Assembly (NCBI RefSeq): GCF_026210795.1
Contig: NC_089429.1
Location: 4,898,001 to 4,962,000, forward strand
Origin: Rhizophagus irregularis
Lineage: Eukaryota; Glomeromycota; Glomeromycetes; Glomerales; Glomeraceae
Direction of reading: 5' to 3'
Length of the DNA: 64,000 bases
Shown: piece by piece, positions 1 to 64,000 of the stretch
Numbering within the stretch: position 1 is the first letter of the stretch
Layout: every line of letters begins with the position of its first letter
The notes under the pieces: generated by a model
Seen by the model: only the letters and a program-made list of their open reading frames with translations
Told to the model about the DNA's origin: nothing
The model's database searches: none
Program-made: the position numbers and the translations under genes

Positions 1-2860
1 TGGAACATTTTTGATAGAGAATTTTCTAAGAGTTCGTTTGAGAAATGGTTTTTCGAGAATTTTTTAATTAAAAGGATCATTTAGGGCATTTTTTGATAGA
101 GAAGTTTCTAAGAGTTCGTTTAGGGAAATTATTTTTTGAATTTTTTAATTAAGGGGATCGTTTAGGGCATTTTTTGATAGAGAATTTTCTAAGGATTCAT
201 TTGGAGAGATTATTTTTGAGAATTTTTTAACTAAAGGGAACGTTTGGAACATTTTTGATTGAGAATTTTCTAAGAGTTCGTTTGGAAAATGGTTTTTCGA
301 GAATTTTTTAATCAAAAGGATCATTTAGGGCATTTTTTGATAGAGAATTTTCTAAGAGTTCGTTTAGGGAAATTATTTTTTGTATTTTTTAATTAAGGGG
401 ATCGCTTAGGGCATTTTTGATAGAGAATTTTCTAATGATTCGTTTGGAGAGATTGTTTTTGAGAATTTTTTAATTAAAGGGAACGTTTGGACATTTTTGA
501 TAGAGAATTTTCTAAGAGTTCGTTTGGAAAATGGTTTTTCGAGAATTTTTTAATCAAAAGGATCATTTAGGGTATTTTTTGATAGAGAATTTTCTAAGAG
601 TTCGTTTAGGGAAATTATTTTTTGAATTTTTTAACCAAAGGGACCGTTGGAACATTTTTTGATAGAGAATTTTTTTGATAGAGAATTTTCTAAGAGTTGG
701 TTTGGAAAAATTATTTTTTGAGAATTTTTTAACTAAAGGTATCATTTGATAGAGAAATTTCTAAGAGTTCGTTTAGGGAAATTATTTTTTGTATTTTTTA
801 ATTAAGGGGATCGCTTAGGGCATTTTTGATAGAGAATTTTCTAATGATTCGTTTGGAGAGATTGTTTTTGAGAATTTTTTAATTAAAGGGAACGTTTGGA
901 CATTTTTGATAGAGAATTTTCTAAGAGTTCGTTTGGAAAATGGTTTTTCGAGAATTTTTTAATCAAAAGGATCATTTAGGGCATTTTCTGATAGAGAATT
1001 TTCTAAGAGTTCGTTTAGGGAAATTATTTTTTGAATTTTTTAACCAAAGGGACCGTTGGAACATTTTTTGATAGAGAATTTTTTTGATAGAGAATTTTCT
1101 AAGAGTTGGTTTGGAAAAATTATTTTTTGAGAATTTTTTAACTAAAGGTATCATTTGATAGAGAAATTTCTAAGAGTTCGTTTAGGGAAATTATTTTTTG
1201 TATTTTTTAATTAAGGGGATCGCTTAGGGCATTTTTGATAGAGAATTTTCTAATGATTCGTTTGGAGAGATTGTTTTTGAGAATTTTTTAATTAAAGGGA
1301 ACGTTTGGATATTTTTGATAGAGAATTTTCTAAGAATTTGTTTGGGAAATGGTTTTTCGAGAATTTTTTAGCTAAAAGGATCATTTAGGGCATTTTTTGA
1401 TTGAGAATTTTCTAAGAGTTCGTTTAGGGAAATTATTTTTTGAATTTTTTAATTAAGGGGATCGTTTAGGGCATTTTTTGATAGAGAATTTTCTAAGGAT
1501 TCGTTTGGAGAGATTATTTTTGAGAATTTTTTAACTAAAGGGAACGTTTGGAACATTTTTGATAGAGAATTTTCTAAGAGTTCGTTTGAGAAATGGTTTT
1601 TCGAGAATTTTTTAATTAAAAGGATCATTTAGGGCATTTTTTGATAGAGAAGTTTCTAAGAGTTCGTTTAGGGAAATTATTTTTTGAATTTTTTAATTAA
1701 GGGGATCGTTTAGGGCATTTTTTGATAGAGAATTTTCTAAGGATTCGTTTGGAGAGATTATTTTTGAGAATTTTTTAACTAAAGGGAACGTTTGGAACAT
1801 TTTTGATTGAGAATTTTCTAAGAGTTCGTTTGGAAAATAGTTTTTCGAGAATTTTTTAATCAAAAGGATCATTTAGGGCATTTTTTGATAGAGAATTTTC
1901 TAAGAGTTCGTTTAGGGAAATTATTTTTTGAATTTTTTAACCAAAGGAACCGTTGGAACATTTTTTGATAGAGAATTTTTTTGATAGAAAATTTTCTAAG
2001 AGTTGGTTTGGAAAAATTATTTTTTGAGAATTTTTTAACTGAAGGTATCATTTGATAGAGAAATTTCTAAGAGTTCGTTTAGGGAAATTATTTTTTGTAT
2101 TTTTTAATTAAGGGGATCGCTTAGGGCATTTTTGATAGAGAATTTTCTAATGATTCGTTTGGAGAGATTGTTTTTGAGAATTTTTTAATTAAAGGGAACG
2201 GTTGGACATTTTTGATAGAGAATTTTCTAAGAATTTGTTTGGGAAATGGTTTTTCGAGAATTTTTTAACTAAAAGGATCATTTAGAGCATTTTTTGATTG
2301 AGAATTTTCTAAGAGTTCGTTTAGGGAAATTATTTTTTGAATTTTTTAATCAAGGGGATCATTTAGGGCATTTTTTGATAGAGAATTTTCTAAGGATTCA
2401 TTTGGGGAGATTATTTTTGAGAATTTTTTAACCAAGAGATCGTTTGAAATATTTTTGATAGAGAATTTTCTAAGAGTTCGTTTGAGGAGATTATTTTTAA
2501 GAATTTTTTAACCAAAGGGATCGTTTGGGACATTTTTTAACAGAAAATTTCTAGGAGTTCATTTGGGGAAATTATTTTTTGGGATTTTTTTTAACTAAAG
2601 GGATCATTTGGGACATTTTATTTTTAATAAAGAAATTTCTAAGAATTCATTTGGGAGATTTTTTGAGATTTTTTTAATAAATCTTCTAAGGGTTCATTTG
2701 GAGAGATTTTTTAAAAAAAATTTTTAACTAGAGGGGTCATTTCAAATATTTTTTTGATGAAAAATTTTCTAAGGGTTCATTTGGAAAGATTTTTTTTTTT
2801 TGATAATTTTTTAATTGAAGGGGTCGTTTGGATTGAGAAATTTTTGTTTTACGACGTAAT
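1..2860. repeat. 82-bp minisatellite/satellite array
   Basis: Tandem array built on a unit of about 82 bp that starts with GATAGAGAATTTTCTAAGAG, continues through a GTTYGTTTGG block and ends in GAATTTTTTAAYTAAAGGG before the next unit. Neighbouring units differ in a regular way, so there is a higher-order period. The segment near 563-745 recurs almost unchanged 409 bp later and again near 1869-2051. From about 2440 the units become divergent and T-rich and then dissolve, as at a satellite edge. Short identical minus-strand reading frames inside it are by-products of the repetition, not genes. The array continues past the left window edge. Related T-rich GATAGAGAATTT stretches occur at 12290-12800, 21950-22300, 30690-31270 and 50900-51130. 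Confidence 0.93.
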
Positions 2861-3681
2861 TTTACCAAATTTAATTATAAATGTATTCAGGCTATAAAAT
2901 AACATGTGGTAAGTTACGTAATATTGTTATCATGTGATGACATGATTTAAATATTTACATTTCGCATTTTTGTTTATCTTATTAAAACCTTTTCTTCGTT
3001 CTCAATTTTTTTTTTACTTAAAAAACAATTTTTTATCTATTTAATATATCCAGAAATACATATTTTTATATTTTTTTTTTATTTGTTATATCTAGAAATG
3101 CATAAAAAGGTATATATTACTAATATTTCTTTTCTTTATTAATGTTTTTCTACTAATTTTTTTCGTTTCTTTCTTTCCTTTTACTAATACTCCTACTAAT
3201 ATATTTTCTATTATTTTTTTCTACTATATTAACATTTCTACTATTTAATATTTTCTATTAATATTATATTACTACTGATATACGTTCTCTTTCTACTAAC
3301 ATTTTTTATTCTATTAACTTTTTCTTTCTGCTAATGTTTCTACTAATATTTTCTATATTTATATATCTATACTAATATTTTTTAATAACATTCTCTTTTC
3401 TCTTACTAATATATTTATCATTAATGCTTCTTTTAAATAATCAAACAGGTATAAGCAAACAAGTGATTTTATTTTTATGCTACTTTTAGTAGAAGTTATA
3501 TATTATATATATTTATTCAAATATTCAAGTATAATTAGTATAATTGTTTTTTTTAATTAAAAAGTGTAAATAAATTTAAATTGTAATAAAGTTTTGAATT
3601 AAAATTAAAAAAAAATATAAATTATGATTGCATTTTATAATTTTTTTGCCTGAATTAAATTATAAATCTACTAGTATTAAT
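2861..3681. other. Gene-free AT-rich spacer
   Basis: About 820 bases of low-complexity A/T sequence, including pyrimidine-rich runs of CTACTAATATTTTCT-like words at 3120-3420. I see no reading frame, RNA gene or terminal inverted repeat here. The CTACTAATATT words give it a weak degenerate tandem character. Confidence 0.6.
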
Positions 3682-3968
3682 ACGAAATCATTATCCTATA
3701 TCTATCCGTCTGATATCTGTATGATATCTGTATGATATCTATATGATATATATCATAATATATCGGGTACCCAATAAGTCTATGATATGTGACCGATATT
3801 TAACTACCCGATATGTGTAAGATGTATATGTGATATTTACATGATGTGTCACCGTTTTTCTGCATTTCTACTACACATATCGGGTACCTGATATGTGTAG
3901 CATTGTTAAATATCATACACATATATCACATATATTGTACACATATCAAGTACCCGATAGGTATCCGA
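3682..3968. mobile_element. Palindrome-rich insertion-like element
   Basis: A 287-bp segment bounded by the 10-bp direct repeat TAGTATTAAT (3672-3681 and 3969-3978), which looks like a target duplication. Inside are repeated GATATCTGTAT words and several inverted copies of a block containing ATATCGGGTACC. The block at 3871-3900 is a near-perfect 30-bp palindrome (14 of 15 pairs) centred on GGGTACC. There is no coding capacity. The ends do not form a clear inverted terminal repeat, so the class is unknown and the direct repeat could be chance in AT-rich DNA. Confidence 0.45.
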
Positions 3969-3984
3969 TAGTATTAATTTTGAC

Positions 3985-6900
3985 CAGTGATATAACATAT
4001 TTATATTACATTATAAATTATAGTAAAGAAAATGTATAACAAACTTTACCAATTATTATAATTTATTATTTTAATTGCTATAAAGTTTATTTATATTATT
4101 ATATAAGTCAGTATATCTATGAAAGTTATATAAACATATTTGTTTAATGCAATTTAACATTTAAAAATAATTTGTTTTTATTTATTAATATTAAATACAA
4201 ATTACTTAAAAATTGCCAGAATATTAGATCCTTTAATTATTTTTTAAAAATTATCTATTAAATAAAATATTGATTTTTTTTTGTTTTTCATTTACTCTTT
4301 TTATTAGATCTAAAAATTGTCAAAATATTTAATTATTAATACATTATATATGCATAAAAGTTATATAAACCTATTTAATGTAATTTAACAATTAACATTG
4401 ATTTTATTTTGATTTTATTTATTTTTTTATTTAATTCAAATTATTTTAAAAATTGTTAAAAAATTAAATGACTTGGCTCTTTTAATTATTAATATATTAC
4501 ATGTCTATTAGAAGTTAAATAAACATACCTATTTAATGTAATTAGTATTTATAAATTATCTTATCAATATAAAACTTTATTTATTTATTTGTTATTAAAC
4601 ACAATTTATTTTAAATATTGTTAGAAGAATTTTTCTATCATCAGGGTGATCACTAGTGACTGAAATTATGATGATTGAAGTTAGAAATTGGATCAACAAA
4701 ATTATTTATTAAAAAAAAAAATTGGGGATTTGCGAAAAAATGTACTAATAACATTTCTGTAACAATTACTGCAATATTTTTGTTGATCCAATTTCTAACA
4801 ATATTTAAAATAATTTGTATCTAATAATAAATAAATAAAAACAGAACAAAAATTAAGTTTTATATTAATAAGATAATTTTTAAATACTAAATTACATTAA
4901 ATAGGTATGTTTATTTAACTTCTATAAATATTTAATATACAAATAATTAAAAAAATCAAATCATTTAATTTTCTAATAATTTTTAAAATAAATTATAGTA
5001 TCTAATTAGAAAAAAAATAAAATCAAAAAAAAAATCAATGGCCTATTGATAAATAATTTTTTAATTGCTAAATTACATTAAATAGGTATGTTTATATAAC
5101 TTCTATGCATATGTAATGTACTAATAATTAAAGAATCTAATTTTTTAACAATTTTAGAATAATTTGTATCTAATAAAAGAGGAAGATAAAATAAAAAAAT
5201 TAATATTTTATTTAATAAATAATTTTAAATACTAAATTACATTAAATGCTAATATGTTTATGTAACTTCTATATATATTTTTATTTACTATTTAATTGAA
5301 TTAAATATTAGATATATTTATGTAATTACTACATATATTTAATATACTAATGACTAATCATTAAAAGATCCAATTTTCTGACAATTTTTAAATAATTGGC
5401 ATCTAATAGTAAAAAAAATAAAAAATTAAAAAATCAATATTTTTTTCAATAAACCAAATTTTAAATTCTAAATTCAAAACAAATAGTATATCTATACTAT
5501 AACTTATATAATAGTATATCAGTCAGTGGAAATGTCATTTCTCTTGCCGATCATTAATTAAAATAATTTTGTGTAACCATAATTGAATATATCACCACGT
5601 AGCTAAAAAAAGAAATTTTTAATACAATGCTTATACAAATTAAGTAAATTAATAGTTCATCATGTGTACTATAAATATTCGTCATCATTTCCTCTTTAGT
5701 AATATTTTTTTTTTCTTTACATATTACAAGAAAGTTCGTCTCAAAAATGAAGTTTTCCTCAAAATGCAACTTAAAGGTGGGTATAAAATACAATTTAAAT
5801 AACGCAAATATATGTAATTTTACGAGAAGAAAAAGATTTATTAAGTTAAAAAAGGCAGTTATTTAGGGAGATTTTGTGTAAACCGCAAAAAACCAATTTT
5901 TATAATAAAAAAAATTTTTCTTGATTTCAATAAAACTCTTAACAAAAGCTTTCTTAACCAGCAATTATTTCATTTTTAGGTATAATTTGGTAAAATGAAC
6001 AACTTTTGTTAAGCTTAGAATGGTGATTATTAAGCTAGATTTTTTGTTATTTATAAATTTTGTTGAATTTTTTAATTATAGTGCTAATAAAAAAAATTTT
6101 TTTTTATTAGAATAATACTATTTAGGCGTTATAAATGAGGTTTAATCGCAAAAATAGTTAAATATTATGTTTTTATTTGTTTATTTAAATTAGACATTTA
6201 ATGCTTAATTCTTAATATTACAGTAATCATGTAAATTATTATAACATTAAAAAAAACTTTAAAATTTTTAATTTTAGTTCGTTTAACAAGAAAATAAAAC
6301 AAAAATTATTTATTCATAGAAAAATTCTTATTGACTATTAGGTTTATTTACTTTGTTAAGTCATAAATACAAATAGTATAATATGAATAAGTAAAATATT
6401 TTTTTATATGTATAAAAAGTATCTAAAGTAGCATTAAAATAAAAGATATTTATTGAATATTTAAAAAAAAATAAGCAAAAGAATAAGGTTAAATAAATTT
6501 TCTTAATTTTTATTAGTTTGTTGTATTAAAATAACCATATAATTGACTACTTTCTTTGGCCAGATGCAACCGAATAAAGTGAAGTTTTTGACTTTTAAAA
6601 GGTTTAAAAATATTTTTCAAACCTTGAACGAACATGTTTACTATTGTTGGAAAAAATGTTACATTGCATAAATATGGTGTTACCTTTGACCTGAAAATTT
6701 CGATTTTAATGTAATTTGGGCCGGCATTACGAATTCGGCCAGAATTAAGAAAATTTCGGCCAGAATTAAGATCTGAAAATTGTCGATTTTAGCCATTTGT
6801 ACCAACTTTGGCCAACCTTAAGTTTACATATATACTATATGCCATATAGCCATACTGTCCCAATAATTTATATTGAGATATCATAGTACAAAAAATCTCC

Positions 6901-7245
6901 CTCTAATTTTTAGGGACATTTCCACTGACTGATATGTAATGAATTGAATAATTAATTGTTGAATTATATTAAAAAATCTTTATAGTAATTAAAATAATAA
7001 ATTATAATAATTGATATAATATAATTTATAAGTTTATTTATATATCTTCCTTATAAATTCTTAATGTGATATATATATGTTAACTTCCATAAATATGTAA
7101 TGTATTATTTTATAACAATTAAAAATGAATTATAGTAATTGGTAATATTATATCAATTATAAAATTTGTAAATTTTCTTTACAAAATTTACATAATATTT
7201 ATAAAACACAATGTTTATATATCATGTCTATTATTTGGTTAAATA
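3985..7245. repeat. Large interrupted inverted repeat (palindromic element)
   Basis: The sequence from about 3985 to 4730 reappears as an imperfect reverse complement from about 4745 to 5515 and, after a 1.4-kb insertion, from about 6935 to 7245. Near the centre the pair TTAGAAATTGGATCAACAAA (about 4680) and TTTGTTGATCCAATTTCTAA (about 4780) is perfect. Further out, blocks such as AAGTTATATAAAC/GTTTATATAACTT and AATTATTATAATTTATTATT pair across the centre. The central spacer carries CATCAGGGTGATCACTAGTG, which recurs in similar form near 15130. No gene lies in the arms. It resembles a long foldback transposon, but the outer ends are only estimated by eye. Confidence 0.6.
5519..6932. mobile_element. 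TA-flanked DNA transposon, non-autonomous (mariner-like)
   Basis: Bounded by perfect inverted repeats TCAGTCAGTGGAAATGTC at 5519 and GACATTTCCACTGACTGA ending at 6932, with TA directly outside each end (5517-5518, 6933-6934). TA duplication and CAGT-type ends fit the Tc1/mariner superfamily. The 1414-bp interior is AT-rich with no frame resembling a transposase, so it is a deletion derivative or a large MITE. It carries GGCCAGAATTAAG words near 6740-6770. It sits inside the right arm of a larger inverted repeat and is therefore the younger insertion. Confidence 0.75.
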
Positions 7246-7449
7246 CACTAAAATGCTAAAAGTTAACTTGGCATCAAGTAATTACGGAAAGATAAAATAT
7301 AGCTTGTTGGATTATTTTTTGAGATATCTTAAATGGTGGTAGTTTTATACCTTTAGAATTAATAAATAATAAGATATTAACATTATTTATTGAAAGAATT
7401 TTTTATATTCTTAAATATTTATAAATGCTAATAACTTTTTATTTAATGA

Positions 7450-7760
7450 TAAGGCCACACAAATTCAAATTTTCGGTTCACTTCATCCAGCTGGGTCACT
7501 TTTTCAAATTTCAATAAAAAAAAGTTAATATATAAAAAATTTATCACATGATCAGGACATAATTTTATTGGTGGGTAAGTTTATCATGCGGCTGAAAACT
7601 TCTAGAGTGAAAATAAATTCCTCCCTTCTAAAAGTCAACCAATCAAATGTCACAATTATATATATAAACTTTTTTTACTAATAAACAATAAACCTGGGTC
7701 TCCGTGTCAATTTTAAATTTCAATGTTACATGAACTGAAAAATTGAATTTGTGTGGCCTA
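7450..7760. mobile_element. MITE with GGCCACACAAATTC terminal inverted repeats
   Basis: Left end AGGCCACACAAATTCAAATT with the following GTTCACTTCA pairs with the right end TGAATTTGTGTGGCCT preceded by CATGAACTGAA. The terminal repeats are about 35 bp and imperfect, and the interior is non-coding. A single end of the same family lies at 51397-51452. I could not define a target duplication with confidence. Class II non-autonomous element; superfamily not assigned. Confidence 0.7.
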
Positions 7761-8186
7761 ATAGAAATATGAAATTGCCACATTACCACCATTTAATATA
7801 TCTTAATAAGATAAAGCTAACAAGCTATAATTTATTTATTTATGATCACTGGATGATTAGTTAAAATATTTATGTTCATAATGCTGGCCAAATTTACAAA
7901 ATGGACATAAATGTCTGTTTTTATAATTCTGGTCAAATTTGCAAACCAGACTTTATATCCATTTTATAATTCTGGCCAAATAATTTTGGCCAAATTTTGC
8001 TGTGCAAAATTATTTTAAACCTGGTCAAATTAATGTGTAAACTTGAAAAAAAATTGCCTTTTTTATAGTTATAAGGTGATATAAAATATTTATTAATGAA
8101 GTTAGTAAATGAATATGCAGTCAAAAATTATAAAATTGCCTTATTTATAATTAAAATACTGGATGGTGGGTGCAAAAAATCAAAAA
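7761..8186. other. AT-rich spacer with CTGGCCAAATT words
   Basis: About 425 bases without a gene. It contains four spaced copies of a CTGGYCAAATTT word at 7884-8030, partly as short inverted pairs with GGACATAAATGTCTG. This appears to be a prelude to the tandem array that follows. A 63-codon minus-strand frame here has repetitive, low-complexity content and is not a convincing gene. Confidence 0.5.
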
Positions 8187-9300
8187 TCATGGACATAAAT
8201 AATGTCTGTGCTTGACAAAGGTTATTATAAGACAAAGGATAAGCATAATAAATATTACAGACATAAATGTCTGTGCTTTACAAAGATTATCATAAATATA
8301 ACAAAAATCAAAGACATAAATGTCTATGCTTGACAAAGGTTATCACAAATATCATGGACATAAATGTCTGTGCTTGACAAAGGTTATCACAAATATCATG
8401 AACATAAATGTCTGTGCTTGACAAAGGTTATCATAAATATCATGGACATAAATGTCTGTACTTGACAAAGGTTATCATAAATATCACGGACATAAATGTC
8501 TGTACCTGACAAGTAGTATCATCATGAGCAATTGACAACAAATATCATGGTTATATATGACAAGAAGCATCATTAATAACAAATATCACAGACATAAATG
8601 TCCATACCTGACAAGGGGTATCATCATGAGCAATTGACAACAAATATCATGGTCGTATCTGACAAGGAGCATCATTAACAAAAATCACGGACATAAATGT
8701 CCGTACCTGACAAGTAGTATCATCATGAGCAATTGACAACAAATATCATGGTCGTATATGACAAGGAGCATCATTAACAAATATCACAGACATAAATGTC
8801 CGTACCTGACAAGGAGTATCATTATAAGCAATTGACAACAAATATCATGGTCGTATCTGACAAGGAGCATCATCAACAAAAATCACAGACATAAATGTCC
8901 GTACCTGACAAGTAGTATCATCATGAGCAATTGACAACAAATATCATGGTCGTATATGACAAGGAGCATCATCAACAAATATCACGGACATAAATGTCCG
9001 TACCTGACAAGGGGTATCATCATGAGCAATTGACAACAAATATCACAGCCATATCTGACAAGGAGTATCATCAACAAATATCACGGACATAAATGTCCGT
9101 ACCTGGCAAGGAGCATCATTATGAGCAATTGACAACAAATATCATGGTCGTATCTGACAAGGAGCGTCATCAACAAATATCACAGACATAAATGTCTGTA
9201 CCTGACAAGGAGTATCATCATGAGCAATTGACAACAAATATCACAGCCATATCTGACAAGGAGCATCATCAACAAATATCATGGATATAAATGTCCGTAT
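8187..9300. repeat. Tandem repeats: 45-bp then 99-bp units with GGACATAAATGTCC
   Basis: From about 8187 to 8520 a unit of about 45 bp repeats (GACATAAATGTCTGT at 8260, 8311, 8356, 8446, 8491). From about 8490 to 9300 it passes into a compound unit of about 99 bp, about eight copies, each with GACATAAATGTCCGTACCTG, ACAAGGAGTATCATCATGAG and CAATTGACAACAAATATC. Each unit carries a hairpin-forming GGACAT-AA-ATGTCC, and sibling units show compensated versions (CAGACATAAATGTCTG). The array runs to within 150 bp of the SPRY reading frame that follows. Confidence 0.92.
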
Positions 9301-9451
9301 ATGACTATAAGTGAGTATAATAATATATTGTTGGATTAAATTAATTAGCATGATTTGTTTCTATGACACAGCATGACAAGTCAAAGTATATCACGGACAT
9401 GGGTTAAAACCATGGGCGGACCACGAAGGATATAACCTAGACACTTGAAAC

Positions 9452-10081
9452 ATGAAATGTAAGGTTAGAACCTTTGTTGATCGGTTGAATGGGGTGGGAA
9501 TTATTCCAACCGAAATAGTTTATAGTGCTTATCGAAATATAGCATTATTAAGTAATTTTAGTTTAAGTGATTTTCGTGGTAAAGCTATTAATGAATCAAA
9601 TTGTGTTTGGGATGAGACAGCATGTGGGCCAAAGCTTATTATTAAGGATAACGGAAAAATTGTACAGGCACTAGAAGGTTGTAACTCACACCAAAATGTT
9701 AGAGCTAAGATAACTTTAGAAAATAAAGGCATTTTTGAATGGGATGTTATTATTGAGAAAGCTTGTTCTTATTCTTGGGTTGGAGTATGTGCATCAGAAA
9801 ATTTCAATTATGAAATACCTGCAGGAAAACAATCTACTGGATGGGTATTGGGTTCTGGTAATTATGTTCGTAATTCTGGAATTAACATAGAAAATTATTG
9901 TCCTTCATTTGGAGATGGCACAAAAGTTACAGTTCATTTAGATATGAATAAGAGAACTTGCTCTTTTTCAATCAATGGTATAAAGTATCGAGAAGTATCA
10001 GAATGGAATTTACCATCAAAACTTTATCCAGTAGTATCTTTATTTTATCCTGGTCGCTTTCGAATTCAACCTCATAAATAA
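9452..10081 (+). CDS. SPRY-domain protein, 5'-truncated BTB-BACK-SPRY copy
   Basis: A 209-codon frame. From residue 16 on it matches the C-terminal half of the BTB-BACK-SPRY paralogues in this window, including WDVIIEKACSYSWVGVCASE, a Gly-rich STGWVLGS strand, FGDGTKVTVHLDMNKRTCSF and PGRFRIQPH. It lacks the BTB and BACK domains. Homology to the full-length copies starts abruptly near 9497; the 15 residues before it come from unrelated sequence next to the tandem array, so the ATG at 9452 is new and may not be used. SPRY/B30.2 folds bind proteins or peptides; without BTB this copy could not recruit Cullin-3. Its residues are mosaic: some match the copy at 17523 (IPAGKQ, CPSFG) and some the copy at 35386 (KVTVHL, REVSEWN). 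It may be a gene fragment rather than an expressed gene. Confidence 0.6.
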   Translation: MKCKVRTFVDRLNGVGIIPTEIVYSAYRNIALLSNFSLSDFRGKAINESNCVWDETACGPKLIIKDNGKIVQALEGCNSHQNVRAKITLENKGIFEWDVIIEKACSYSWVGVCASENFNYEIPAGKQSTGWVLGSGNYVRNSGINIENYCPSFGDGTKVTVHLDMNKRTCSFSINGIKYREVSEWNLPSKLYPVVSLFYPGRFRIQPHK

Positions 10082-11549
10082 ATTAGAACATAGTATTTTT
10101 TCTTACAAATATATTACTTTTTTAAGTTAGTGTATATTCATTAATTATTTATTAGGGTGAACAAATTGACAATATAAAAATATGTGAATGGTTTATTAGA
10201 GGTTGGCGAATTTGTTAGCCGAGTAAAATAAATTATAGGTTTTTATAAAATCAAATTTATCAATGACATATGAAGCCACGCTTCATTTTTCGAAAATTTT
10301 GTTAGAACGGTTACAAAATTACCTTATTTCGCGATCATCATAATCACATCTTCGCTGATTCTTAAAAAATGTTGAGAATATCTTAAGGACTAAACATGAT
10401 ATGAAGACCTAATCCAATATTATTAAATGATCTTTGGACAAATTTAGACTGGATTCAAAATTGGTAGATAATTAATACTTCTCGATAAATAATTCTGGAG
10501 TATGGCTAATAACGATTATATATTTTCGAAGTAAAACACAGTATAAATTAAATTGTAAAAAGTCTCGCTATGATCTATATATGAATATTCTTCAAATTTC
10601 TATATCCATCAAGGTTTCAAATGATATTGTTTTATTGAATAGACATTAATGTTCCAAATTATTCAAACTTAAGATTTAATTTCATCGTGATATCCATAAA
10701 ACAATTATTAGAATCAAGTAACAAGTTATTTTTTTTCTAATTTATAAATTTAGTAATTATTTATTGGATATCACATAGTAAATACAGTTACATTGGATTT
10801 ATTTTATGTTTTTTATTAATAAAAATACATTACTCAAATCTGGTTAAAACTATTTTAATGTTGGTTTTTTACTTTAATTATAATTATAACCCAATCAGTT
10901 AAGTCGGTCGATATCAAAGAGCTTATTTTTCCATAATCTGAAGTTTTGTATTGTAAAAAATAACCAATCTTTGATATAACTTTAAATGTACTGTACCACG
11001 CTAATGTGTATAAAATCAGAATAAGTATTCATTAACATTTAACTTCTACTAATTGTCTGGAACAAAGAAAAGGACTATGATATAATTCTGTATGTCTACA
11101 CACTATGAAAAATGATTGTTCACGTGTATTCTATCCCTACCCAATGAAATCGCTCCGGACTTACAATGGGTTTTCCGTTTCCTAGTATAAATGGATTATA
11201 CTGTAAATAATACATTTTATATTAAAAAAGAGTTGTAATGTTACATTTTCTCTTCTACTCAACATGACTCCAAAAGTTTTAATGAAAATTTTTAACCAAT
11301 AGTTCCAAGCAAGTGGATATATTTTCTATATTATATAACTGTGGTATGGACCTTACATAATATGAGAATTTCTAAAGTTGTATTCTATAACCGAGTAAGC
11401 ACATATTGATGAAATATAATCATAGGATATTTGAGAATGTAATGAATATGGTAAATATCAAAAATTCCAGAATAAAGAAATAATCCAATCACAATTCTAT
11501 GCAAGCCAATTGAAAATATAGAGATATGAAGATATGAAAAATAGAAATT
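10082..11549. repeat. Conserved downstream segment of the BTB duplication unit (copy A)
   Basis: Gene-free, AT-rich sequence following the SPRY frame. It is paralogous to the segments after 13622, 18908, 25430 and 29068. Shared landmarks include ATTATTTATTAGGGTGAACA, ACAATATAAAAATATGTGAA, GCCGAGTAAAATAAATTATAG, CACGCTTCATTTTTCGAAAA and, near 11280-11530, GTTCCAAGCAAGTG and GATGAAATATAATCATAGGA. The conservation reflects segmental duplication rather than visible function. Confidence 0.75.
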
Positions 11550-11829
11550 CCTGTGTAATGGGACGTTTAGGTTAACCGTATAAATAATTTTTGAATTACG
11601 CGACACGTGATTCGTCTGCGCCTGATCTATTTCATGTTCTGACTTTGATAAGTCGTGGGATTACCACATGTAAGAAAAGCTATACTATAAATCACGCAAA
11701 CGTTCAGGTCGTCAATCGCGAAAACCAACGACGAATCGGTCTCTTATTCGTGAATGACATTACTCCTATAAAGAGGATCCAATACTTACAACCGTTCAAA
11801 TCTAACAGCCATTTCGTCCCATTACGGGT
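11550..11829. mobile_element. Possible short inverted-repeat element
   Basis: GTAATGGGACG at 11555-11565 and its complement CGTCCCATTAC at 11815-11825 lie close to both ends of a 280-bp segment that interrupts the otherwise paralogous flank (compare the uninterrupted copy near 30660-30690). ATT borders both sides and could be a 3-bp duplication. The interior is less AT-rich than its surroundings and remains open in one frame, but that frame begins at TTG and continues into unrelated sequence. Confidence 0.45.
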
Positions 11830-12289
11830 CATTTGTATTATATCAAATTATTTATATTCAGGAGGATGGACTTCCTTTGTAAATTTATATAGTACATCGA
11901 ATTATTTTTATAGGACACATTCTGATTTTTTTATTTTTTTTTATTCTTTTTTTTATTCTTTTCACGCTTTAGATAGTTTAATTATTTCTTTTCCTCATTT
12001 ATTTTATGATATCGATATAGAAATTAGGTTACGCCTCAGATTTTTAAATATCAGTCAGGACGACTCCGCTAGGGAGTTAGGTATTTAACGTTATGTATAC
12101 TAGTTTAGTCAATGGTGGCAACTTGCAGGGATTTCCCTTGTTATTGCCCCAGTCTATGTCTATATTTAATAAAATAAAACTGATTTAAATAATTTAAATA
12201 GTAAATTTTTTTTTAGTTCCCGGTAAACATTAATATTAATGATTTAAGTTAATGATTTTTTTTTAGTAAGAATTTTTTATAGCAATGGA
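11830..12289 (+). other. Possible retroposon tail, unassigned
   Basis: No gene recognised. The segment has a T-rich middle (11920-12000), a less AT-rich stretch (12050-12150) and then TTTAATAAAATAAAACTG near 12165-12183, which resembles an A-rich retroposon tail. It is absent from the paralogous flank near 30690. No target duplication was found, so a LINE or SINE 3' end is only a suggestion. Confidence 0.3.
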
Positions 12290-12810
12290 TTACGTTTATA
12301 AGATTTTTAATAACAATAGATCGATAGATAATTTTAGTATAATTTCATTGGAAATTTTTTTTAACAAGGGAGGTTTTTCTCGATAGAGAATTTTGTTAGA
12401 AGATTTTTATAACAGAAGAGATTTTTTTTAATAGAGAATTTTGTTAGAGAATTTTTTTTTAATAGGGAGTTTTTTTTTTAATCTTAAAGAATTTTTCAAG
12501 TTTTTTTTGATAAATGATTTTGCTGAAATTTTTTTTTCATTGTAGAATTTTTTTTTCATAAGATTTTTTTTTTTTTTTTTTTGATAGATCATTTCGTTAA
12601 TAAATTTTTTTACTGTAACAGGGGAGATTTTTTTCTTGATAGAGAATTTCGTTAAAGATTTTTCTTTAATAGGAGGGAAGTTTTTTGATATAGAAATTCT
12701 TTTGAGAATTTTTTTAATAATTTTTTTTCAATTTTTTTTAATAAGGAAAATGTATTTTTTGATGGAAGTTTATTTTTATTGAGAATTTCATTAGAAAACT
12801 TTTTCTTTAA
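12290..12810. repeat. T-rich GATAGAGAATTT repeat (Helitron-like interior)
   Basis: Degenerate units TTGATAGAGAATTTYGTTAG/AAGATTTTTTT of varying length. The left end AGATAATTTTAGTATAATTTCATTGG matches, in shortened form, the first bases of the elements at 21923 and 30689. No coding sequence. Confidence 0.6.
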
Positions 12811-13089
12811 TTACTGATCCGTTTAAAATCGGCACTTTTTTCGGAGTTAATTAACGGTTAAATTTAAGCAAAAATCGCACAATTGTAAGAAAACTACATA
12901 ATACTAGAGAAGGGAATAATTCATTATATATAATAAAAATTATATAATATATGTAAAAAAACCCAAGGAAAAATAATATGCTAAAATATTTGTACCTTTA
13001 TTATTGAAAAAAACAACTTTACATTTCACGCGCGTCAGATTTAACTTTTATATGTGAATTTTGATAACCTTTTATTATATTATTATATT

Positions 13090-13535
13090 TAAACATGGGT
13101 AACGAAACTGAAACTTCCCAAAACTCTGTCGGTTTCGGTATATACGAAATAGAGTTTCGGAAATGCATATATTTTTCCGAATCCCGAATCCCGACCCGAA
13201 ACCGAAATATGCCCAAAATTTTTATTAGTTTTCCTTACAGTAAATCTTAAATAAAGGTATCAAGTTCAATTTCTAATAGTTTGTTCACTATTAAATTATT
13301 TCTAACATTAAATCCAAATTAACTATATAACTATTAGGGTAGAATTTGTTCACTCCATTATATTCCTCAATCCTCACATAGCGTCGGGTATTATGGATTT
13401 CTTGATGATTATTGAGCACGTGATTTCGTCAATATGACGTATGGCACAGTTGTTTAAGCAATTTAATTGGGTAATGCTGGTTTCGGGATATCGGGATAGG
13501 TTTCGGAATATCGGAAGTTGTTTCGAGTTTCGGTA
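13090..13535. mobile_element. Foldback-like insertion with CCGAAAC/GTTTCGG arms
   Basis: The left part (13098-13210) is rich in CCGAATCCCGA, GAAACTGAAAC and CCGAAACCG. The right part (13469-13532) carries GGTTTCGGGATATCGGGATA, its approximate complement. The insertion abuts the last 29 codons of a BTB-SPRY copy, whose upstream part is missing. The interior is gene-free. The exact ends are unclear; it may belong to a TTCGG-rich non-autonomous DNA transposon group. Confidence 0.45.
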
Positions 13536-13624
13536 GAAGTATGGAATTTACCATCAAAACTTCATCCAGTAGTAATATTGAAATATCCTGGCCGCTTTCG
13601 AATTCAACCTCATAAAAAAAATTA
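13536..13624 (+). pseudogene. 3' stub of a BTB-BACK-SPRY gene
   Basis: Only the last 29 or so codons remain, corresponding to EWNLPSKLHPVV, YPGRFRIQPH and the stop. The nucleotide sequence AATTTACCATCAAAACTTCA is identical to the intact copies. The 5' part of the gene was replaced by the foldback-like insertion on its left. The conserved downstream segment of the duplication unit follows directly, which proves that this was once a complete unit. Confidence 0.85.
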
Positions 13625-14640
13625 GATCATAGTATCATTAACTATTTCTTAAAAATATACTATCACTTATTTTGAATTAAATTATATTCATTAATTATTT
13701 ATTAGGGTGAACAAGTTGACAATATAAAAATATGTGAATAGAAGCTAACGAATTTTACATGTTAGCCGAGTAAAATAAGTCATAGGTTTTTATAAAATCA
13801 AATTTGTTGGCAATAAATAAGAATAATCAATAATATAAATATCAAGTCACGCTTCATTTTTCAAAAATTATATTTAGAACGGTTACAAAATTACCTTATT
13901 TGCGATCTTCATAATCACGTCTGAGAATATCTTAATCTTAAGGACTAAATATGATATAAAGGCAAAACCAGATATTATTAAATAATTGTTGGACAAATTT
14001 ATACTGAATTCAAAGATTTTCTTGATGGTCCAGGTTTGAAAGGTGGTTAAATAATGACTAAATATTTCCGAAGTACAATACACAATACAAATTAAATTTG
14101 TAAAAATCTTGCTTTGCTTTGATCTACTATATATGAATATTCTACAAATTTCTATATCCATCAAGGTTCCAAATGATATTGTTTTGTTGAATAGACATAA
14201 GGTTTGGAATATTCATTAACTACATCGTGAGATTAGTATCCATAAAACAGCATACTAAATTTAGACCTTAAAAACGTGCTACTGTGATAATCAGTAATAT
14301 AGCGATTAACATTTTAAAAATTTACTAAATAAATAAAAATGATATAATATATAAATCATAATGAGTCACGTTCATGTGGTTTTAATTCTGTACAATATTC
14401 TCAATATAAGTATGTCTATATATAGTTTATCTAGTTTATCTGTATATTCATTCCATTTACAACTTATATCTAATATCAAAGAGCTAGTTTTTATATAATC
14501 TGAAATTTTGTAATATAATGAATCATACTATAAAAAATATCTATCTAATTAATAAAATTTTGTCATATTTAGATTACCCTGTATAGTAAATAATTTGAAT
14601 TGTGTAACATTGAAAAGTGTGATATTCTTGCGTCCGATCT
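13625..14640. repeat. Downstream segment of the BTB duplication unit (copy B)
   Basis: Paralogous to 10082-11549: it shares ATTAGGGTGAACAAGTTGAC, GTTAGCCGAGTAAAATAAG, CACGCTTCATTTTTCAAAAA and CTATATCCATCAAGGTTCCA. There are small internal deletions. No gene; a 93-codon minus-strand frame (14164 to 13883) is not conserved as a frame in the other copies. Confidence 0.7.
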
Positions 14641-15961
14641 CTATTTCGTATTATTTATCATCAAGGAAATTTGATTGACCTTCCTTACTACGATAACCAA
14701 TCTTTAAACTAATACATTTCCAGTTAACTAAAATTTTACTGGATTTTTTTATTCTGATGGATTAATACTAACAAAAAAAAGTATAATTTTTCTTATTAAT
14801 TGCATTTTACTTGTGATCATTCCACCCTCCTAATTACCACGACTAAACGTATGACTAATCATTTCTATAATAATAATTTTTTTTATTTTTCAGTTTTTAC
14901 CGTAAAGACCAAAACTAACCTTAGTCTTCTTTTTTATTGATTTTTTCATCCCTCTTTTTATTATTATTATTTCTTTTGGTTAACTTAACCAAGTTTTTTT
15001 TTATTTTTTTTTTGTTTTATTTTTATTGGATTTTTTTTAGGATTTTTACTTGGGGGTGATCACCACTGTTGGCCAGAATTATCAATTTTTACCGGCACTA
15101 TATTTTTTTAATGCTGGTCAATCGTCATAATTTCAGTCACCGGTGATCATCAGGTGATAGTTAGAAAAATTCTTTTTTTTTTGATTTTTTTAATCGGGAA
15201 TTTATCAAATGGAATTTTTTTTTAACCCAAAAAATATTGTTTATTCTTTTTTGGTTTGGTTCAAGACAATAATCAGATTATAACTATATCCTACAGCTTT
15301 TTCGGTGAAGATTTTTTCAATGGATGGGTATTGTTCTGACTAATAAATCCGCATGAAAATTTTTTTTTGATGATATTAACGAATTTTTTTTTAGTGAGAT
15401 TGTTTTTAATTATATAGATCATATAAATAATTAGAATTATGTAACTTGAAATCCCCATACCATATAATTAAAACCCATGACATGCCTCCGTCTGATCTAT
15501 TTATGGTCAAAAATTATTCAATCCGTGTGTTAATCGGAATTTTTTTTTTTTGATTATTAATTAATTCAAATATTTTTAGCTTTTTTTGATTTCATTTTTT
15601 TTAAACTGAAAAAAATTTTTTCTCCCTTTTCTTCTTTTGGTTTTTTTCAAACTGAAAATTTTATTTTTTCTCATTCTTTCCGATTTATGTTTAATTGTTT
15701 TTCCAAACTGAAAATTTTTTTTTTATTAAATAATCCTATTGTTTCGGTCTTTTAAGACCGATATTTTTTATATTATTTTTTTTTTGATCTTTTTTTTAGA
15801 CTGTATTGTTATTTAAAAAAATTTTTTTTTTGGAATTTTTTTTCGATACTTATTTTTTTTGATTCCTTTTTTTTTTATTTTTTTTAAACCGATTTCTTTC
15901 TTTATCCTTTTTTTTCCCCAAAATTTTTTTTTTAATTATTACTTTTTTAGGAAAATTGATA
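14641..15961. other. T-rich low-complexity region with a palindromic remnant
   Basis: Mostly long T runs broken by GATTTTTT and AAACTGAAAA words (15540-15930), without a gene. At 15050-15170 lies a short inverted structure (GGGGGTGATCACCACTG ... CAGTCACCGGTGATCATCAGG) that matches, in reverse complement, the centre of the large inverted repeat near 4630-4680. It is probably a fragment of that element family. The word TGGCCAGAATTATC occurs at 15071. Confidence 0.5.
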
Positions 15962-16069
15962 ATGGTTAGTCGAAAAATAATTAGCCGCAACGTGATCTCA
16001 GGCGTAGATCGTCATGGAATTCCAGGTGATTTCTTAATAAGCTGGAAAGACTCACTCGGTGGAAATTGA
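15962..16069 (+). CDS. Unassigned 35-codon ORF in a GC-richer island
   Basis: An ATG-initiated frame of 35 codons in a 180-bp stretch that is clearly less AT-rich than its surroundings. It encodes a basic, non-repetitive peptide (ends FLISWKDSLGGN). I do not recognise it. It may be a decayed exon or part of a transposon; length alone gives no support for function. Confidence 0.15.
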   Translation: MVSRKIISRNVISGVDRHGIPGDFLISWKDSLGGN

Positions 16070-16885
16070 CGGATTGCACCTATCCCATTACCATCAATTC
16101 CATATTTGCTAATGACCGATGTTAATAGAAAGATGATTAAGATTTTTCAATTAAATTGAACACTGGATAAATAATTTGATTTTCAAATTCATAAAAATCA
16201 AAAAAAATTGATATTTTTACAATATTTTATAATAAATTAATTAAAGAAATTGTTGATTTAATAATAGATTATTTTAACCAAATCCACATCCGAAATTCAC
16301 CAGATTTTTGAATAAAGATTTTAATTCAAATTGTTTAGTTAAATTAATAATTCATCGAGTAAAATGAGTAACAAAAGAATAATAATAAATGAAATGAACA
16401 GATTCTAATACATTTAATTGTTCAAATATTTTTCCTAAGTTTATTATAAGTTTAAGATTGATGTAATATAAAATAATAAGAAATAATTATAAAATTTATA
16501 ATTAATTAATAAAATATTTGTAGTATTTTCATAATATTAAAGTTTTTTCGAAAATACTTCTAAAAAATTAATCAATTTTTATTGATAATTATTTTTCATA
16601 ATTCCCTAATTTCATTCTACATACAAACGTCAAATTATTAATATAAATAGCTACATTATTGTAAATATAATTTATATCATTCTAATATACAGTATTATAA
16701 ATATAATTTAATACATATTAATTTATTATTTTTTGTTAACTAATTATTACCTATATTAAATTCCTAATTATAAACAAAAACTACTGTAACCATTCTTTAA
16801 TTTACTTAGTATTACATTATAATACTAAATTTTTCTATTTAAACAAACTCATTGGTCCCGGTGCGAAGCAACGGGTGACTGCTAG
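16070..16885 (+). mobile_element. Helitron-like element, 3' terminus (copy at 16.9 kb)
   Basis: The segment ends in the hairpin CCCGGTGCGAAGCAACGGG (16857-16875; CCCG and TGC arms around GAA), then TGACTG and CTAG at 16882-16885 followed by T. This is the classical Helitron 3' end: hairpin a few bases before CTRR, insertion before T. The preceding 800 bases are AT-rich and non-coding, with no Rep/helicase. The 5' end was not located, so the start given is only the end of the preceding feature. The same terminus, decayed, occurs at 22398-22420 and 31528-31550. Confidence 0.6.
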
Positions 16886-16899
16886 TATTTTATTAAATA

Positions 16900-17355
16900 T
16901 TTGCTTTTAATAGAACTACATTGTTATATTTTCTCATATGGATAAAGTTCAAAAAAAATTTACCACCAATAGTTCTAAGCAAAAATATTAAATTTTTTTA
17001 TATTTTATTTATTCATGCAGAATGTAACGAATATGTATGGTAAAGATTAAAATTTAGATTATTAAGATATGAAAATCAAGAATGATTAATGATATAGTAA
17101 ATTAACATAAAAAATAACAATATTGAATTAAAAAGTTTACATTAAGCTTCAAACTTAAAAACTAATCAAAAAAAAAAACAAAATCTATCTTATTTAATGA
17201 AATATTATGATGAACATTTAAGTATTAGCTTATAATTCTAAATAAATTTAATATTTAGACAAATTTTTTTTATCTGCATTATCTGTATGAAGAATTTAAT
17301 TGATAAAAATTAAATTTCCAAATTCGAAAGTATTTTATTATCAGAACTATGACGA
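16900..17355. repeat. Upstream segment of the BTB duplication unit (copy C)
   Basis: Gene-free sequence paralogous to 27060-27460 and 34560-35120. Shared words include TTAGATTATTAAGATATGAA, ATCAAGAATGATGAATGATA and AATATTGAATTAAAAAGTTT. It lies between the Helitron-like end and the promoter region of the gene at 17523. Confidence 0.65.
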
Positions 17356-17522
17356 AGGCGCAGTTAAAGTTTCAAATGATATACGTCATCATACAATCAA
17401 TTTCCTTTTTAAATATAGTTTTGCATAACATAGTACAAAATATTGCAAATTATATAAATATTGCTTTTCATTCCAAAAATAGGTAGGTTTATTGTTTAAT
17501 TATTTTTTCTTTAAAAAAAAAA
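17356..17522 (+). promoter_or_regulatory. Conserved BTB-family promoter with T/A tract before ATG
   Basis: Shared block GGCGCAGTTAAAGTTTCAAA at 17357, then ATGATATACGTCA, CAATTTCCTTTTT, a TATA-like TATATAAATA at 17451 and a T run followed by an A run ending at the start codon. The same order recurs before the copies at 23962, 27629, 31967, 35386 and 53847. Promoter function is inferred from position and conservation. Confidence 0.55.
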
Positions 17523-18908
17523 ATGACGAAAGGACTGTCTCTAGAACAAGATTTAAGATTATTAATAAATAATCCAAAATATAGTGATATAGAAATTTTA
17601 TGTGAAGATGAAAAGAAATTACATGCTTGTAGAGCAATTTTAGCTGCAAGGTCCGAAGTATTTGATAAATTACTTTATAATGGGATGAAGGAAACTTATG
17701 AAAATCAAATTTCTTTTCCAAAAATTAATTCTGCTGGAATGGAAATTATATTAGAATATATTTATACTGGATCAGTTAAAAAAGAATCTTTAACAAAAGA
17801 TAATTTAATTGAAGCTTTTTTCGCTGCACATTATTTTCAGTTATCAGACCTTCAAGATTTAATTATGAAAACAATTAATAACACTAATTTCGTAAAAGAT
17901 TATTCTCCAGAGTTACTATCTAAAGTATCAGAAACAGAATCAGTAACAGAAGATAACATTATTCTCAATTTATTAGTTGAAACAGTAGCAAATATACCAT
18001 TAAACAATATTGAGTTTGGTAGATTGTCTATTACAGGTCTTAAATATCTTTTATCTATTACATATGAAAATGAAACACCATTCGCTACCCAAGAGTATGA
18101 AGTTTTTCGATATAGTGCAATTCTAGCAGCAAAACAAGTCTCTGATAATACATACAGAAATCTTATGGAACGGTTACCAACTTTAGAACAAATTGAAAAT
18201 TCAATTGAAGTAGAAAAAAAACTTTTTATTGATCATCAACAAGTTACTAAGGAACTAGAACCTTTGGTTAAATATATTGATTTCAAAAGGATTAAGACTC
18301 ATATATTAGCCAATTTCATTGAACCATTAGGAATTATTCCAACTGAAATAGTTTGTAATGCTTATCGAAATATAGCATTATTAAGTAATTTTAGTTTAAG
18401 TGATTTTCGTAACGAATCCGATTATGTTTGGGATGAGACAGCATGTGGGTCAAAGCTCATTATTAAGGATAACGGAAAAATTGTACAAGCACTAGAAGAT
18501 TGTAGCTCACACCTCCAAAGTGTTGGGGCTAAGATAACTTTAGAAAATAAAGGCATTTTTAAGTGGGATGTTATTATTGAGAGAGCTTGTACACATTCTT
18601 GGGTTGGAATATGTGCTTCAGAAAATTTTAATTATGAAATTCCTGCAGGAAAGCAATCTACTGGATGGGTATTAGGTTCTAGTGGTAACTGCCGTAATTC
18701 CGATACTACCATAAAAAATTATTGCCCATCATTTGGAGATGGCACAAAAATTACAGTTCATCTAGATATGAATAAAAAGACTTGCTATTTTACTGTTAAT
18801 GGTATAAAGTATCCAGAAATATGGAACAATTTACCATCAAAACTTTATCCAGTAGTGTCAATAAAATTTCCAGGCCGCCTTCGAATTCAACCTCATAAAA
18901 GAATCTGA
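17523..18908 (+). CDS. BTB-BACK-SPRY protein (intact copy C, 461 aa)
   Basis: Intronless frame, start at the ATG right after the A run, as in all sister copies. The BTB/POZ domain (about residues 20-117) shows the hallmark YSDIEILCEDEKKLHACRA, ILAARSEVFDKLL and EYIYTGSV. A BACK-like helical region follows (about 125-235), then a linker, then a SPRY/B30.2-like beta domain (about 310-455) with WDETACG, WVGICASENF, FGDGTKITVHLDMN and PGRLRIQPH. Proteins of this architecture are known as substrate adaptors: BTB and BACK bind Cullin-3 and SPRY binds the target. That role is inferred here; no target is known. Differences from sister copies concentrate in SPRY loops (about 324-333, 354-359, 371-399, 431-436) while BTB is nearly invariant. 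No signal peptide or membrane segment, so probably cytosolic or nuclear. Confidence 0.9.
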   Translation: MTKGLSLEQDLRLLINNPKYSDIEILCEDEKKLHACRAILAARSEVFDKLLYNGMKETYENQISFPKINSAGMEIILEYIYTGSVKKESLTKDNLIEAFFAAHYFQLSDLQDLIMKTINNTNFVKDYSPELLSKVSETESVTEDNIILNLLVETVANIPLNNIEFGRLSITGLKYLLSITYENETPFATQEYEVFRYSAILAAKQVSDNTYRNLMERLPTLEQIENSIEVEKKLFIDHQQVTKELEPLVKYIDFKRIKTHILANFIEPLGIIPTEIVCNAYRNIALLSNFSLSDFRNESDYVWDETACGSKLIIKDNGKIVQALEDCSSHLQSVGAKITLENKGIFKWDVIIERACTHSWVGICASENFNYEIPAGKQSTGWVLGSSGNCRNSDTTIKNYCPSFGDGTKITVHLDMNKKTCYFTVNGIKYPEIWNNLPSKLYPVVSIKFPGRLRIQPHKRI

Positions 18909-19569
18909 ACATATTAGAAATATTATACCATTATTTCTAAATAAATAATATATTTGTAGGAAAACAATTAAAGTATATTTATTAATTATTTATTAAGGTG
19001 AACAAATTTCCAATATAGAAATGTGTGAATTATTTATTATAGGTTAACTATTTTTACATGTTAGTCGAGCAAAATAAATTATAGGTTTTTGTAAAATCAA
19101 AATGATACATGATATATGTGATATTCTTCTGGTAAAAATAAGAATGTTCAATGATAATATAACTATCAAGCCACGACTCATTTTTTGAAAATTGTTTAGA
19201 ACGGTTACAATGACGACGTCTTCGTTGAATCTTATTGTTGGGAATATCTTAAATTTTAACTTAAGGACTAAATATGTTATGAAGACCTAAATAAATATTA
19301 TTAATAATCGTTGGACAAATTTAAAATTAGTAGATAGTGATAGTTCAGATCAAATAACGACTAAATATTACTGGAGCACAACACAATACAAATTAAGTTT
19401 GTAAAAGTTTCACTTTGATTTATAAATGAATAATTTTCAAATTTCTACGTCCATTAAGATTTAAAATGATATTGTTTTATTGAATATACAAATTATTCAG
19501 ACCTAAGATTTAATTTCATCGTAAGATTATCCATAAAACAATTATTGAAGTTATTTTTTTTTTTCTTAA
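18909..19569. repeat. Downstream segment of the BTB duplication unit (copy C, part 1)
   Basis: Gene-free and paralogous to 10082-10740 and 29069-29815 (TTATTAAGGTGAACAAATT, GTTAGTCGAGCAAAATAAATT, AGGACTAAATATGTTATGAAGACC). It is cut at 19569 by a TTAA-flanked element and resumes at 20239. Confidence 0.7.
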
Positions 19570-20238
19570 TTGACGATCCGCGAGTCAACTAGAGAAATTA
19601 CATATAAAATTTGACGCAGATCATATACTAATTTGTCGTAATACGCTGACTTTAATGATTTCTGATGTGACAAAAACTATAAGCATAGTTTACTAAAAAT
19701 AACACAAACAATAAAGTAAATGTCACACTTTTATTTTTCAAAGCCACCAAGCGTAAAACTTTTTTTTGACGAAGTTTACCTTGGAAGCACGCGGCATTTA
19801 CTATGTTATTAGGTAAACTAAGGTTTTAAAAGTACAAATTATGGAAATTTTTTTATATTTCACTAAAATTTCATGCATATTTGCTTTATTTTTGATATAT
19901 TTTATAAGTAAACTATGCTGCAATAACTTCTAACCTGACAAATTCAAATCTTTTTCACACTCATTATACAAGTGATATGGTATGATAAAGCTAGTTTTTG
20001 TCTTTCAAATCTCAGATCTCTTAGAAATTGGACTTTTTCCAACGTTACATTATGGTTTTTTTGCATGAGATTGGTAAGAAAACTGTGGAAAACCATTTCA
20101 TTAAAGCAAAATGGCGTTATTTAAACATTTGGCTAGCGAAATTCATGAACAACTCCACATTCAGAAATGCGGCTTTTAATTAATAAATTTCCGTCAAATT
20201 TTATTATCGTTTTCGCTACTTGACTCGCGGATCACCAA
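19570..20238. mobile_element. TTAA-flanked MITE with GATCCGCGAGTCAA ends
   Basis: The terminal inverted repeats are TTGACGATCCGCGAGTCAA at 19570 and TTGACTCGCGGATCACCAA ending at 20238, with TTAA outside each end (19566-19569, 20239-20242). A 4-bp TTAA duplication is typical of the piggyBac and Kolobok groups. The 669-bp interior has no transposase frame. The paralogous segment near 29810 lacks the element and reads straight through TTTCTAATTTATTAAA, a natural empty site. Confidence 0.8.
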
Positions 20239-20345
20239 TTAATTTATTAAACATTAGTGGTTTAGTACAACATATTTAAAATATTTAAAGTTTTTTCTTA
20301 AATTTAGTAATTATTTTATTGGACATCACAAATCTTTTGGTAAGA
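20239..20345. repeat. Downstream segment of the BTB unit (copy C, part 2)
   Basis: Continues the paralogous flank after the TTAA element (ATTTAAAGTTTTTTCTTAAA, TAGTAATTATTTTATTGGAC), matching 29820-29870. Confidence 0.65.
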
Positions 20346-21699
20346 TCTGTTTTTTAAAAAAATTATTATATTAACATTAAAAATTTCTTGAAATGGCAAA
20401 TATCAGATACACTTTTGGAAAAGAAAATGAAAATAATACTTCCAAATCCTCGTTATCAGAAAAATAAATGAAAATTTTTACAAATTATTAAAGAGTTTTT
20501 TTAATATTATTATATCAGATATGATTTATTGCGTTAAAAATATTAAATATGAAAAATTAATAATAAAAATTGAGTAACCATTCATGGATCATTTATTTAT
20601 TTAAAGAGAATCTTTCTAAATGATAAAAAGTTCTGATGAGAGAAAGAGATTTATAATAGAAAGTTTAACAGGGATTATAAGTGAACTGGTTAAAGCGTAC
20701 TAATCAAATTTAAACATTAAAAATAATGATACTGTGATTGAGGTGACTGATTAAAAATTTAATATAATGATAATAATGAGGAGTTCATTTCGTAAGCATA
20801 AAATTACTGACGTTCAAATTTAGCATTTCAATTTCAAGTCAATACGTAAATAATGTTAAGTTGTTACGTTAAATGATCTATGTTTAATTAAAGTTAAAAT
20901 AAACTATAAGCATTTGATAACAATACATTCCAAAAATGTTTTCATTATAGAATAATGACAAAATACAGAAATTTTTTTTTAAAAAAATTTCTTTCTACTG
21001 TAGTATGTCACAAAAAAATGTGTAATTTCTAACTTTCTATTGTCAATTAATAAAAACATATAATAACTCCAATTTGGATAAAAAACTTTGCCTATATAAA
21101 GCTAATAATATGAACAACATTAACCTTTTACTAGATTGGCTGCTTTCTTACGTGTATGTATTGTAAAAATTGAGAAAAATGAATTTTTGATATGAAATTT
21201 TGCAACAATTCAGACTACAAGCAAGAGAGATAGTTAATATTTTTTTTATTATATTTCTTAAATTTAAGTGATTACGTAGTGAAACGATATAGAAAATAAG
21301 AGAAAGGGAGTAGAAAGAGCGAGGGAAAGAGGGAAAGGTAACAAAAGGAAAAGAGAGAAACGAGAGAAGAGCAGGAATACTCAAACATACGCACCACCAA
21401 CTCACACTCCCAACCTAATAAAAGTTGCAAAAAATGGAGCCGAAGAGAAAACTTAATAAAAAGAAAAAAGACCTAAAGAAGACCTGAAGAAAAGAGAAGA
21501 GAAAAGAAGACAGAGATGAGTTACGAATTATTCAACCATGTTTTAATCGAAAAATGAGACATACTTATATTATTTATATTATATACTCATAACAATTTTT
21601 TGCATGAGTGATATATCTAACTTATGATGGCCTATATATCAAATGAGTAATTTTTAATTTTATAAATTTATATTTATATTCAGATTTTCCATCAAATTT
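20346..21699. other. Unassigned 1.35-kb insertion relative to sister units
   Basis: The paralogous flank stops near 20345 and resumes near 21700 (compare 29870-29890, where the two sides are adjacent), so about 1.35 kb was inserted here. The content is AT-rich and gene-free. It includes a strongly purine-rich stretch at 21290-21370 and 21440-21520 (GAGAAAGGGAGTAGAAAGAG, GAAAAGAGAAGAGAAAAGAA). No inverted terminal repeat was identified; class unknown. Confidence 0.45.
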
Positions 21700-21922
21700 T
21701 TACAGCTATCAGTACATTAGATTAATTACAATTTTATTTTATGTTTTTTATTAATAAAAATACATTACTTAAATCTATTTAAAATTATTTAAACAATGCA
21801 TGTTTTTTGCTTTAATTATAGTACACACTAGACTTTGATATCCAAAGATCTTATTATTCTATAATCCGAAGTTCTGTATAGTCTAATTTTTGATTAATAA
21901 CTTTAATATGTAATATGTCTAC
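21700..21922. repeat. Downstream segment of the BTB unit (copy C, part 3)
   Basis: Matches 29885-30060: TTTTATTTTATGTTTTTTAT, TAATAAAAATACATTACT, AGTACACACTAGACTTTGA. It ends where the Helitron-like element begins. Confidence 0.65.
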
Positions 21923-22420
21923 GTACTAGATAATTTCAGTATAATTAATTTCATTAGAAAATAAGGGTGGATTTTTTTGTTAAAGAAATTTACCAGAAGA
22001 TGCTTTTGACAGGAAGATCTTTTTTTTTTTTTTTAAAAAAAAGAATTTTTATAAATAATTTTGCTGAGATTTTTTTTATTTGTCATTGTAGAATTTTTTT
22101 TTTGATAATTTTGTTGGTTGAAAAGTTTGTCTTTTTTTGATAGAAGTCTTTTAATAGAAAATTTATTGAAAATAATTTTTTTTTAATAAGGGTATTGAGA
22201 ATTTTGACTTGAAAATTTTTTCAGTCGTTAGAGATCTGTTAGAGATCTTTTATAAAAATTTATCGGAAATTTATTATACTATTATATTTTGGATTAATAT
22301 ATATTTATTATTATTTCTATTAACTAATTATTATAGTAAACTATATACAATCTATTAGTATTATATAATAACTAATCTTTTTCTATGTACATATTTTGCG
22401 AAGCAATGGGTTACTGCTAG
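21923..22420 (+). mobile_element. Helitron-like element (copy at 22 kb)
   Basis: Begins TACTAGATAATTTCAGTATA, as does the copy at 30689, and ends GCGAAGCAATGGGTTACTG-CTAG with CTAG at 22417-22420 followed by T. The left hairpin arm has decayed relative to the copy at 16857. The interior is T-rich GATAGAAGTCTTTTAATAG sequence with no Rep/helicase, so it is non-autonomous. The same flank (ATAATAAATATTGAATTAAA) follows the 31.5-kb copy. Confidence 0.55.
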
Positions 22421-23804
22421 TTATATAATAAATATTGAATTAAAAAGTTTAAAATGAAAACCAATTAAAATAATTCTTTGTTTAATAAAAGATTATGATG
22501 GAACTTTTGAGTATTCATAATTCTAATATTCAGTTAATTCAATAATTATTGTCTCATTATATATGAGGAAACGATGTAGGCGTAACCTGTCGTGTTGTAC
22601 CTGGGATGATATTTGCCCATCAAGTAAGAAAGTAATAATAACACACTTATATTTTATTTGCCATGCAGTGTGAATAGGTCTAATTTTTTACTGTTATCAT
22701 GATGGCATTAGTAGGAAATAAAAGTAATAATTACACAATTTATATGATTATACAAATAACAATGAATTGTGTGCAAGTGTTATACAGTATATGAAATATT
22801 ATTAATACATGCAAATTTTATTTATTAATGTTGCAGTACTGTGAAATTTACAAATTCATTACGAAACAATTTGTATGAGTTACAAAAAAAAATCTTTTTT
22901 TTTTATCTTAAAAAATTCCATTGTAGCATTAAAAAAAATTACATCCTCCAGAAAAAAAAAACATCTCACCGATTAATATGAAAAAAAAATTCCCAGAAAA
23001 ATTAATTATAACGATCTATTGTTACAAAAAATAAATAAATAAGTAATTAGTTAGTCTATTAATGAGCTTGATACAAACCGTGATGTTGTATTATTGATCT
23101 GATCACTGATTCAAACCTAAATGGTGAAAGAATGTATTCAGGAAAAAAAATTCAGTTTAAAAGAAAAAAAGCCAAACTGAAAAAGGAAATGGCCAATGGG
23201 AAAAAATTTTTGGATTGGAAAAAAAGCCAACCGGAAAAAAAACAAAAAAAAAATCGAAAAAAATAAAAATGAAAAAAAAATTTGTGGGGAGGGATAAAGA
23301 AAAAATTAGGTTGAAAAAAGAACCGAAAAAGAAAAATAAAGAAAAATAAAAAAAATTTAAAAAAAAAAAAAAAAAAAAATTCGTGAGAAAAGAGTTTTTT
23401 TTTAAAAAAAAATAAGTACCGAAAAAAATTCTGAAAAATAGGACAATAATTCGGTCCAAAAAGACCGAAAAAATAATTCAAAAAAAAATTAATAATATGG
23501 TCTAAAAAAAAAGAACGAAAAAATAATGTCTTAAAAGTTAAAAGATTATTTAATAAAAATAAAATAATAATAAATTTTCGGTTTGAAAAAAAAACAAAAA
23601 AAAAAAAGAGAAAAAGGAAAAAAAAAACGAAAAATTTGTAAAAAAGAAAAGAAAAAGGTGTTTCGAAAGAGAAAAGTGGAAATTTGAAAAAAAGAAAGAA
23701 CCATTTGTAAACATAACTTGTCGATCAAGCGGGTCTTAACTGTAAAGAATACGGATCAGAATTATATTGATTGATTGATATTGATTCGATAATCAAATGA
23801 TGAA
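22421..23804. other. Upstream flank of copy D with a 1.2-kb insertion
   Basis: 22421-22575 is paralogous to 31550-31740 (CAATTAAAATAATTCTTTG, AAAGATTATGATGGAAC). At about 22576 the match breaks and resumes near 23795 at the promoter, so about 1.2 kb is inserted. It contains an A-rich, nearly T-free stretch at 23140-23705 with GAAAAA units on the plus strand. Long Phe-rich minus-strand frames there are composition artefacts. No gene. Confidence 0.5.
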
Positions 23805-23961
23805 GACGCAGCTAAAAGTTTCAAATGATATACGTCAACAATTTCCTTTTTTAATATAGTTTTTGCATAACATAGTACAAATTACACAAATTACATAAAT
23901 ATCGGCTTTTTCAATCCAAAAATAGATTCATTGTTTTAATTTTTTTTTTAAAAAAAAAAAA
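23805..23961 (+). promoter_or_regulatory. BTB-family promoter (pseudogene D)
   Basis: GACGCAGCTAAAAGTTTCAA, then ATGATATACGTCAACAATTTC, TACATAAATATCGGC and a T run followed by an A run directly before ATG, as in sister genes. A GGCGCAG to GACGCAG change is visible. Confidence 0.5.
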
Positions 23962-25430
23962 ATGACGAAAGGACTGTCTCTAAAACAAGATTTAAGATTA
24001 TTAATAAATAATCGTGGTATAGAATTTTTATGTGAAGATGAAAAGAAATTACATGCTTATAGAGCAATTTTAGCTGCAAGATCCGAAGTATTTAATAAGT
24101 TACTTTATAATGGGATGAAGGAAACTTATGAAAATCAAATTTCTTTTCCAAAAATTAATTCTGCTGGAATGGAGATTATATTAGAATATATTTATACTGG
24201 ATCAGTTAAAAGAGAATCTTTAACAAAAGATAATACAATTGAAGCTTTTTTATTTTCAATTATCAGTCCTTCAAGATTTTATTATGAAAACCATTAAGAG
24301 TACTAATTTGCAAAAAATTATTCTCCAGAGTTACTATCTAAAGTATCAGAAACAGTGCCGTTAACGGAAGATAATATTATTCTCAATTTATTAGTTGAAA
24401 CAGTAGCAAACATACCATTAATCAGTATTGAGTTTGGTAGATTGTCCATTACAGGCCTTAAATATCTTTTATCTATTACATATAAAAATGAAACATAATT
24501 CGCTACCCGAGAGTATATATATCAATTTTAGCAGCAAAACAAATCTCTGATGATGTATGTAGAGATCTTATGGAACAGTTACCAACTTTAGATCAGATTG
24601 AAAATAGAAATCTTACGATTGAAAATTCAATTGAAGTAGAAAATAAACTTCTTAATGATCATCAAAAGGTTACTAAAGAACTAGAACCTTTGGTTAAATA
24701 TATTGATTTCAAAAGGATTAAGACTCATATACTGTATTAGCCAATATCATTGAGTTATTAGAAATTATTCCAACTGAAATAGTTTATGGTGCTTATCGAA
24801 ATATAGCATTATTAAGTAATTTTAACTTAGGTGATTTTGGTGGAAAAGCTATTAATGAATTCGATTATGTGCGGGATGAGACATTGAGACAGCATGTGAG
24901 TCAAGCTCATTATTAATATGTAATATTACTACAAATATCTACAACTTATAAAAGCCTAGCACCAGATACTGTATAAAAAGTTATCTTAAAAATTTGCCAG
25001 AAAATGTTATTAAGGATAACAGAAAAATTGTACAAGCACTAGAAAATTGTAGCTCACACCAAAGTGTTAGAGCTAAGATAACTTTAGAAAATAGAGGCAT
25101 TTTTGTATGAGATGTTATTATTGAGAAAGCATGTGCACATTCTTGTTTGGAGTATGTGTATTTGAATATAATTTTGCAGAAAATCAACCTACTGGGTGGG
25201 TATTACTAGTGCCATAATTCTGATACTACCATAAAAGATTATTGCCCATCAATTGGAGATGACACAGAAATTACAGTTCATTTGGATATTAATAAGAGAA
25301 TTTGCTCTTTTATGATCAATGGTATAAAGTATTAAGAAGTATCAGAATGGAATTTGCCATCAAACATTCTCCAATAGTATCATTGAGATACTATCCTGAT
25401 CACTTTCAAATTCAATCTCATAAAAAAATT
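23962..25430 (+). pseudogene. BTB-BACK-SPRY pseudogene (copy D)
   Basis: Full-length relative of the copies at 17523 and 27629, broken in many places. It starts with the family ATG and an open BTB region, but the segment holding NPKYSD is partly deleted. An 11-bp loss near 24250 removes the YAAD codons and shifts the frame to an early stop at 24295. A TAA interrupts the codons after NET near 24495. About 100 bp is inserted between 24905 and 25005 at the start of SPRY, and further small indels follow to the C-terminus near 25430. A 111-codon open piece remains at the 5' end (24297), which could encode an isolated BTB domain, but there is no sign that this is selected. Confidence 0.9.
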
Positions 25431-25895
25431 AGAACATAGTAGAAATAATGTTGTATCATTAATTTTTTTCTTACATTATATTTACTAATTTTGAATTAGA
25501 GTATATTCATTAGTTATTTATTTTGGTGAACAAGTTGAAAATATAAAATATGTGAATGGTTTATTAGAGGTTAACAAATTTTACATGATGTTAGCCTAGT
25601 AAAATAAATAATTTGTCAATGATACATGAACATATGTGTTATGTTTGGTAATAAATAAGAATAATCAATAATATAACTATTAGGTCACGATTTATTTTTT
25701 GAGGATACAAAATTAGTTAAATGACCTTATTTGTGATCGTCATAATCACATCGTCATTGAATCTTAAAAAATGTTGAGAATTATCTTAGATCTTAAGGAT
25801 TAAATACAGTATGTTATGAAGGCCTACAAATATTATCCAATTAGACTGAATTCAAAATTCGTAGATGATAGTTAACATTTCTCACTTGAATGGTT
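25431..25895. repeat. Downstream segment of the BTB unit (copy D, part 1)
   Basis: Gene-free and paralogous to the other downstream segments (GGTGAACAAGTTGAAAATAT, ATGTTAGCCTAGTAAAATAAA), more diverged, as expected next to a pseudogene. Confidence 0.65.
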
Positions 25896-26545
25896 AAATA
25901 ACGGCTAAACACATATATCATGGATAGCTCCCCCATGGAAACTTGCCTCTTGTTATTCTTTATATATTTTATGAAATAAAAAAAATTTATTTTTAAAATT
26001 CTATAACTGATAAAGTATAAAATTTCTTATATTGTTTACAGTATTATTTAATAAAAATATAATAAAAAAAAATATAATAAAACTATTTTTTTTTTTTAAT
26101 TATTAAAATATACCGAAATAGATTACATAATTTTCTAAAATAAATTACAAAAAATAAAATTAACCCTATAACAAACCGATTAAATTAAATACAATTATTT
26201 ACAATGAAAACTATATATATGTAATCTATCTATGCTATACTAAACCAAATATGACAAGAAAAAGCAATATATTAAAGTTAAAAAAACTAAAAATTTTCAA
26301 TATAATGTTTAACATGTTTGTTTTTTATTCTTTTATTCTTGTCTTTAAGGTTCTTCTTCTCCGTTACTTCTGAATCTTCGTCTTCTTTCTCTTTAAATCC
26401 TTTTATACCGTCCGATAAATGTCAAAAAATATTTTATTTCCATTGTCTTTTTACTATAACTATTAAGTCCTTTTGAATTTTTTCGCAATGTCTTGCTTTT
26501 TTATTAAAGTTAATTGTTACACAAAATCAACCACTTGATGGTCCT
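25896..26545. other. Unassigned insertion in copy D flank, possible exon relic on minus strand
   Basis: The paralogous flank is interrupted between AACGGCTAAACA and TTGATGGTCCTGGTTTGAAT. The 650-bp insert is AT-rich. On the minus strand a 44-codon open stretch (about 26428 to 26295) has a charged Lys/Glu-rich composition (KGFKEKEDEDSEVTEKKN) and no ATG; it could be a decayed terminal exon. No terminal repeats were found. Confidence 0.3.
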
Positions 26546-27465
26546 GGTTTGAATAATTCTGGAGGGTGGTTAAATAATTTCCGAAATACAATACACAACA
26601 CAAATTAAATTTGTAAAAAAGCCTTGCTTTGATCTATACTGTGTATGAATATTCTTCAAATTTCTATATCCATCAAGGTTTCAAATGATATTGATTTGTT
26701 CAATATACATAAGGTTCTAGAATATTCAAACTTAAGATTTAACTAGTATATCATGAGATTATCCATAAAACACAATTTAAACTTAATAATGTTCTACTGT
26801 GATAATCCAGTAATATAGAGATTATATTGACGTTTAAATATGGTATTTCAATTTTAAAGTTTGGCTTTAATTCTATATAATGTTTTCAATATAAATATGT
26901 CTATGTAATTTATCTGTATATTCATTTAATTTACAATTTATATCTAATATTTTCTTTAACTTTTTAAAGTACAACTAAAATTTGATTATATAATCTGAAA
27001 TTTTGTAATATAATGAATCATACTGTAAACAATATATTTTATTAAATATTTATTCTAAAAAAATACTAGTTCCAAGCAAGAATGTTTAAATTTTTTTATA
27101 TTTTCTTTAGTGGCTAAATAATCATGATAAAGATTAAATTTTAGATTATTAAGATATGAAGAATCAAGAATGATGAATGATATAGTAAATTAACCTGAAA
27201 AATAACAATATTGAATTAAAAAGTTTATATTAAACTTCAACTTATCAAAAAAAAAAAAATTTTATCTTATTTAATGAAATATTATGATTGAACATTTAAG
27301 TATTTATAATTCTAAATAAATTTAATATTTTATGCAATCAGTTAATTCAAAATTATTCATATATGAGAGACAAAAATTTTTTTATCTGGATTATATGTAT
27401 GAAGAATTTAATCAATAAGTTTTAAGTTTCCAAATTCGAAAGTATTTTATTATCAGAACTATGAC
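26546..27465. repeat. Flank between copies D and E (paralogous DNA)
   Basis: The first half continues the D downstream segment (CTTCAAATTTCTATATCCAT, CAAGGTTTCAAATGATATTG). The second half, from about 27060, is the upstream segment of copy E, shared with 16900-17355. No gene. Confidence 0.6.
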
Positions 27466-27628
27466 GTAGGCGCAGTTAAATTTTCAAATGATATACGTCA
27501 TCATACAATCAATTTCCTTTTTAATTATAGTTTTGCATAACATAGTACAAAATAGTGCAAATTATATAAATATTGCTTTTCAATCCAAAAATAGGTTCAT
27601 CGTTTAATTTTTTTTTTTTAAAAAAAAA
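27466..27628 (+). promoter_or_regulatory. BTB-family promoter (copy E)
   Basis: GGCGCAGTTAAATTTTCAAA at 27469, ATGATATACGTCATCATACA, a TATA-like ATTATATAAATATTG near 27561, and T and A runs up to the ATG. Nearly identical to the region before 17523. Confidence 0.55.
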
Positions 27629-29068
27629 ATGACGAAAGGACTTTCTCTAGAACAAGATTTAAGATTATTAATAAATAATCCAAAATATAGTGATATAGAA
27701 ATTTTATGTGAAGATGAAAAGAAATTACATGCCTGTAGAGCAATTTTAGCTGCAAGATCCGAAGTATTCGATAAGCTACTTTATAATGGGATGAAAGAAA
27801 CTTATGAAAATCAAATTTCTTTTCCAAAAATTAATTCTGCTGGAATGGAGATTATATTAGAATATATTTATACTGGATCAGTTAAAAAAGAATCTTTAAC
27901 AAAGGATAATATAATTGAAGCTTTTTACGCTGCAGATTATTTTCAATTATCAGATCTTCAGGATTTTATTACGAAAACAATCAAGAGCACTAATTTCGTA
28001 AAAGATTATTCTCCAGAATTACTAACTAAAGTATCAGAAATAATGCCATTGACAGAAGATAATATTATTCTCATTTTATTAGTTGAAACAGTAGCAAATC
28101 TGCCATTAAACAGTATTGAGTTTGGTAGATTGTCCATTACAGGCCTTAAATATCTTTTATCTATTACATATGAAAAAGAAACACCATTCGCTACCCAAGA
28201 GTATGAAGTTTTTCGATATAGTGCAATTCTAGCAGCAAAACAAGTCTCTGATAATGTATATAGAAATCTTATGGAACGGTTACCAACTTTAGATCAAATT
28301 GAAAATTTAATTGAAGTAGAAAATAAACTTCTTATTGATCATCAAAAAGTTACTAAGGAACTAGAACCTTTGGTTAAATATATTGATTTCAAAAGGATTA
28401 AGACTCACATATTAGCCAATTTCATTGAACCATTAGGAATTATTCCAACTGAAATAATTTGTAGTGCTTATCGAAATACAGCATTATTAAGTAATTATAA
28501 TTTAAGTGATTTTCGTGGAAAAGCTATTAATGAATCCGGTTATGTTTGGGACGAGACAGTATGTACATATTTTTCTTCTTCCCTTTTTGAACTATTTTAC
28601 AAATCTGGGCCAAAGATTATTATTAAGGATAACGGAGAAATTGTACAAGCACTAGAAGGTTGTAGTTTATCCCGAAGTGTTAGAGCTAAGATAACTTTAG
28701 AAAATAAAGGCATTTTTGAATGGGATGTTATTATTGAAAAAAGTTGTAGTCGTTTTTGTGTCGGAGTATGTGCATCAGAATATTTTAATTATGAAATAGC
28801 TGCAGGATTACAATCTACTGTATGGGCATTAGGTTCTAGTGGTCATGTTCGTAATTCTGGAATTAGCATAGAATATTATTGTCCTCCATTTGGAGATGGC
28901 ACAGAAATTACAGTTCATTTAGATATGAATAGGAGAACTTGCTCTTTTACGATCAATGGTATAAAGTATCGAGAAGTATCAGAATGGAATTTACCATCAA
29001 AACTTCATCCAGTAGTATCATTAAAATATCCTGGCCGCTTTCGAATTCAACCTCATAAAAATAGCTGA
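27629..29068 (+). CDS. BTB-BACK-SPRY protein (intact copy E, 479 aa)
   Basis: Intronless and almost identical to the copy at 17523 through BTB and BACK (residues 1-235). The SPRY domain differs in its loops: LSRSVR, SCSRFCVGVCASEYF, AAGLQSTVWALGSSGHV. An extra 14 codons (TYFSSSLFELFYKS, about residues 313-326) sit between ETVC and GPK, where other copies read ETACGPK. The insert is 42 bp, pyrimidine-rich and in frame. It creates GTATGT, an intron-like 5' site, but no AG placed to restore the frame, so I keep it as coding. The Trp of SWVG is replaced (FCVG), which may alter the SPRY core. Predicted Cullin-3 adaptor by architecture; target unknown. Confidence 0.88.
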   Translation: MTKGLSLEQDLRLLINNPKYSDIEILCEDEKKLHACRAILAARSEVFDKLLYNGMKETYENQISFPKINSAGMEIILEYIYTGSVKKESLTKDNIIEAFYAADYFQLSDLQDFITKTIKSTNFVKDYSPELLTKVSEIMPLTEDNIILILLVETVANLPLNSIEFGRLSITGLKYLLSITYEKETPFATQEYEVFRYSAILAAKQVSDNVYRNLMERLPTLDQIENLIEVENKLLIDHQKVTKELEPLVKYIDFKRIKTHILANFIEPLGIIPTEIICSAYRNTALLSNYNLSDFRGKAINESGYVWDETVCTYFSSSLFELFYKSGPKIIIKDNGEIVQALEGCSLSRSVRAKITLENKGIFEWDVIIEKSCSRFCVGVCASEYFNYEIAAGLQSTVWALGSSGHVRNSGISIEYYCPPFGDGTEITVHLDMNRRTCSFTINGIKYREVSEWNLPSKLHPVVSLKYPGRFRIQPHKNS

Positions 29069-30688
29069 AACTTGAAATATTGTATCATTGATTTTTTTCT
29101 TACAAATATACTATTACTTATTTTGAATTATTGTATATTCATTAATTATTTATTAGTGTGAACAAGTTGACAATATAAAAATATGTGAATGGTTTATTAG
29201 ATTATGTTAACGAATTTTACATGTTAACTGAGTGAAATAAATTATAGGTTTTTATAAAATCAAATTTGTTAATGACATATGGTATGTGATATGTTTCTGG
29301 TAATAATAAGAATAATAAATAATATAAATATCAAGTCACGCTTCATTTTTCGAAAATTTTGTTTAGAACGGTTCCTTATTTGCGATCATCATAATCACGT
29401 CGTCGCTGGTTCTTAAAAATGTTGAGAATATCTTAAGGACTAAACATGATATGAAGACCTAATCCAATATTATTAAATGATCTTTGGACAAATTTAGACT
29501 GAATTCAAAATTAGTAGATAATTAATACTTCTCGATGGTTCAAGTTTAAATAATTCTGGAGTATGGCTAATAACGATTATATATTTTCGAAGAACAGCAC
29601 AGTACAAATTAAATTTGTAAAAAGTCTCACGATGAAATCAAATCTTAAGTTTGAAAAATTTAGAACATTGATGTCTATTCAATAAAAAAATATCATTTGA
29701 AATCTTGATGGATATAGAAATTTGAAAAATTCATGTATAGATCAAAGCGATATCCATAAAACAATTATTAAAGCCAAGTACTGTAACAAGTTATTTCTTT
29801 TCTAATTTATTAAATATTAAAACATATTTGAAGTTTTTTCCTTAAATTTAGTAATTATTTTATTGGATATCACGTAAATACAGCTACATTAGATTTTATT
29901 TTATGTTTTTTATTAATAAAAATACATTACTCAAATCTAGTTAAAACTATTTCAATAATGTTAGCTTTTTTCTTTAATTATGTTAAACCCAATCAGTTAA
30001 GTCGGTCTAATATTTTCTTTTAACCATTTATAGTACACACTAGACTTTGAATTGAAAAAATAACTAATTTTTGATAATTTAATCAATTAATAACTTTAAA
30101 TGTAGTGTACCATGCTAATGTGTATAAAATAACTTTTACTAATTGTCTGGAGCAAAGATATATAGTACTGTATGTCTACGCACTATGATGAAAAATAATC
30201 GTTCACGTGAATCTATCCTTACGTGACGATGTGACGACGTGACGTCGTGACGTTATCCGAAATCTCTCCGGACTTATAATGGGTTTTCCGTTCCCTAGTA
30301 TAAATGGATTTACTGTAAATAATATATTTAATAAAATATTTATTTTAAAAAAAGAGTTACAATGTTATATTTTCTCTTCTGCTCAGCATGACTCAAAAGT
30401 TTCTAATAAAAATTTTTTAATCAATTAGTTCCAAGCAAGTGTATATATTTTCTATATTTAATAACTGTGGTATGGTGATAAACATCATGATACCTTACAT
30501 AGTTACATAATATGAGAATTTCTAAAGTTGTGTTCTAATACCAAGTAAATACATATTGATGAAATATAATCATAGGATAATTGAGAATGTAATGAATATG
30601 GTAAAGCTAACAATTCTAGAATAAAGAAATAATCCAATCACAATTCTATGCAAGTTAATTGAAAATATTGAGATATGAAATTAAAAAA
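29069..30688. repeat. Downstream segment of the BTB unit (copy E, most complete)
   Basis: This is the least interrupted copy of the downstream segment and the best reference for the unit. Landmarks in order: ATTAGTGTGAACAAGTTGAC, GTTAACTGAGTGAAATAAAT, CACGCTTCATTTTTCGAAAA, GCGATCATCATAATCACGTC, TTTTATTTTATGTTTTTTAT, CACACTAGACTTTGA, AATGGGTTTTCCG and GATGAAATATAATCATAGGA. A GACGATGTGACGACGTGACG micro-repeat lies at about 30223-30250. A short inverted copy of flank sequence is present at 29640-29745. No gene. Confidence 0.7.
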
Positions 30689-31550
30689 TGATTACTAGAT
30701 AATTTCAATATAATTAATTTCATTAGAAAATTTTTTTAAAAAGAGAAGTTTTTTTTTGACAGAGAATTTTGCTAAATTTTTTTTAAAGAATTTTTATAAA
30801 TAATTTTGCTGAGATTTTTTTTTTGTCATTGTGGAATTTTTTTTTAGGAAATATTTTTTTTTTTTTTGACATATCATTTTTCGTTTAGTAAATTTTTTTA
30901 ACAGGGAAGATTTTTTTTTTCGATAGAGAATTTCGCTAAAGATTTTTTTTTAAGTAGTAGGGAAGTTTTTTTAGAAATTTTTTTGAGAAATTTTTAATAG
31001 GTAATAATTTTTTTTGAATTTTTTTTTTTTTTTTTTTAATAAGGAAATGTGTTTTTCGATGGAAGATTTTCGTTAGAAAGTTTATTTTGATTGAGAATTT
31101 CATTAGGAAAATTTTCTTTAATAAAGTTTTTTTTTTTGATAATTTTGTTGGTTGAAAAAGTTTTTGTCTTTTTTTGATAGAAGTCTTTTAATAAGAAAAT
31201 TTTATTGAAAATAATTTTTTTTTAATAAGGGTATTTAGTAAAGAATTTCGTTAGTGATCTTTTATAAAAAATCTATCAGAAATTTATTATTAAATTTTAC
31301 AATTTTAATAAATTTATAAATTTATAAATAAAATTAATTATTATTTATTTTTAATACATTTAAATTCTAATATATTGTAAATATAATTTGACATATACTA
31401 TTACATTTTAAATTAATATACTGTATATATTTATTATTATTTTTATTAACTAATTATTAACTATAGTAAATTATATACAATCTATTAATATTATATAATA
31501 CCTAATCTTTTTCTATGTACATATTTTGCGAAGCAATGGGTTACTGTCAA
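30689..31550 (+). mobile_element. Helitron-like element (copy at 31 kb)
   Basis: Begins TACTAGATAATTTCAATATA and ends GCGAAGCAATGGGTTACTGTCAA; the final CTAG has decayed. The interior consists of T-rich GATAGAGAATTTCG units and a CTAACTATTATTA-rich tail (31300-31500) shared with 22250-22400. The paralogous copy near 27165-27180 lacks it, so the 861-bp unit is an insertion. No Rep/helicase. Confidence 0.55.
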
Positions 31551-31802
31551 TAATATAATAAATATTAAATTAAAAAGTTTAAAAATAATTCATCTAATAT
31601 ACCGAAATAATTCAAGACGTAATTAACTTGAAAACCAATTAAAATAATTCTTTGTTTAATAAAAGATTATGATGGAACCTTTGAGTATTCATAATTCTGG
31701 ATAAATTTAATATTCAGTTAATAATTCATTATATATGAGGAAAGCGAAAAAATTTTATCTACTTGCTTTATCTGTATGAAGAATTCGTATGATGAATATG
31801 AT
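31551..31802. repeat. Upstream segment of the BTB unit (copy F)
   Basis: Shared with 22421-22575 and, more distantly, 27200-27460 (AATTCTTTGTTTAATAAAAG, ATTATATATGAGGAAA). No gene. Confidence 0.6.
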
Positions 31803-31966
31803 GAAGGCGCAGCTAAAAGTTTCAAATGATATACGGAAACAATTTCCTTTTTTAATATAGTTTTTACATAACATAGTACAAATTACACAGATTACATAAA
31901 TATCGGCTTTTTCAATCCAAAAATAGATTTATTGTTTCTCCTTTTTTTTTGAAAATAAAAAAAAAA
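31803..31966 (+). promoter_or_regulatory. BTB-family promoter (copy F)
   Basis: GGCGCAGCTAAAAGTTTCAA at 31806, ATGATATACGGAAACAATTTC, ACATAAATATCGGC, then CTTTTTTTTTT followed by an A-rich run up to the ATG at 31967. Confidence 0.55.
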
Positions 31967-33361
31967 ATGACGAGAGGATATTCGTTAGAAAAAGATTTAG
32001 GATTATTAATAAATAATCCAAAGTATAGTGATGTAGAAATTTTATGTGGAGATGAAAAGAAATTACATGCTTGTAGAGCAATTTTAGCTGCAAGATCCGA
32101 AATATTCGATAAACTACTTTATAATGGAATGAAGGAAACTTATGAGAACCAAATTTCTTTCCCAGAAATTAATTCTGCTGGAATGGAAATTATATTAGAA
32201 TATATTTATACTGGATCAGTTAAAGAAGAATCTTTAACAAAAGATAATACAATTGAAGCTTTTTACGCTGCAGATTATTTTCAATTATCAGATCTTCAAG
32301 ATTTTATCACAAAAACAATTAAGAGTACTAATTTTGCAAAAAATTATTCTCCAGAGTTATTATCTAAAGTATCAGAAGCGGTATCGTTAACAGAAGATAA
32401 CATTACTCTCAATTTATTAGTTGAAACAGTAGCAAATATATCATTGAACGATATTGAGTTTGGTAGATTATCTATTAAAGGTCTTGAATATCTTTTATCT
32501 TTTACACACGAGAAGAAAGATATACCCTTTGCAACTCGAGAGTATGAAGTTTTTCGATATAGTACAATTCTAGCAGCAAAAAAAGTCTCTGATGATGCAT
32601 ATAGAAATTTTATGGAAAGGTTACCAATTTTAGATCAAATTGGAGATTCAATTGAAGTAGAAAATAAGTTTCTTATTGATCATCAAAAAGTTATTAAGGA
32701 ACTAGAACCTTTGATTAAATATATTGATTTCAAAAGGATCAAAACTTATATATTAGTTAATTTTATTGAACCACTAGAAATTGTTCCAACTGAAATATTT
32801 TATAGTACTTACCGAAATATAGCATTATCAAGTAATTATAATTTAAGTGATTTTCGTGGAAAAGCTATTAATGAATCAGGTTATTTCTGGGATGAGACAG
32901 CATGTGGGTCAAAGCTTATTATTAAGGATAATGGAAAAATTGTGGAAGCACTAAAAAATTGTAGCACACATCAAAATGTTAGAGCTAAGATGACTTTTGA
33001 AGATAAGGGCATTTTTGAATGGGATATTATTATTGAGAAAGATTGTTCTTATTCTTGGGTTGGAGTATGTGCATCAGAAAATTTTATTGGAAGATCTTCA
33101 GGATCACAATCTACTGGATGGGAATTAGGTTCCAGTGGTGTTTGTCGTAATTCCGGAGAAGGTGTGGATACGTGTCCTCCATTTGGAGATGGTACAATAA
33201 TTACAGTTCATTTAGATATGAATAAGAGGACTTGCTCTTTTACAGTTAACGGTATAAGGTACTATGTAAGAATATGGAAAAATTTACCACCAACACTTTT
33301 TCCAGTAGTATCATTAGCTTATCCTGGTCGCATTCGAATTCAACCTCATCAAAGTAATTAG
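31967..33361 (+). CDS. BTB-BACK-SPRY protein (intact copy F, 464 aa)
   Basis: Start chosen at the ATG of MTRGYSLEKD, which aligns with all sister starts; an upstream in-frame TTG at 31949 would add only AAA-encoded residues and lies in the leader. BTB (about 20-117) with YSDVEILCGDEKKLHACRA; BACK-like region with the HEKKDIPFATREYEVF segment also found in the copies at 35386 and 53847; SPRY with WVGVCASENF, GSQSTGWELGSSGV, FGDGTIITVHLDMN and PGRIRIQPH. The SPRY loops (IGRSSGSQ, GEGVDTCPPF) differ most from the other copies and one loop is shortened. Intronless. Adaptor role inferred from domain order. Confidence 0.88.
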   Translation: MTRGYSLEKDLGLLINNPKYSDVEILCGDEKKLHACRAILAARSEIFDKLLYNGMKETYENQISFPEINSAGMEIILEYIYTGSVKEESLTKDNTIEAFYAADYFQLSDLQDFITKTIKSTNFAKNYSPELLSKVSEAVSLTEDNITLNLLVETVANISLNDIEFGRLSIKGLEYLLSFTHEKKDIPFATREYEVFRYSTILAAKKVSDDAYRNFMERLPILDQIGDSIEVENKFLIDHQKVIKELEPLIKYIDFKRIKTYILVNFIEPLEIVPTEIFYSTYRNIALSSNYNLSDFRGKAINESGYFWDETACGSKLIIKDNGKIVEALKNCSTHQNVRAKMTFEDKGIFEWDIIIEKDCSYSWVGVCASENFIGRSSGSQSTGWELGSSGVCRNSGEGVDTCPPFGDGTIITVHLDMNKRTCSFTVNGIRYYVRIWKNLPPTLFPVVSLAYPGRIRIQPHQSN

Positions 33362-33837
33362 AAACTAGTGTAATTTTATAATATAGACCTACGAACCCAA
33401 TTAAATGCCACGTGACAATCAAGAAATTAAATAAGTAATCAGATCTTAATTTCTTTTTTCTAAATTTCAGTTGTAAAGTACAAATGTCGACAAATTTAAT
33501 TACGTATTTTAAATTTCTTATGAAAAGAGCTTGTCCAATGATTCTTAAAATAAAATTTTGATATAAATAGGTCATGAAAGTGTTATGAAATATGAGTTTA
33601 AATTACTACCTTTAATATTGATAACGTTCGCATTGACAGATTAGATTATAATATATGATCGTGATTTAATAATCCGGGAATGACATCATTTGACCAATAT
33701 CTTTTTATGTAAGTTGATCCAGGTTCCAGGTCATTCGTCTTATCATTAAAGTTATTTACTAAACACTGCAAATTTATTTATAAATAACTGGTTTAGTTAA
33801 ATCAACAAAATAAGATTACTTTTATTCTTGAAATATT
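33362..33837. repeat. Downstream segment of the F/H sub-family
   Basis: Gene-free. It differs from the A-E downstream segment but matches 36793-37240 (AGTAATTAGAAACTAG, GTAAAGTACAAATGT, TTTAAATTTCTTATGAAAAG, ATATAAATAGGTCATGAAA). Thus F and H form their own duplicated pair. Confidence 0.6.
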
Positions 33838-34150
33838 TTTGGATATTCGTCAGAACAAGATTTAAATAATCCAAAGTATAATGATATAGGAATTTTAATG
33901 TGAAAATTAAAAGAAATTAGACGCTTATAGATCAATTTTAACAGCAAGATCACAAGGTATTAGCTTTGTCATGGGATGAATGAGAACAAAATTTCTTTTC
34001 TAATAATTAATTTAGCCGGAATGAAGATTATATTAGAATATATTTATATTGTATCAATTAAAAAAGAATATTTAACAAAAGATAATACAATTGGATCATT
34101 ACGCTGCTGATTATATTTAATTATTCAGATCTTCAAGATGTCATGATATT
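33838..34150 (+). pseudogene. BTB 5' relic (copy G)
   Basis: Nucleotide-level remains of the first 110 codons of the family: GGATATTCGTCAGAACAAGA, AATAATCCAAAGTATAATGA, TAGCCGGAATGAAGATTAT, ATTAGAATATATTTATAYTG, GATCTTCAAGATG. It has multiple frameshifts, stops and gaps and no SPRY part. It follows copy F at the same relative position at which relic I follows copy H. Confidence 0.8.
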
Positions 34151-35129
34151 CATAGTATTACAACAAAAGTACAAATTTAATTTGTAAAAAGTTTTGTTTT
34201 GATTTAGTTTTTCAAATTTTTATATCCATCAAGATTTCAATAGTTAACATTTTTGTTGACATCACACAAATCTTTTGGAAGGTCAGTTTGCAATTAAAAA
34301 TTGAATATTATGATAAGATTTCTAGTTTGTTAGTTTGGCTAAAGATTATAAAAAAATTCAAATTAATACTTTTTATAATTCTTTATAATAATGTTGGTAC
34401 CAGTATTTGTGGTACTACTAAACTTTAATATCCAAAAAAGATCATTTTTTGCAATCCGTAATTTTGTAATATAAGCAAATAATATATTTTATTATTTTAT
34501 TAAATATTTATATTTTAATAAAGAACTACAATTTTACATTTTTCTCCAAAAATTCAATATAGATAAGACTCTAAAAAAAAATTTACAATCAATATTCTCA
34601 AGCAAGAATATTTAAATTTTCTTATATTTTCTTAAATGGCTAAACATGATCTTGATGACCTAGAATTTTTTTCCTACCAGGTTAGTATTGATGAAATGAT
34701 AAAACATAATCATATGATAAAATTGAAATTTTTAGACTATCGAGATTATTAAGACGTGAAAATCAAGAATGATGAACGAGATAGTAATGAGTTAAAAAGT
34801 TTAGAATATAATTCTTCTAATATATATATAGTATGCTACGAAATAACTCAAGATGTCAACTTGAAAACTAATCAAAAAAAAAAACTTTGTCTTAATAAAA
34901 TATTATGATAGAAACCTATAATGAAACGAAAATTTATTTTATATAGATCACCATCATATTTTTCATCATCTAGATCTAATTTAAAAATAGTGAAATATAA
35001 TTCTTCTGGAATCTTGGGTTGATCTTATTCAATAACCCATAAATCAGGAGATTTAAGACGATACTTTCTTTTGGATTTTTTTAAAATTTAAAATTCCAAA
35101 TTCAAAAGCTTATTATCAGAATTATGATG
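34151..35129. repeat. Upstream flank of copy H
   Basis: Gene-free. 34180-34560 retains scattered downstream-segment words (TTTGTAAAAAGTTTTGTTTT, TATATCCATCAAGATTTCAA). From 34560 it matches the upstream segments of C and E (CTCAAGCAAGAATATTTAAA, AATCAAGAATGATGAACGAG). Confidence 0.5.
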
Positions 35130-35385
35130 AAGGCGCAGTTAAAGTCTCTAGATTTTCCCAACGTAACCTGAAAAAAATGTCACGAAAAATCACGTGATAT
35201 TTTTATCGCCGGTAGTAAATGATATACTAATTGTACGTCATGCAAACAATTTCCTTTTTTAATATAGTTTTTGCATAACATTGTACAAAATAGTGCCAAA
35301 CTATATAAATATTGCATTTCAATCCCAAAAATAGATTCATTGTTTAATTTTTTTTTTCTTTAAAAAAAAATAAATTTTTTAAGAA
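35130..35385 (+). promoter_or_regulatory. BTB-family promoter with a 65-bp insert (copy H)
   Basis: GGCGCAGTTAAAGT at 35132 is separated from AATGATATACTAATTGTACG by about 65 bp that other copies lack. The insert contains AAATCACGTGATATTTTTAT. Downstream elements are kept: CAATTTCCTTTTTTAATATA, ACTATATAAATATTGC, and the T and A runs before ATG. Confidence 0.5.
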
Positions 35386-36792
35386 ATGACGAGAGGATAT
35401 TCATTAAAACAAGATTTGAGATTATTAATAAATAATCCAAAATATAGTGATGTAGAAATTTTATGTGAAGATGAAAAGAAATTATATGCTTGTAGAGCAA
35501 TTTTAGCTGCAAGATCCGAAGTATTTGATAGTTTACTTTATAATGGAATGAAAGAAACTTATGAAAATCAAATATCTTTTTCAAAGATTAATTCGGCTGG
35601 TATGGAGATTATATTAGAATACATTTATACTGGATCAGTTAAAGAAGAAACTTTAACAAAAGATAATACAATTGAAGCTTTTTATGCTGCAGATTATTTT
35701 CAGTTATCAGGTCTTCTGGATTTTATTAAGAAAACAATTAAGAGTACTAATTTTGCAAAAAATTATTCTCCAGAGTTATTATCTAAAATTTCAGAAACAA
35801 TGGAACCAAATCTATTGACAGAAGATAATATTCTTCTTAATTTATTGGTAGATGCAGTAGCGAATATACCATTAAACAATATTGAGTTTGGTAGATTGTC
35901 TATTACAGGTCTTAAATATCTTTTATCTTTCACACACGAGAAGAAAGATATACCCTTTGCAACTCGTGAATATGAAGTCTTTTGGTATAGTGCAATTCTA
36001 GCAGCAAAACAAGTCTCTGATGATGCATGCAGAAGTCTTATGGAACGGTTACCAACTTTAAAACAAATTGAAAATTCAATCGAAGTAGAAAATAAATTTC
36101 TTATTGATCATCAACAAGTTACTAAGGAACTAGAACCTTTAGTTAAATATATTGATTTCGGAAGGATTAAAACTCACATATTAGCCAATTTCATTGAACC
36201 ACTAAAAATTATTCCAATTGAAATAGTTTGTTGTGCTTATCGAAATATAGCATTATTAAATAATTTAAATTTAAGTGATATTCGTGGAAGACCACAAATT
36301 AATAATTATGTCTGGGATGTGTTAGCTTGTGGATCAAAACTTATTATTAAGGATAACGGAAAAATTGTACAAGCATCAGAAAATATTGACAGACACCAAA
36401 GTGCTCGAACTAAGATGACATTAGAAAATAAAGGCATTTTTGAATGGGATGTTATTATTGAGAAAAAAAGCATTCGTTCTTGGGTCGGAGTATGTGCAAC
36501 AGAAAATTTCAATTATGAAATGGCTGCAGGATTACAATCTACTGGATGGGTATTAGGTTCTAGTGGTTGTGTTCGTCATTCTGGAATTAGTATAGAAAAT
36601 TATTGTCCTCCATTTGGAGATGGTACAAAAGTTACAGTTCATTTAGATATGAATAAGAGAACTTGTTCTTTTACGATCAATGGTAAAAAGTATCGAGAAG
36701 TATCAGAATGGAATTTACCATCAAAACTTCATCCAGTAATATCTTTATATTATCCTGGTCGCTTTCGAATTCAGCCTCATGAAAGTAATTAG
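35386..36792 (+). CDS. BTB-BACK-SPRY protein (intact copy H, 468 aa)
   Basis: Intronless frame beginning MTRGYSLKQD. The BTB domain (about 20-117) is intact, with His of KLHAC replaced by Tyr (KLYAC), as in the copy at 53847. The BACK-like region contains TMEPNLLTEDNILLNLLVDA, a 3-residue extension relative to copies C and E, and HEKKDIPFATREYEVF. SPRY (about 318-465) has WDVIIEKKSIRSWVGVCATE, AAGLQSTGWVLGSSGCVRHS and PGRFRIQPH. SPRY loop 1 (SENIDRHQSAR) is distinct. It is most like copy F in the N-terminal part but like E and A at the extreme SPRY end (REVSEWNLPSKL), suggesting exchange between copies. Role as Cullin-3 adaptor inferred. Confidence 0.9.
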   Translation: MTRGYSLKQDLRLLINNPKYSDVEILCEDEKKLYACRAILAARSEVFDSLLYNGMKETYENQISFSKINSAGMEIILEYIYTGSVKEETLTKDNTIEAFYAADYFQLSGLLDFIKKTIKSTNFAKNYSPELLSKISETMEPNLLTEDNILLNLLVDAVANIPLNNIEFGRLSITGLKYLLSFTHEKKDIPFATREYEVFWYSAILAAKQVSDDACRSLMERLPTLKQIENSIEVENKFLIDHQQVTKELEPLVKYIDFGRIKTHILANFIEPLKIIPIEIVCCAYRNIALLNNLNLSDIRGRPQINNYVWDVLACGSKLIIKDNGKIVQASENIDRHQSARTKMTLENKGIFEWDVIIEKKSIRSWVGVCATENFNYEMAAGLQSTGWVLGSSGCVRHSGISIENYCPPFGDGTKVTVHLDMNKRTCSFTINGKKYREVSEWNLPSKLHPVISLYYPGRFRIQPHESN

Positions 36793-37239
36793 AAACTAGG
36801 TGCAATTTTATCAAAATAATTGCGTCAATTAATATATTATAAATACGTAAATTAGTTGCGTAATTAATTATTAGGATAATTAAGATTTTTATTAATACAC
36901 ATGATAATCGATTAAATAAAGCAATTTTTTTACATTTTTAACTTTGACATTAAAATGTTGAGTATCAATCTGGAAATCTCTCAGTTAGTATAAAGTACAA
37001 ATGTTTGATATAAATTTTATCATATGCTTTAAATTTCTTATAAAAAGAATATTCATTATCTCTTAATATTTTTATATAAACAGGTTATGAAAATAAAGAG
37101 TTTAAATTGCATTTAACGTTAACGTAAAACTAATAGGAAAATATTTTGTCTTTGAAGAATCCTTAACAGTGTTTATCATTCAAAGGAGTTGCCTGGTGAT
37201 ATTGGCCATTTTAAAATACTATTATTTCAGAGAATAAAA
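36793..37239. repeat. Downstream segment of copy H
   Basis: Paralogous to 33362-33837 (GTATAAAGTACAAATG, TTTAAATTTCTTATAAAAAG, ATATAAACAGGTTATGAAA). No gene. Confidence 0.6.
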
Positions 37240-37370
37240 TTATGAAAGGATAGTATTTATTAGATATTTATTAAAGTAAGATTTAAGATTATTATTAAAA
37301 CAACCCAAGTATAGTCAATTTAGCGGCATACAACTGCAGACAATTCAACTTTTAACTGTTGATCAATTTT
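37240..37370 (+). pseudogene. BTB 5' relic (copy I)
   Basis: A very short decayed trace of the family N-terminus: GAAAGGATAGTATTTATTAG for MTKGYSL, AAGATTTAAGATTATTATTA, CAACCCAAGTATAGT for NPKYS and, after a gap, ACTGCAGACAATTCAACTTT for AADYFQL. It sits behind H as relic G sits behind F. Confidence 0.6.
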
Positions 37371-37651
37371 ATTATGATCAAAAACAATTTCTTTTTTTTT
37401 TGATTAATATTTTTTAGGTTAGGTTCTATTAAAAAAGATAAATTGAAATATTTATAATTAATTCTTGTAAATAAAGAACTTTCGTTAAATTATTTTTCTT
37501 CGTTCTTTTTATTAAATTAAACGCAATGATCAACATACACATCATAACGAGCTAATTTATTTTTAAAATTTTATTTCATTTTTAATTTATTTAAGATAAT
37601 ATTTAATTCAGTTAATATAAATTATGTGGTTTGTGATTTCGGAACGTTAGA

Positions 37652-37820
37652 CCCTGTAAAAAAGTCGATCCGTTTTTTATACTTCCGTAATATATTCCCG
37701 AAATTAATAATCTTATATCATGGAATTTATCGAATTATTTACATTTTCTGTGAATGAATCCGTGAAAGGCTCATATTTACGGAGTTTTTACAGAAATAAC
37801 GGATAAAATTTTTTGTAGGG
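37652..37820. mobile_element. CCCTGTA MITE, copy 1 (169 bp)
   Basis: Ends CCCTGTAAAAAAGTCGATCC at 37652 and GGATAAAATTTTTTGTAGGG ending at 37820 are imperfect inverted repeats. AGA flanks both sides (37649-37651 and 37821-37823), a 3-bp target duplication. The interior is non-coding, with CCGTGAAAGGCTCATATTTACG-like words shared with two further copies at 43687 and 44917. Confidence 0.75.
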
Positions 37821-39811
37821 AGATTGTCTTTTTTATTGTTATAGAAATGGATTTGTTAATACAAAAGCCATTTATTATTTGAGTACTATATTCATTCTTA
37901 ATTTTTCTATGCCTCCTCAAGATTAGTGCAAAGGTACTATGGAAGATATGATTATCATGATCTCAATTCAAAAAATGCATCTATCGATACAAAATTAAAT
38001 AAAATATCGTGAAATAAGATCCTTCAATATTGGTCAACTTACTTCATAATAATAATTTACTATCTATACGGATATCATGAAATACCTTACATTTCTTTCA
38101 TTTACCATATTTACAAGACAAGGTTTATTTAATTAATCATATAATATTATTATTAATCTAAAAATTATTTTCCTAGCGTAAAGACAAAAAAAAGCTTATG
38201 TAAAAAATGAACAAACGTCATCATCTAGCTTTGATTATCGTTTATTAAAATAAATTTATTAATTTTATTCAAACTAAATTTATTTTTGATATGTAATTTG
38301 GCAACGGTTTTATTATAAAGTTTTTATCATAGGCTTTTTACTATTTTAAAAATTATAATGATGTATACATTACCGAAAAAATAAAAATGCGAAGTAAAAT
38401 TATTTATTACTTGAACTTTACCAAAACTTGTCTAAATTTGGACCTAAATCTCCTGATATACTGTACTAAATATCCGGACCACAATGGTTAGTATATGTTG
38501 TACCTGACTTTATCTAATGATGTTGGTTAGAAATAAACGGAACAGATTGAACCCGATTTTTCTACTCAATTTATGCCTTTTTTTAATTGGCTAAAATTAA
38601 TTACACTAAAATCGGAGCAGAACAGAACAGAACAGAAATGAACAGGGCTAGTGTTTTAAATTGACTACGGTCCGCAATTGACCTTAAACTACGATATTTT
38701 TTTGATAATTTATTGAGGATATCTAATTGGACAACTAAGGTTCATAATTGACCTTAAACTAGCGATTGGTTAATTAATATAAGTGGCGCTGGTCAGGAAT
38801 GATATTTGTTAGTACGGAAGATAATCGACACCAAAATTAGAAATTGTGTAACTGCACCGAGATGAAATACCCTAAAACAAGGCGATAGATATCGGAATAA
38901 CCTTAGATCAATTAGAAAATTAAATTTTGTAATTTTGGAAATTTTGTTACCATGCGAATTTTGAATTAATAATTATTTAATTTAGTCCGAAAAGGAAAAC
39001 TTTTATTTATTGGATATTTATTCATTTAAATAGAATTTGAAAGTATTTTTTATTTATATAACTTAGAAATTCCTTTCTTTCATGAATTTTATTTTATTAT
39101 TAATTTTTATTTCGTCTTTTGAACTTGGGAAAACTATATTTTTACCATTAATAAATAAAACTCTCTTATTGCACACCTACCGGTGGCAGTAATTTAATAA
39201 ATTATGCACGTAAAGGTGACCCCATTATTGTAAGTATTGTTAAATTATTATAATTGTTTTTTTTAGAGATGATGAAAAATTTAAAAAAAAAATGAGAAAA
39301 AAAGGGAAACGGAGAATGGGGGGAGGTCGTAAAGAAAGGGAGAACGGGTGGATATGAAAATCCTCGTGTACTGATAACAATTAAAATGTAAAGATTGACG
39401 GGTAGGCATGGCGTAATTGACGATCACTTGTCATTTGAAGTTCGTGAGAGCATGAGCATATCTATTGGGACTAAATGTTTTTAATTAAAGCTTAATTCTT
39501 TATTTCATCATATATAGGACGATGAGATTATATTGGTGATAATTTCATAAAGCATATTAAATCTTAATAAACTTATCTAATAAAAAAAACTTAATAATAT
39601 TTGTGTTTGTGAAAAGGTAAAAAGGGGGGTTTAATAATAATGAATACATCATAAGTTTCGATAAGAAGAAAAAAAATAATAGAATCCCGTAAGATTTCAG
39701 ACTTTCAGTCTCTAGAGGATGTAGGAAGTACCGAAGTAGGGGTAGAAGACTTAGAATATATAGAATAAGGATATTCGTTACTATTGTCTCAATTTTGTGT
39801 AGTAAAAATTA
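37821..39811. other. Gene-poor AT-rich region
   Basis: About 2 kb with no supported gene. It contains a small direct repeat AATTGACCTTAAACTA at about 38678 and 38749, a GAACAGAACAGAACAGAA run near 38620, and a purine-rich stretch (39260-39360). I see no RNA gene and no clear transposon ends. Confidence 0.5.
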
Positions 39812-40054
39812 CTAATTTTTGTAAATTCTCTCTAGTAAATTTTGGTATTCCACTTCACATGGTACGTTATTTAATGAAACTATCTCTTCAATAGTATCTA
39901 CCTTACTACAGAAGTTTTTAACACAATCGCTTGTCTCTTTACAGTCAGGACAAAGCTTAGGTGGTTTTCTCCTACTATTGTTACTTGTAAAAAAAAATTT
40001 ATGAACAAATGGAGGCTTCTCGTCTGTCCTTGTTTCGTGTGACATATTTTGCAA
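39812..40054 (-). CDS. Small hypothetical protein (80 aa)
   Basis: An ATG-initiated frame with non-repetitive, charged composition (Lys, Glu, Asp, Pro), unlike the Phe/Ile/Asn-rich spurious frames nearby. It includes a small Cys group CPDCKETSDCVKNFC (residues about 35-49) that could bind a metal, and a C-terminal VEYQNLLERIY helix. A second ATG at residue 4 (MSHETRT) is an equally good start. I do not recognise the family; it may be a single-exon gene or one exon of a larger one. Confidence 0.4.
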   Translation of the reverse strand: MQNMSHETRTDEKPPFVHKFFFTSNNSRRKPPKLCPDCKETSDCVKNFCSKVDTIEEIVSLNNVPCEVEYQNLLERIYKN

Positions 40055-41316
40055 TTTTTAAGAATTTTTTATTGCGAAGTAATTCTATATTTATATTTAA
40101 AATGCCGATAAGATTCTTTACAAATGTTCCCATTCTCATTATTCTATGTCAAATCTAATAAACCACATAAGTGGCCAAAGGAATTGGCGTTGTTTATTTT
40201 CATGATCAATTAAAAATGCAGCGGAGGATACTAGGACAATAAGAAAATGTTTCTTTTGTTATCAAGTGAAACAAAATAATATGGCTAACTAAAGTTCTCT
40301 ATGTGTACCAGTCCCACGTTTTTTTATGCATCTAACACAGCTTGACTATGATCTTAGATAAATTTCTTATAAAAAGTAAATTTAGTTATATCAATCATAA
40401 TACACTAGAATTTATTTTAGAGCTTCATTTATTAGCTTTCGACTTTAATACAAATAAATCGTAATGTACGTTATGTAGTATTCAGAACAAGAAAAAAATA
40501 GATTTGCTTCAGAAGGAGCGGTAAATATTTCAAAAAAGCAGTTTTAACTAAATAAAAATTTTATTTTTATTTTATAGAAATATGAATCGGCGATTTATCA
40601 CCGTGGTTTTATTTATTTTTATTTATTTAATTATTTATTTTGTAATAGAAAAAAAATTTTTTTTTTTTGTAGAATATTAAAATGATCACACTTACCATAC
40701 ATTTTTTTTTTTTAAAAAAAAAATTACTAAAAGTACACAGATAATTATTCTTGTAAACAAGTATTATTCTTCAGTATCACGAGAAAAACATCGCGGTGCG
40801 CATAACGGGAGCGGCCGAGAAGGTCTCCCATCCTCTAGATATTTTATTTTATTTTTTACCATGTATAAATGAATAATAAATAAATAATTAATTAAATACT
40901 TAATTAAAGCTTCTTAATTGGTGTTTCATCTTTTTTTAGTGTTACAATTCTATGAAATTGTAACTTTAATTTTGTGTAAAATTTTTTTTTTTTTTTTAAT
41001 TATTAATATTTTAATCATATGATTCATAAATATAATAATAATAAAGCAGCTTGGAAATTAATGTTACACATAATAAACAAACCTGTCCTTCATAAAATTT
41101 ACATGTTACTAATAATTAGGGAGATGAACTTTATCCATCTTACGTTATTCTCCTTATATATGTTGTATGTGGTTTCTGAATACCGGTTGGAAGTCGGATC
41201 TTGGCCAGCATTACGAAATCCTAGACCGGCACTATGCTTTAATTCTGGCCAACATCCCGTATCCACATGTGTGGATTCGGAATCCACATAGATTCCGTTT
41301 CCACCTACAACATATA
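40055..41316. other. Intergenic AT-rich region
   Basis: No supported gene. 40690-40725 holds a T run followed by an A run like those before BTB starts, but no BTB frame follows. 40795-40845 is an unusual GC-rich island (GCGGTGCGCATAACGGGAGC). 41195-41260 carries TTGGCCAGCATTACG and ATTCTGGCCAACAT words, and 41262-41295 the repeat ATCCACATGTGTGGATTCGG. Confidence 0.4.
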
Positions 41317-41800
41317 TAGTGAAATTCGATAAACCGGATTTGGTCCTAAACCAGACTTTTTTGCTGGAACCAAATCACGTATATTAAAATATTTTCGATA
41401 TACGAGTTTACTAGTAAAGGCTCGAATATTCACTATAACCGTATAACGGATCAATTTTCTAACCAGCTATAGTAAAAATTATTCGATAAACCTTATCACG
41501 TGATTTGATACATTTGAAAACCAATTTGACCGAATCATTTTTTTTTTTAATAATATATTCGGCATTTAGTTTGGATATGCAAAATTTGGTTAATATAAAG
41601 AAAAAATTATTTCCAATAGTATTATTTAATTTATCAATACTAAAAACAACTAAAATTGAAAAAAATCTAGAGATTTTTTGATTTTTTAAGTTTTTAATTT
41701 TTGTTACGTCGCATAAAATTTGTTTTCGTTATACCGGATATCCCGATAAACCAGATATTATTAGTGCAACCGATAAATCCGGTTTATCGAATTTCACTGT
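41317..41800. mobile_element. Mariner-type MITE, CAGTGAAATTCGATAAACC ends
   Basis: The left end TAGTGAAATTCGATAAACCG and the right end CGGTTTATCGAATTTCACTG are long, nearly perfect inverted repeats, with TA on both sides (41315-41316, 41801-41802). The 484-bp interior is non-coding. A 154-bp relative with the same ends lies at 51552-51705. TA target and CAGTG start fit Tc1/mariner derivatives. Confidence 0.75.
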
Positions 41801-41802
41801 TA

Positions 41803-43448
41803 CAGTGTACAAGTAATATAAAGTTGCCTTACATTCCGTACTTTACACAAATCACGTGATATGATCTTCTATTTATTTTATCGTCTTCATATTGCCGTGC
41901 GAGAAAAGCTGCCACCTTTTCCATGACAAGTGACGTTAAGTTAAATTAAATAAAATTAAGAACTTTATTAAATAAAATGTGTTGCTTGGTTTATTATTAC
42001 ATAAAAATATAAAACGCAAAATTTTTAGGTTATAAATATAAAATTTTATTGAGTTATAAATTATTATATTGTGAAAAATAATTCTAATGTAAAAATTTAA
42101 TGTCCAAATGTTGTCGATTTATATAACTAATTTAAGGGTACTTTATTTTAGGGTTATTAGCTTCTAGTTACATCATAATTTCTATTATTATTAATGTTTA
42201 TCACCATGTGGGTCTACAAGTTTCAGATTCGTTTCATGATAAAATGATCTTCATCACGTGATTAATTATTTCAATGAAGTGGGTTAATATTAGTGTTACT
42301 TAATTTACCACTACCTATATATTATGGTAAATTTATGACACTACATGAAAAATGAAAGTAAAAAAATTACAAATATATGCATGTTATGTTTATATTTTTT
42401 TATTGAGTATTTTGTACAATATCTTTATTATAATATTTTAATTGTTTAATGTATACAAATAAGAAGCTACCCTATAAAATGAAATGTATTAAATTTGTTT
42501 TATATTTGTGTTCATGTGTTAAAACTTCTAAAAAGGCACAAGTTTGTCTGATTTATGACTTATTATAAAAGAACAAAAATTAAATAAAATGGTGCTGTCT
42601 TATATATTTATTTATACACATGAGCACAAATATAAAACATGTTTAACACATCTCATTTTTATAGAGCTATTATTATCATATATATATATATATATCACTA
42701 TATTATTTAATTTTCTTTTAAATAACTCTTTCTTTAAAGATAACTTTTCTTTTAAAATCTTATTTCTCTCAAAAGGATCTAAAGGCAAAAGGACTTACTT
42801 GATTGTATACTTTCATGCGTTAAATGTAGGAAAATGTTTTTGAAAAAAAATATAGGAAAACATATACCTAAAATTCTTCAGTTTTAGGTCTTTTTTGCTG
42901 GAAATTTTTAAGTTCAGATAAGTAAAATATAGAATAGGAGTTTCTATTATTTCTTTTAAAATTTTCTTGCATTAAGAATAAAATAATATTTTTTTATATT
43001 GTGTAAGATCTTGCTGGGAACTCATACATCTTTTGTTATAAAAAAATAAAATAAATTGAAATGACTGAGCGTCTTCTATCGATTGAAGATCATTGAGGAA
43101 AAAAGGTGGTTTTCAGCCCGCTTGTTAATCATCATAATAAGAAATCTCTCGAACTTTTTGACCAATCAGATCACATCGGTCTATCAATTGAGGTGCTTGA
43201 GAACGCCCAAAATCGATAGTTTTGGAATTTAGCCATCATTAATAAAAACTTATCATACTTATTGTTATGGGTATTATGTCATTATTTTCCCTTGTTATAC
43301 TTGCTATAGCATAATTATCACAACGTTTTGGGACGCGTTTATTTTGCTATGACGCGTTACGCTATCATAGATGACGAAATGTATTCAATTTTTACTATGT
43401 AGAATCACACTTTTTTAATAAATATTTGTTTTAATAGAGAATATTATT
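41803..43448. other. Gene-poor AT-rich region
   Basis: No convincing gene in about 1.6 kb. An 84-codon plus frame at 42589 contains a TATATATA microsatellite and looks spurious. ATCACGTGAT-type words occur at about 41850 and 42255. At 43075-43220 CGATTGAAGATC and CCAAAATCGATAG form a weak inverted pair. Confidence 0.45.
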
Positions 43449-43465
43449 AAATTTTGGAAACTTAT

Positions 43466-43621
43466 TCCCTCCACAGGTTTATTTTTCGACACCAGGGTGG
43501 CGCTGTCAGATTTGGCGGTTTGGTACACGATTTAATTTAGAATTACTTTAGGCTTACGAATAGTTTGTCCCTGTAATTTGTATCGTGACTTTGTTCACAT
43601 GGAAATTAAAAATAAAAATAA
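43466..43621 (+). mobile_element. 5'-truncated LINE 3' end with 17-bp target duplication
   Basis: A 156-bp insertion ending in AAAATAAAAATAAAA and bounded by perfect direct repeats AAATTTTGGAAACTTAT (43449-43465 and 43622-43638). The sequence TGTAATTTGTATCGTGACTT before the tail matches the 3' end of the insertion at 50208-50892. Target-primed retroposition of a LINE 3' end (or a SINE sharing it) explains this best. Confidence 0.8.
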
Positions 43622-43686
43622 AAATTTTGGAAACTTATATGTAGAGGGAGGCTGCGCCATTCCACAAAAAAATTTTTTGGATTTTT

Positions 43687-43882
43687 CCATGTAAAAAATT
43701 TTATTCGTTACTTCTGTAAAATCTCCATAAAAATGAGCCTTTCACGGATCCATTCACGGAAAATGTAAATAATTTGATAAATTCCGTAATATTAAGGTTA
43801 TTAATTCCATTAATTCCGGAGATTTGAGCCTTTTACGGAAAAAAGATGGAATATAAAAAACGGATTAACTTTTTCTACAGGG
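43687..43882. mobile_element. CCCTGTA MITE, copy 2 (196 bp)
   Basis: The right end AACTTTTTCTACAGGG and left end CCATGTAAAAAATTTTATTC are the family termini, the left with one mutation. Interior words CCTTTCACGG, CCATTCACGGAAAATGTAAA and TTATTAATTCCATTAATTCC are shared with copies at 37652 and 44917. Flanking TTT and TTA match at two of three positions. Confidence 0.65.
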
Positions 43883-44916
43883 TTATTTTTTCGTATTGAA
43901 TCGAAATTTTTTAATGTTTGATTGGATAAACTCGTTATTAAACATCCGGTTGAAATTTCATGTAAGATAACTTATTAAAATGATAAAGGTGAAGCCTTCC
44001 GCAATTTATTCTTCATATTTGAGGCACAGTAGTGAATTTTTTTTTTTACCAACGTTTTTATAGATTACGCAGTAGCGAACACACCCAATTCGTTAGATAA
44101 AGATAAAAGTACGTTTGTCACATAATTAATTGAGTTATTTTTAACTTCGTCAAATATAAAAGTATATAATTAAGGTAATTTTTAATTTCGTCAAATATAA
44201 ACGTACACTTAGGTAAATTTTAATTTCGTCATAATATACTATCGTCTAATAATAATGGAGATACTCTTAAAATGTAAAATTATGAAAATATTTTTAAAAT
44301 GCTGTTGGCCATTGCGCGCGCAGCAACTTAAAAACTTGAATAACCAAATACTACAAGTCTACAATTACAACCGTTTAATCATTTCTTTTGCTAAATCAAA
44401 ATATTTTCACAAGTCATTCCCATCAATACCACATCTACAACCCTACTATTAAATAAAAGTCCATAGCAACTTGTTCAATACTCATATTTTCATCTTTCAA
44501 TTCTTCAATATTAAGTTTTTCAATTAAATAATTTCTAACAGCTTGTGATCCACGGTATCTTACTTTGGCTTCAAAAGCATCCAAAAATGGCCTTAATACC
44601 GTATCTCCTCGAAACTGTCCAATAGAGGAATAAACTTTGAAGAACAAAAAATTAGTATTCGTCATATTACAAATACCGTAAGTTTTAAGTAAGTTTTATA
44701 ATACTGTAAGCTTATAAGTAAGTTTATGCATTACCTGCTATACGATAATTTTCCCATTCAAATACATTTTTAATGAGAGGAATCCATTTGTTTAACTAAA
44801 TCTAGAATAGAATGAATTGACTTTGACTCCCCTCCTGACTTAACGTTTCGAGATAAGATACTATGGAGGATTTAACAGTTTCATAATTTGCTTTAGGATA
44901 ACTTGCCAAACGAAAG

Positions 44917-45115
44917 CCCTATAAAAAATTTTTATCCGAATATTTCCATTATTTCTCCGTGTCTTCCGTAAAAATTCCGTGAAAATGATACATTCACGGA
45001 TATCCGTGTTAGCGAGATGAAAATTTCCATGATTTAAGGCTATAAATTCCATTAAAATGATACATTCACGGAAAAAACATGGAAAGATAAAACACGGATC
45101 AGATTTTTTACAGGG
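44917..45115. mobile_element. CCCTGTA MITE, copy 3 (199 bp)
   Basis: Ends CCCTATAAAAAATTTTTATC and GATCAGATTTTTTACAGGG, with a perfect AAG duplication outside (44914-44916, 45116-45118). It lies within a coding exon of the reductase pseudogene, between the codons for LDGA and RLASYPK. The internal ATGATACATTCACGGA word is present twice, in direct orientation. Confidence 0.8.
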
Positions 45116-45407
45116 AAGGCACCATCTAAATTAAAAACATTAAGAGGTCTATTAATAATAAACACCTTTAAGAAAAAAAGGATGGCAAATAAAAAAGATT
45201 AATGTCTCAATTTATATAATTTATTATATTAAATAAATAATAGGCTTTAATTACTTTTAATCCGTTTTGATTTGCCCATTTTACAACGGTTTTAACCCGT
45301 ATCTTTCCAATAAATTGATAGACATCTGTACAGCAGTAAATCCATGATTTTCAGTTTTTCTTACGCGGTTTGAAGCTTCCTTTGCACGATCACAATCGAC
45401 TAGATCA

Positions 45408-45934
45408 TAGGGATGATCACGGTTCACTAACCGATGACTCGAACCTGAGCCGGTTCATAGGCGGTTCGGTTCGGTTCGGTTCGGTTCGCGAGTGAACCGG
45501 GTGAACCATCGACTCAATTGATTTTTTATAGTATTTTAGATCATCTAATTAATGATAGTCAAAATCTAATATTGCTTACCAAAGCTAATTTTAGATTTCC
45601 AAAACTAAAACACTTGGCTGAAACTCTGGTCGAAACTTCCGAAACTGGCCGAAATTACCAAAACTTAGCCGAAACTTCCGAAATTTAGCCAAAGCTACCG
45701 AAATTATCTGTAAATCACGTGACATGCCATTTTTGAATGTTTGTGTAACACATTTTCGGTTTTTGTAAGAAACAAGATTTCCTTTTTTGGAAATTAGTGT
45801 AACATCACGTGACATTAGTTAACTCCGGCCAGAATTACAGAATTTAGCCGTGAGCACCCGGTTCACTCACGAACCGAACCGAGCCGAACTGCCTATGAAC
45901 CGAACCGGCTCGGTTCGAACCATGAGCATCCCTA
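45408..45934. mobile_element. hAT-type MITE (527 bp)
   Basis: Termini TAGGGATGATCACGGTTC and GAACCATGAGCATCCCTA, with subterminal GGTTCGG/CCGAACC blocks pairing over about 80 bp. Flanked by the 8-bp direct repeats CTAGATCA (45400-45407) and TTAGATCA (45935-45942), one mismatch. An 8-bp duplication with TAGGG ends is typical of the hAT superfamily. The interior has tandem GCCGAAACTTCCGAAATT-like units and GGTTCGGTTCGG runs but no transposase. It interrupts the reductase pseudogene. Confidence 0.85.
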
Positions 45935-46289
45935 TTAGATCATAAAAAGGAAAAAGTGTTTATCATCTTCAGCTAAAGAAAAACTGTTGGAGCTAATGCC
46001 ATAAGATAATATCTGCCCCTTTTGAATTGCTTCTTCCATTGTTTCAAATGATTGACTGATTCGATCCAACATTTGATTTTGATATCCTATTATAATAAAA
46101 AAGATAAATAATATTGTGGATAAATATAATACTACTCCAAAGTTTTTATATAACAATCAAACCTTTCACATTTTCATTTGAAGATTTAATTTTATCCATA
46201 AGAAAATATTCTGGATTATGAATGAACAAGATATCAACACGATAAGCTGCGGGATCCCTATGAAAAATTAAAAAAGGTTATAAATATAA

Positions 46290-46575
46290 TTCACTCTCAT
46301 TTTTAGTTTGCTCTTAATTTAATCTCAAATTAGTTTGCTCTTATTTACTCTCAAATTTAATTTGTTCTTATTTACTCTTAATTACTTAATTTACTACGCT
46401 CTCACTTTAATTTGTTCTTAATTACCCTCAATTTTTATTCTCGATTTACTCCCACTTTAACTCTCAATTCAACTCGTAATTCACTACCACTCACTTAATT
46501 CGCTTTCAATTTATTCTCATTACTCTCAGTTAATTCACATAATTTACTCTCAATTTAATTTATTACTCTAAATTT
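46290..46575. repeat. Degenerate CTCTCAATTTA microrepeat
   Basis: About 20 irregular copies of a 12-16-bp unit (ACTCTCAATTTAATTT-like) fill an intron of the reductase pseudogene. No coding content. Confidence 0.7.
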
Positions 46576-46984
46576 ATTCGTACCTCATAAATTCTGGATG
46601 GATGCAATGGAAACAATTAGGAGAATAACGTACGATATGTTCATCTGGAATATTCTAGTAACCATAATCTAATTAATTTCCATCATTACCTTTTTTTAAA
46701 AAAAAAAAAATTCGTAACTTCACCATTCTGATACAAAGTCATATTATTTCGAATGTACCCATATTTAGTTGCAAGACATTGTTTCAGAACGTGGTAAAAG
46801 TTTATCATTAGAACTCGTTAAAACTTTTCCAACTAAACTTTCACTTTCTCCTTCGCAATAATTGGTCGGAGTGTTAATTACATTTATATCAGTTTCCTTA
46901 CTTAAAGCTTTACATAGAGCATTTTCTTCCTAAACACATACGGTACATTCCAATACCGACACGCGATAATTTTTCAATAGCCAT

Positions 46985-47760
46985 AATTGATGAAATTTAA
47001 TGAAGAAAGAAAAAAAGTTATAAAGTTAAAAAAGCTTATGATTTTTGGTAATGAAATCGTTTATTTTAAAATTCCCACATTTCCTTTATTTGTTTGATCA
47101 TGTTTACATCAGAAGTAATTATATTTACATATTATTTACATTTTTAACCCTATTTATATACAGAAATTCTACGTTATTTTTTTTTTAAAAAAAAAAGACG
47201 TTCTGAAGAAAAAGTAATAGTCGATTTTAACTTTCATGGAAAATTTCGCTCCAGAATGTACTTTTGAGTACATTATTTCTAATGTTGGAAATCTCTCATC
47301 AGAGGTTTATATACTGTACGTTAAATTTTGCGAACTTTATTGGCAAATGGAATTTGCTCAAGTATATTCCTTTTTATGAGCTTTGAGTTCTGGTTTCAAT
47401 AAAAAAAAAATTGGGCGAATTTAATGCATTAGTTAATGCTAAAATTTTTGTATGATCGATAAATGATCGGCAAATTCAGTCAAATGAATATAACTTGTCG
47501 ATCATTTCATTGATTTTTTGATAAACATTTTTTATTTAAAAAATGAAGTATGGTAAAATAATTTCTATTTAAAATCTGATTTATTTGATAAATCATAAAA
47601 TATTTCAATCAAATTTTTCCAAAAATTCATGTAATTTTTAGATCAAGTACAATTCAGCGGTTAATTATTTAAAAATTAACTTTATATAGGAGGATATTTT
47701 CGTAACGATTATTGAAATTTACGGTTGCCTACTGACGGTACTGTATATGTTTATTTGATT
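46985..47760. other. Spacer between reductase pseudogene and kinase gene
   Basis: No gene. It includes a T run followed by an A run at 47176-47198 and ATGATCGATAAATGATCGG-like short repeats (47450-47510). It contains the upstream side of the pseudogene and the downstream side of the kinase gene, which lie in the same orientation. Confidence 0.5.
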
Positions 47761-49538
47761 TTATATTAAAATATTTTCCCCATTACTTGTATTATTAAAG
47801 TCATCAACTAAAATAAAAAAAAAAATTAAAGTCAATTTATATTAATTTAGTGCTAAAATACCTACCATCATTGGGAATGTTAAAACTATAAGGTCTACTA
47901 TGAAATGCTGTAAAATTATCAAAGTGATCAAACAATTTAAGTTAGATATTGTATTAAAATATTAACAAATTATTGCATATACCTTCTTGTTCTTCTATTT
48001 TATAATTTTATTAAATGAAAAATAAAAAATGTTAGTATATTCTTTAACGTAATATAATATTCCAAAATAATATTAATAATTTTACCTTCTGTTGCATTTT
48101 TCGGTTCAGGAAAATTTTCAAATCTGTAAATTTTATTAGTATAATTTTTGTTCATAGAATCAATAGAATTATGTAAATAGTAATTATTTAATATTTGATG
48201 ATTTTGATCGGAACTTATTTGCTTTTGGCTCTCATCTTGATTGCTTTGAAAATCTAATAATAATTGCTTAATTTCACTCATTAATGTATAAGTATTAGGT
48301 CTTTTCGTTAAATCAGCATCCCAACACTGTTCCATTAATTTTTTATATTCCAAAGGAGTTCCTGGTACTATTTTTGGTCTCATTCCATTTACAATATTCA
48401 TTGCAAGATCATAATTATGTTCATAATTGACAAATGGTGGTTTTCCAGATGATATTTCCCACATAAGTATACCTATACTATAAATATCAGATTTAAAACT
48501 AGTCTTTTTCTCAATAATTACTTCTGGTGCTATATAAGGAAGATTTCCATATATACTATTTAATGGCTTATCAACAGGTCCACAAAATCCAAGATCACTA
48601 ATATGAAATCTTTCATTATATTCTAAGATATTTCCAGAATGCAAATCACGATGAATTTCTTTTTCTCCATGAATTCTGTAAATTCCATCTATTATATCAT
48701 AAGCAATTTGTATCCTTTCTTTCCATATAAGTCGATTATGGTTTTGTTTCAGGTATGTTCCTAAATCCATTTCCATTTCATTCATTACAAGCATATAATT
48801 TGCACTTAATGGATCTTTTGTTAAACCAAAACATTGTACCACACCTGCCCATTTATTACTTATAGTTAAATGAGATATGCTCTATAAAAATATATATAAT
48901 TATTAACTAATTTCAAAAATAATAATACAATATTTTTAATTACATACCTCTTCAAACCAACTTCTATTAGCATTTTCAACATTCTCTAACTCTTTAAGTA
49001 TTACATCATGATTTCCGTATCTTGTTAATTGTTTTTCTTTAAAATCCCATTCATAATATCCTCCACCTATCCATTCTGCTGTATAAATAACAGAACATCC
49101 ACCTTTAGTTAAATATTTAACATTTTGTATTTTATTGTATGGGATCCATTCAACTATCATATCCGGTCTAAATGTTTTCATCTGACATTTTTGTATTAAA
49201 TTATCAATGTCATTATTTCCAGATGTCCAATTTGAAAAATTTTCTTTTAAATAATTTCGAACGCAATGTTCACAATATAATGTAGCTAAACATTCATCTT
49301 GACAATGTTCACAAATTCTTTTTGTTCCTTCATTAAAAAGAATTTTATGGTTATCATAATCTTTAGTTAATAATTTTATTACTTTAGATATTTCATCTTT
49401 TGTAAGAGATTCATCAGCAAGAACAGTTTGTTTTTTAAATTTATGTTGTTTTTCTAGATCATTATGAATAGTATAATTCAATAATGAATATGTTCTATTA
49501 AGAGCAGCCCAAACAACGTCGTCTCGAATATCAGTCAT
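47761..49538 (-). CDS. Protein kinase, tyrosine-kinase-like type (five exons, 495 aa)
   Basis: Exons on the minus strand: 49538-48948, 48881-48086, 47994-47983 (12 bp), 47907-47866, 47807-47761. All four introns have GT/AG ends, and splicing gives one 495-residue frame. Residues 76-92 hold a Cys cluster (CEHCQDEC ... CEHC) typical of this fungal kinase group. Kinase domain: altered Gly loop KGGCSVIY (about 145), VILK with K182, HRDLHSGN (274-281), DLG in place of DFG (293), APE (315-317), then SDIYSIGILMWEISSGKPPF and the RPN of the last helix. All catalytic residues are present, so it is probably an active Ser/Thr or dual-specificity kinase, cytosolic. The C-terminal tail after splicing (EEEQEAFHSRPYSFNIPND) looks coding, supporting the microexon. 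Substrate unknown; this family is greatly expanded in these fungi. Confidence 0.88.
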
Positions 49539-50192
49539 AATTTTTTTTTTTCAGTTTTGTATGAAAAGGAATATTTAAAATTTTGAAATGAAAAAGTTGA
49601 CACGGATTCCTAATTCCGAAATTATACAAATATATTAAATCCTGGACGAGCTAGACAAAAAAGGCAGCTTATAAAGACTGCGTTCTAAAGTCCAGGTTTG
49701 ACAAAAGATCAGCTTAGTGCTGAAAAGATCAGTTTACTGATGCATATTCACATGATTTTAAGTCATTTGGCATAATTTTTCAAAAAAAAAAAAAATTTTG
49801 AAGAGAATTTCATTAGAGAATTTTGTAGGAGAATTTTCTTGATATGATGCCGGAAGTCTATACTCGACAATAAAAATGTAACACTTAAAATCTTTCAACT
49901 CCTTAGAAAAATACAATAATAAACCAGTAACTTTGAGATAAGCTCTATAAATTATTGGTCAGCCATGTAAAAGTTATAAGCATTTGAAATTGCATGATTT
50001 TCATATGATCAGCCCAAATTTGAAACAAAATAAAGTTGGCCAGAACTTATGATAATTCGGGCCGACTCCATGCATTGTGATAATGCCAGCCCGAATTATC
50101 ATAAATCTGAATGTAATTTTTTGATCACATGATATAGAATCTAAAAATCACGTGATTGTCGAGTCTCATTTTATTGGTAATTTTAATATAGT
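49539..50192. other. Upstream of kinase gene; spacer
   Basis: No gene. An A run precedes the kinase ATG. 50030-50100 contains TTGGCCAGAACTTATGATAA and GCCAGCCCGAATTATCATAA, an inverted pair around TCCATGCATTGTG. 50145 has AATCACGTGATT. Confidence 0.45.
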
Positions 50193-50207
50193 AATATTTT
50201 TTTGGCG

Positions 50208-50892
50208 CCTAACAACTATCTTATATAATTATACACCGAAAAAGAAAAAACGTTTCAAAATTTTTATAGATTTTATGCTCGACATTATGGAAAAAATTGA
50301 CGCCTCCATTTGGAATCTTCGTAACCAACACGTTAAGGATTGGGAACGATATCACTCCATTTCCAAGGTCAAAAAGACGAAGACATTGATCTATTTTGGA
50401 TCAGACCACCTTAATCGAGGATAATAACCAATGCAATATGCGACGCATTTATACTCATCGACATGTCACAACCACACCATATAGTCGCATGGTAGATTTT
50501 ATGACAATTGCGCCCATATTAGATGGACATCTAGTAATTATTACATTTGGGTTTTAGGCAACCCATCGAGATCGAATTTGGTTCGATAATATAGATTTAT
50601 TTTACTTCTTTATCATATAATATTATAGGAAATAATTTAGATGTTAGATGACATTTTTATGTTTTTAGTTAGTTTTTTTTTATTCTTCCGGGTTGGCTAG
50701 TGAGTTTTGGGCGTGGTCTTGGATCCCTCCCGTCTCGCTCCTCTTCAAGGTCAGAAGTTATCGTCTGTCCGGGTGTGTTGGGCTTGCGGTTTGATTGTTA
50801 GTGATAGAATTACTTTCGGCTCAAAATATTTGTTGTCCTTGTAATTTGTACTACAATTTGGTTCCTTCTTAAACATAAAAATAAAAATAAAA
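50208..50892 (+). mobile_element. 5'-truncated LINE, C-terminal ORF and 3' UTR
   Basis: Bounded by near-identical ATATTTTTTTGGCG (50194-50207) and TATTATTTTTTTTGGCG (50894-50910), consistent with a target duplication, and ending in ACATAAAAATAAAAATAAA. A frame up to 50424 (FKIFIDFMLDIMEKIDASIW, LRNQHVKDWERYHSIS) has the look of the C-terminal end of a LINE polyprotein. No RT motif remains. The GC-richer 3' UTR (50690-50870) and tail match the 43466 insertion. Confidence 0.65.
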
Positions 50893-51396
50893 ATATTATT
50901 TTTTTTGGCGGAGAATTTTTCCTTAATAAGAGATTTTTCTTGCTTTGATAAAAATTTATATTAGAAAATTGTTCTGTTTTTTTTTGATAGAATTTCGTTG
51001 GAGAATTTTGTGAGTTTTTAAATTTTCAATAAGAAATTTTATAATAGAAAATTTCATTAGAAAAAAATTATTTTTCAACGAGAATTTTGTTTTAGCTGAA
51101 AATTTTTTCAACAAACTTTATATAAATTTGAATAATTTTTTATAAACCTTTTAATGAATATTATAAATAAATTGTTTAGTAAATTTACTTAGTATTTACT
51201 ATTATAATGTTTAGATTTTATCTTGATTTTAGTTTCAGAATCTTTTTATATGGTTGGTCTTAACATCTCGTCCGGGTCAGTTTTTGTAAAACTTTGAAAA
51301 ATTTAAAAATTGAAAAATTTTTTTTTGTTTTTTTTGTATTTTTTAAAGAGGTCATGTAAAATTTTCTATTATAAAAAACAAAAAATAAAAACAGTC
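50893..51396. repeat. T-rich GAGAATTTTG region
   Basis: Degenerate GATAGAATTTCGTTGGAGAA and TAGAAAATTTCATTAG units like those at 12290, 21950 and 30700, ending near 51130, then AT-rich spacer. The LINE at 50208 was inserted at its left end. No gene. Confidence 0.5.
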
Positions 51397-51452
51397 CCCG
51401 AGTCGATTCTAAATTTTCAATGTTATGTGAACCGAAAAATCAAATTGCGTGG
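51397..51452. mobile_element. Single end of the GGCCACACAAATTC MITE family
   Basis: GTTATGTGAACCGAAAAATC followed by AAATTGCGTGGCCTTAAA matches the right end of the element at 7450-7760. The left partner was not found, so this is a truncated copy. Confidence 0.5.
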
Positions 51453-51551
51453 CCTTAAATTAAATATTCACTTTTTTTCATCAATCACATGAAGGTTGGT
51501 AATACATTTCTTAAAGAGATACTACTAATCATTATTTACTGAATACATCTA

Positions 51552-51705
51552 TACAGTGAAATTTGATACACCGATAATGGATCATAAGTAGAAATCTTGA
51601 TATATTGGAATTGGGTCTGGAATGGATTATCATAACGTATAATTAAGATTTTTGACAAATTTTACTAATGGAACGGATGGTTCCATTATATCGAATTTCA
51701 CTGTG
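51552..51705. mobile_element. Mariner-type MITE (154 bp), CAGTGAAATT ends
   Basis: TACAGTGAAATTTGATACAC at the left pairs with ATATCGAATTTCACTGTG at the right; TA flanks both (51550-51551, 51706-51707). Same terminal family as the element at 41317-41800. Non-coding. Confidence 0.75.
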
Positions 51706-51793
51706 TACCTACCCTATATACATGCTGTCGGAATATAATCACAGTTTACAGTAGAATATGCCATAATGTCGTAATTTTATACCAAATACTGTA

Positions 51794-52222
51794 CAGTCGA
51801 CTCTGGTTATAACAAACCTGTTTGTACCGAAACCTCGTTATACCAAATCATAATTTCCAGAACCGATTTTTTATAAATAATTTCACTGGGTATAACGAAC
51901 TTTTATAATAAAACACTATATAACGCCGAACCGAACTTAACCAGCCCCTATATATCAGCTATATAGTAACTTTATACTTTCTATAATGAACGGTCATGTG
52001 ACTATATAGTAGTCCAGGCCAAATTTATAGTGCTGGCCAGGAATTACTGGTAATTTTTTCGAAAATTTATGTTAAAGGAAATTATAATTTTGGCCAGCAT
52101 TACAAATTTGGCCTAAATTACCTATAAAGAAAACTAGTTCGGTAAATTATATAACGAATTCACTATATGATACCGAACTAAACCTCCTGGAACGGAGGGA
52201 TCGTTATACCAAGAGTTGACTG
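51794..52222. mobile_element. Mariner-type MITE (429 bp), CAGTCGACTCTGG ends
   Basis: CAGTCGACTCTGGTTATAAC at 51794 pairs with GTTATACCAAGAGTTGACTG ending at 52222, and TA lies outside each end (51792-51793, 52223-52224). The interior carries repeated ACGAAC/TTATA words and GCTGGCCAGGAATTACTGG-like motifs; no transposase. A 184-bp relative with CAGTC ends is at 58070. Confidence 0.8.
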
Positions 52223-52224
52223 TA

Positions 52225-52689
52225 ATCATAAAAAACCATATGTCGTAATTGTTTAAAATGCCAATGCCATAATATATTTTCAAAGAAACTCATGCAGCCT
52301 GATTTCGTGATTCAAAAATTGTAATAGTTCAATAATTCAATTTTTGGATGCTAAAAAAATGAAAAAAGGAACCGTAAACAACTATAACTTTATTAAGCGT
52401 CTTCCAACTATTCACTTTATGGGAGGAATATTTGGTATCAATGTGAAATTCATTCTTATTCTAATTAAAATAGCGATACTAAGTGCGAAATTTCACCTTT
52501 TAAGATTCAGAATAATATCTCACTATTTGTTAATCAATATTTGATATCTTTGTAAATGTGACAACAAAAGTATATTGGATTGAGTTCAAGTTTTAAAGAC
52601 CCTTGGTTGATTCAATTATATCAGAAGTTTGAATATTTATGATGGCCCTTTATTGGCAAGAACATTTAATTTAAAAATATTCGCTTATC
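52225..52689. repeat. Duplicated flank of second BTB locus (left copy)
   Basis: Gene-free. It pairs with about 56550-57100: shared CTGATTTCGTGAT, AATAATTCAATTTTTGGATGC, TTGATTGAGTTCAA-type words. A 66-codon frame at 52344 is not kept in the other copy. Confidence 0.5.
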
Positions 52690-53150
52690 ATTGAAGTTAC
52701 GATGTTCGTTAGAACAAGATTAAAAACCAAAATATAACAGTACATAGAGATTACTTGATTGTTGTAGTATATTACAAACTTTTTGTAATTGAGGTGAAAG
52801 AAAACTATTAAAATATAATTTCATTTCCAATAATTAATTTTTCTATTATTCAATTAATAATTATGCTGGATTGGTGATTATCTATTAAAGTTTTCAATAT
52901 TTTTATTTTGTACATATAGGTAAATCTCGTAACTCCGCATATGAAACTCGACCTTCAAAATAAAAATTTATTAATTATTGATCATTATCGATCAAAAATT
53001 CGCACAGTAAATTTTTTGATTTCAGGCGAATAAAGGATAAGATTATGTTTGGGATGAATCAATTAAGTCTGGATCGAATTATATTATTAAAGATAACAGG
53101 AATGTTGAGTAGTTTCATCATTATGTAGTACTAAATGATATAGAAAAAGC
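52690..53150 (+). pseudogene. Decayed BTB-SPRY relic (copy J)
   Basis: Traces of the family in order: GTTCGTTAGAACAAGATTAA and AAAATATAACAGTACATAGA (BTB start), TTTCCAATAATTAATTTTTC, then a jump to GATTATGTTTGGGATGAAT and ATTATTAAAGATAACAGG (start of SPRY, matching YVWDE and IIKDN). Large internal deletion, many stops. Confidence 0.6.
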
Positions 53151-53358
53151 GGCATCGAATTTATTTATACAGTTTGTATGTTTAATTCCGGTCTTTATTA
53201 AAAAAAAATCAATAAATTTTTAATAAATATAGCAACTAAACTTGATCAATATTAAAATCATGAATTTAAGGTTACACAATCGTCATAATATGATATTAAT
53301 TAAGGATTCGACTTCAAACTTTAAATTTTACTGCTTTTCTTATTATTTACAATAAACA

Positions 53359-53556
53359 ATGTCTTCGAAATTCTGGGCAGAGTTATCTAGCGATTACGAA
53401 AAACTTTTTGAAACAGAAACTGGATATGACGTTATTATCTATGCCGGAGAAGAACAAAATATTAAAGAAATTCATGCTCATTCAAATATTTTGTGTGCTT
53501 ATCATAAACAAAAAAAAAAAAAAAAATTTCGAAAAGATCGATACAAAAAGCCTTAA
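53359..53556 (+). pseudogene. Truncated BTB gene of a second subfamily (copy K)
   Basis: Starts MSSKFWAELSSDYEKLFETE and continues GYDVIIYAGEEQNIKEIHAH, SNILCAY: the first 45 or so residues of another BTB type, distinct from the MTKG copies. It then runs into an A-run and Lys-rich nonsense (KKKKKFRKDRYKKP) and stops. The rest of the BTB domain is absent, so it cannot fold as a BTB. The A-run junction is found again near 57990-58040. Confidence 0.65.
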
Positions 53557-53689
53557 AAAGTTATCTTCGTTTCAATTTTAGTAAAGATATGAATTTTATA
53601 TACACAGTAAAATAAACTGTTTGTTTGAGGACACTATTAGACTAAAAAAAAATCTTTTACTTAACGAGTATTGTTAGTATTGTTACATT

Positions 53690-53846
53690 GGAGGCGCAGC
53701 AAAAATTTCAATGATATACCGTACGCACGTACGCCAAAACCTTTCCTTTTTTTCACAAGTTTTAGTGCAACATGGTACAAATCTAATTGTTAATATGTAT
53801 GTATGTTTTTTTTTTAAAAAAAAAATAAACTTCTTTTCCCTAAAAA
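53690..53846 (+). promoter_or_regulatory. BTB-family promoter (copy at 53.8 kb)
   Basis: GGAGGCGCAGCAAAAATTTC near 53690, AATGATATACCGTACGCACG, CCTTTCCTTTTTTTCACAAG, GTGCAACATGGTACAAAT and a T run followed by an A run (53805-53826) before the ATG. Diverged from the 9-37-kb group but with the same order. Confidence 0.5.
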
Positions 53847-55259
53847 ATGACGAAAGGATATTCATTAAAACAAGATTTGAGATTATTAATAAATAATCCA
53901 AAATATAGTGATATAGAAATTTTATGTGAAGATGAAAAGAAATTATATGGGTGTAGAGCAATTTTAGCAGCAAGATCCGAAGTATTTGATAGACTACTTT
54001 ATAATGAGATGAAAGAAAGTCATGAAACCCAAATTTCTTTTCCAAAAATTCATTCCAATGGAATGAAAATTATATTAGAATATATATATACGGGGTCAGT
54101 TAAAAAAGAATCTTTAACAAAAGATAATACGGTTGAAGCTTTTTATGCAGCAGATTATTTTCAATTACTTGAACTACAAGATTTTATTATAAAAATTATC
54201 AAAAATACTTTGGAGATGAATTATGCAAAAAATTATTCACCAGAATTATTATCTAAAGTTGCAGAAATAATACCATTAACAGAAGACAATATTCTTGCTA
54301 ATTTATTGGTCAAAGAGGTGGCATCTATTACATTAAATGATGTTAATTTTGATCGGTTGTCTATTGCAGGTCTTAAATATCTTTTATCTTTCACACGCGA
54401 GAAGAAAGATATACCCTTTGCAACTCGAGAGTATGAAGTTTTTCGGTATAGTGCAATCCTAGCAGCAAGACAAGTTTCTGATGATGCATATAGAACTCTT
54501 AAGAAAAAGCTACCAACTTTAAAACAAATGGAGAGTTGCTACGATATAGAATTTGAATTTTCTATCGATCATCAAAAAGTCACTAAAGAATTGGAGCCTT
54601 TTATTAAATTTATTGACTTTAATCAAATTAATGCTCAAACAATAGCTGATATTATCGAACCATTAAAAATTGTTCCAGACGAAATAATTTTTAGTGTTTA
54701 TCGACATAAAGCCCTATTAAATAATTTAGATTTGAATAATATTCGAGGAATACCAATTTATAGAATTAAAGAATCTGATCTTATTTGGGATGAGTCAGCA
54801 TGTGGACCAAAACTTATTATTGAGGATAATGGGAAAGTTGTACGTGCACCGAATGATCTTAATTCGCATCAAAATGTTAGAGCTAAAATGATATTAGAAA
54901 ATAAAGGTATATATGAATGGGATATAATATTTGAGAAAGTTGAAGTTGCTTGGGTTGGAGTATGTGCATCGGAAAATTTTAATTATGAAAAATATGCAGG
55001 AGATCAGCCTTCCGTTGTATGGGTAATTAGCACTGGTGGTAATTATAGAAATAAAAATTATTGTCCTAATTTTGGAAATGATGCAAAAATCACTGTTCAT
55101 TTAGACATGAATAAAAGAGCTTGTACTTTTACAATCAATGGTATAAAGTATCTGGAGACATTAGAACATGATGGCTTGCCAGAAAAACTTTATCCAGTAG
55201 TGTCATTGTCTCGTCCTGGGCGCATTCGAATTCAGGCTCATCAAAAAAATTTAATATAG
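53847..55259 (+). CDS. BTB-BACK-SPRY protein (intact copy L, 470 aa)
   Basis: Intronless and the most diverged intact member. BTB (about 20-117) with YSDIEILCEDEKKLYGCRA, LLYNEMKESHETQISF; BACK-like region with TREKKDIPFATREYEVF; linker KVTKELEPFIKFIDFNQINA; SPRY with WDESACGPKLIIEDNG, WVGVCASENFNYEKYAGDQ, VVWVISTGGNYRN, FGNDAKITVHLDMN, PGRIRIQAH. The SPRY variable loops (APNDLNSHQNVR, KVEVAWVG, shortened KNYCPNFG) are unlike any other copy. Shares the HEKKDIPFATRE-type segment with copies F and H. Cullin-3 adaptor role inferred; cytosolic or nuclear, no signal peptide. Confidence 0.9.
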   Translation: MTKGYSLKQDLRLLINNPKYSDIEILCEDEKKLYGCRAILAARSEVFDRLLYNEMKESHETQISFPKIHSNGMKIILEYIYTGSVKKESLTKDNTVEAFYAADYFQLLELQDFIIKIIKNTLEMNYAKNYSPELLSKVAEIIPLTEDNILANLLVKEVASITLNDVNFDRLSIAGLKYLLSFTREKKDIPFATREYEVFRYSAILAARQVSDDAYRTLKKKLPTLKQMESCYDIEFEFSIDHQKVTKELEPFIKFIDFNQINAQTIADIIEPLKIVPDEIIFSVYRHKALLNNLDLNNIRGIPIYRIKESDLIWDESACGPKLIIEDNGKVVRAPNDLNSHQNVRAKMILENKGIYEWDIIFEKVEVAWVGVCASENFNYEKYAGDQPSVVWVISTGGNYRNKNYCPNFGNDAKITVHLDMNKRACTFTINGIKYLETLEHDGLPEKLYPVVSLSRPGRIRIQAHQKNLI

Positions 55260-57119
55260 TAAAAAGAAAGTTTGAAAATGTTATTATAATGAAGATAGCT
55301 TGATAAAGGTTATAATATAGCAGTTTTGATTATTTTGGATAAACTCTTAATAGAAACTATCAATCAAGTCATATTACTGTGCGAAAAAAATATATTTATT
55401 CCTATTTTTTGAATTTATGTCACTTATGCTAGTAAGATTAAACGAAATTGAAATTACAAATATGAATTACTGTATTTATGTCTGGTAATATAATGGTGAT
55501 AAAATTAGAGATTAGCAAGTATGATTCTTTGCATCTTTAACAATATAAAAAGACCAGACAAAGAGTGTATTACTAGAAGTAAATATTTTGTTTTGAGAGT
55601 TTAAGACAGCCAAAAAAATACTTTGCACTCATAATAAAATATAATGAAAGTAATTTATTTTTAAGGACTTTTTTATCCTTGTGTTTTTTTGAATATTTAA
55701 TCGCTTTCACATTATAAATATATCTTTTTTTATAAAACTTTCAGTTCTGGAAACCTTTATTTTTTTGGTTATGTTATTGACCATTTGGTCGATAATTCCT
55801 GAATAGGCTTTAGAAGTTTTGAAGTGGAAGATGCGACATTATTAAAATATCATAATAAGAGATGGCGACTTTCAATATAGATTATATCAGGCTTAGACAT
55901 TAAACTAAGATTTATAGAATTATAATTACAATCTTTGTCTGTTGTTACATACTCAGCGAGTCATTTAGAGTTAATTGACAATATCAACAATTTCCCTAGA
56001 AATATTAAAATATTAAAATCTCAAAATCTCAGTTTGCGAACGATGAAATTTATTTTTTTTTTTTACTGATCTTAAACTAGCCTATATTTAAAGGATGAAA
56101 CTAGTTGAAATGATTTAATTCGAATAATAATTTTTTATTTTTAAAAATGTAGCGGTTAATTCAATCTTTGTTTTACGACATGGTTCAGTTGGTGGTGACA
56201 ACTTTCAGAATCGACTATGGAAACTTTCTATCTGAGCTTCAATCATTATTTGATTTTATTAATCATGTATAACTAGAGATTCAAAAAAATAAAATAAAGA
56301 TAAAAGATCAAATTAAATACATATTTTGTTCCCTATGACTCTCATAACTCATTTTATGCATGCTAAGTGGAATGATATTCTCTATTTCTTATAAATCACA
56401 TGAAATTAGATTATTTTTTAGTTTTTGCTAAATAAATTCACCTACTTTTATCAATATCTGATATAATTCTGTCGAAATATACTTATGGTTGCGACGGAAT
56501 TTGTCACAATGCTGTAATGCTGCAACTTTTTATAACGAATGCTGTAACCGTAGAAACTGTCTTATTATTTAAACAAGACTAATGCCGTAATTATTACCCT
56601 TGAATCCTGATTTCGTGATGATAAATATTAAGTAAAATTATAATAATTCAATTTTCGGATGCTCAGGTATGTCATTGATAGTGGCTAGCATTGTATAATA
56701 TATCTGCTGCCTGCTGCAAAACAGACTGATTTTTTTAAGTCTTTCAAAATATTCATCTTATAACAGGAATATTTGTATAAATTTGAAATTTATTCTAATT
56801 AAATGAGATTTCACATTTTGAGATTCGGGATAACATTTAAAGCTATGGAAATAAATTAAAGAAAGAGACTTTACTGTTTCCAAAATATAAGTATTGATGC
56901 AATTAATATTTAAAGAACTTTGTAAATTGGCAATAAAAGTATAAATCAACTATTTGATTGAGTTCAAATTATAAACTTGGATGTATTCAATTACATAATT
57001 CTATTAAACTCTAATTAATTCTATCATTACAAAAGTTAAACATTATATAGACTTTATAAAAATTCATTCTATCATTTATTGGTATAAACTTTTAATTTTA
57101 AAATAATCGCTTACCGAGG
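55260..57119. other. Gene-free flank of copy L
   Basis: AT-rich without gene or RNA. From about 56460 it becomes paralogous to 51720-52690 (GCCGTAATTATT, TTGAATCCTGATTTCGTGAT, TTCAATTTTCGGATGCTC). Nothing else recognised. Confidence 0.5.
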
Positions 57120-58069
57120 TTAAAACATTGCTATCGATAAATATTAAGAGGATATTTGTTAGAACAAGATTAAAACCAAAGTATAGTGGTATAGAAATTT
57201 TATACTGAGATTACAAATTAAGATCTTTAGTATATTATTCTTTTTTGGAAAAAAATGAAAAAAATAACAATTAATATTTTTGAACGGAAATTATATTAGA
57301 ATACGTTCATACAGGGCCTATTAAAGAAACTCTTCAACAAATGTTAGAAGTTCTTAATTTATCGGTTGAAGAAGTAGTAGATATTAGTTTTGAGATAAGG
57401 ATGTTCCAAACTGCGAAGCGGCTTGGATGATATTTCAATATATATATCCGATAATTGTGTTATTATGTAGACGTCCAAGATCATACTTCATATATGTAAG
57501 AATAATTAAACTCAATAGGCTACCTTATTGTAGTAACAGAGTAATCTTATCTATAAAATTTAATATTTAATATAAATGACGTAATGTATCAAAAAAATAT
57601 CTCAAATATATTGATGCAATAATAATTATTTGTACCTGATGACTATTTGGCTTCATAATAACAATTACTTAATTAAATAATAATTTTGAATTTAGGCGAT
57701 TGCCCATCGAACCTTTTGATATTTTTTAAGTAAACTAAATATTTATTATCGATTATTATCGATCAAAAAATTTGCTAATTAAATAAAACCCTTATGTAAT
57801 TACAGTGTGTAATTATGTTTGGAATGAATCTATTATTAAAGATAGCGCGAAAGGTGTAGTATGTCACCTTTATTTAGCTCTCTTTTAGTATTTTTAGTAT
57901 ACTAAATGGTATTGAAGAAATAAATATTTTAAACGCTTAATTCTAATAAATAAATGTAATAATAAATTAAATACATAAATCATGCATTATAAACAAAAAA
58001 AATTATTTTTTGAAAAGATCGATATAAAAAGTTTCAAGTTTAATCGCGCTATAATTTTTTAATTATATA
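57120..58069 (+). pseudogene. Decayed duplicate of the J/K relics (copy M)
   Basis: Repeats the order seen at 52690-53560: GAGGATATTTGTTAGAACAA, CAAAGTATAGTGGTATAGAA (BTB start), GGAAATTATATTAGAATACG and TTCATACAGGGCC (EYIYTGS), AATTATGTTTGGAATGAATC (SPRY start), then AAACAAAAAAAATTATTTTT and GAAAAGATCGATATAAAAAG (the copy K junction). Stops and gaps throughout. Confidence 0.55.
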
Positions 58070-58253
58070 CAGTCAAACCTTTATATAACGATATGTCGGG
58101 ACATATATGAAATTTTTAGAAAATATCGTTATATCAAAGTTATACCGATATTTATATGTCCTCACATATAGTGGGAAAATAAAATTTTATCGGTATATCA
58201 AGTTTTTAATAGTATATCGGTATATCGAATATCGGTATATCGAGGTTAGACTG
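58070..58253. mobile_element. Mariner-type MITE (184 bp), CAGTCAAACC ends
   Basis: CAGTCAAACCTTTATATAAC at 58070 and ATATCGAGGTTAGACTG ending at 58253 form inverted repeats, with TA outside (58068-58069, 58254-58255). The interior consists of GGTATATCGA-like words. It is missing from the paralogous position after 53560, a natural empty site. Confidence 0.75.
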
Positions 58254-58369
58254 TATACAGCAAATAAATTAAAACGGTCCTAAACATTGTTTGAGAATAA
58301 CATTAAGTAATTTCATTCAATTCAATATAGTATTAATCAATAAACTTTTGTCTGACGTTGGAGGCGCAG

Positions 58370-58397
58370 CGAAAAATTTAATGATATACTTGTACGT
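58370..58397 (+). promoter_or_regulatory. BTB promoter remnant cut by an LTR
   Basis: TTGGAGGCGCAGCGAAAAAT then TTAATGATATACTTGTACGT is the family promoter block. It stops exactly at the LTR start (58398). The gene that followed it is not visible; it may lie beyond the retroelement, outside the window. Confidence 0.55.
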
Positions 58398-59052
58398 TGT
58401 AAGACCTAAGCCCGTGATAAATCACGTTGCCACCTTAGGTATTAACAAAATATCTCTTTATTAATAATATAAATAAATACAATAATATGCTTGGTTTAAT
58501 AACATTAAATAACAAATAAATAATTCATCATCGATATTTGTTCAAGAATGTCCTTCTCCAAAGGTGATCTTCACGCCCTTTTATAATTGTTTTTGTGTAA
58601 CCAAATTCATAATTTTGATTCATGGATTTAAATTATCAAAGTATTTCCATGATTTTAAAGTATTTCCATTATCTTAACTCTGTATCCATCTGATCGTCAT
58701 TAACTCCTGAATTATGATTTATAATACTAACGTCATGATCAGCAATTTAGTCATTTGACACCTCAGATCACTTGACTTCATTTAATTTAGCATCTTTCGG
58801 ACCTTTATTTATCCTTAAATCTCGTGACTAATAGTTTAATGTCATCTCGGACCAATTATCCTTGAATCACCTGCTCAATAGTTTAACGACTTTTCGGTCT
58901 AATTATCCTGATTCTCATGACTAATAGTTTAACGACTTTTCGGTCTAATTATTAATACAACTAAAAATAAATTAAAATTTCTATACACTAAGATTAAATG
59001 TAATACTGCGCCTCACAATTAATAAATTTACTATGTATACTACGGCATTACA
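58398..59052 (-). repeat. LTR of Ty3/gypsy-type element (3' LTR on minus strand)
   Basis: A 655-bp block bounded by TGTAAGACC (58398) and GGCATTACA (59052), a TGTAA...TTACA inverted terminus. On the minus strand it directly follows a purine tract, as a 3' LTR should. It contains repeated TAGTTTAACGACTTTTCGGT units (near 58875-58945). The partner LTR lies outside the window, so LTR-LTR identity and target duplication cannot be checked. Confidence 0.85.
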
Positions 59053-59067
59053 ACTATCCCCCGCATG
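59053..59067 (-). other. Polypurine tract
   Basis: Minus-strand CATGCGGGGGATAGT lies directly against the LTR, in the position of the plus-strand primer of reverse transcription. Confidence 0.75.
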
Positions 59068-59086
59068 AAAATTTAATGCCCTCATT

Positions 59087-59157
59087 AAATTTATTCTAAG
59101 AATCGAACTCGTGTCTCGAAGTGGTAGGTGCGAATTATACCACTAAATCAAGCATGC
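59087..59157 (-). tRNA. Degenerate tRNA-Gly-like sequence in the retroelement
   Basis: The minus strand reads GCATGCTTGATTTAGTGG, then TATAATTCGCACCTACCAC, then GAGTTCGATTCTTAG. This resembles eukaryotic tRNA-Gly, with an A box (TGATTTAGTGG), a CTACCAC anticodon loop (family form CTGCCAC) and a B box (AGTTCGATTC). The acceptor and anticodon stems do not pair, so it is a tRNA relic or tRNA-derived promoter rather than a functional tRNA. Confidence 0.45.
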
Positions 59158-59371
59158 GTTGTTACTTGACTGCGTCCTGCGGCTGTTCCCGTGGTTTGTC
59201 ATGTGTTCTTTTGAATTTCACGGTTTTCTTGTACCGGATTTCACTTAGGTCTTTCTTTGGAATTTTTCATTAGTTTTTCCTACTTTTCCAGAATTATTTT
59301 TATGTCATGTGATTTTATTTCACATGATTATAAAATTATCTTTATTTTTCTAAGTCCATTGATGATGGTTA

Positions 59372-60307
59372 TCATTTACTCATCGGTGTATGGTAAGTCT
59401 TTAATAATTCTCCATTTACAGGTGTTTTCTTGATTACACCCTTAATATCTTTAATTTTGTAGGCTCCGTTTGGTAGTATTTCATGAATGTAAAATGGTCC
59501 CAATCATTTTGATTCCAATTTTCCAGATAATTGTTGTGCTTTGGCTTTATCATAAAGTAATATTTTATCTCCAATTCCAAAGGTATGTTCTTTAATTATT
59601 TTTCTGTCATGATACTCTTTTTGTTTTATTTGAGATTTTAATATTTGTTCTTTGGCTTCATATCGGATTTTTGGTAATTCTTCTAATAATCCAACTATTC
59701 TATCACTTAGGTTGATTCCTTTGATATTTTCATCCATTATTGTCCGTACATTTCTTCCATATATTAAATAAAATGGTCGAATTCTTGTTGAACTGTGCTT
59801 TTTATTCCTATAGGCGAATAATATGGGTGCTATCTTTTGATCCCAATCATCCTTAGTTGATAATTTTGCTAATGCTTGACCTAATGTTCGATTGAATCTT
59901 TCAACCAATCCGTTTGTCTCCGGATGATAACTTGTAGAAAAATTCCATTTAATTTTGAATTTTTCCATTAGTTCTTTAATCATTTCATTATTGAAATGAC
60001 TTCCTCTATCACTCAATATTTTCATCCACCTCTTTTCTAATGAATTTACCTTTTTCATCGTTTTCTTTGTACCTCTTTTGAGCTATTGGTTCAGTGCCTT
60101 CCTTTAATCTTATCTCATGTTTCACCAGATTTGTCCTGTTATATTTTTCACCATCGTACTCAAATATATCCTTATATTTTTCTACTAATACTTTTAATTT
60201 ACCTTTTTGTTCATTGGTTATATCCCCTACTTTAAATTTTTCAGTAAATTTTTCATGATCGTTTATATGCTTCTTTATCGTCTCTTCAGTATCATTCTGA
60301 CCAAGAC
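59372..60307 (-). pseudogene. Retrotransposon pol remnant: RT start fused to integrase C-half
   Basis: Reading leftwards: a linker and RT-leading segment (EYDGEKYNRTNLVKHEIRLK, EGTEPIAQKRYKEN, IRKEVDENIE) that in Ty3/gypsy elements precedes the RT palm. At about 60012-60030 it jumps directly to integrase (ILSDRGSHFNNEMIK, YHPETNGLVERFNRTL), which carries the second Asp and the Glu of the DDE triad. RT catalytic site, RNase H and N-terminal integrase are missing. The two sides share ATGAAAATATT at the junction, and the frame changes there. The integrase is followed by a TGA at 59501-59503, where the family has Trp, and a further 43 codons to TGA at 59372. Not functional. Confidence 0.85.
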
Positions 60308-60847
60308 TTATACTTTAAAATTTTCATTTTCATAATTCTCATAATCATCTTCATATATGTTGTATAATTCATCTTGGTATAATTCATCTAATAATTCATC
60401 CTCAATTAATGTCTCTTCAAATCCTTTGATGGTCTTTTGTATATATTTTACTGGTACATCCATGGTTTCATTATCCATTTTAAGTATTATTGTTTTATCT
60501 GTGTAATCTATATTCGCCTTAAACATATCTAATACTCCATTCCCTAACACAATTTCATTCTTTCCAGAATCAATTACTTCGACCTTAATGGGTACCTCCT
60601 TATCCCCAAACTGTATGTATATTGTTGTGGTACCTCTTGATGCTACTTTATCCTCATTTATCATTACGCATCTTACTGTGCTTGGTTCTTCAATTCTTAG
60701 GTCCATTTCATCCATTATTTGACTAGTTATTACATTTACTGCTGCCCCTGTATCAAACATTACATCCTTCAATTCTTGATTTATTATTAATTTACCCCTT
60801 AATGCTGTCAAATGTTCGGCTTCAATGTTATTTATTGGTTCCTGTAG
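60308..60847 (-). CDS. Retropepsin-type protease of the retroelement
   Basis: Contains the aspartic protease motif MFDTGAAVNVIT and the later IVLGNGVLDMFKANID, typical of Ty3/gypsy retropepsins, which cleave the Gag-Pol polyprotein as a dimer. The ATG at 60811 is probably not a true start: the frame continues upstream in phase with the Gag frame, through TGA at 60848-60850. It ends in an acidic Asp/Glu/Tyr-rich tail and a frameshift near 60310 that separates it from the pol remnant. Confidence 0.75.
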   Translation of the reverse strand, partial: LQEPINNIEAEHLTALRGKLIINQELKDVMFDTGAAVNVITSQIMDEMDLRIEEPSTVRCVMINEDKVASRGTTTIYIQFGDKEVPIKVEVIDSGKNEIVLGNGVLDMFKANIDYTDKTIILKMDNETMDVPVKYIQKTIKGFEETLIEDELLDELYQDELYNIYEDDYENYENENFKV

Positions 60848-61225
60848 TCAATCTACTTGTGGATATCTTCTCATACCGTCATAATATATTTTCCTTTGTT
60901 CTGGGCTTATATCTATAATTTGTGAAAAAGTTGCATTTGCTCTGGTATTTTTCATATCCTGTAATACGTTATATTTTGGTACATTTCTTTGAAATGCGCT
61001 TGTCCTATGAATACCTTCAACACGTTCATTTTTACATTCTGATGCATAGTGACCTTTTTGTCCACAATTTCCACATGTATTATTATTTCTTTTTGTTTCC
61101 TGAGCTTTTCTCAAACTCTCACTAGTAAATCCCCTTTTTGGTAATGCTGCTGCCTTATCCTGTTGACTGGCATATTTATCATTTCTTCTACGTGCTTGTT
61201 CTTGGTCATTTTCCATATCTATATC
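60848..61225 (-). CDS. Second zinc-knuckle segment of gag-pol
   Basis: In phase with the large gag frame but separated from it by TGA at 61226-61228. It has one CCHC knuckle (CGNCGQKGHYASEC), a basic N-terminal part and a QKI-like linker before the protease. CCHC knuckles bind RNA in the particle. Most likely part of one ancestral polyprotein; the ATG at 61216 is available but need not be used. Confidence 0.65.
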   Translation of the reverse strand, partial: DIDMENDQEQARRRNDKYASQQDKAAALPKRGFTSESLRKAQETKRNNNTCGNCGQKGHYASECKNERVEGIHRTSAFQRNVPKYNVLQDMKNTRANATFSQIIDISPEQRKIYYDGMRRYPQVD

Positions 61226-63997
61226 TCAATCACTTGATCTATTTTTTATATTACTCCTTGTTTGTCTTGGAGTATCATAAAAATCTCGGTCAACATGGTT
61301 AAATATTACATCATTGTTTTGGTAATATGGGTCACCATAATTGTATTCTTGGTCATAATCGTCTTGATAATCTTGGCTATCGTAATCGTATTGGTCATTG
61401 TAATCATTATAGTTATCAAATTCCATCGTATTAAATCCTCGATTATTATTTTGGTAATTTGGTTGTCTGTTATAATTATTTGATCTTCCATTGTAATTGT
61501 TTGGTCCTTTATTATAATTTTGGTTGTTTGGTCTTCTATAGTTTGCTTGACCATTATTTACTCTACAATCCCTTGCATAATGTCCTGGTTGTTGACATTT
61601 ATAACATACTCGCAATGGTTGTCCTTGTCTATTGTTATTCGGTGGTCTCCTTTGTCCACTAAGTTGGTTTGTCAATTTTACCTCTAATTTTTTAAACATC
61701 TCGGTAAGGTCATCCTCGTAATTTTTCTCCAATGGTTTTTCAAATATATTCTTTGGCTTGTCATCCTGTATATCAATTCCTTTTCTTTGGGTACTAACTG
61801 GTATATTGAGTGTTTTTCTCATTAATTCATTAGTAGCTTCCTCCTCTCTTCTTGCTGTATTCACTGCATCATTTAAATTTGCTGGGTTTTGTCTTCTGAC
61901 TTGATACCCCAATACTGGTGTTAATCCTTCGATATAATTATCCACTTGTAATTCTTCATCTAATGCATGGCCTCTGGTAGCTATCCTTAATATTTGTCTA
62001 AACCTTATCGTATATGCCTCAACATTTTCATTTACTCCTTGTGTTATTTTCCTTAGTTCTAACATTTTCCTTTTTCTAACATCTTCCCTGGTAAATCTTT
62101 GTTTAACCCTATGTTTTAAATCATTATCATTATCGTTATCTTGCCAATTTACCAAATGACCATTGTTTGCTTCCTTCTTTTCATTATACCATTGTGCTGC
62201 TGCACCTTTCAAACAGGTAGCTGCCATTGCTGCTTGTCTAGCTCCATTTACTCCTGCTGCTTTTCCTATAGCAGTAAATGCTGTTTCGAATTGTCTTACC
62301 CAATCATTAACATCTTCTTCTTCCTTTCCGTAAAAATGTGGTAAACTGATTATTCCTCCAGCTGCATTTCCTGCATCTTCAATTGCGTTAGCTACTGGAT
62401 TGGCTTGGATTAATCCAGCCCAATTGTTCCCTATATCATGTCCCCATACTGCTTGTAAAGCTGCTCTAACATCTTCCCTTACTTCAGCTCTTGTTGCTCC
62501 CATAATTATTGGTACTATTGGTGGAACTGGTGGTATCGGTGGTATTAAAGGTGTTTCAAATAAATTTTCTATATTATAATCGGATATTTCGCTTTTATCC
62601 TCAGAATTTGATTCTGAACTTTCACTTGAGTCGAAACCAGGTCTATTTATAATGTTTTCTTCATAAGGTTCTTCAAAATTTTCATTGTTATCAGTATCAT
62701 TTGGATTTAAAATTTCTCCATCTTTTCCAGATCCATCCAATTCTTTTTCAAATCCATCAGATTTTTCATTATCAGATTCATTTCCGCTGCTTTCACTATC
62801 CTCAATTCTAGCTTGCTGTTTTAGAAATTTATCTAATATCCGCCTTAAATTTTTCTCCATTTCATTTTTATTTCCTTGGAATATTTTAATAAATTCTTGA
62901 TCCAATATTTCTCCATCAGTATATCCCATACTGATTAACCTCAATAACTCTCCACTAGTTATTTCTATTTTATTATCGTCACATATTTGTTTTAATCTTT
63001 TAATCCTGATATCAATTTCATTTCCGTCATTTTCACAATCCCTACACTTGGTTTTTCCTTCGTCAAATTTATTGTTTATCCATCTTATTCCACATTCATC
63101 ACAAAATGTGGTATTTTCATTTATCCATTCATATAATTTTTTCCTTAATTCTTTGTTATCTGAATCAATTTCCTGGAAATATTTTTCCATAAATTCCGTT
63201 GTTAATATTACACTATTGCTTATCCTGAATTCTCTCATTCTTTCTATTTCTGACATATTTAATTCGTATCCCAGTTTTTCTAAGTCATCCTTTAATTCTG
63301 ATAATTCTTTTTGTTCACAAATTTTACATTGTCCAATATCTGCTATCATATCAGGTAACTTTCTATTTCTACAACTTCCACATCTTAATGTTTCTTTTGT
63401 TAACCATTCATTTATTTCATCTTTTAATTTTTCATCACTTAGTCCCATTAATTCGAAAAATGTACCTAAAAAGTCTTCTGTTAATATCAATTCTATCCTT
63501 ATCCCTAGGTCCCACATTCTTTGTATATCTTTGTCAGTGAACCTTCCACCCATTTCTTCAATTTTTCTTTTTAATAATTCCACTGTCCATTCGACATTGT
63601 CCTCTATTTTTACTTCATAATGTATACTACCATCACTGTATTCTAATTCATAACTTTCAGGACTATCACTTTCTGGGTCCTCGGGTTCTCTTGTAAATTG
63701 TTTGGTGTCAATAAATCTTTGTCTTACTTTTGATACATATCTCTTCCATGTATTCTCTCCTTCTTGAGTGAATACATCACATCTATTCTGATATTCTATC
63801 TGGATTAATAATTCATTTACCTCTGTCCACAACAGATTTTCTGTTTCTTCATATAATAAATCCCTGAATAACTTTATTGTTAACTTCTTAACATGTATTG
63901 CTTTCATTTCATTTTCCAATATCGTGTTGTACCAATCCCAAAACTTTTGAAATCTATTTTCAACATCCCAATCTTCTAAAATGTATCCATGTTCCAT
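61226..63997 (-). CDS. Gag polyprotein with N-terminal CxxC repeat modules (923 aa)
   Basis: The longest open frame in the window. Residues 553-730 are a retrotransposon Gag capsid-like domain (FYGKEEEDVNDWVRQFETAF, LKGAAAQWYNEKK, RFTREDVRKRKMLELRKITQ), and 798-811 a CCHC knuckle (CYKCQQPGHYARDC), followed by an Asn/Gln/Tyr/Asp-rich tail. The first 400 residues are unusual: modules of about 90 residues with a helical part and a four-Cys site (C206, C209, C224, C227; C299, C302, C318, C321), and a third without cysteines. An acidic Ser-rich stretch (400-475) and a Pro-rich hinge (PLIPPIPPVPP) separate them from the capsid. The start is 3 bases from the window edge, so an upstream extension is possible. 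It forms the particle in the cytoplasm; the partner pol is dead. Confidence 0.85.
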   Translation of the reverse strand: MEHGYILEDWDVENRFQKFWDWYNTILENEMKAIHVKKLTIKLFRDLLYEETENLLWTEVNELLIQIEYQNRCDVFTQEGENTWKRYVSKVRQRFIDTKQFTREPEDPESDSPESYELEYSDGSIHYEVKIEDNVEWTVELLKRKIEEMGGRFTDKDIQRMWDLGIRIELILTEDFLGTFFELMGLSDEKLKDEINEWLTKETLRCGSCRNRKLPDMIADIGQCKICEQKELSELKDDLEKLGYELNMSEIERMREFRISNSVILTTEFMEKYFQEIDSDNKELRKKLYEWINENTTFCDECGIRWINNKFDEGKTKCRDCENDGNEIDIRIKRLKQICDDNKIEITSGELLRLISMGYTDGEILDQEFIKIFQGNKNEMEKNLRRILDKFLKQQARIEDSESSGNESDNEKSDGFEKELDGSGKDGEILNPNDTDNNENFEEPYEENIINRPGFDSSESSESNSEDKSEISDYNIENLFETPLIPPIPPVPPIVPIIMGATRAEVREDVRAALQAVWGHDIGNNWAGLIQANPVANAIEDAGNAAGGIISLPHFYGKEEEDVNDWVRQFETAFTAIGKAAGVNGARQAAMAATCLKGAAAQWYNEKKEANNGHLVNWQDNDNDNDLKHRVKQRFTREDVRKRKMLELRKITQGVNENVEAYTIRFRQILRIATRGHALDEELQVDNYIEGLTPVLGYQVRRQNPANLNDAVNTARREEEATNELMRKTLNIPVSTQRKGIDIQDDKPKNIFEKPLEKNYEDDLTEMFKKLEVKLTNQLSGQRRPPNNNRQGQPLRVCYKCQQPGHYARDCRVNNGQANYRRPNNQNYNKGPNNYNGRSNNYNRQPNYQNNNRGFNTMEFDNYNDYNDQYDYDSQDYQDDYDQEYNYGDPYYQNNDVIFNHVDRDFYDTPRQTRSNIKNRSSD

Positions 63998-64000
63998 TAT

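Follow-up and report, generated by a model that had tools for sequence, protein, structure and literature searches.

A tandem array of BTB-SPRY genes in Rhizophagus irregularis with amino-acid change concentrated in the SPRY ligand loops

The MATH-BTB adaptors of nematodes, which Thomas reportedly treated in 2006, carry the MATH domain first and the BTB domain after it. These Cul3 adaptors (BATH proteins) are expanded and have been proposed to act against foreign proteins (PMC4063957, in part). As far as that source portrays them, the genes described here resemble them in joining BTB to a diversified substrate domain within an expanded repertoire, but the nematode system is an animal one and its recognition domain is MATH and not SPRY. 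In the E3-linked finTRIM and TRIM5alpha proteins, positive selection was found to centre on variable B30.2 loops, together with duplication and a point of recombination within the family (PMC2657112, in part). The concentration of variation in B30.2/SPRY loops, the duplication and the signs of recombination recur in our array. However, finTRIM and TRIM5alpha belong to fish or primates and have RING and B-box domains, whereas the array genes carry BTB, and neither RING nor B-box was among the Pfam matches of the five intact genes.

SPRY is also the substrate receptor of an E3 ligase in SPSB1, SPSB2, SPSB4 and GUSTAVUS, where loops B-E hold the peptide. These proteins have a SOCS box where the array genes have BTB, and Pfam found no SOCS box match in the five genes. 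SPRYSEC proteins of plant-parasitic nematodes, which are secreted SPRY proteins without BTB, included the best-scoring solved sequence for our SPRY profile (E 3e-7); unlike them, the array proteins carry BTB. Compared with BTB-BACK-Kelch (KLHL) proteins, the array has SPRY in place of Kelch, and BACK was not detected. Contact residues that are conserved across SPSB1, SPSB2 and SPSB4 (PMC2923778, in part) are variable in the array genes.

In Rhizophagus irregularis, BTB genes are an expanded class and expanded families are sometimes arranged in tandem arrays (PMC8647823 and PMC3886924, both in part). The term SPRY occurs 0 times in PMC8647823. Within the open-licence collection that was searched, which has few subscription papers, neither BTB with SPRY in Rhizophagus nor "SPRY domain" together with Glomeromycota was found, and the BTB-SPRY combination appeared only as a table entry on Naegleria gruberi. 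We lean towards reading the array as substrate adaptors of the Cul3 type that arose by tandem birth and death, whose SPRY recognition face is diversifying and which would work in the manner of nematode MATH-BTB or fish finTRIM proteins.

Gene copies and domain content

The window, the whole stretch of DNA that was analysed, is 64,000 nt long. ORF calling recovered five intact genes with a BTB, a middle and a SPRY part, each in a single frame and all on the forward strand (Table 1), and both PF00651 (BTB) and PF00622 (SPRY) exceeded the Pfam cut-offs in all of them. A broken near-full copy, a SPRY-half copy and five shorter fragments, also on the forward strand, were found in the window by blastn. 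The original prediction of five intact genes and at least seven fragments was thus borne out. Its description of the genes as intronless agrees with the single-frame ORFs, though gene B may be an exception at 28559-28615. Gene B also has a 42-bp in-frame insertion ahead of SPRY. Gene E is the most diverged of the intact genes. Copy F lacks BTB and may be non-functional.

The three weakest fragments, with best E-values of 6.5e-9 to 2.4e-8 in blastn, exceed chance, since 20 Markov-shuffled windows produced 2 matches at E<=1e-4, the best of them only 1.2e-5. The piece at 52871-52914, taken by itself (E 1.2e-5), is within this chance level. No relatives were confirmed in a viral contig collection, for which the queries were gene A and both the full and the SPRY alignments, or in a genome contig collection queried with the full alignment; these collections cover viruses, bacteria and archaea.

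Table 1. Positions in the window of gene copies, fragments, the putative CUL3 contact and the ligand loops of gene D
Feature	Position	Strand	Evidence or remark
Copy F, SPRY half	9452-10081 (open frame)	+	ORF, Pfam, blastn; family homology from ~9497 (blastn 9497-10086)
SPRY-end fragment	13535-13625	+	blastn
Gene A, BTB-middle-SPRY, intact, 461 aa	17523-18908	+	ORF, Pfam
Copy G, near-complete pseudogene	23962-25434	+	blastn (23959-25432); stops and indels
Gene B, BTB-middle-SPRY, intact, 479 aa	27629-29068	+	ORF, Pfam
Gene C, BTB-middle-SPRY, intact	31967-33361	+	ORF, Pfam; ATG at 31967
BTB fragment	33841-34148	+	blastn
Gene D, BTB-middle-SPRY, intact, 468 aa	35386-36792	+	ORF, Pfam
Phi-x-E motif MKE (D55-57), putative CUL3 contact	35548-35556	+	identical in all five intact genes
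Ligand loop B of gene D (D330-337)	36373-36396	+	GUSTAVUS alignment, omega
Ligand loop C of gene D (D361-364)	36466-36477	+	GUSTAVUS alignment, omega
Ligand loop D of gene D (D376-386), with site D383	36511-36543	+	GUSTAVUS alignment, omega, site models
Ligand loop E of gene D (D455-458), with site D455	36748-36759	+	GUSTAVUS alignment, omega, site models
Gene-start fragment, short	37263-37315	+	blastn E 2.3e-8
Short fragment(s)	52782-52914	+	blastn E 2.4e-8; second piece 1.2e-5
Gene E, BTB-middle-SPRY, intact, 470 aa	53847-55259	+	ORF, Pfam
BTB fragment, short	57173-57341	+	blastn E 6.5e-9

The BTB match had E-values of 9e-23 to 7.6e-20 in the five intact genes. The BTB and middle parts had been described as nearly invariant, and the BTB part is indeed strongly constrained (ML omega 0.08-0.12), but pairwise amino-acid identities are only 79-94% for BTB and 62-89% for the middle part. 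From BTB to SPRY dN climbs, more steeply than dS. The label BACK for the middle part found no support. Pfam matched BACK in none of the five genes even at E<=10, a search in which the HMMER filters drop most weak matches, and it was absent from a profile search of solved structures with the middle part, which returned two weak matches only (E 0.017 and 0.023). Matches to PCC_BT and GDE_N and two bacterial matches of the middle part were regarded as chance. Helices are predicted there, with low confidence, in a fold model of gene D. This full-length model, built from a five-row alignment, was of low quality (mean pLDDT 52.3) and was kept out of the loop analysis.

Ligand loops and selection in the SPRY domain

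PF00622 was over the cut-off in 6/6 proteins. The SPRY-only model was of moderate quality (pLDDT 63.7, pTM 0.66), and its neighbours in Foldseek were the SPRY domains of RanBP10/9, Ash2L, TRIM67 and SPSB proteins (RanBP10 at E 2.8e-8; 313 matches at E<=0.001). GUSTAVUS matched the SPRY profile in sequence at E 4.5e-6. Loops B-E were set from the GUSTAVUS alignment and the SPSB contacts (PMC2923778, in part), and sites with the prefix D are numbered by gene D. In loop C, D363 aligns with SPSB1 Thr111, and in loop E, D455 aligns with SPSB1 Val216 and SPSB2 Val206. D383 and D455, the top sites of the site models, align with positions in loops D and E at which mSPSB2 mutants lost measurable peptide binding (PMC2923778, in part). 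In the 468-residue product of gene D, four residues follow the final predicted SPRY strand (D459-464).

Amino-acid change is concentrated in these ligand loops, which were defined from related structures. Omega was 0.79-1.14 in loops B-E and 0.23-0.36 in the remaining SPRY domain; with the domain divided further, ligand loops had 0.79, the remaining loops 0.24 and the strands 0.22, and ligand and other loops differed by a 2dlnL of 37.65. A dN/dS below 1 spread evenly over SPRY was thus mainly not what we found, although the loop mean is not confidently above 1. When the loop mask was shifted circularly, its pN was reached by 0 and its ratio by 2 of 148 shifts. Narrower masks round the contact residues were weaker (pN reached by 3/148 shifts, ratio by 4-19/148). 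Loop dN exceeded dS in 12 of 15 pairs; the loop dN/dS of pair A-F was only 0.40.

Of the four variable stretches originally predicted (gene A numbering), three touch ligand loops: 324-333 overlaps loop B (A323-330), 354-359 includes loop C, and 371-399 covers most of loop D and extends far past it. The fourth, 431-436, lies elsewhere, and the prediction overlooked the variable loop E (A448-451), which holds the strongest site. Columns at D395-402 and D437-442 also vary, and these are outside the ligand loops. Of the 11 SPRY columns with at least 4 residue types, most fall outside predicted strands: 6 are ligand-loop positions, 2 belong to other loops and 3 to predicted strands.

The two halves of SPRY support conflicting trees, swapping the best trees costing 15.4 and 16.7 lnL units, and for this reason the paralogues look mosaic; runs are also shared between copies. 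Because of this conflict, segment trees were used after single-tree site models, which had also favoured omega>1 in SPRY. With segment trees, SPRY values were 6.83 (GY) and 15.00 (MG) for M2a-M1a and 5.30 (GY) and 11.73 (MG) for M8-M8a, and none of 36 null simulations attained the GY values. In BTB and the middle part both comparisons gave <=0.30. Without copy F the GY values dropped to 5.57 (M2a-M1a) and 4.03 (M8-M8a). Without D455 alone the omega>1 signal was 1.33 (GY) and 4.23 (MG), and without both D455 and D383 it vanished (0 and 0.87, respectively). At these two sites the codons are separated by multi-nucleotide steps, and such steps can inflate site tests for omega>1. Omega>1 has support in SPRY, where it is carried by two codons, but none in either BTB or the middle part. 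Any diversifying selection, as originally inferred, would depend on these two codons.

Relaxed constraint, under which redundant duplicates drift and surface loops vary most once their ligand is gone, has a minor but appreciable probability. An omega above 1 was not supported for the ligand loops as a whole, as fixing their mean at 1 costs 0.2-0.8 lnL, and a mean of 1 would fit such relaxation; the seven decayed or partial copies in the array and the dependence on two codons point the same way. Against this, the other SPRY loops hold their low omega, all five frames have stayed intact while BTB is strongly constrained, and site models restricted to the ligand loops also favour omega>1 (12.59 and 16.59).

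Adaptor function and its alternatives

In a family of Cul3-type adaptors, the conserved BTB part would dock on Cullin-3, the middle part, if helical as predicted, would be a spacer, and the C-terminal SPRY would use loops B-E on its ligand face to capture a target, which would then be ubiquitinated. The adaptors would be located inside the cell. Duplication, exchange between paralogues and fast loop change would set different recognition faces on one adaptor, with changing targets presumably driving selection. The variation clusters at the places by which related proteins hold their targets, and this suggests a repertoire that tracks changing targets.

CUL3 adaptors have a phi-x-E motif in the alpha3/beta4 region, and BACK contributes CUL3 affinity in KLHL3 and SPOP (PMC3616122, in part). 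The conserved BTB part may bind CUL3, as the putative motif of this kind in Table 1 suggests. In the solved-structure search this MKE aligns with LSE of the CUL3 adaptor KBTBD2. Some BTB proteins are not CUL3 adaptors, and the array proteins could instead be BTB-dimerised scaffolds or transcription-linked proteins whose SPRY domains have different cellular partners (subfunctionalisation). The best solved BTB matches, which were ZBTB17 fusions with BCL6 and NAC1, and the failure of Pfam and the solved-structure profile search to detect a BACK or 3-box agree with action outside CUL3. We nevertheless consider it distinctly unlikely, given the invariant MKE and given that Pfam found neither a zinc finger nor another effector domain in the five genes.

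Gene conversion as the main cause, with BTB homogenised between copies and SPRY reshuffled, would accord with the tree conflict inside SPRY, the shared runs and a BTB dS that is lowest in 5/10 pairs (including all four pairs with gene E), but it is very improbable and not favoured on dS, as BTB dS is not lowest in the other 5/10 pairs and, at 0.21-0.46 beside a dN of only 0.03-0.10, lies far above zero (near-zero values, which would have spoken for it, were not seen), and the site signal survives segment trees.

Returning to Cul3 adaptors whose SPRY face is diversified by selection and exchange between paralogues, a tentative and rather unlikely extension is that they form a cell-internal non-self repertoire of the fungus, capturing proteins that come from viruses, endobacteria, mobile elements or partners. 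If the adaptor explanation is true, a fungus would share, in proteins of BTB-SPRY architecture, the evolutionary pattern of nematode MATH-BTB and fish finTRIM proteins, and some of the expanded BTB genes in arbuscular mycorrhizal fungi would gain a testable function.

The BTB-SPRY array and its copies

Five intact genes (A-E), each with a BTB domain, a middle part and a SPRY domain, were found in the AT-rich window (GC 17-33% in 2-kb steps), and all passed the Pfam cut-offs for BTB and SPRY. Seven fragments, the minimum given in the original prediction, were recovered as a SPRY-half copy (F), a near-complete pseudogene (G) and five shorter pieces. The best E-value per fragment was 2.4e-8 or better; the same search of 20 Markov-shuffled windows gave two matches at E ≤ 1e-4, the best at 1.2e-5.

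Between genes A and B the homologous block measures about 2.4 kb and extends past the genes; F and B share 2.0-2.3 kb, more than 1.4 kb of it past the stop codon. Since homology extends outside the genes, the units were copied as DNA segments. The region upstream of pseudogene G was unusually similar to that of gene C (JC 0.093, against 0.16-0.20 for A, B and D), which suggests exchange or promoters of shared origin. A 42-bp insertion in gene B brings in GTATGT, and an in-frame GT...AG stretch is present; this gene may have gained a small intron rather than 14 residues.

Coordinates of the array and of neighbouring features
Feature	Positions	Strand	Description
Skewed stretch	1-2000		G well above C, skew 0.555
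Minisatellite	6-2678		repeat units nested at about 81, 244 and 409 bases
Satellite	8248-9299		units of 44 and 99 bases; ends about 200 bases before the 5′ cut-off point of F
Copy F	9452-10081		partial, SPRY half
Gene A	17523-18908	+	intact, single frame
G upstream	23790-23961		compared with C upstream
Copy G	23962-25434		pseudogene with stops and indels
Gene B	27629-29068	+	intact, single frame
Candidate intron	28559-28615		57 nt, in gene B
C upstream	31785-31966		compared with G upstream
Gene C	31967-33361	+	intact, single frame
Gene D	35386-36792	+	intact, single frame
Open frame	39815-40057	-	unassigned, 81 codons, candidate exon of a further gene
Open frame	44438-44695	-	unassigned, 86 codons, candidate exon of a further gene
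Kinase-like gene	48000-49538	-	two ORFs, intron-like gap GTATGT...TAG between
Gene E	53847-55259	+	intact, single frame
Ty3/gypsy-type pieces	59504-63997	-	Pfam: gag with zinc knuckle, integrase core
ORF in Ty3/gypsy-type region	60308-60811		presumably a protease

The kinase-like gene, whose upstream ORF had no Pfam match, is presumably similar to the kinases that are expanded in arbuscular mycorrhizal fungi. This gene and the AT-rich surroundings with their many repeats would fit Rhizophagus and its relatives.

The first description of the array stood with corrections. Its BTB and middle parts had been called nearly invariant, which is too strong: pairwise identity was 79-94% and 62-89%, respectively, and 57-79% in the SPRY part. 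A BACK domain was also claimed for the middle part and was detected there neither by Pfam (0 of 5 genes at E ≤ 10) nor by a structure-profile search. By counting, dS and dN were 0.21-0.46 and 0.03-0.10 in BTB, 0.09-0.69 and 0.06-0.22 in the middle part, and 0.14-0.76 and 0.12-0.29 in SPRY. BTB had the lowest dS in five of ten pairs, including all four with E, and some homogenisation is therefore possible. Purifying selection explains most of the BTB conservation, as its dS is far from zero and dN drops much more. Maximum-likelihood omega (GY and MG codon models) was 0.08-0.12 for BTB, 0.27-0.36 for the middle part and 0.29-0.45 for SPRY. The SPRY mean is therefore only slightly faster than that of the middle part, and the two differ in the placement of changes.

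Variation on the SPRY ligand face

The predicted model of the SPRY domain alone (pLDDT 63.7, pTM 0.66) matched solved SPRY domains with Foldseek E-values down to 2.8e-8. A profile of six SPRY sequences matched a secreted nematode SPRY protein best (3e-7) and GUSTAVUS (2ihs) as the next family (4.5e-6); GUSTAVUS was taken as reference because its peptide complex is described. According to the excerpted text of PMC2923778, the SPSB peptide site is built from loops A-E, with SPSB1 contacts at Arg77 (B), Thr111 (C), Tyr129 (D) and Val216-Trp217-Gly218 (Trp217 in E). At Arg77, Pro79, Val80, Thr111 and His125-Tyr129, residue numbering in the GUSTAVUS chain and in SPSB1 is consistent with a constant offset of 21. 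The alignment and predicted strands placed the ligand loops of gene D at D330-337 (B), D361-364 (C), D376-386 (D) and D455-458 (E), limits fixed once variable sites had been seen, so that the loop test was not blind.

Amino-acid change is firmly concentrated on this ligand face. With separate omegas, the ligand loops reached 0.79 (27 codons), other loops 0.24 (52) and strands 0.22 (70); ligand and other loops differed by 2ΔlnL 37.65 (df 1). MG omega was 1.11-1.14 in the ligand loops and 0.33-0.36 in the rest of SPRY (two trees). Pooled over the ten pairwise comparisons among A, B, C, D and F, the counting ratio was 1.50, 0.44 and 0.51 for ligand loops, other loops and strands, and pN/pS by loop was 1.71 (B), 1.32 (C), 1.97 (D) and 0.62 (E). 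When the mask was shifted round the domain, loop pN was reached by 0 of 148 shifts and the loop ratio by 2; narrower masks round contact residues were weaker (pN reached by 3 of 148, the ratio by 11, 19 and 4 at half-widths 1, 2 and 3). Eleven columns held at least four residue types: six in ligand loops, two in other loops and three in predicted strands. Loop dN exceeded dS, taken from each pair's shared codons, in 12 of 15 pairs, the exceptions being A-E (0.86), A-F (0.40) and E-F (0.97), and it exceeded upstream divergence (JC 0.06-0.22 over 145-177 aligned bases) in each of the six pairs among A-D.

Possible selection and exchange in the SPRY domain

The site models covered 181 SPRY columns in which no more than one of the six sequences A-F is gapped; F may be a dead copy. 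On one tree, M2a-M1a was 8.06 and 10.99 (GY, two trees) and 16.80 (MG); it was 5.57 and 12.24 (GY, MG) without F, and 9.36 and 17.36 without E. Because the two SPRY halves are best fitted by different trees (exchanging these loses 15.4 and 16.7 lnL units), the models were refitted with a tree per half. This gave 6.83 and 15.00 for M2a-M1a, 13.88 and 18.14 for M8-M7, and 5.30 and 11.73 for M8-M8a; none of 36 null simulations reached the GY values (maxima 5.60 for M2a-M1a and 4.42 for M8-M8a). In BTB and the middle part M2a-M1a and M8-M8a were at most 0.30, with M8-M7 up to 3.96 in the middle part.

The signal was lost when the ligand loops were removed (M2a-M1a 0.12 and 0.30) and was 12.59 and 16.59 in these loops alone. 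It fell to 1.33 (GY) and 4.23 (MG) without D455, and to 0 and 0.87 without D455 and D383. Counting through the GUSTAVUS alignment places D383 (K/L/S/L/D/K across A-F) within loop D, at SPSB2 position 128, and D455 (K/K/A/Y/S/F) at SPSB1 Val216 (SPSB2 Val206). In the excerpted PMC2923778, measurable peptide binding is lost in the mSPSB2 triple mutant 126-128 and in V206A. Of the further M8 sites of the two-tree refit, D336 and D361 fall within the ligand loops; D395, D437 and D442 fall elsewhere. Multi-nucleotide steps separate the codons at D455 and D383, and mean ligand-loop omega is indistinguishable from 1; these two points and the fall of the signal without the two codons count against omega above 1, for which the evidence is suggestive.

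Informative sites among A-D grouped A with B at 9 positions in BTB and 18 in the middle part (3 to 5 for each other grouping), and in SPRY AB|CD and AC|BD tied 11:11. This tie and the conflicting half-trees point to SPRY domains that are mosaic between copies, though convergence may also produce such conflict.

A probable CUL3 adaptor family

All five intact genes carry the motif MKE (55-57) unchanged, in alignment with LSE of KBTBD2 and at the place where PMC3616122 describes the phi-x-E motif. The BTB domain would dock on CUL3, putatively through MKE, and the SPRY domain would then present the target. The proteins are probably intracellular, as they start MTKG/MTRG. They were placed as a BTB-SPRY protein family and not among the TRIM or SPSB proteins. 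BTB genes are an expanded class in R. irregularis, according to excerpts of PMC3886924 and PMC8647823. The original interpretation, a possible repertoire of Cullin-3-type adaptors with a varying recognition face, is partly supported and is sharpened in that the established SPRY ligand face carries most of the variation. The family is a probable CUL3 adaptor and may work like the nematode MATH-BTB and finTRIM systems.
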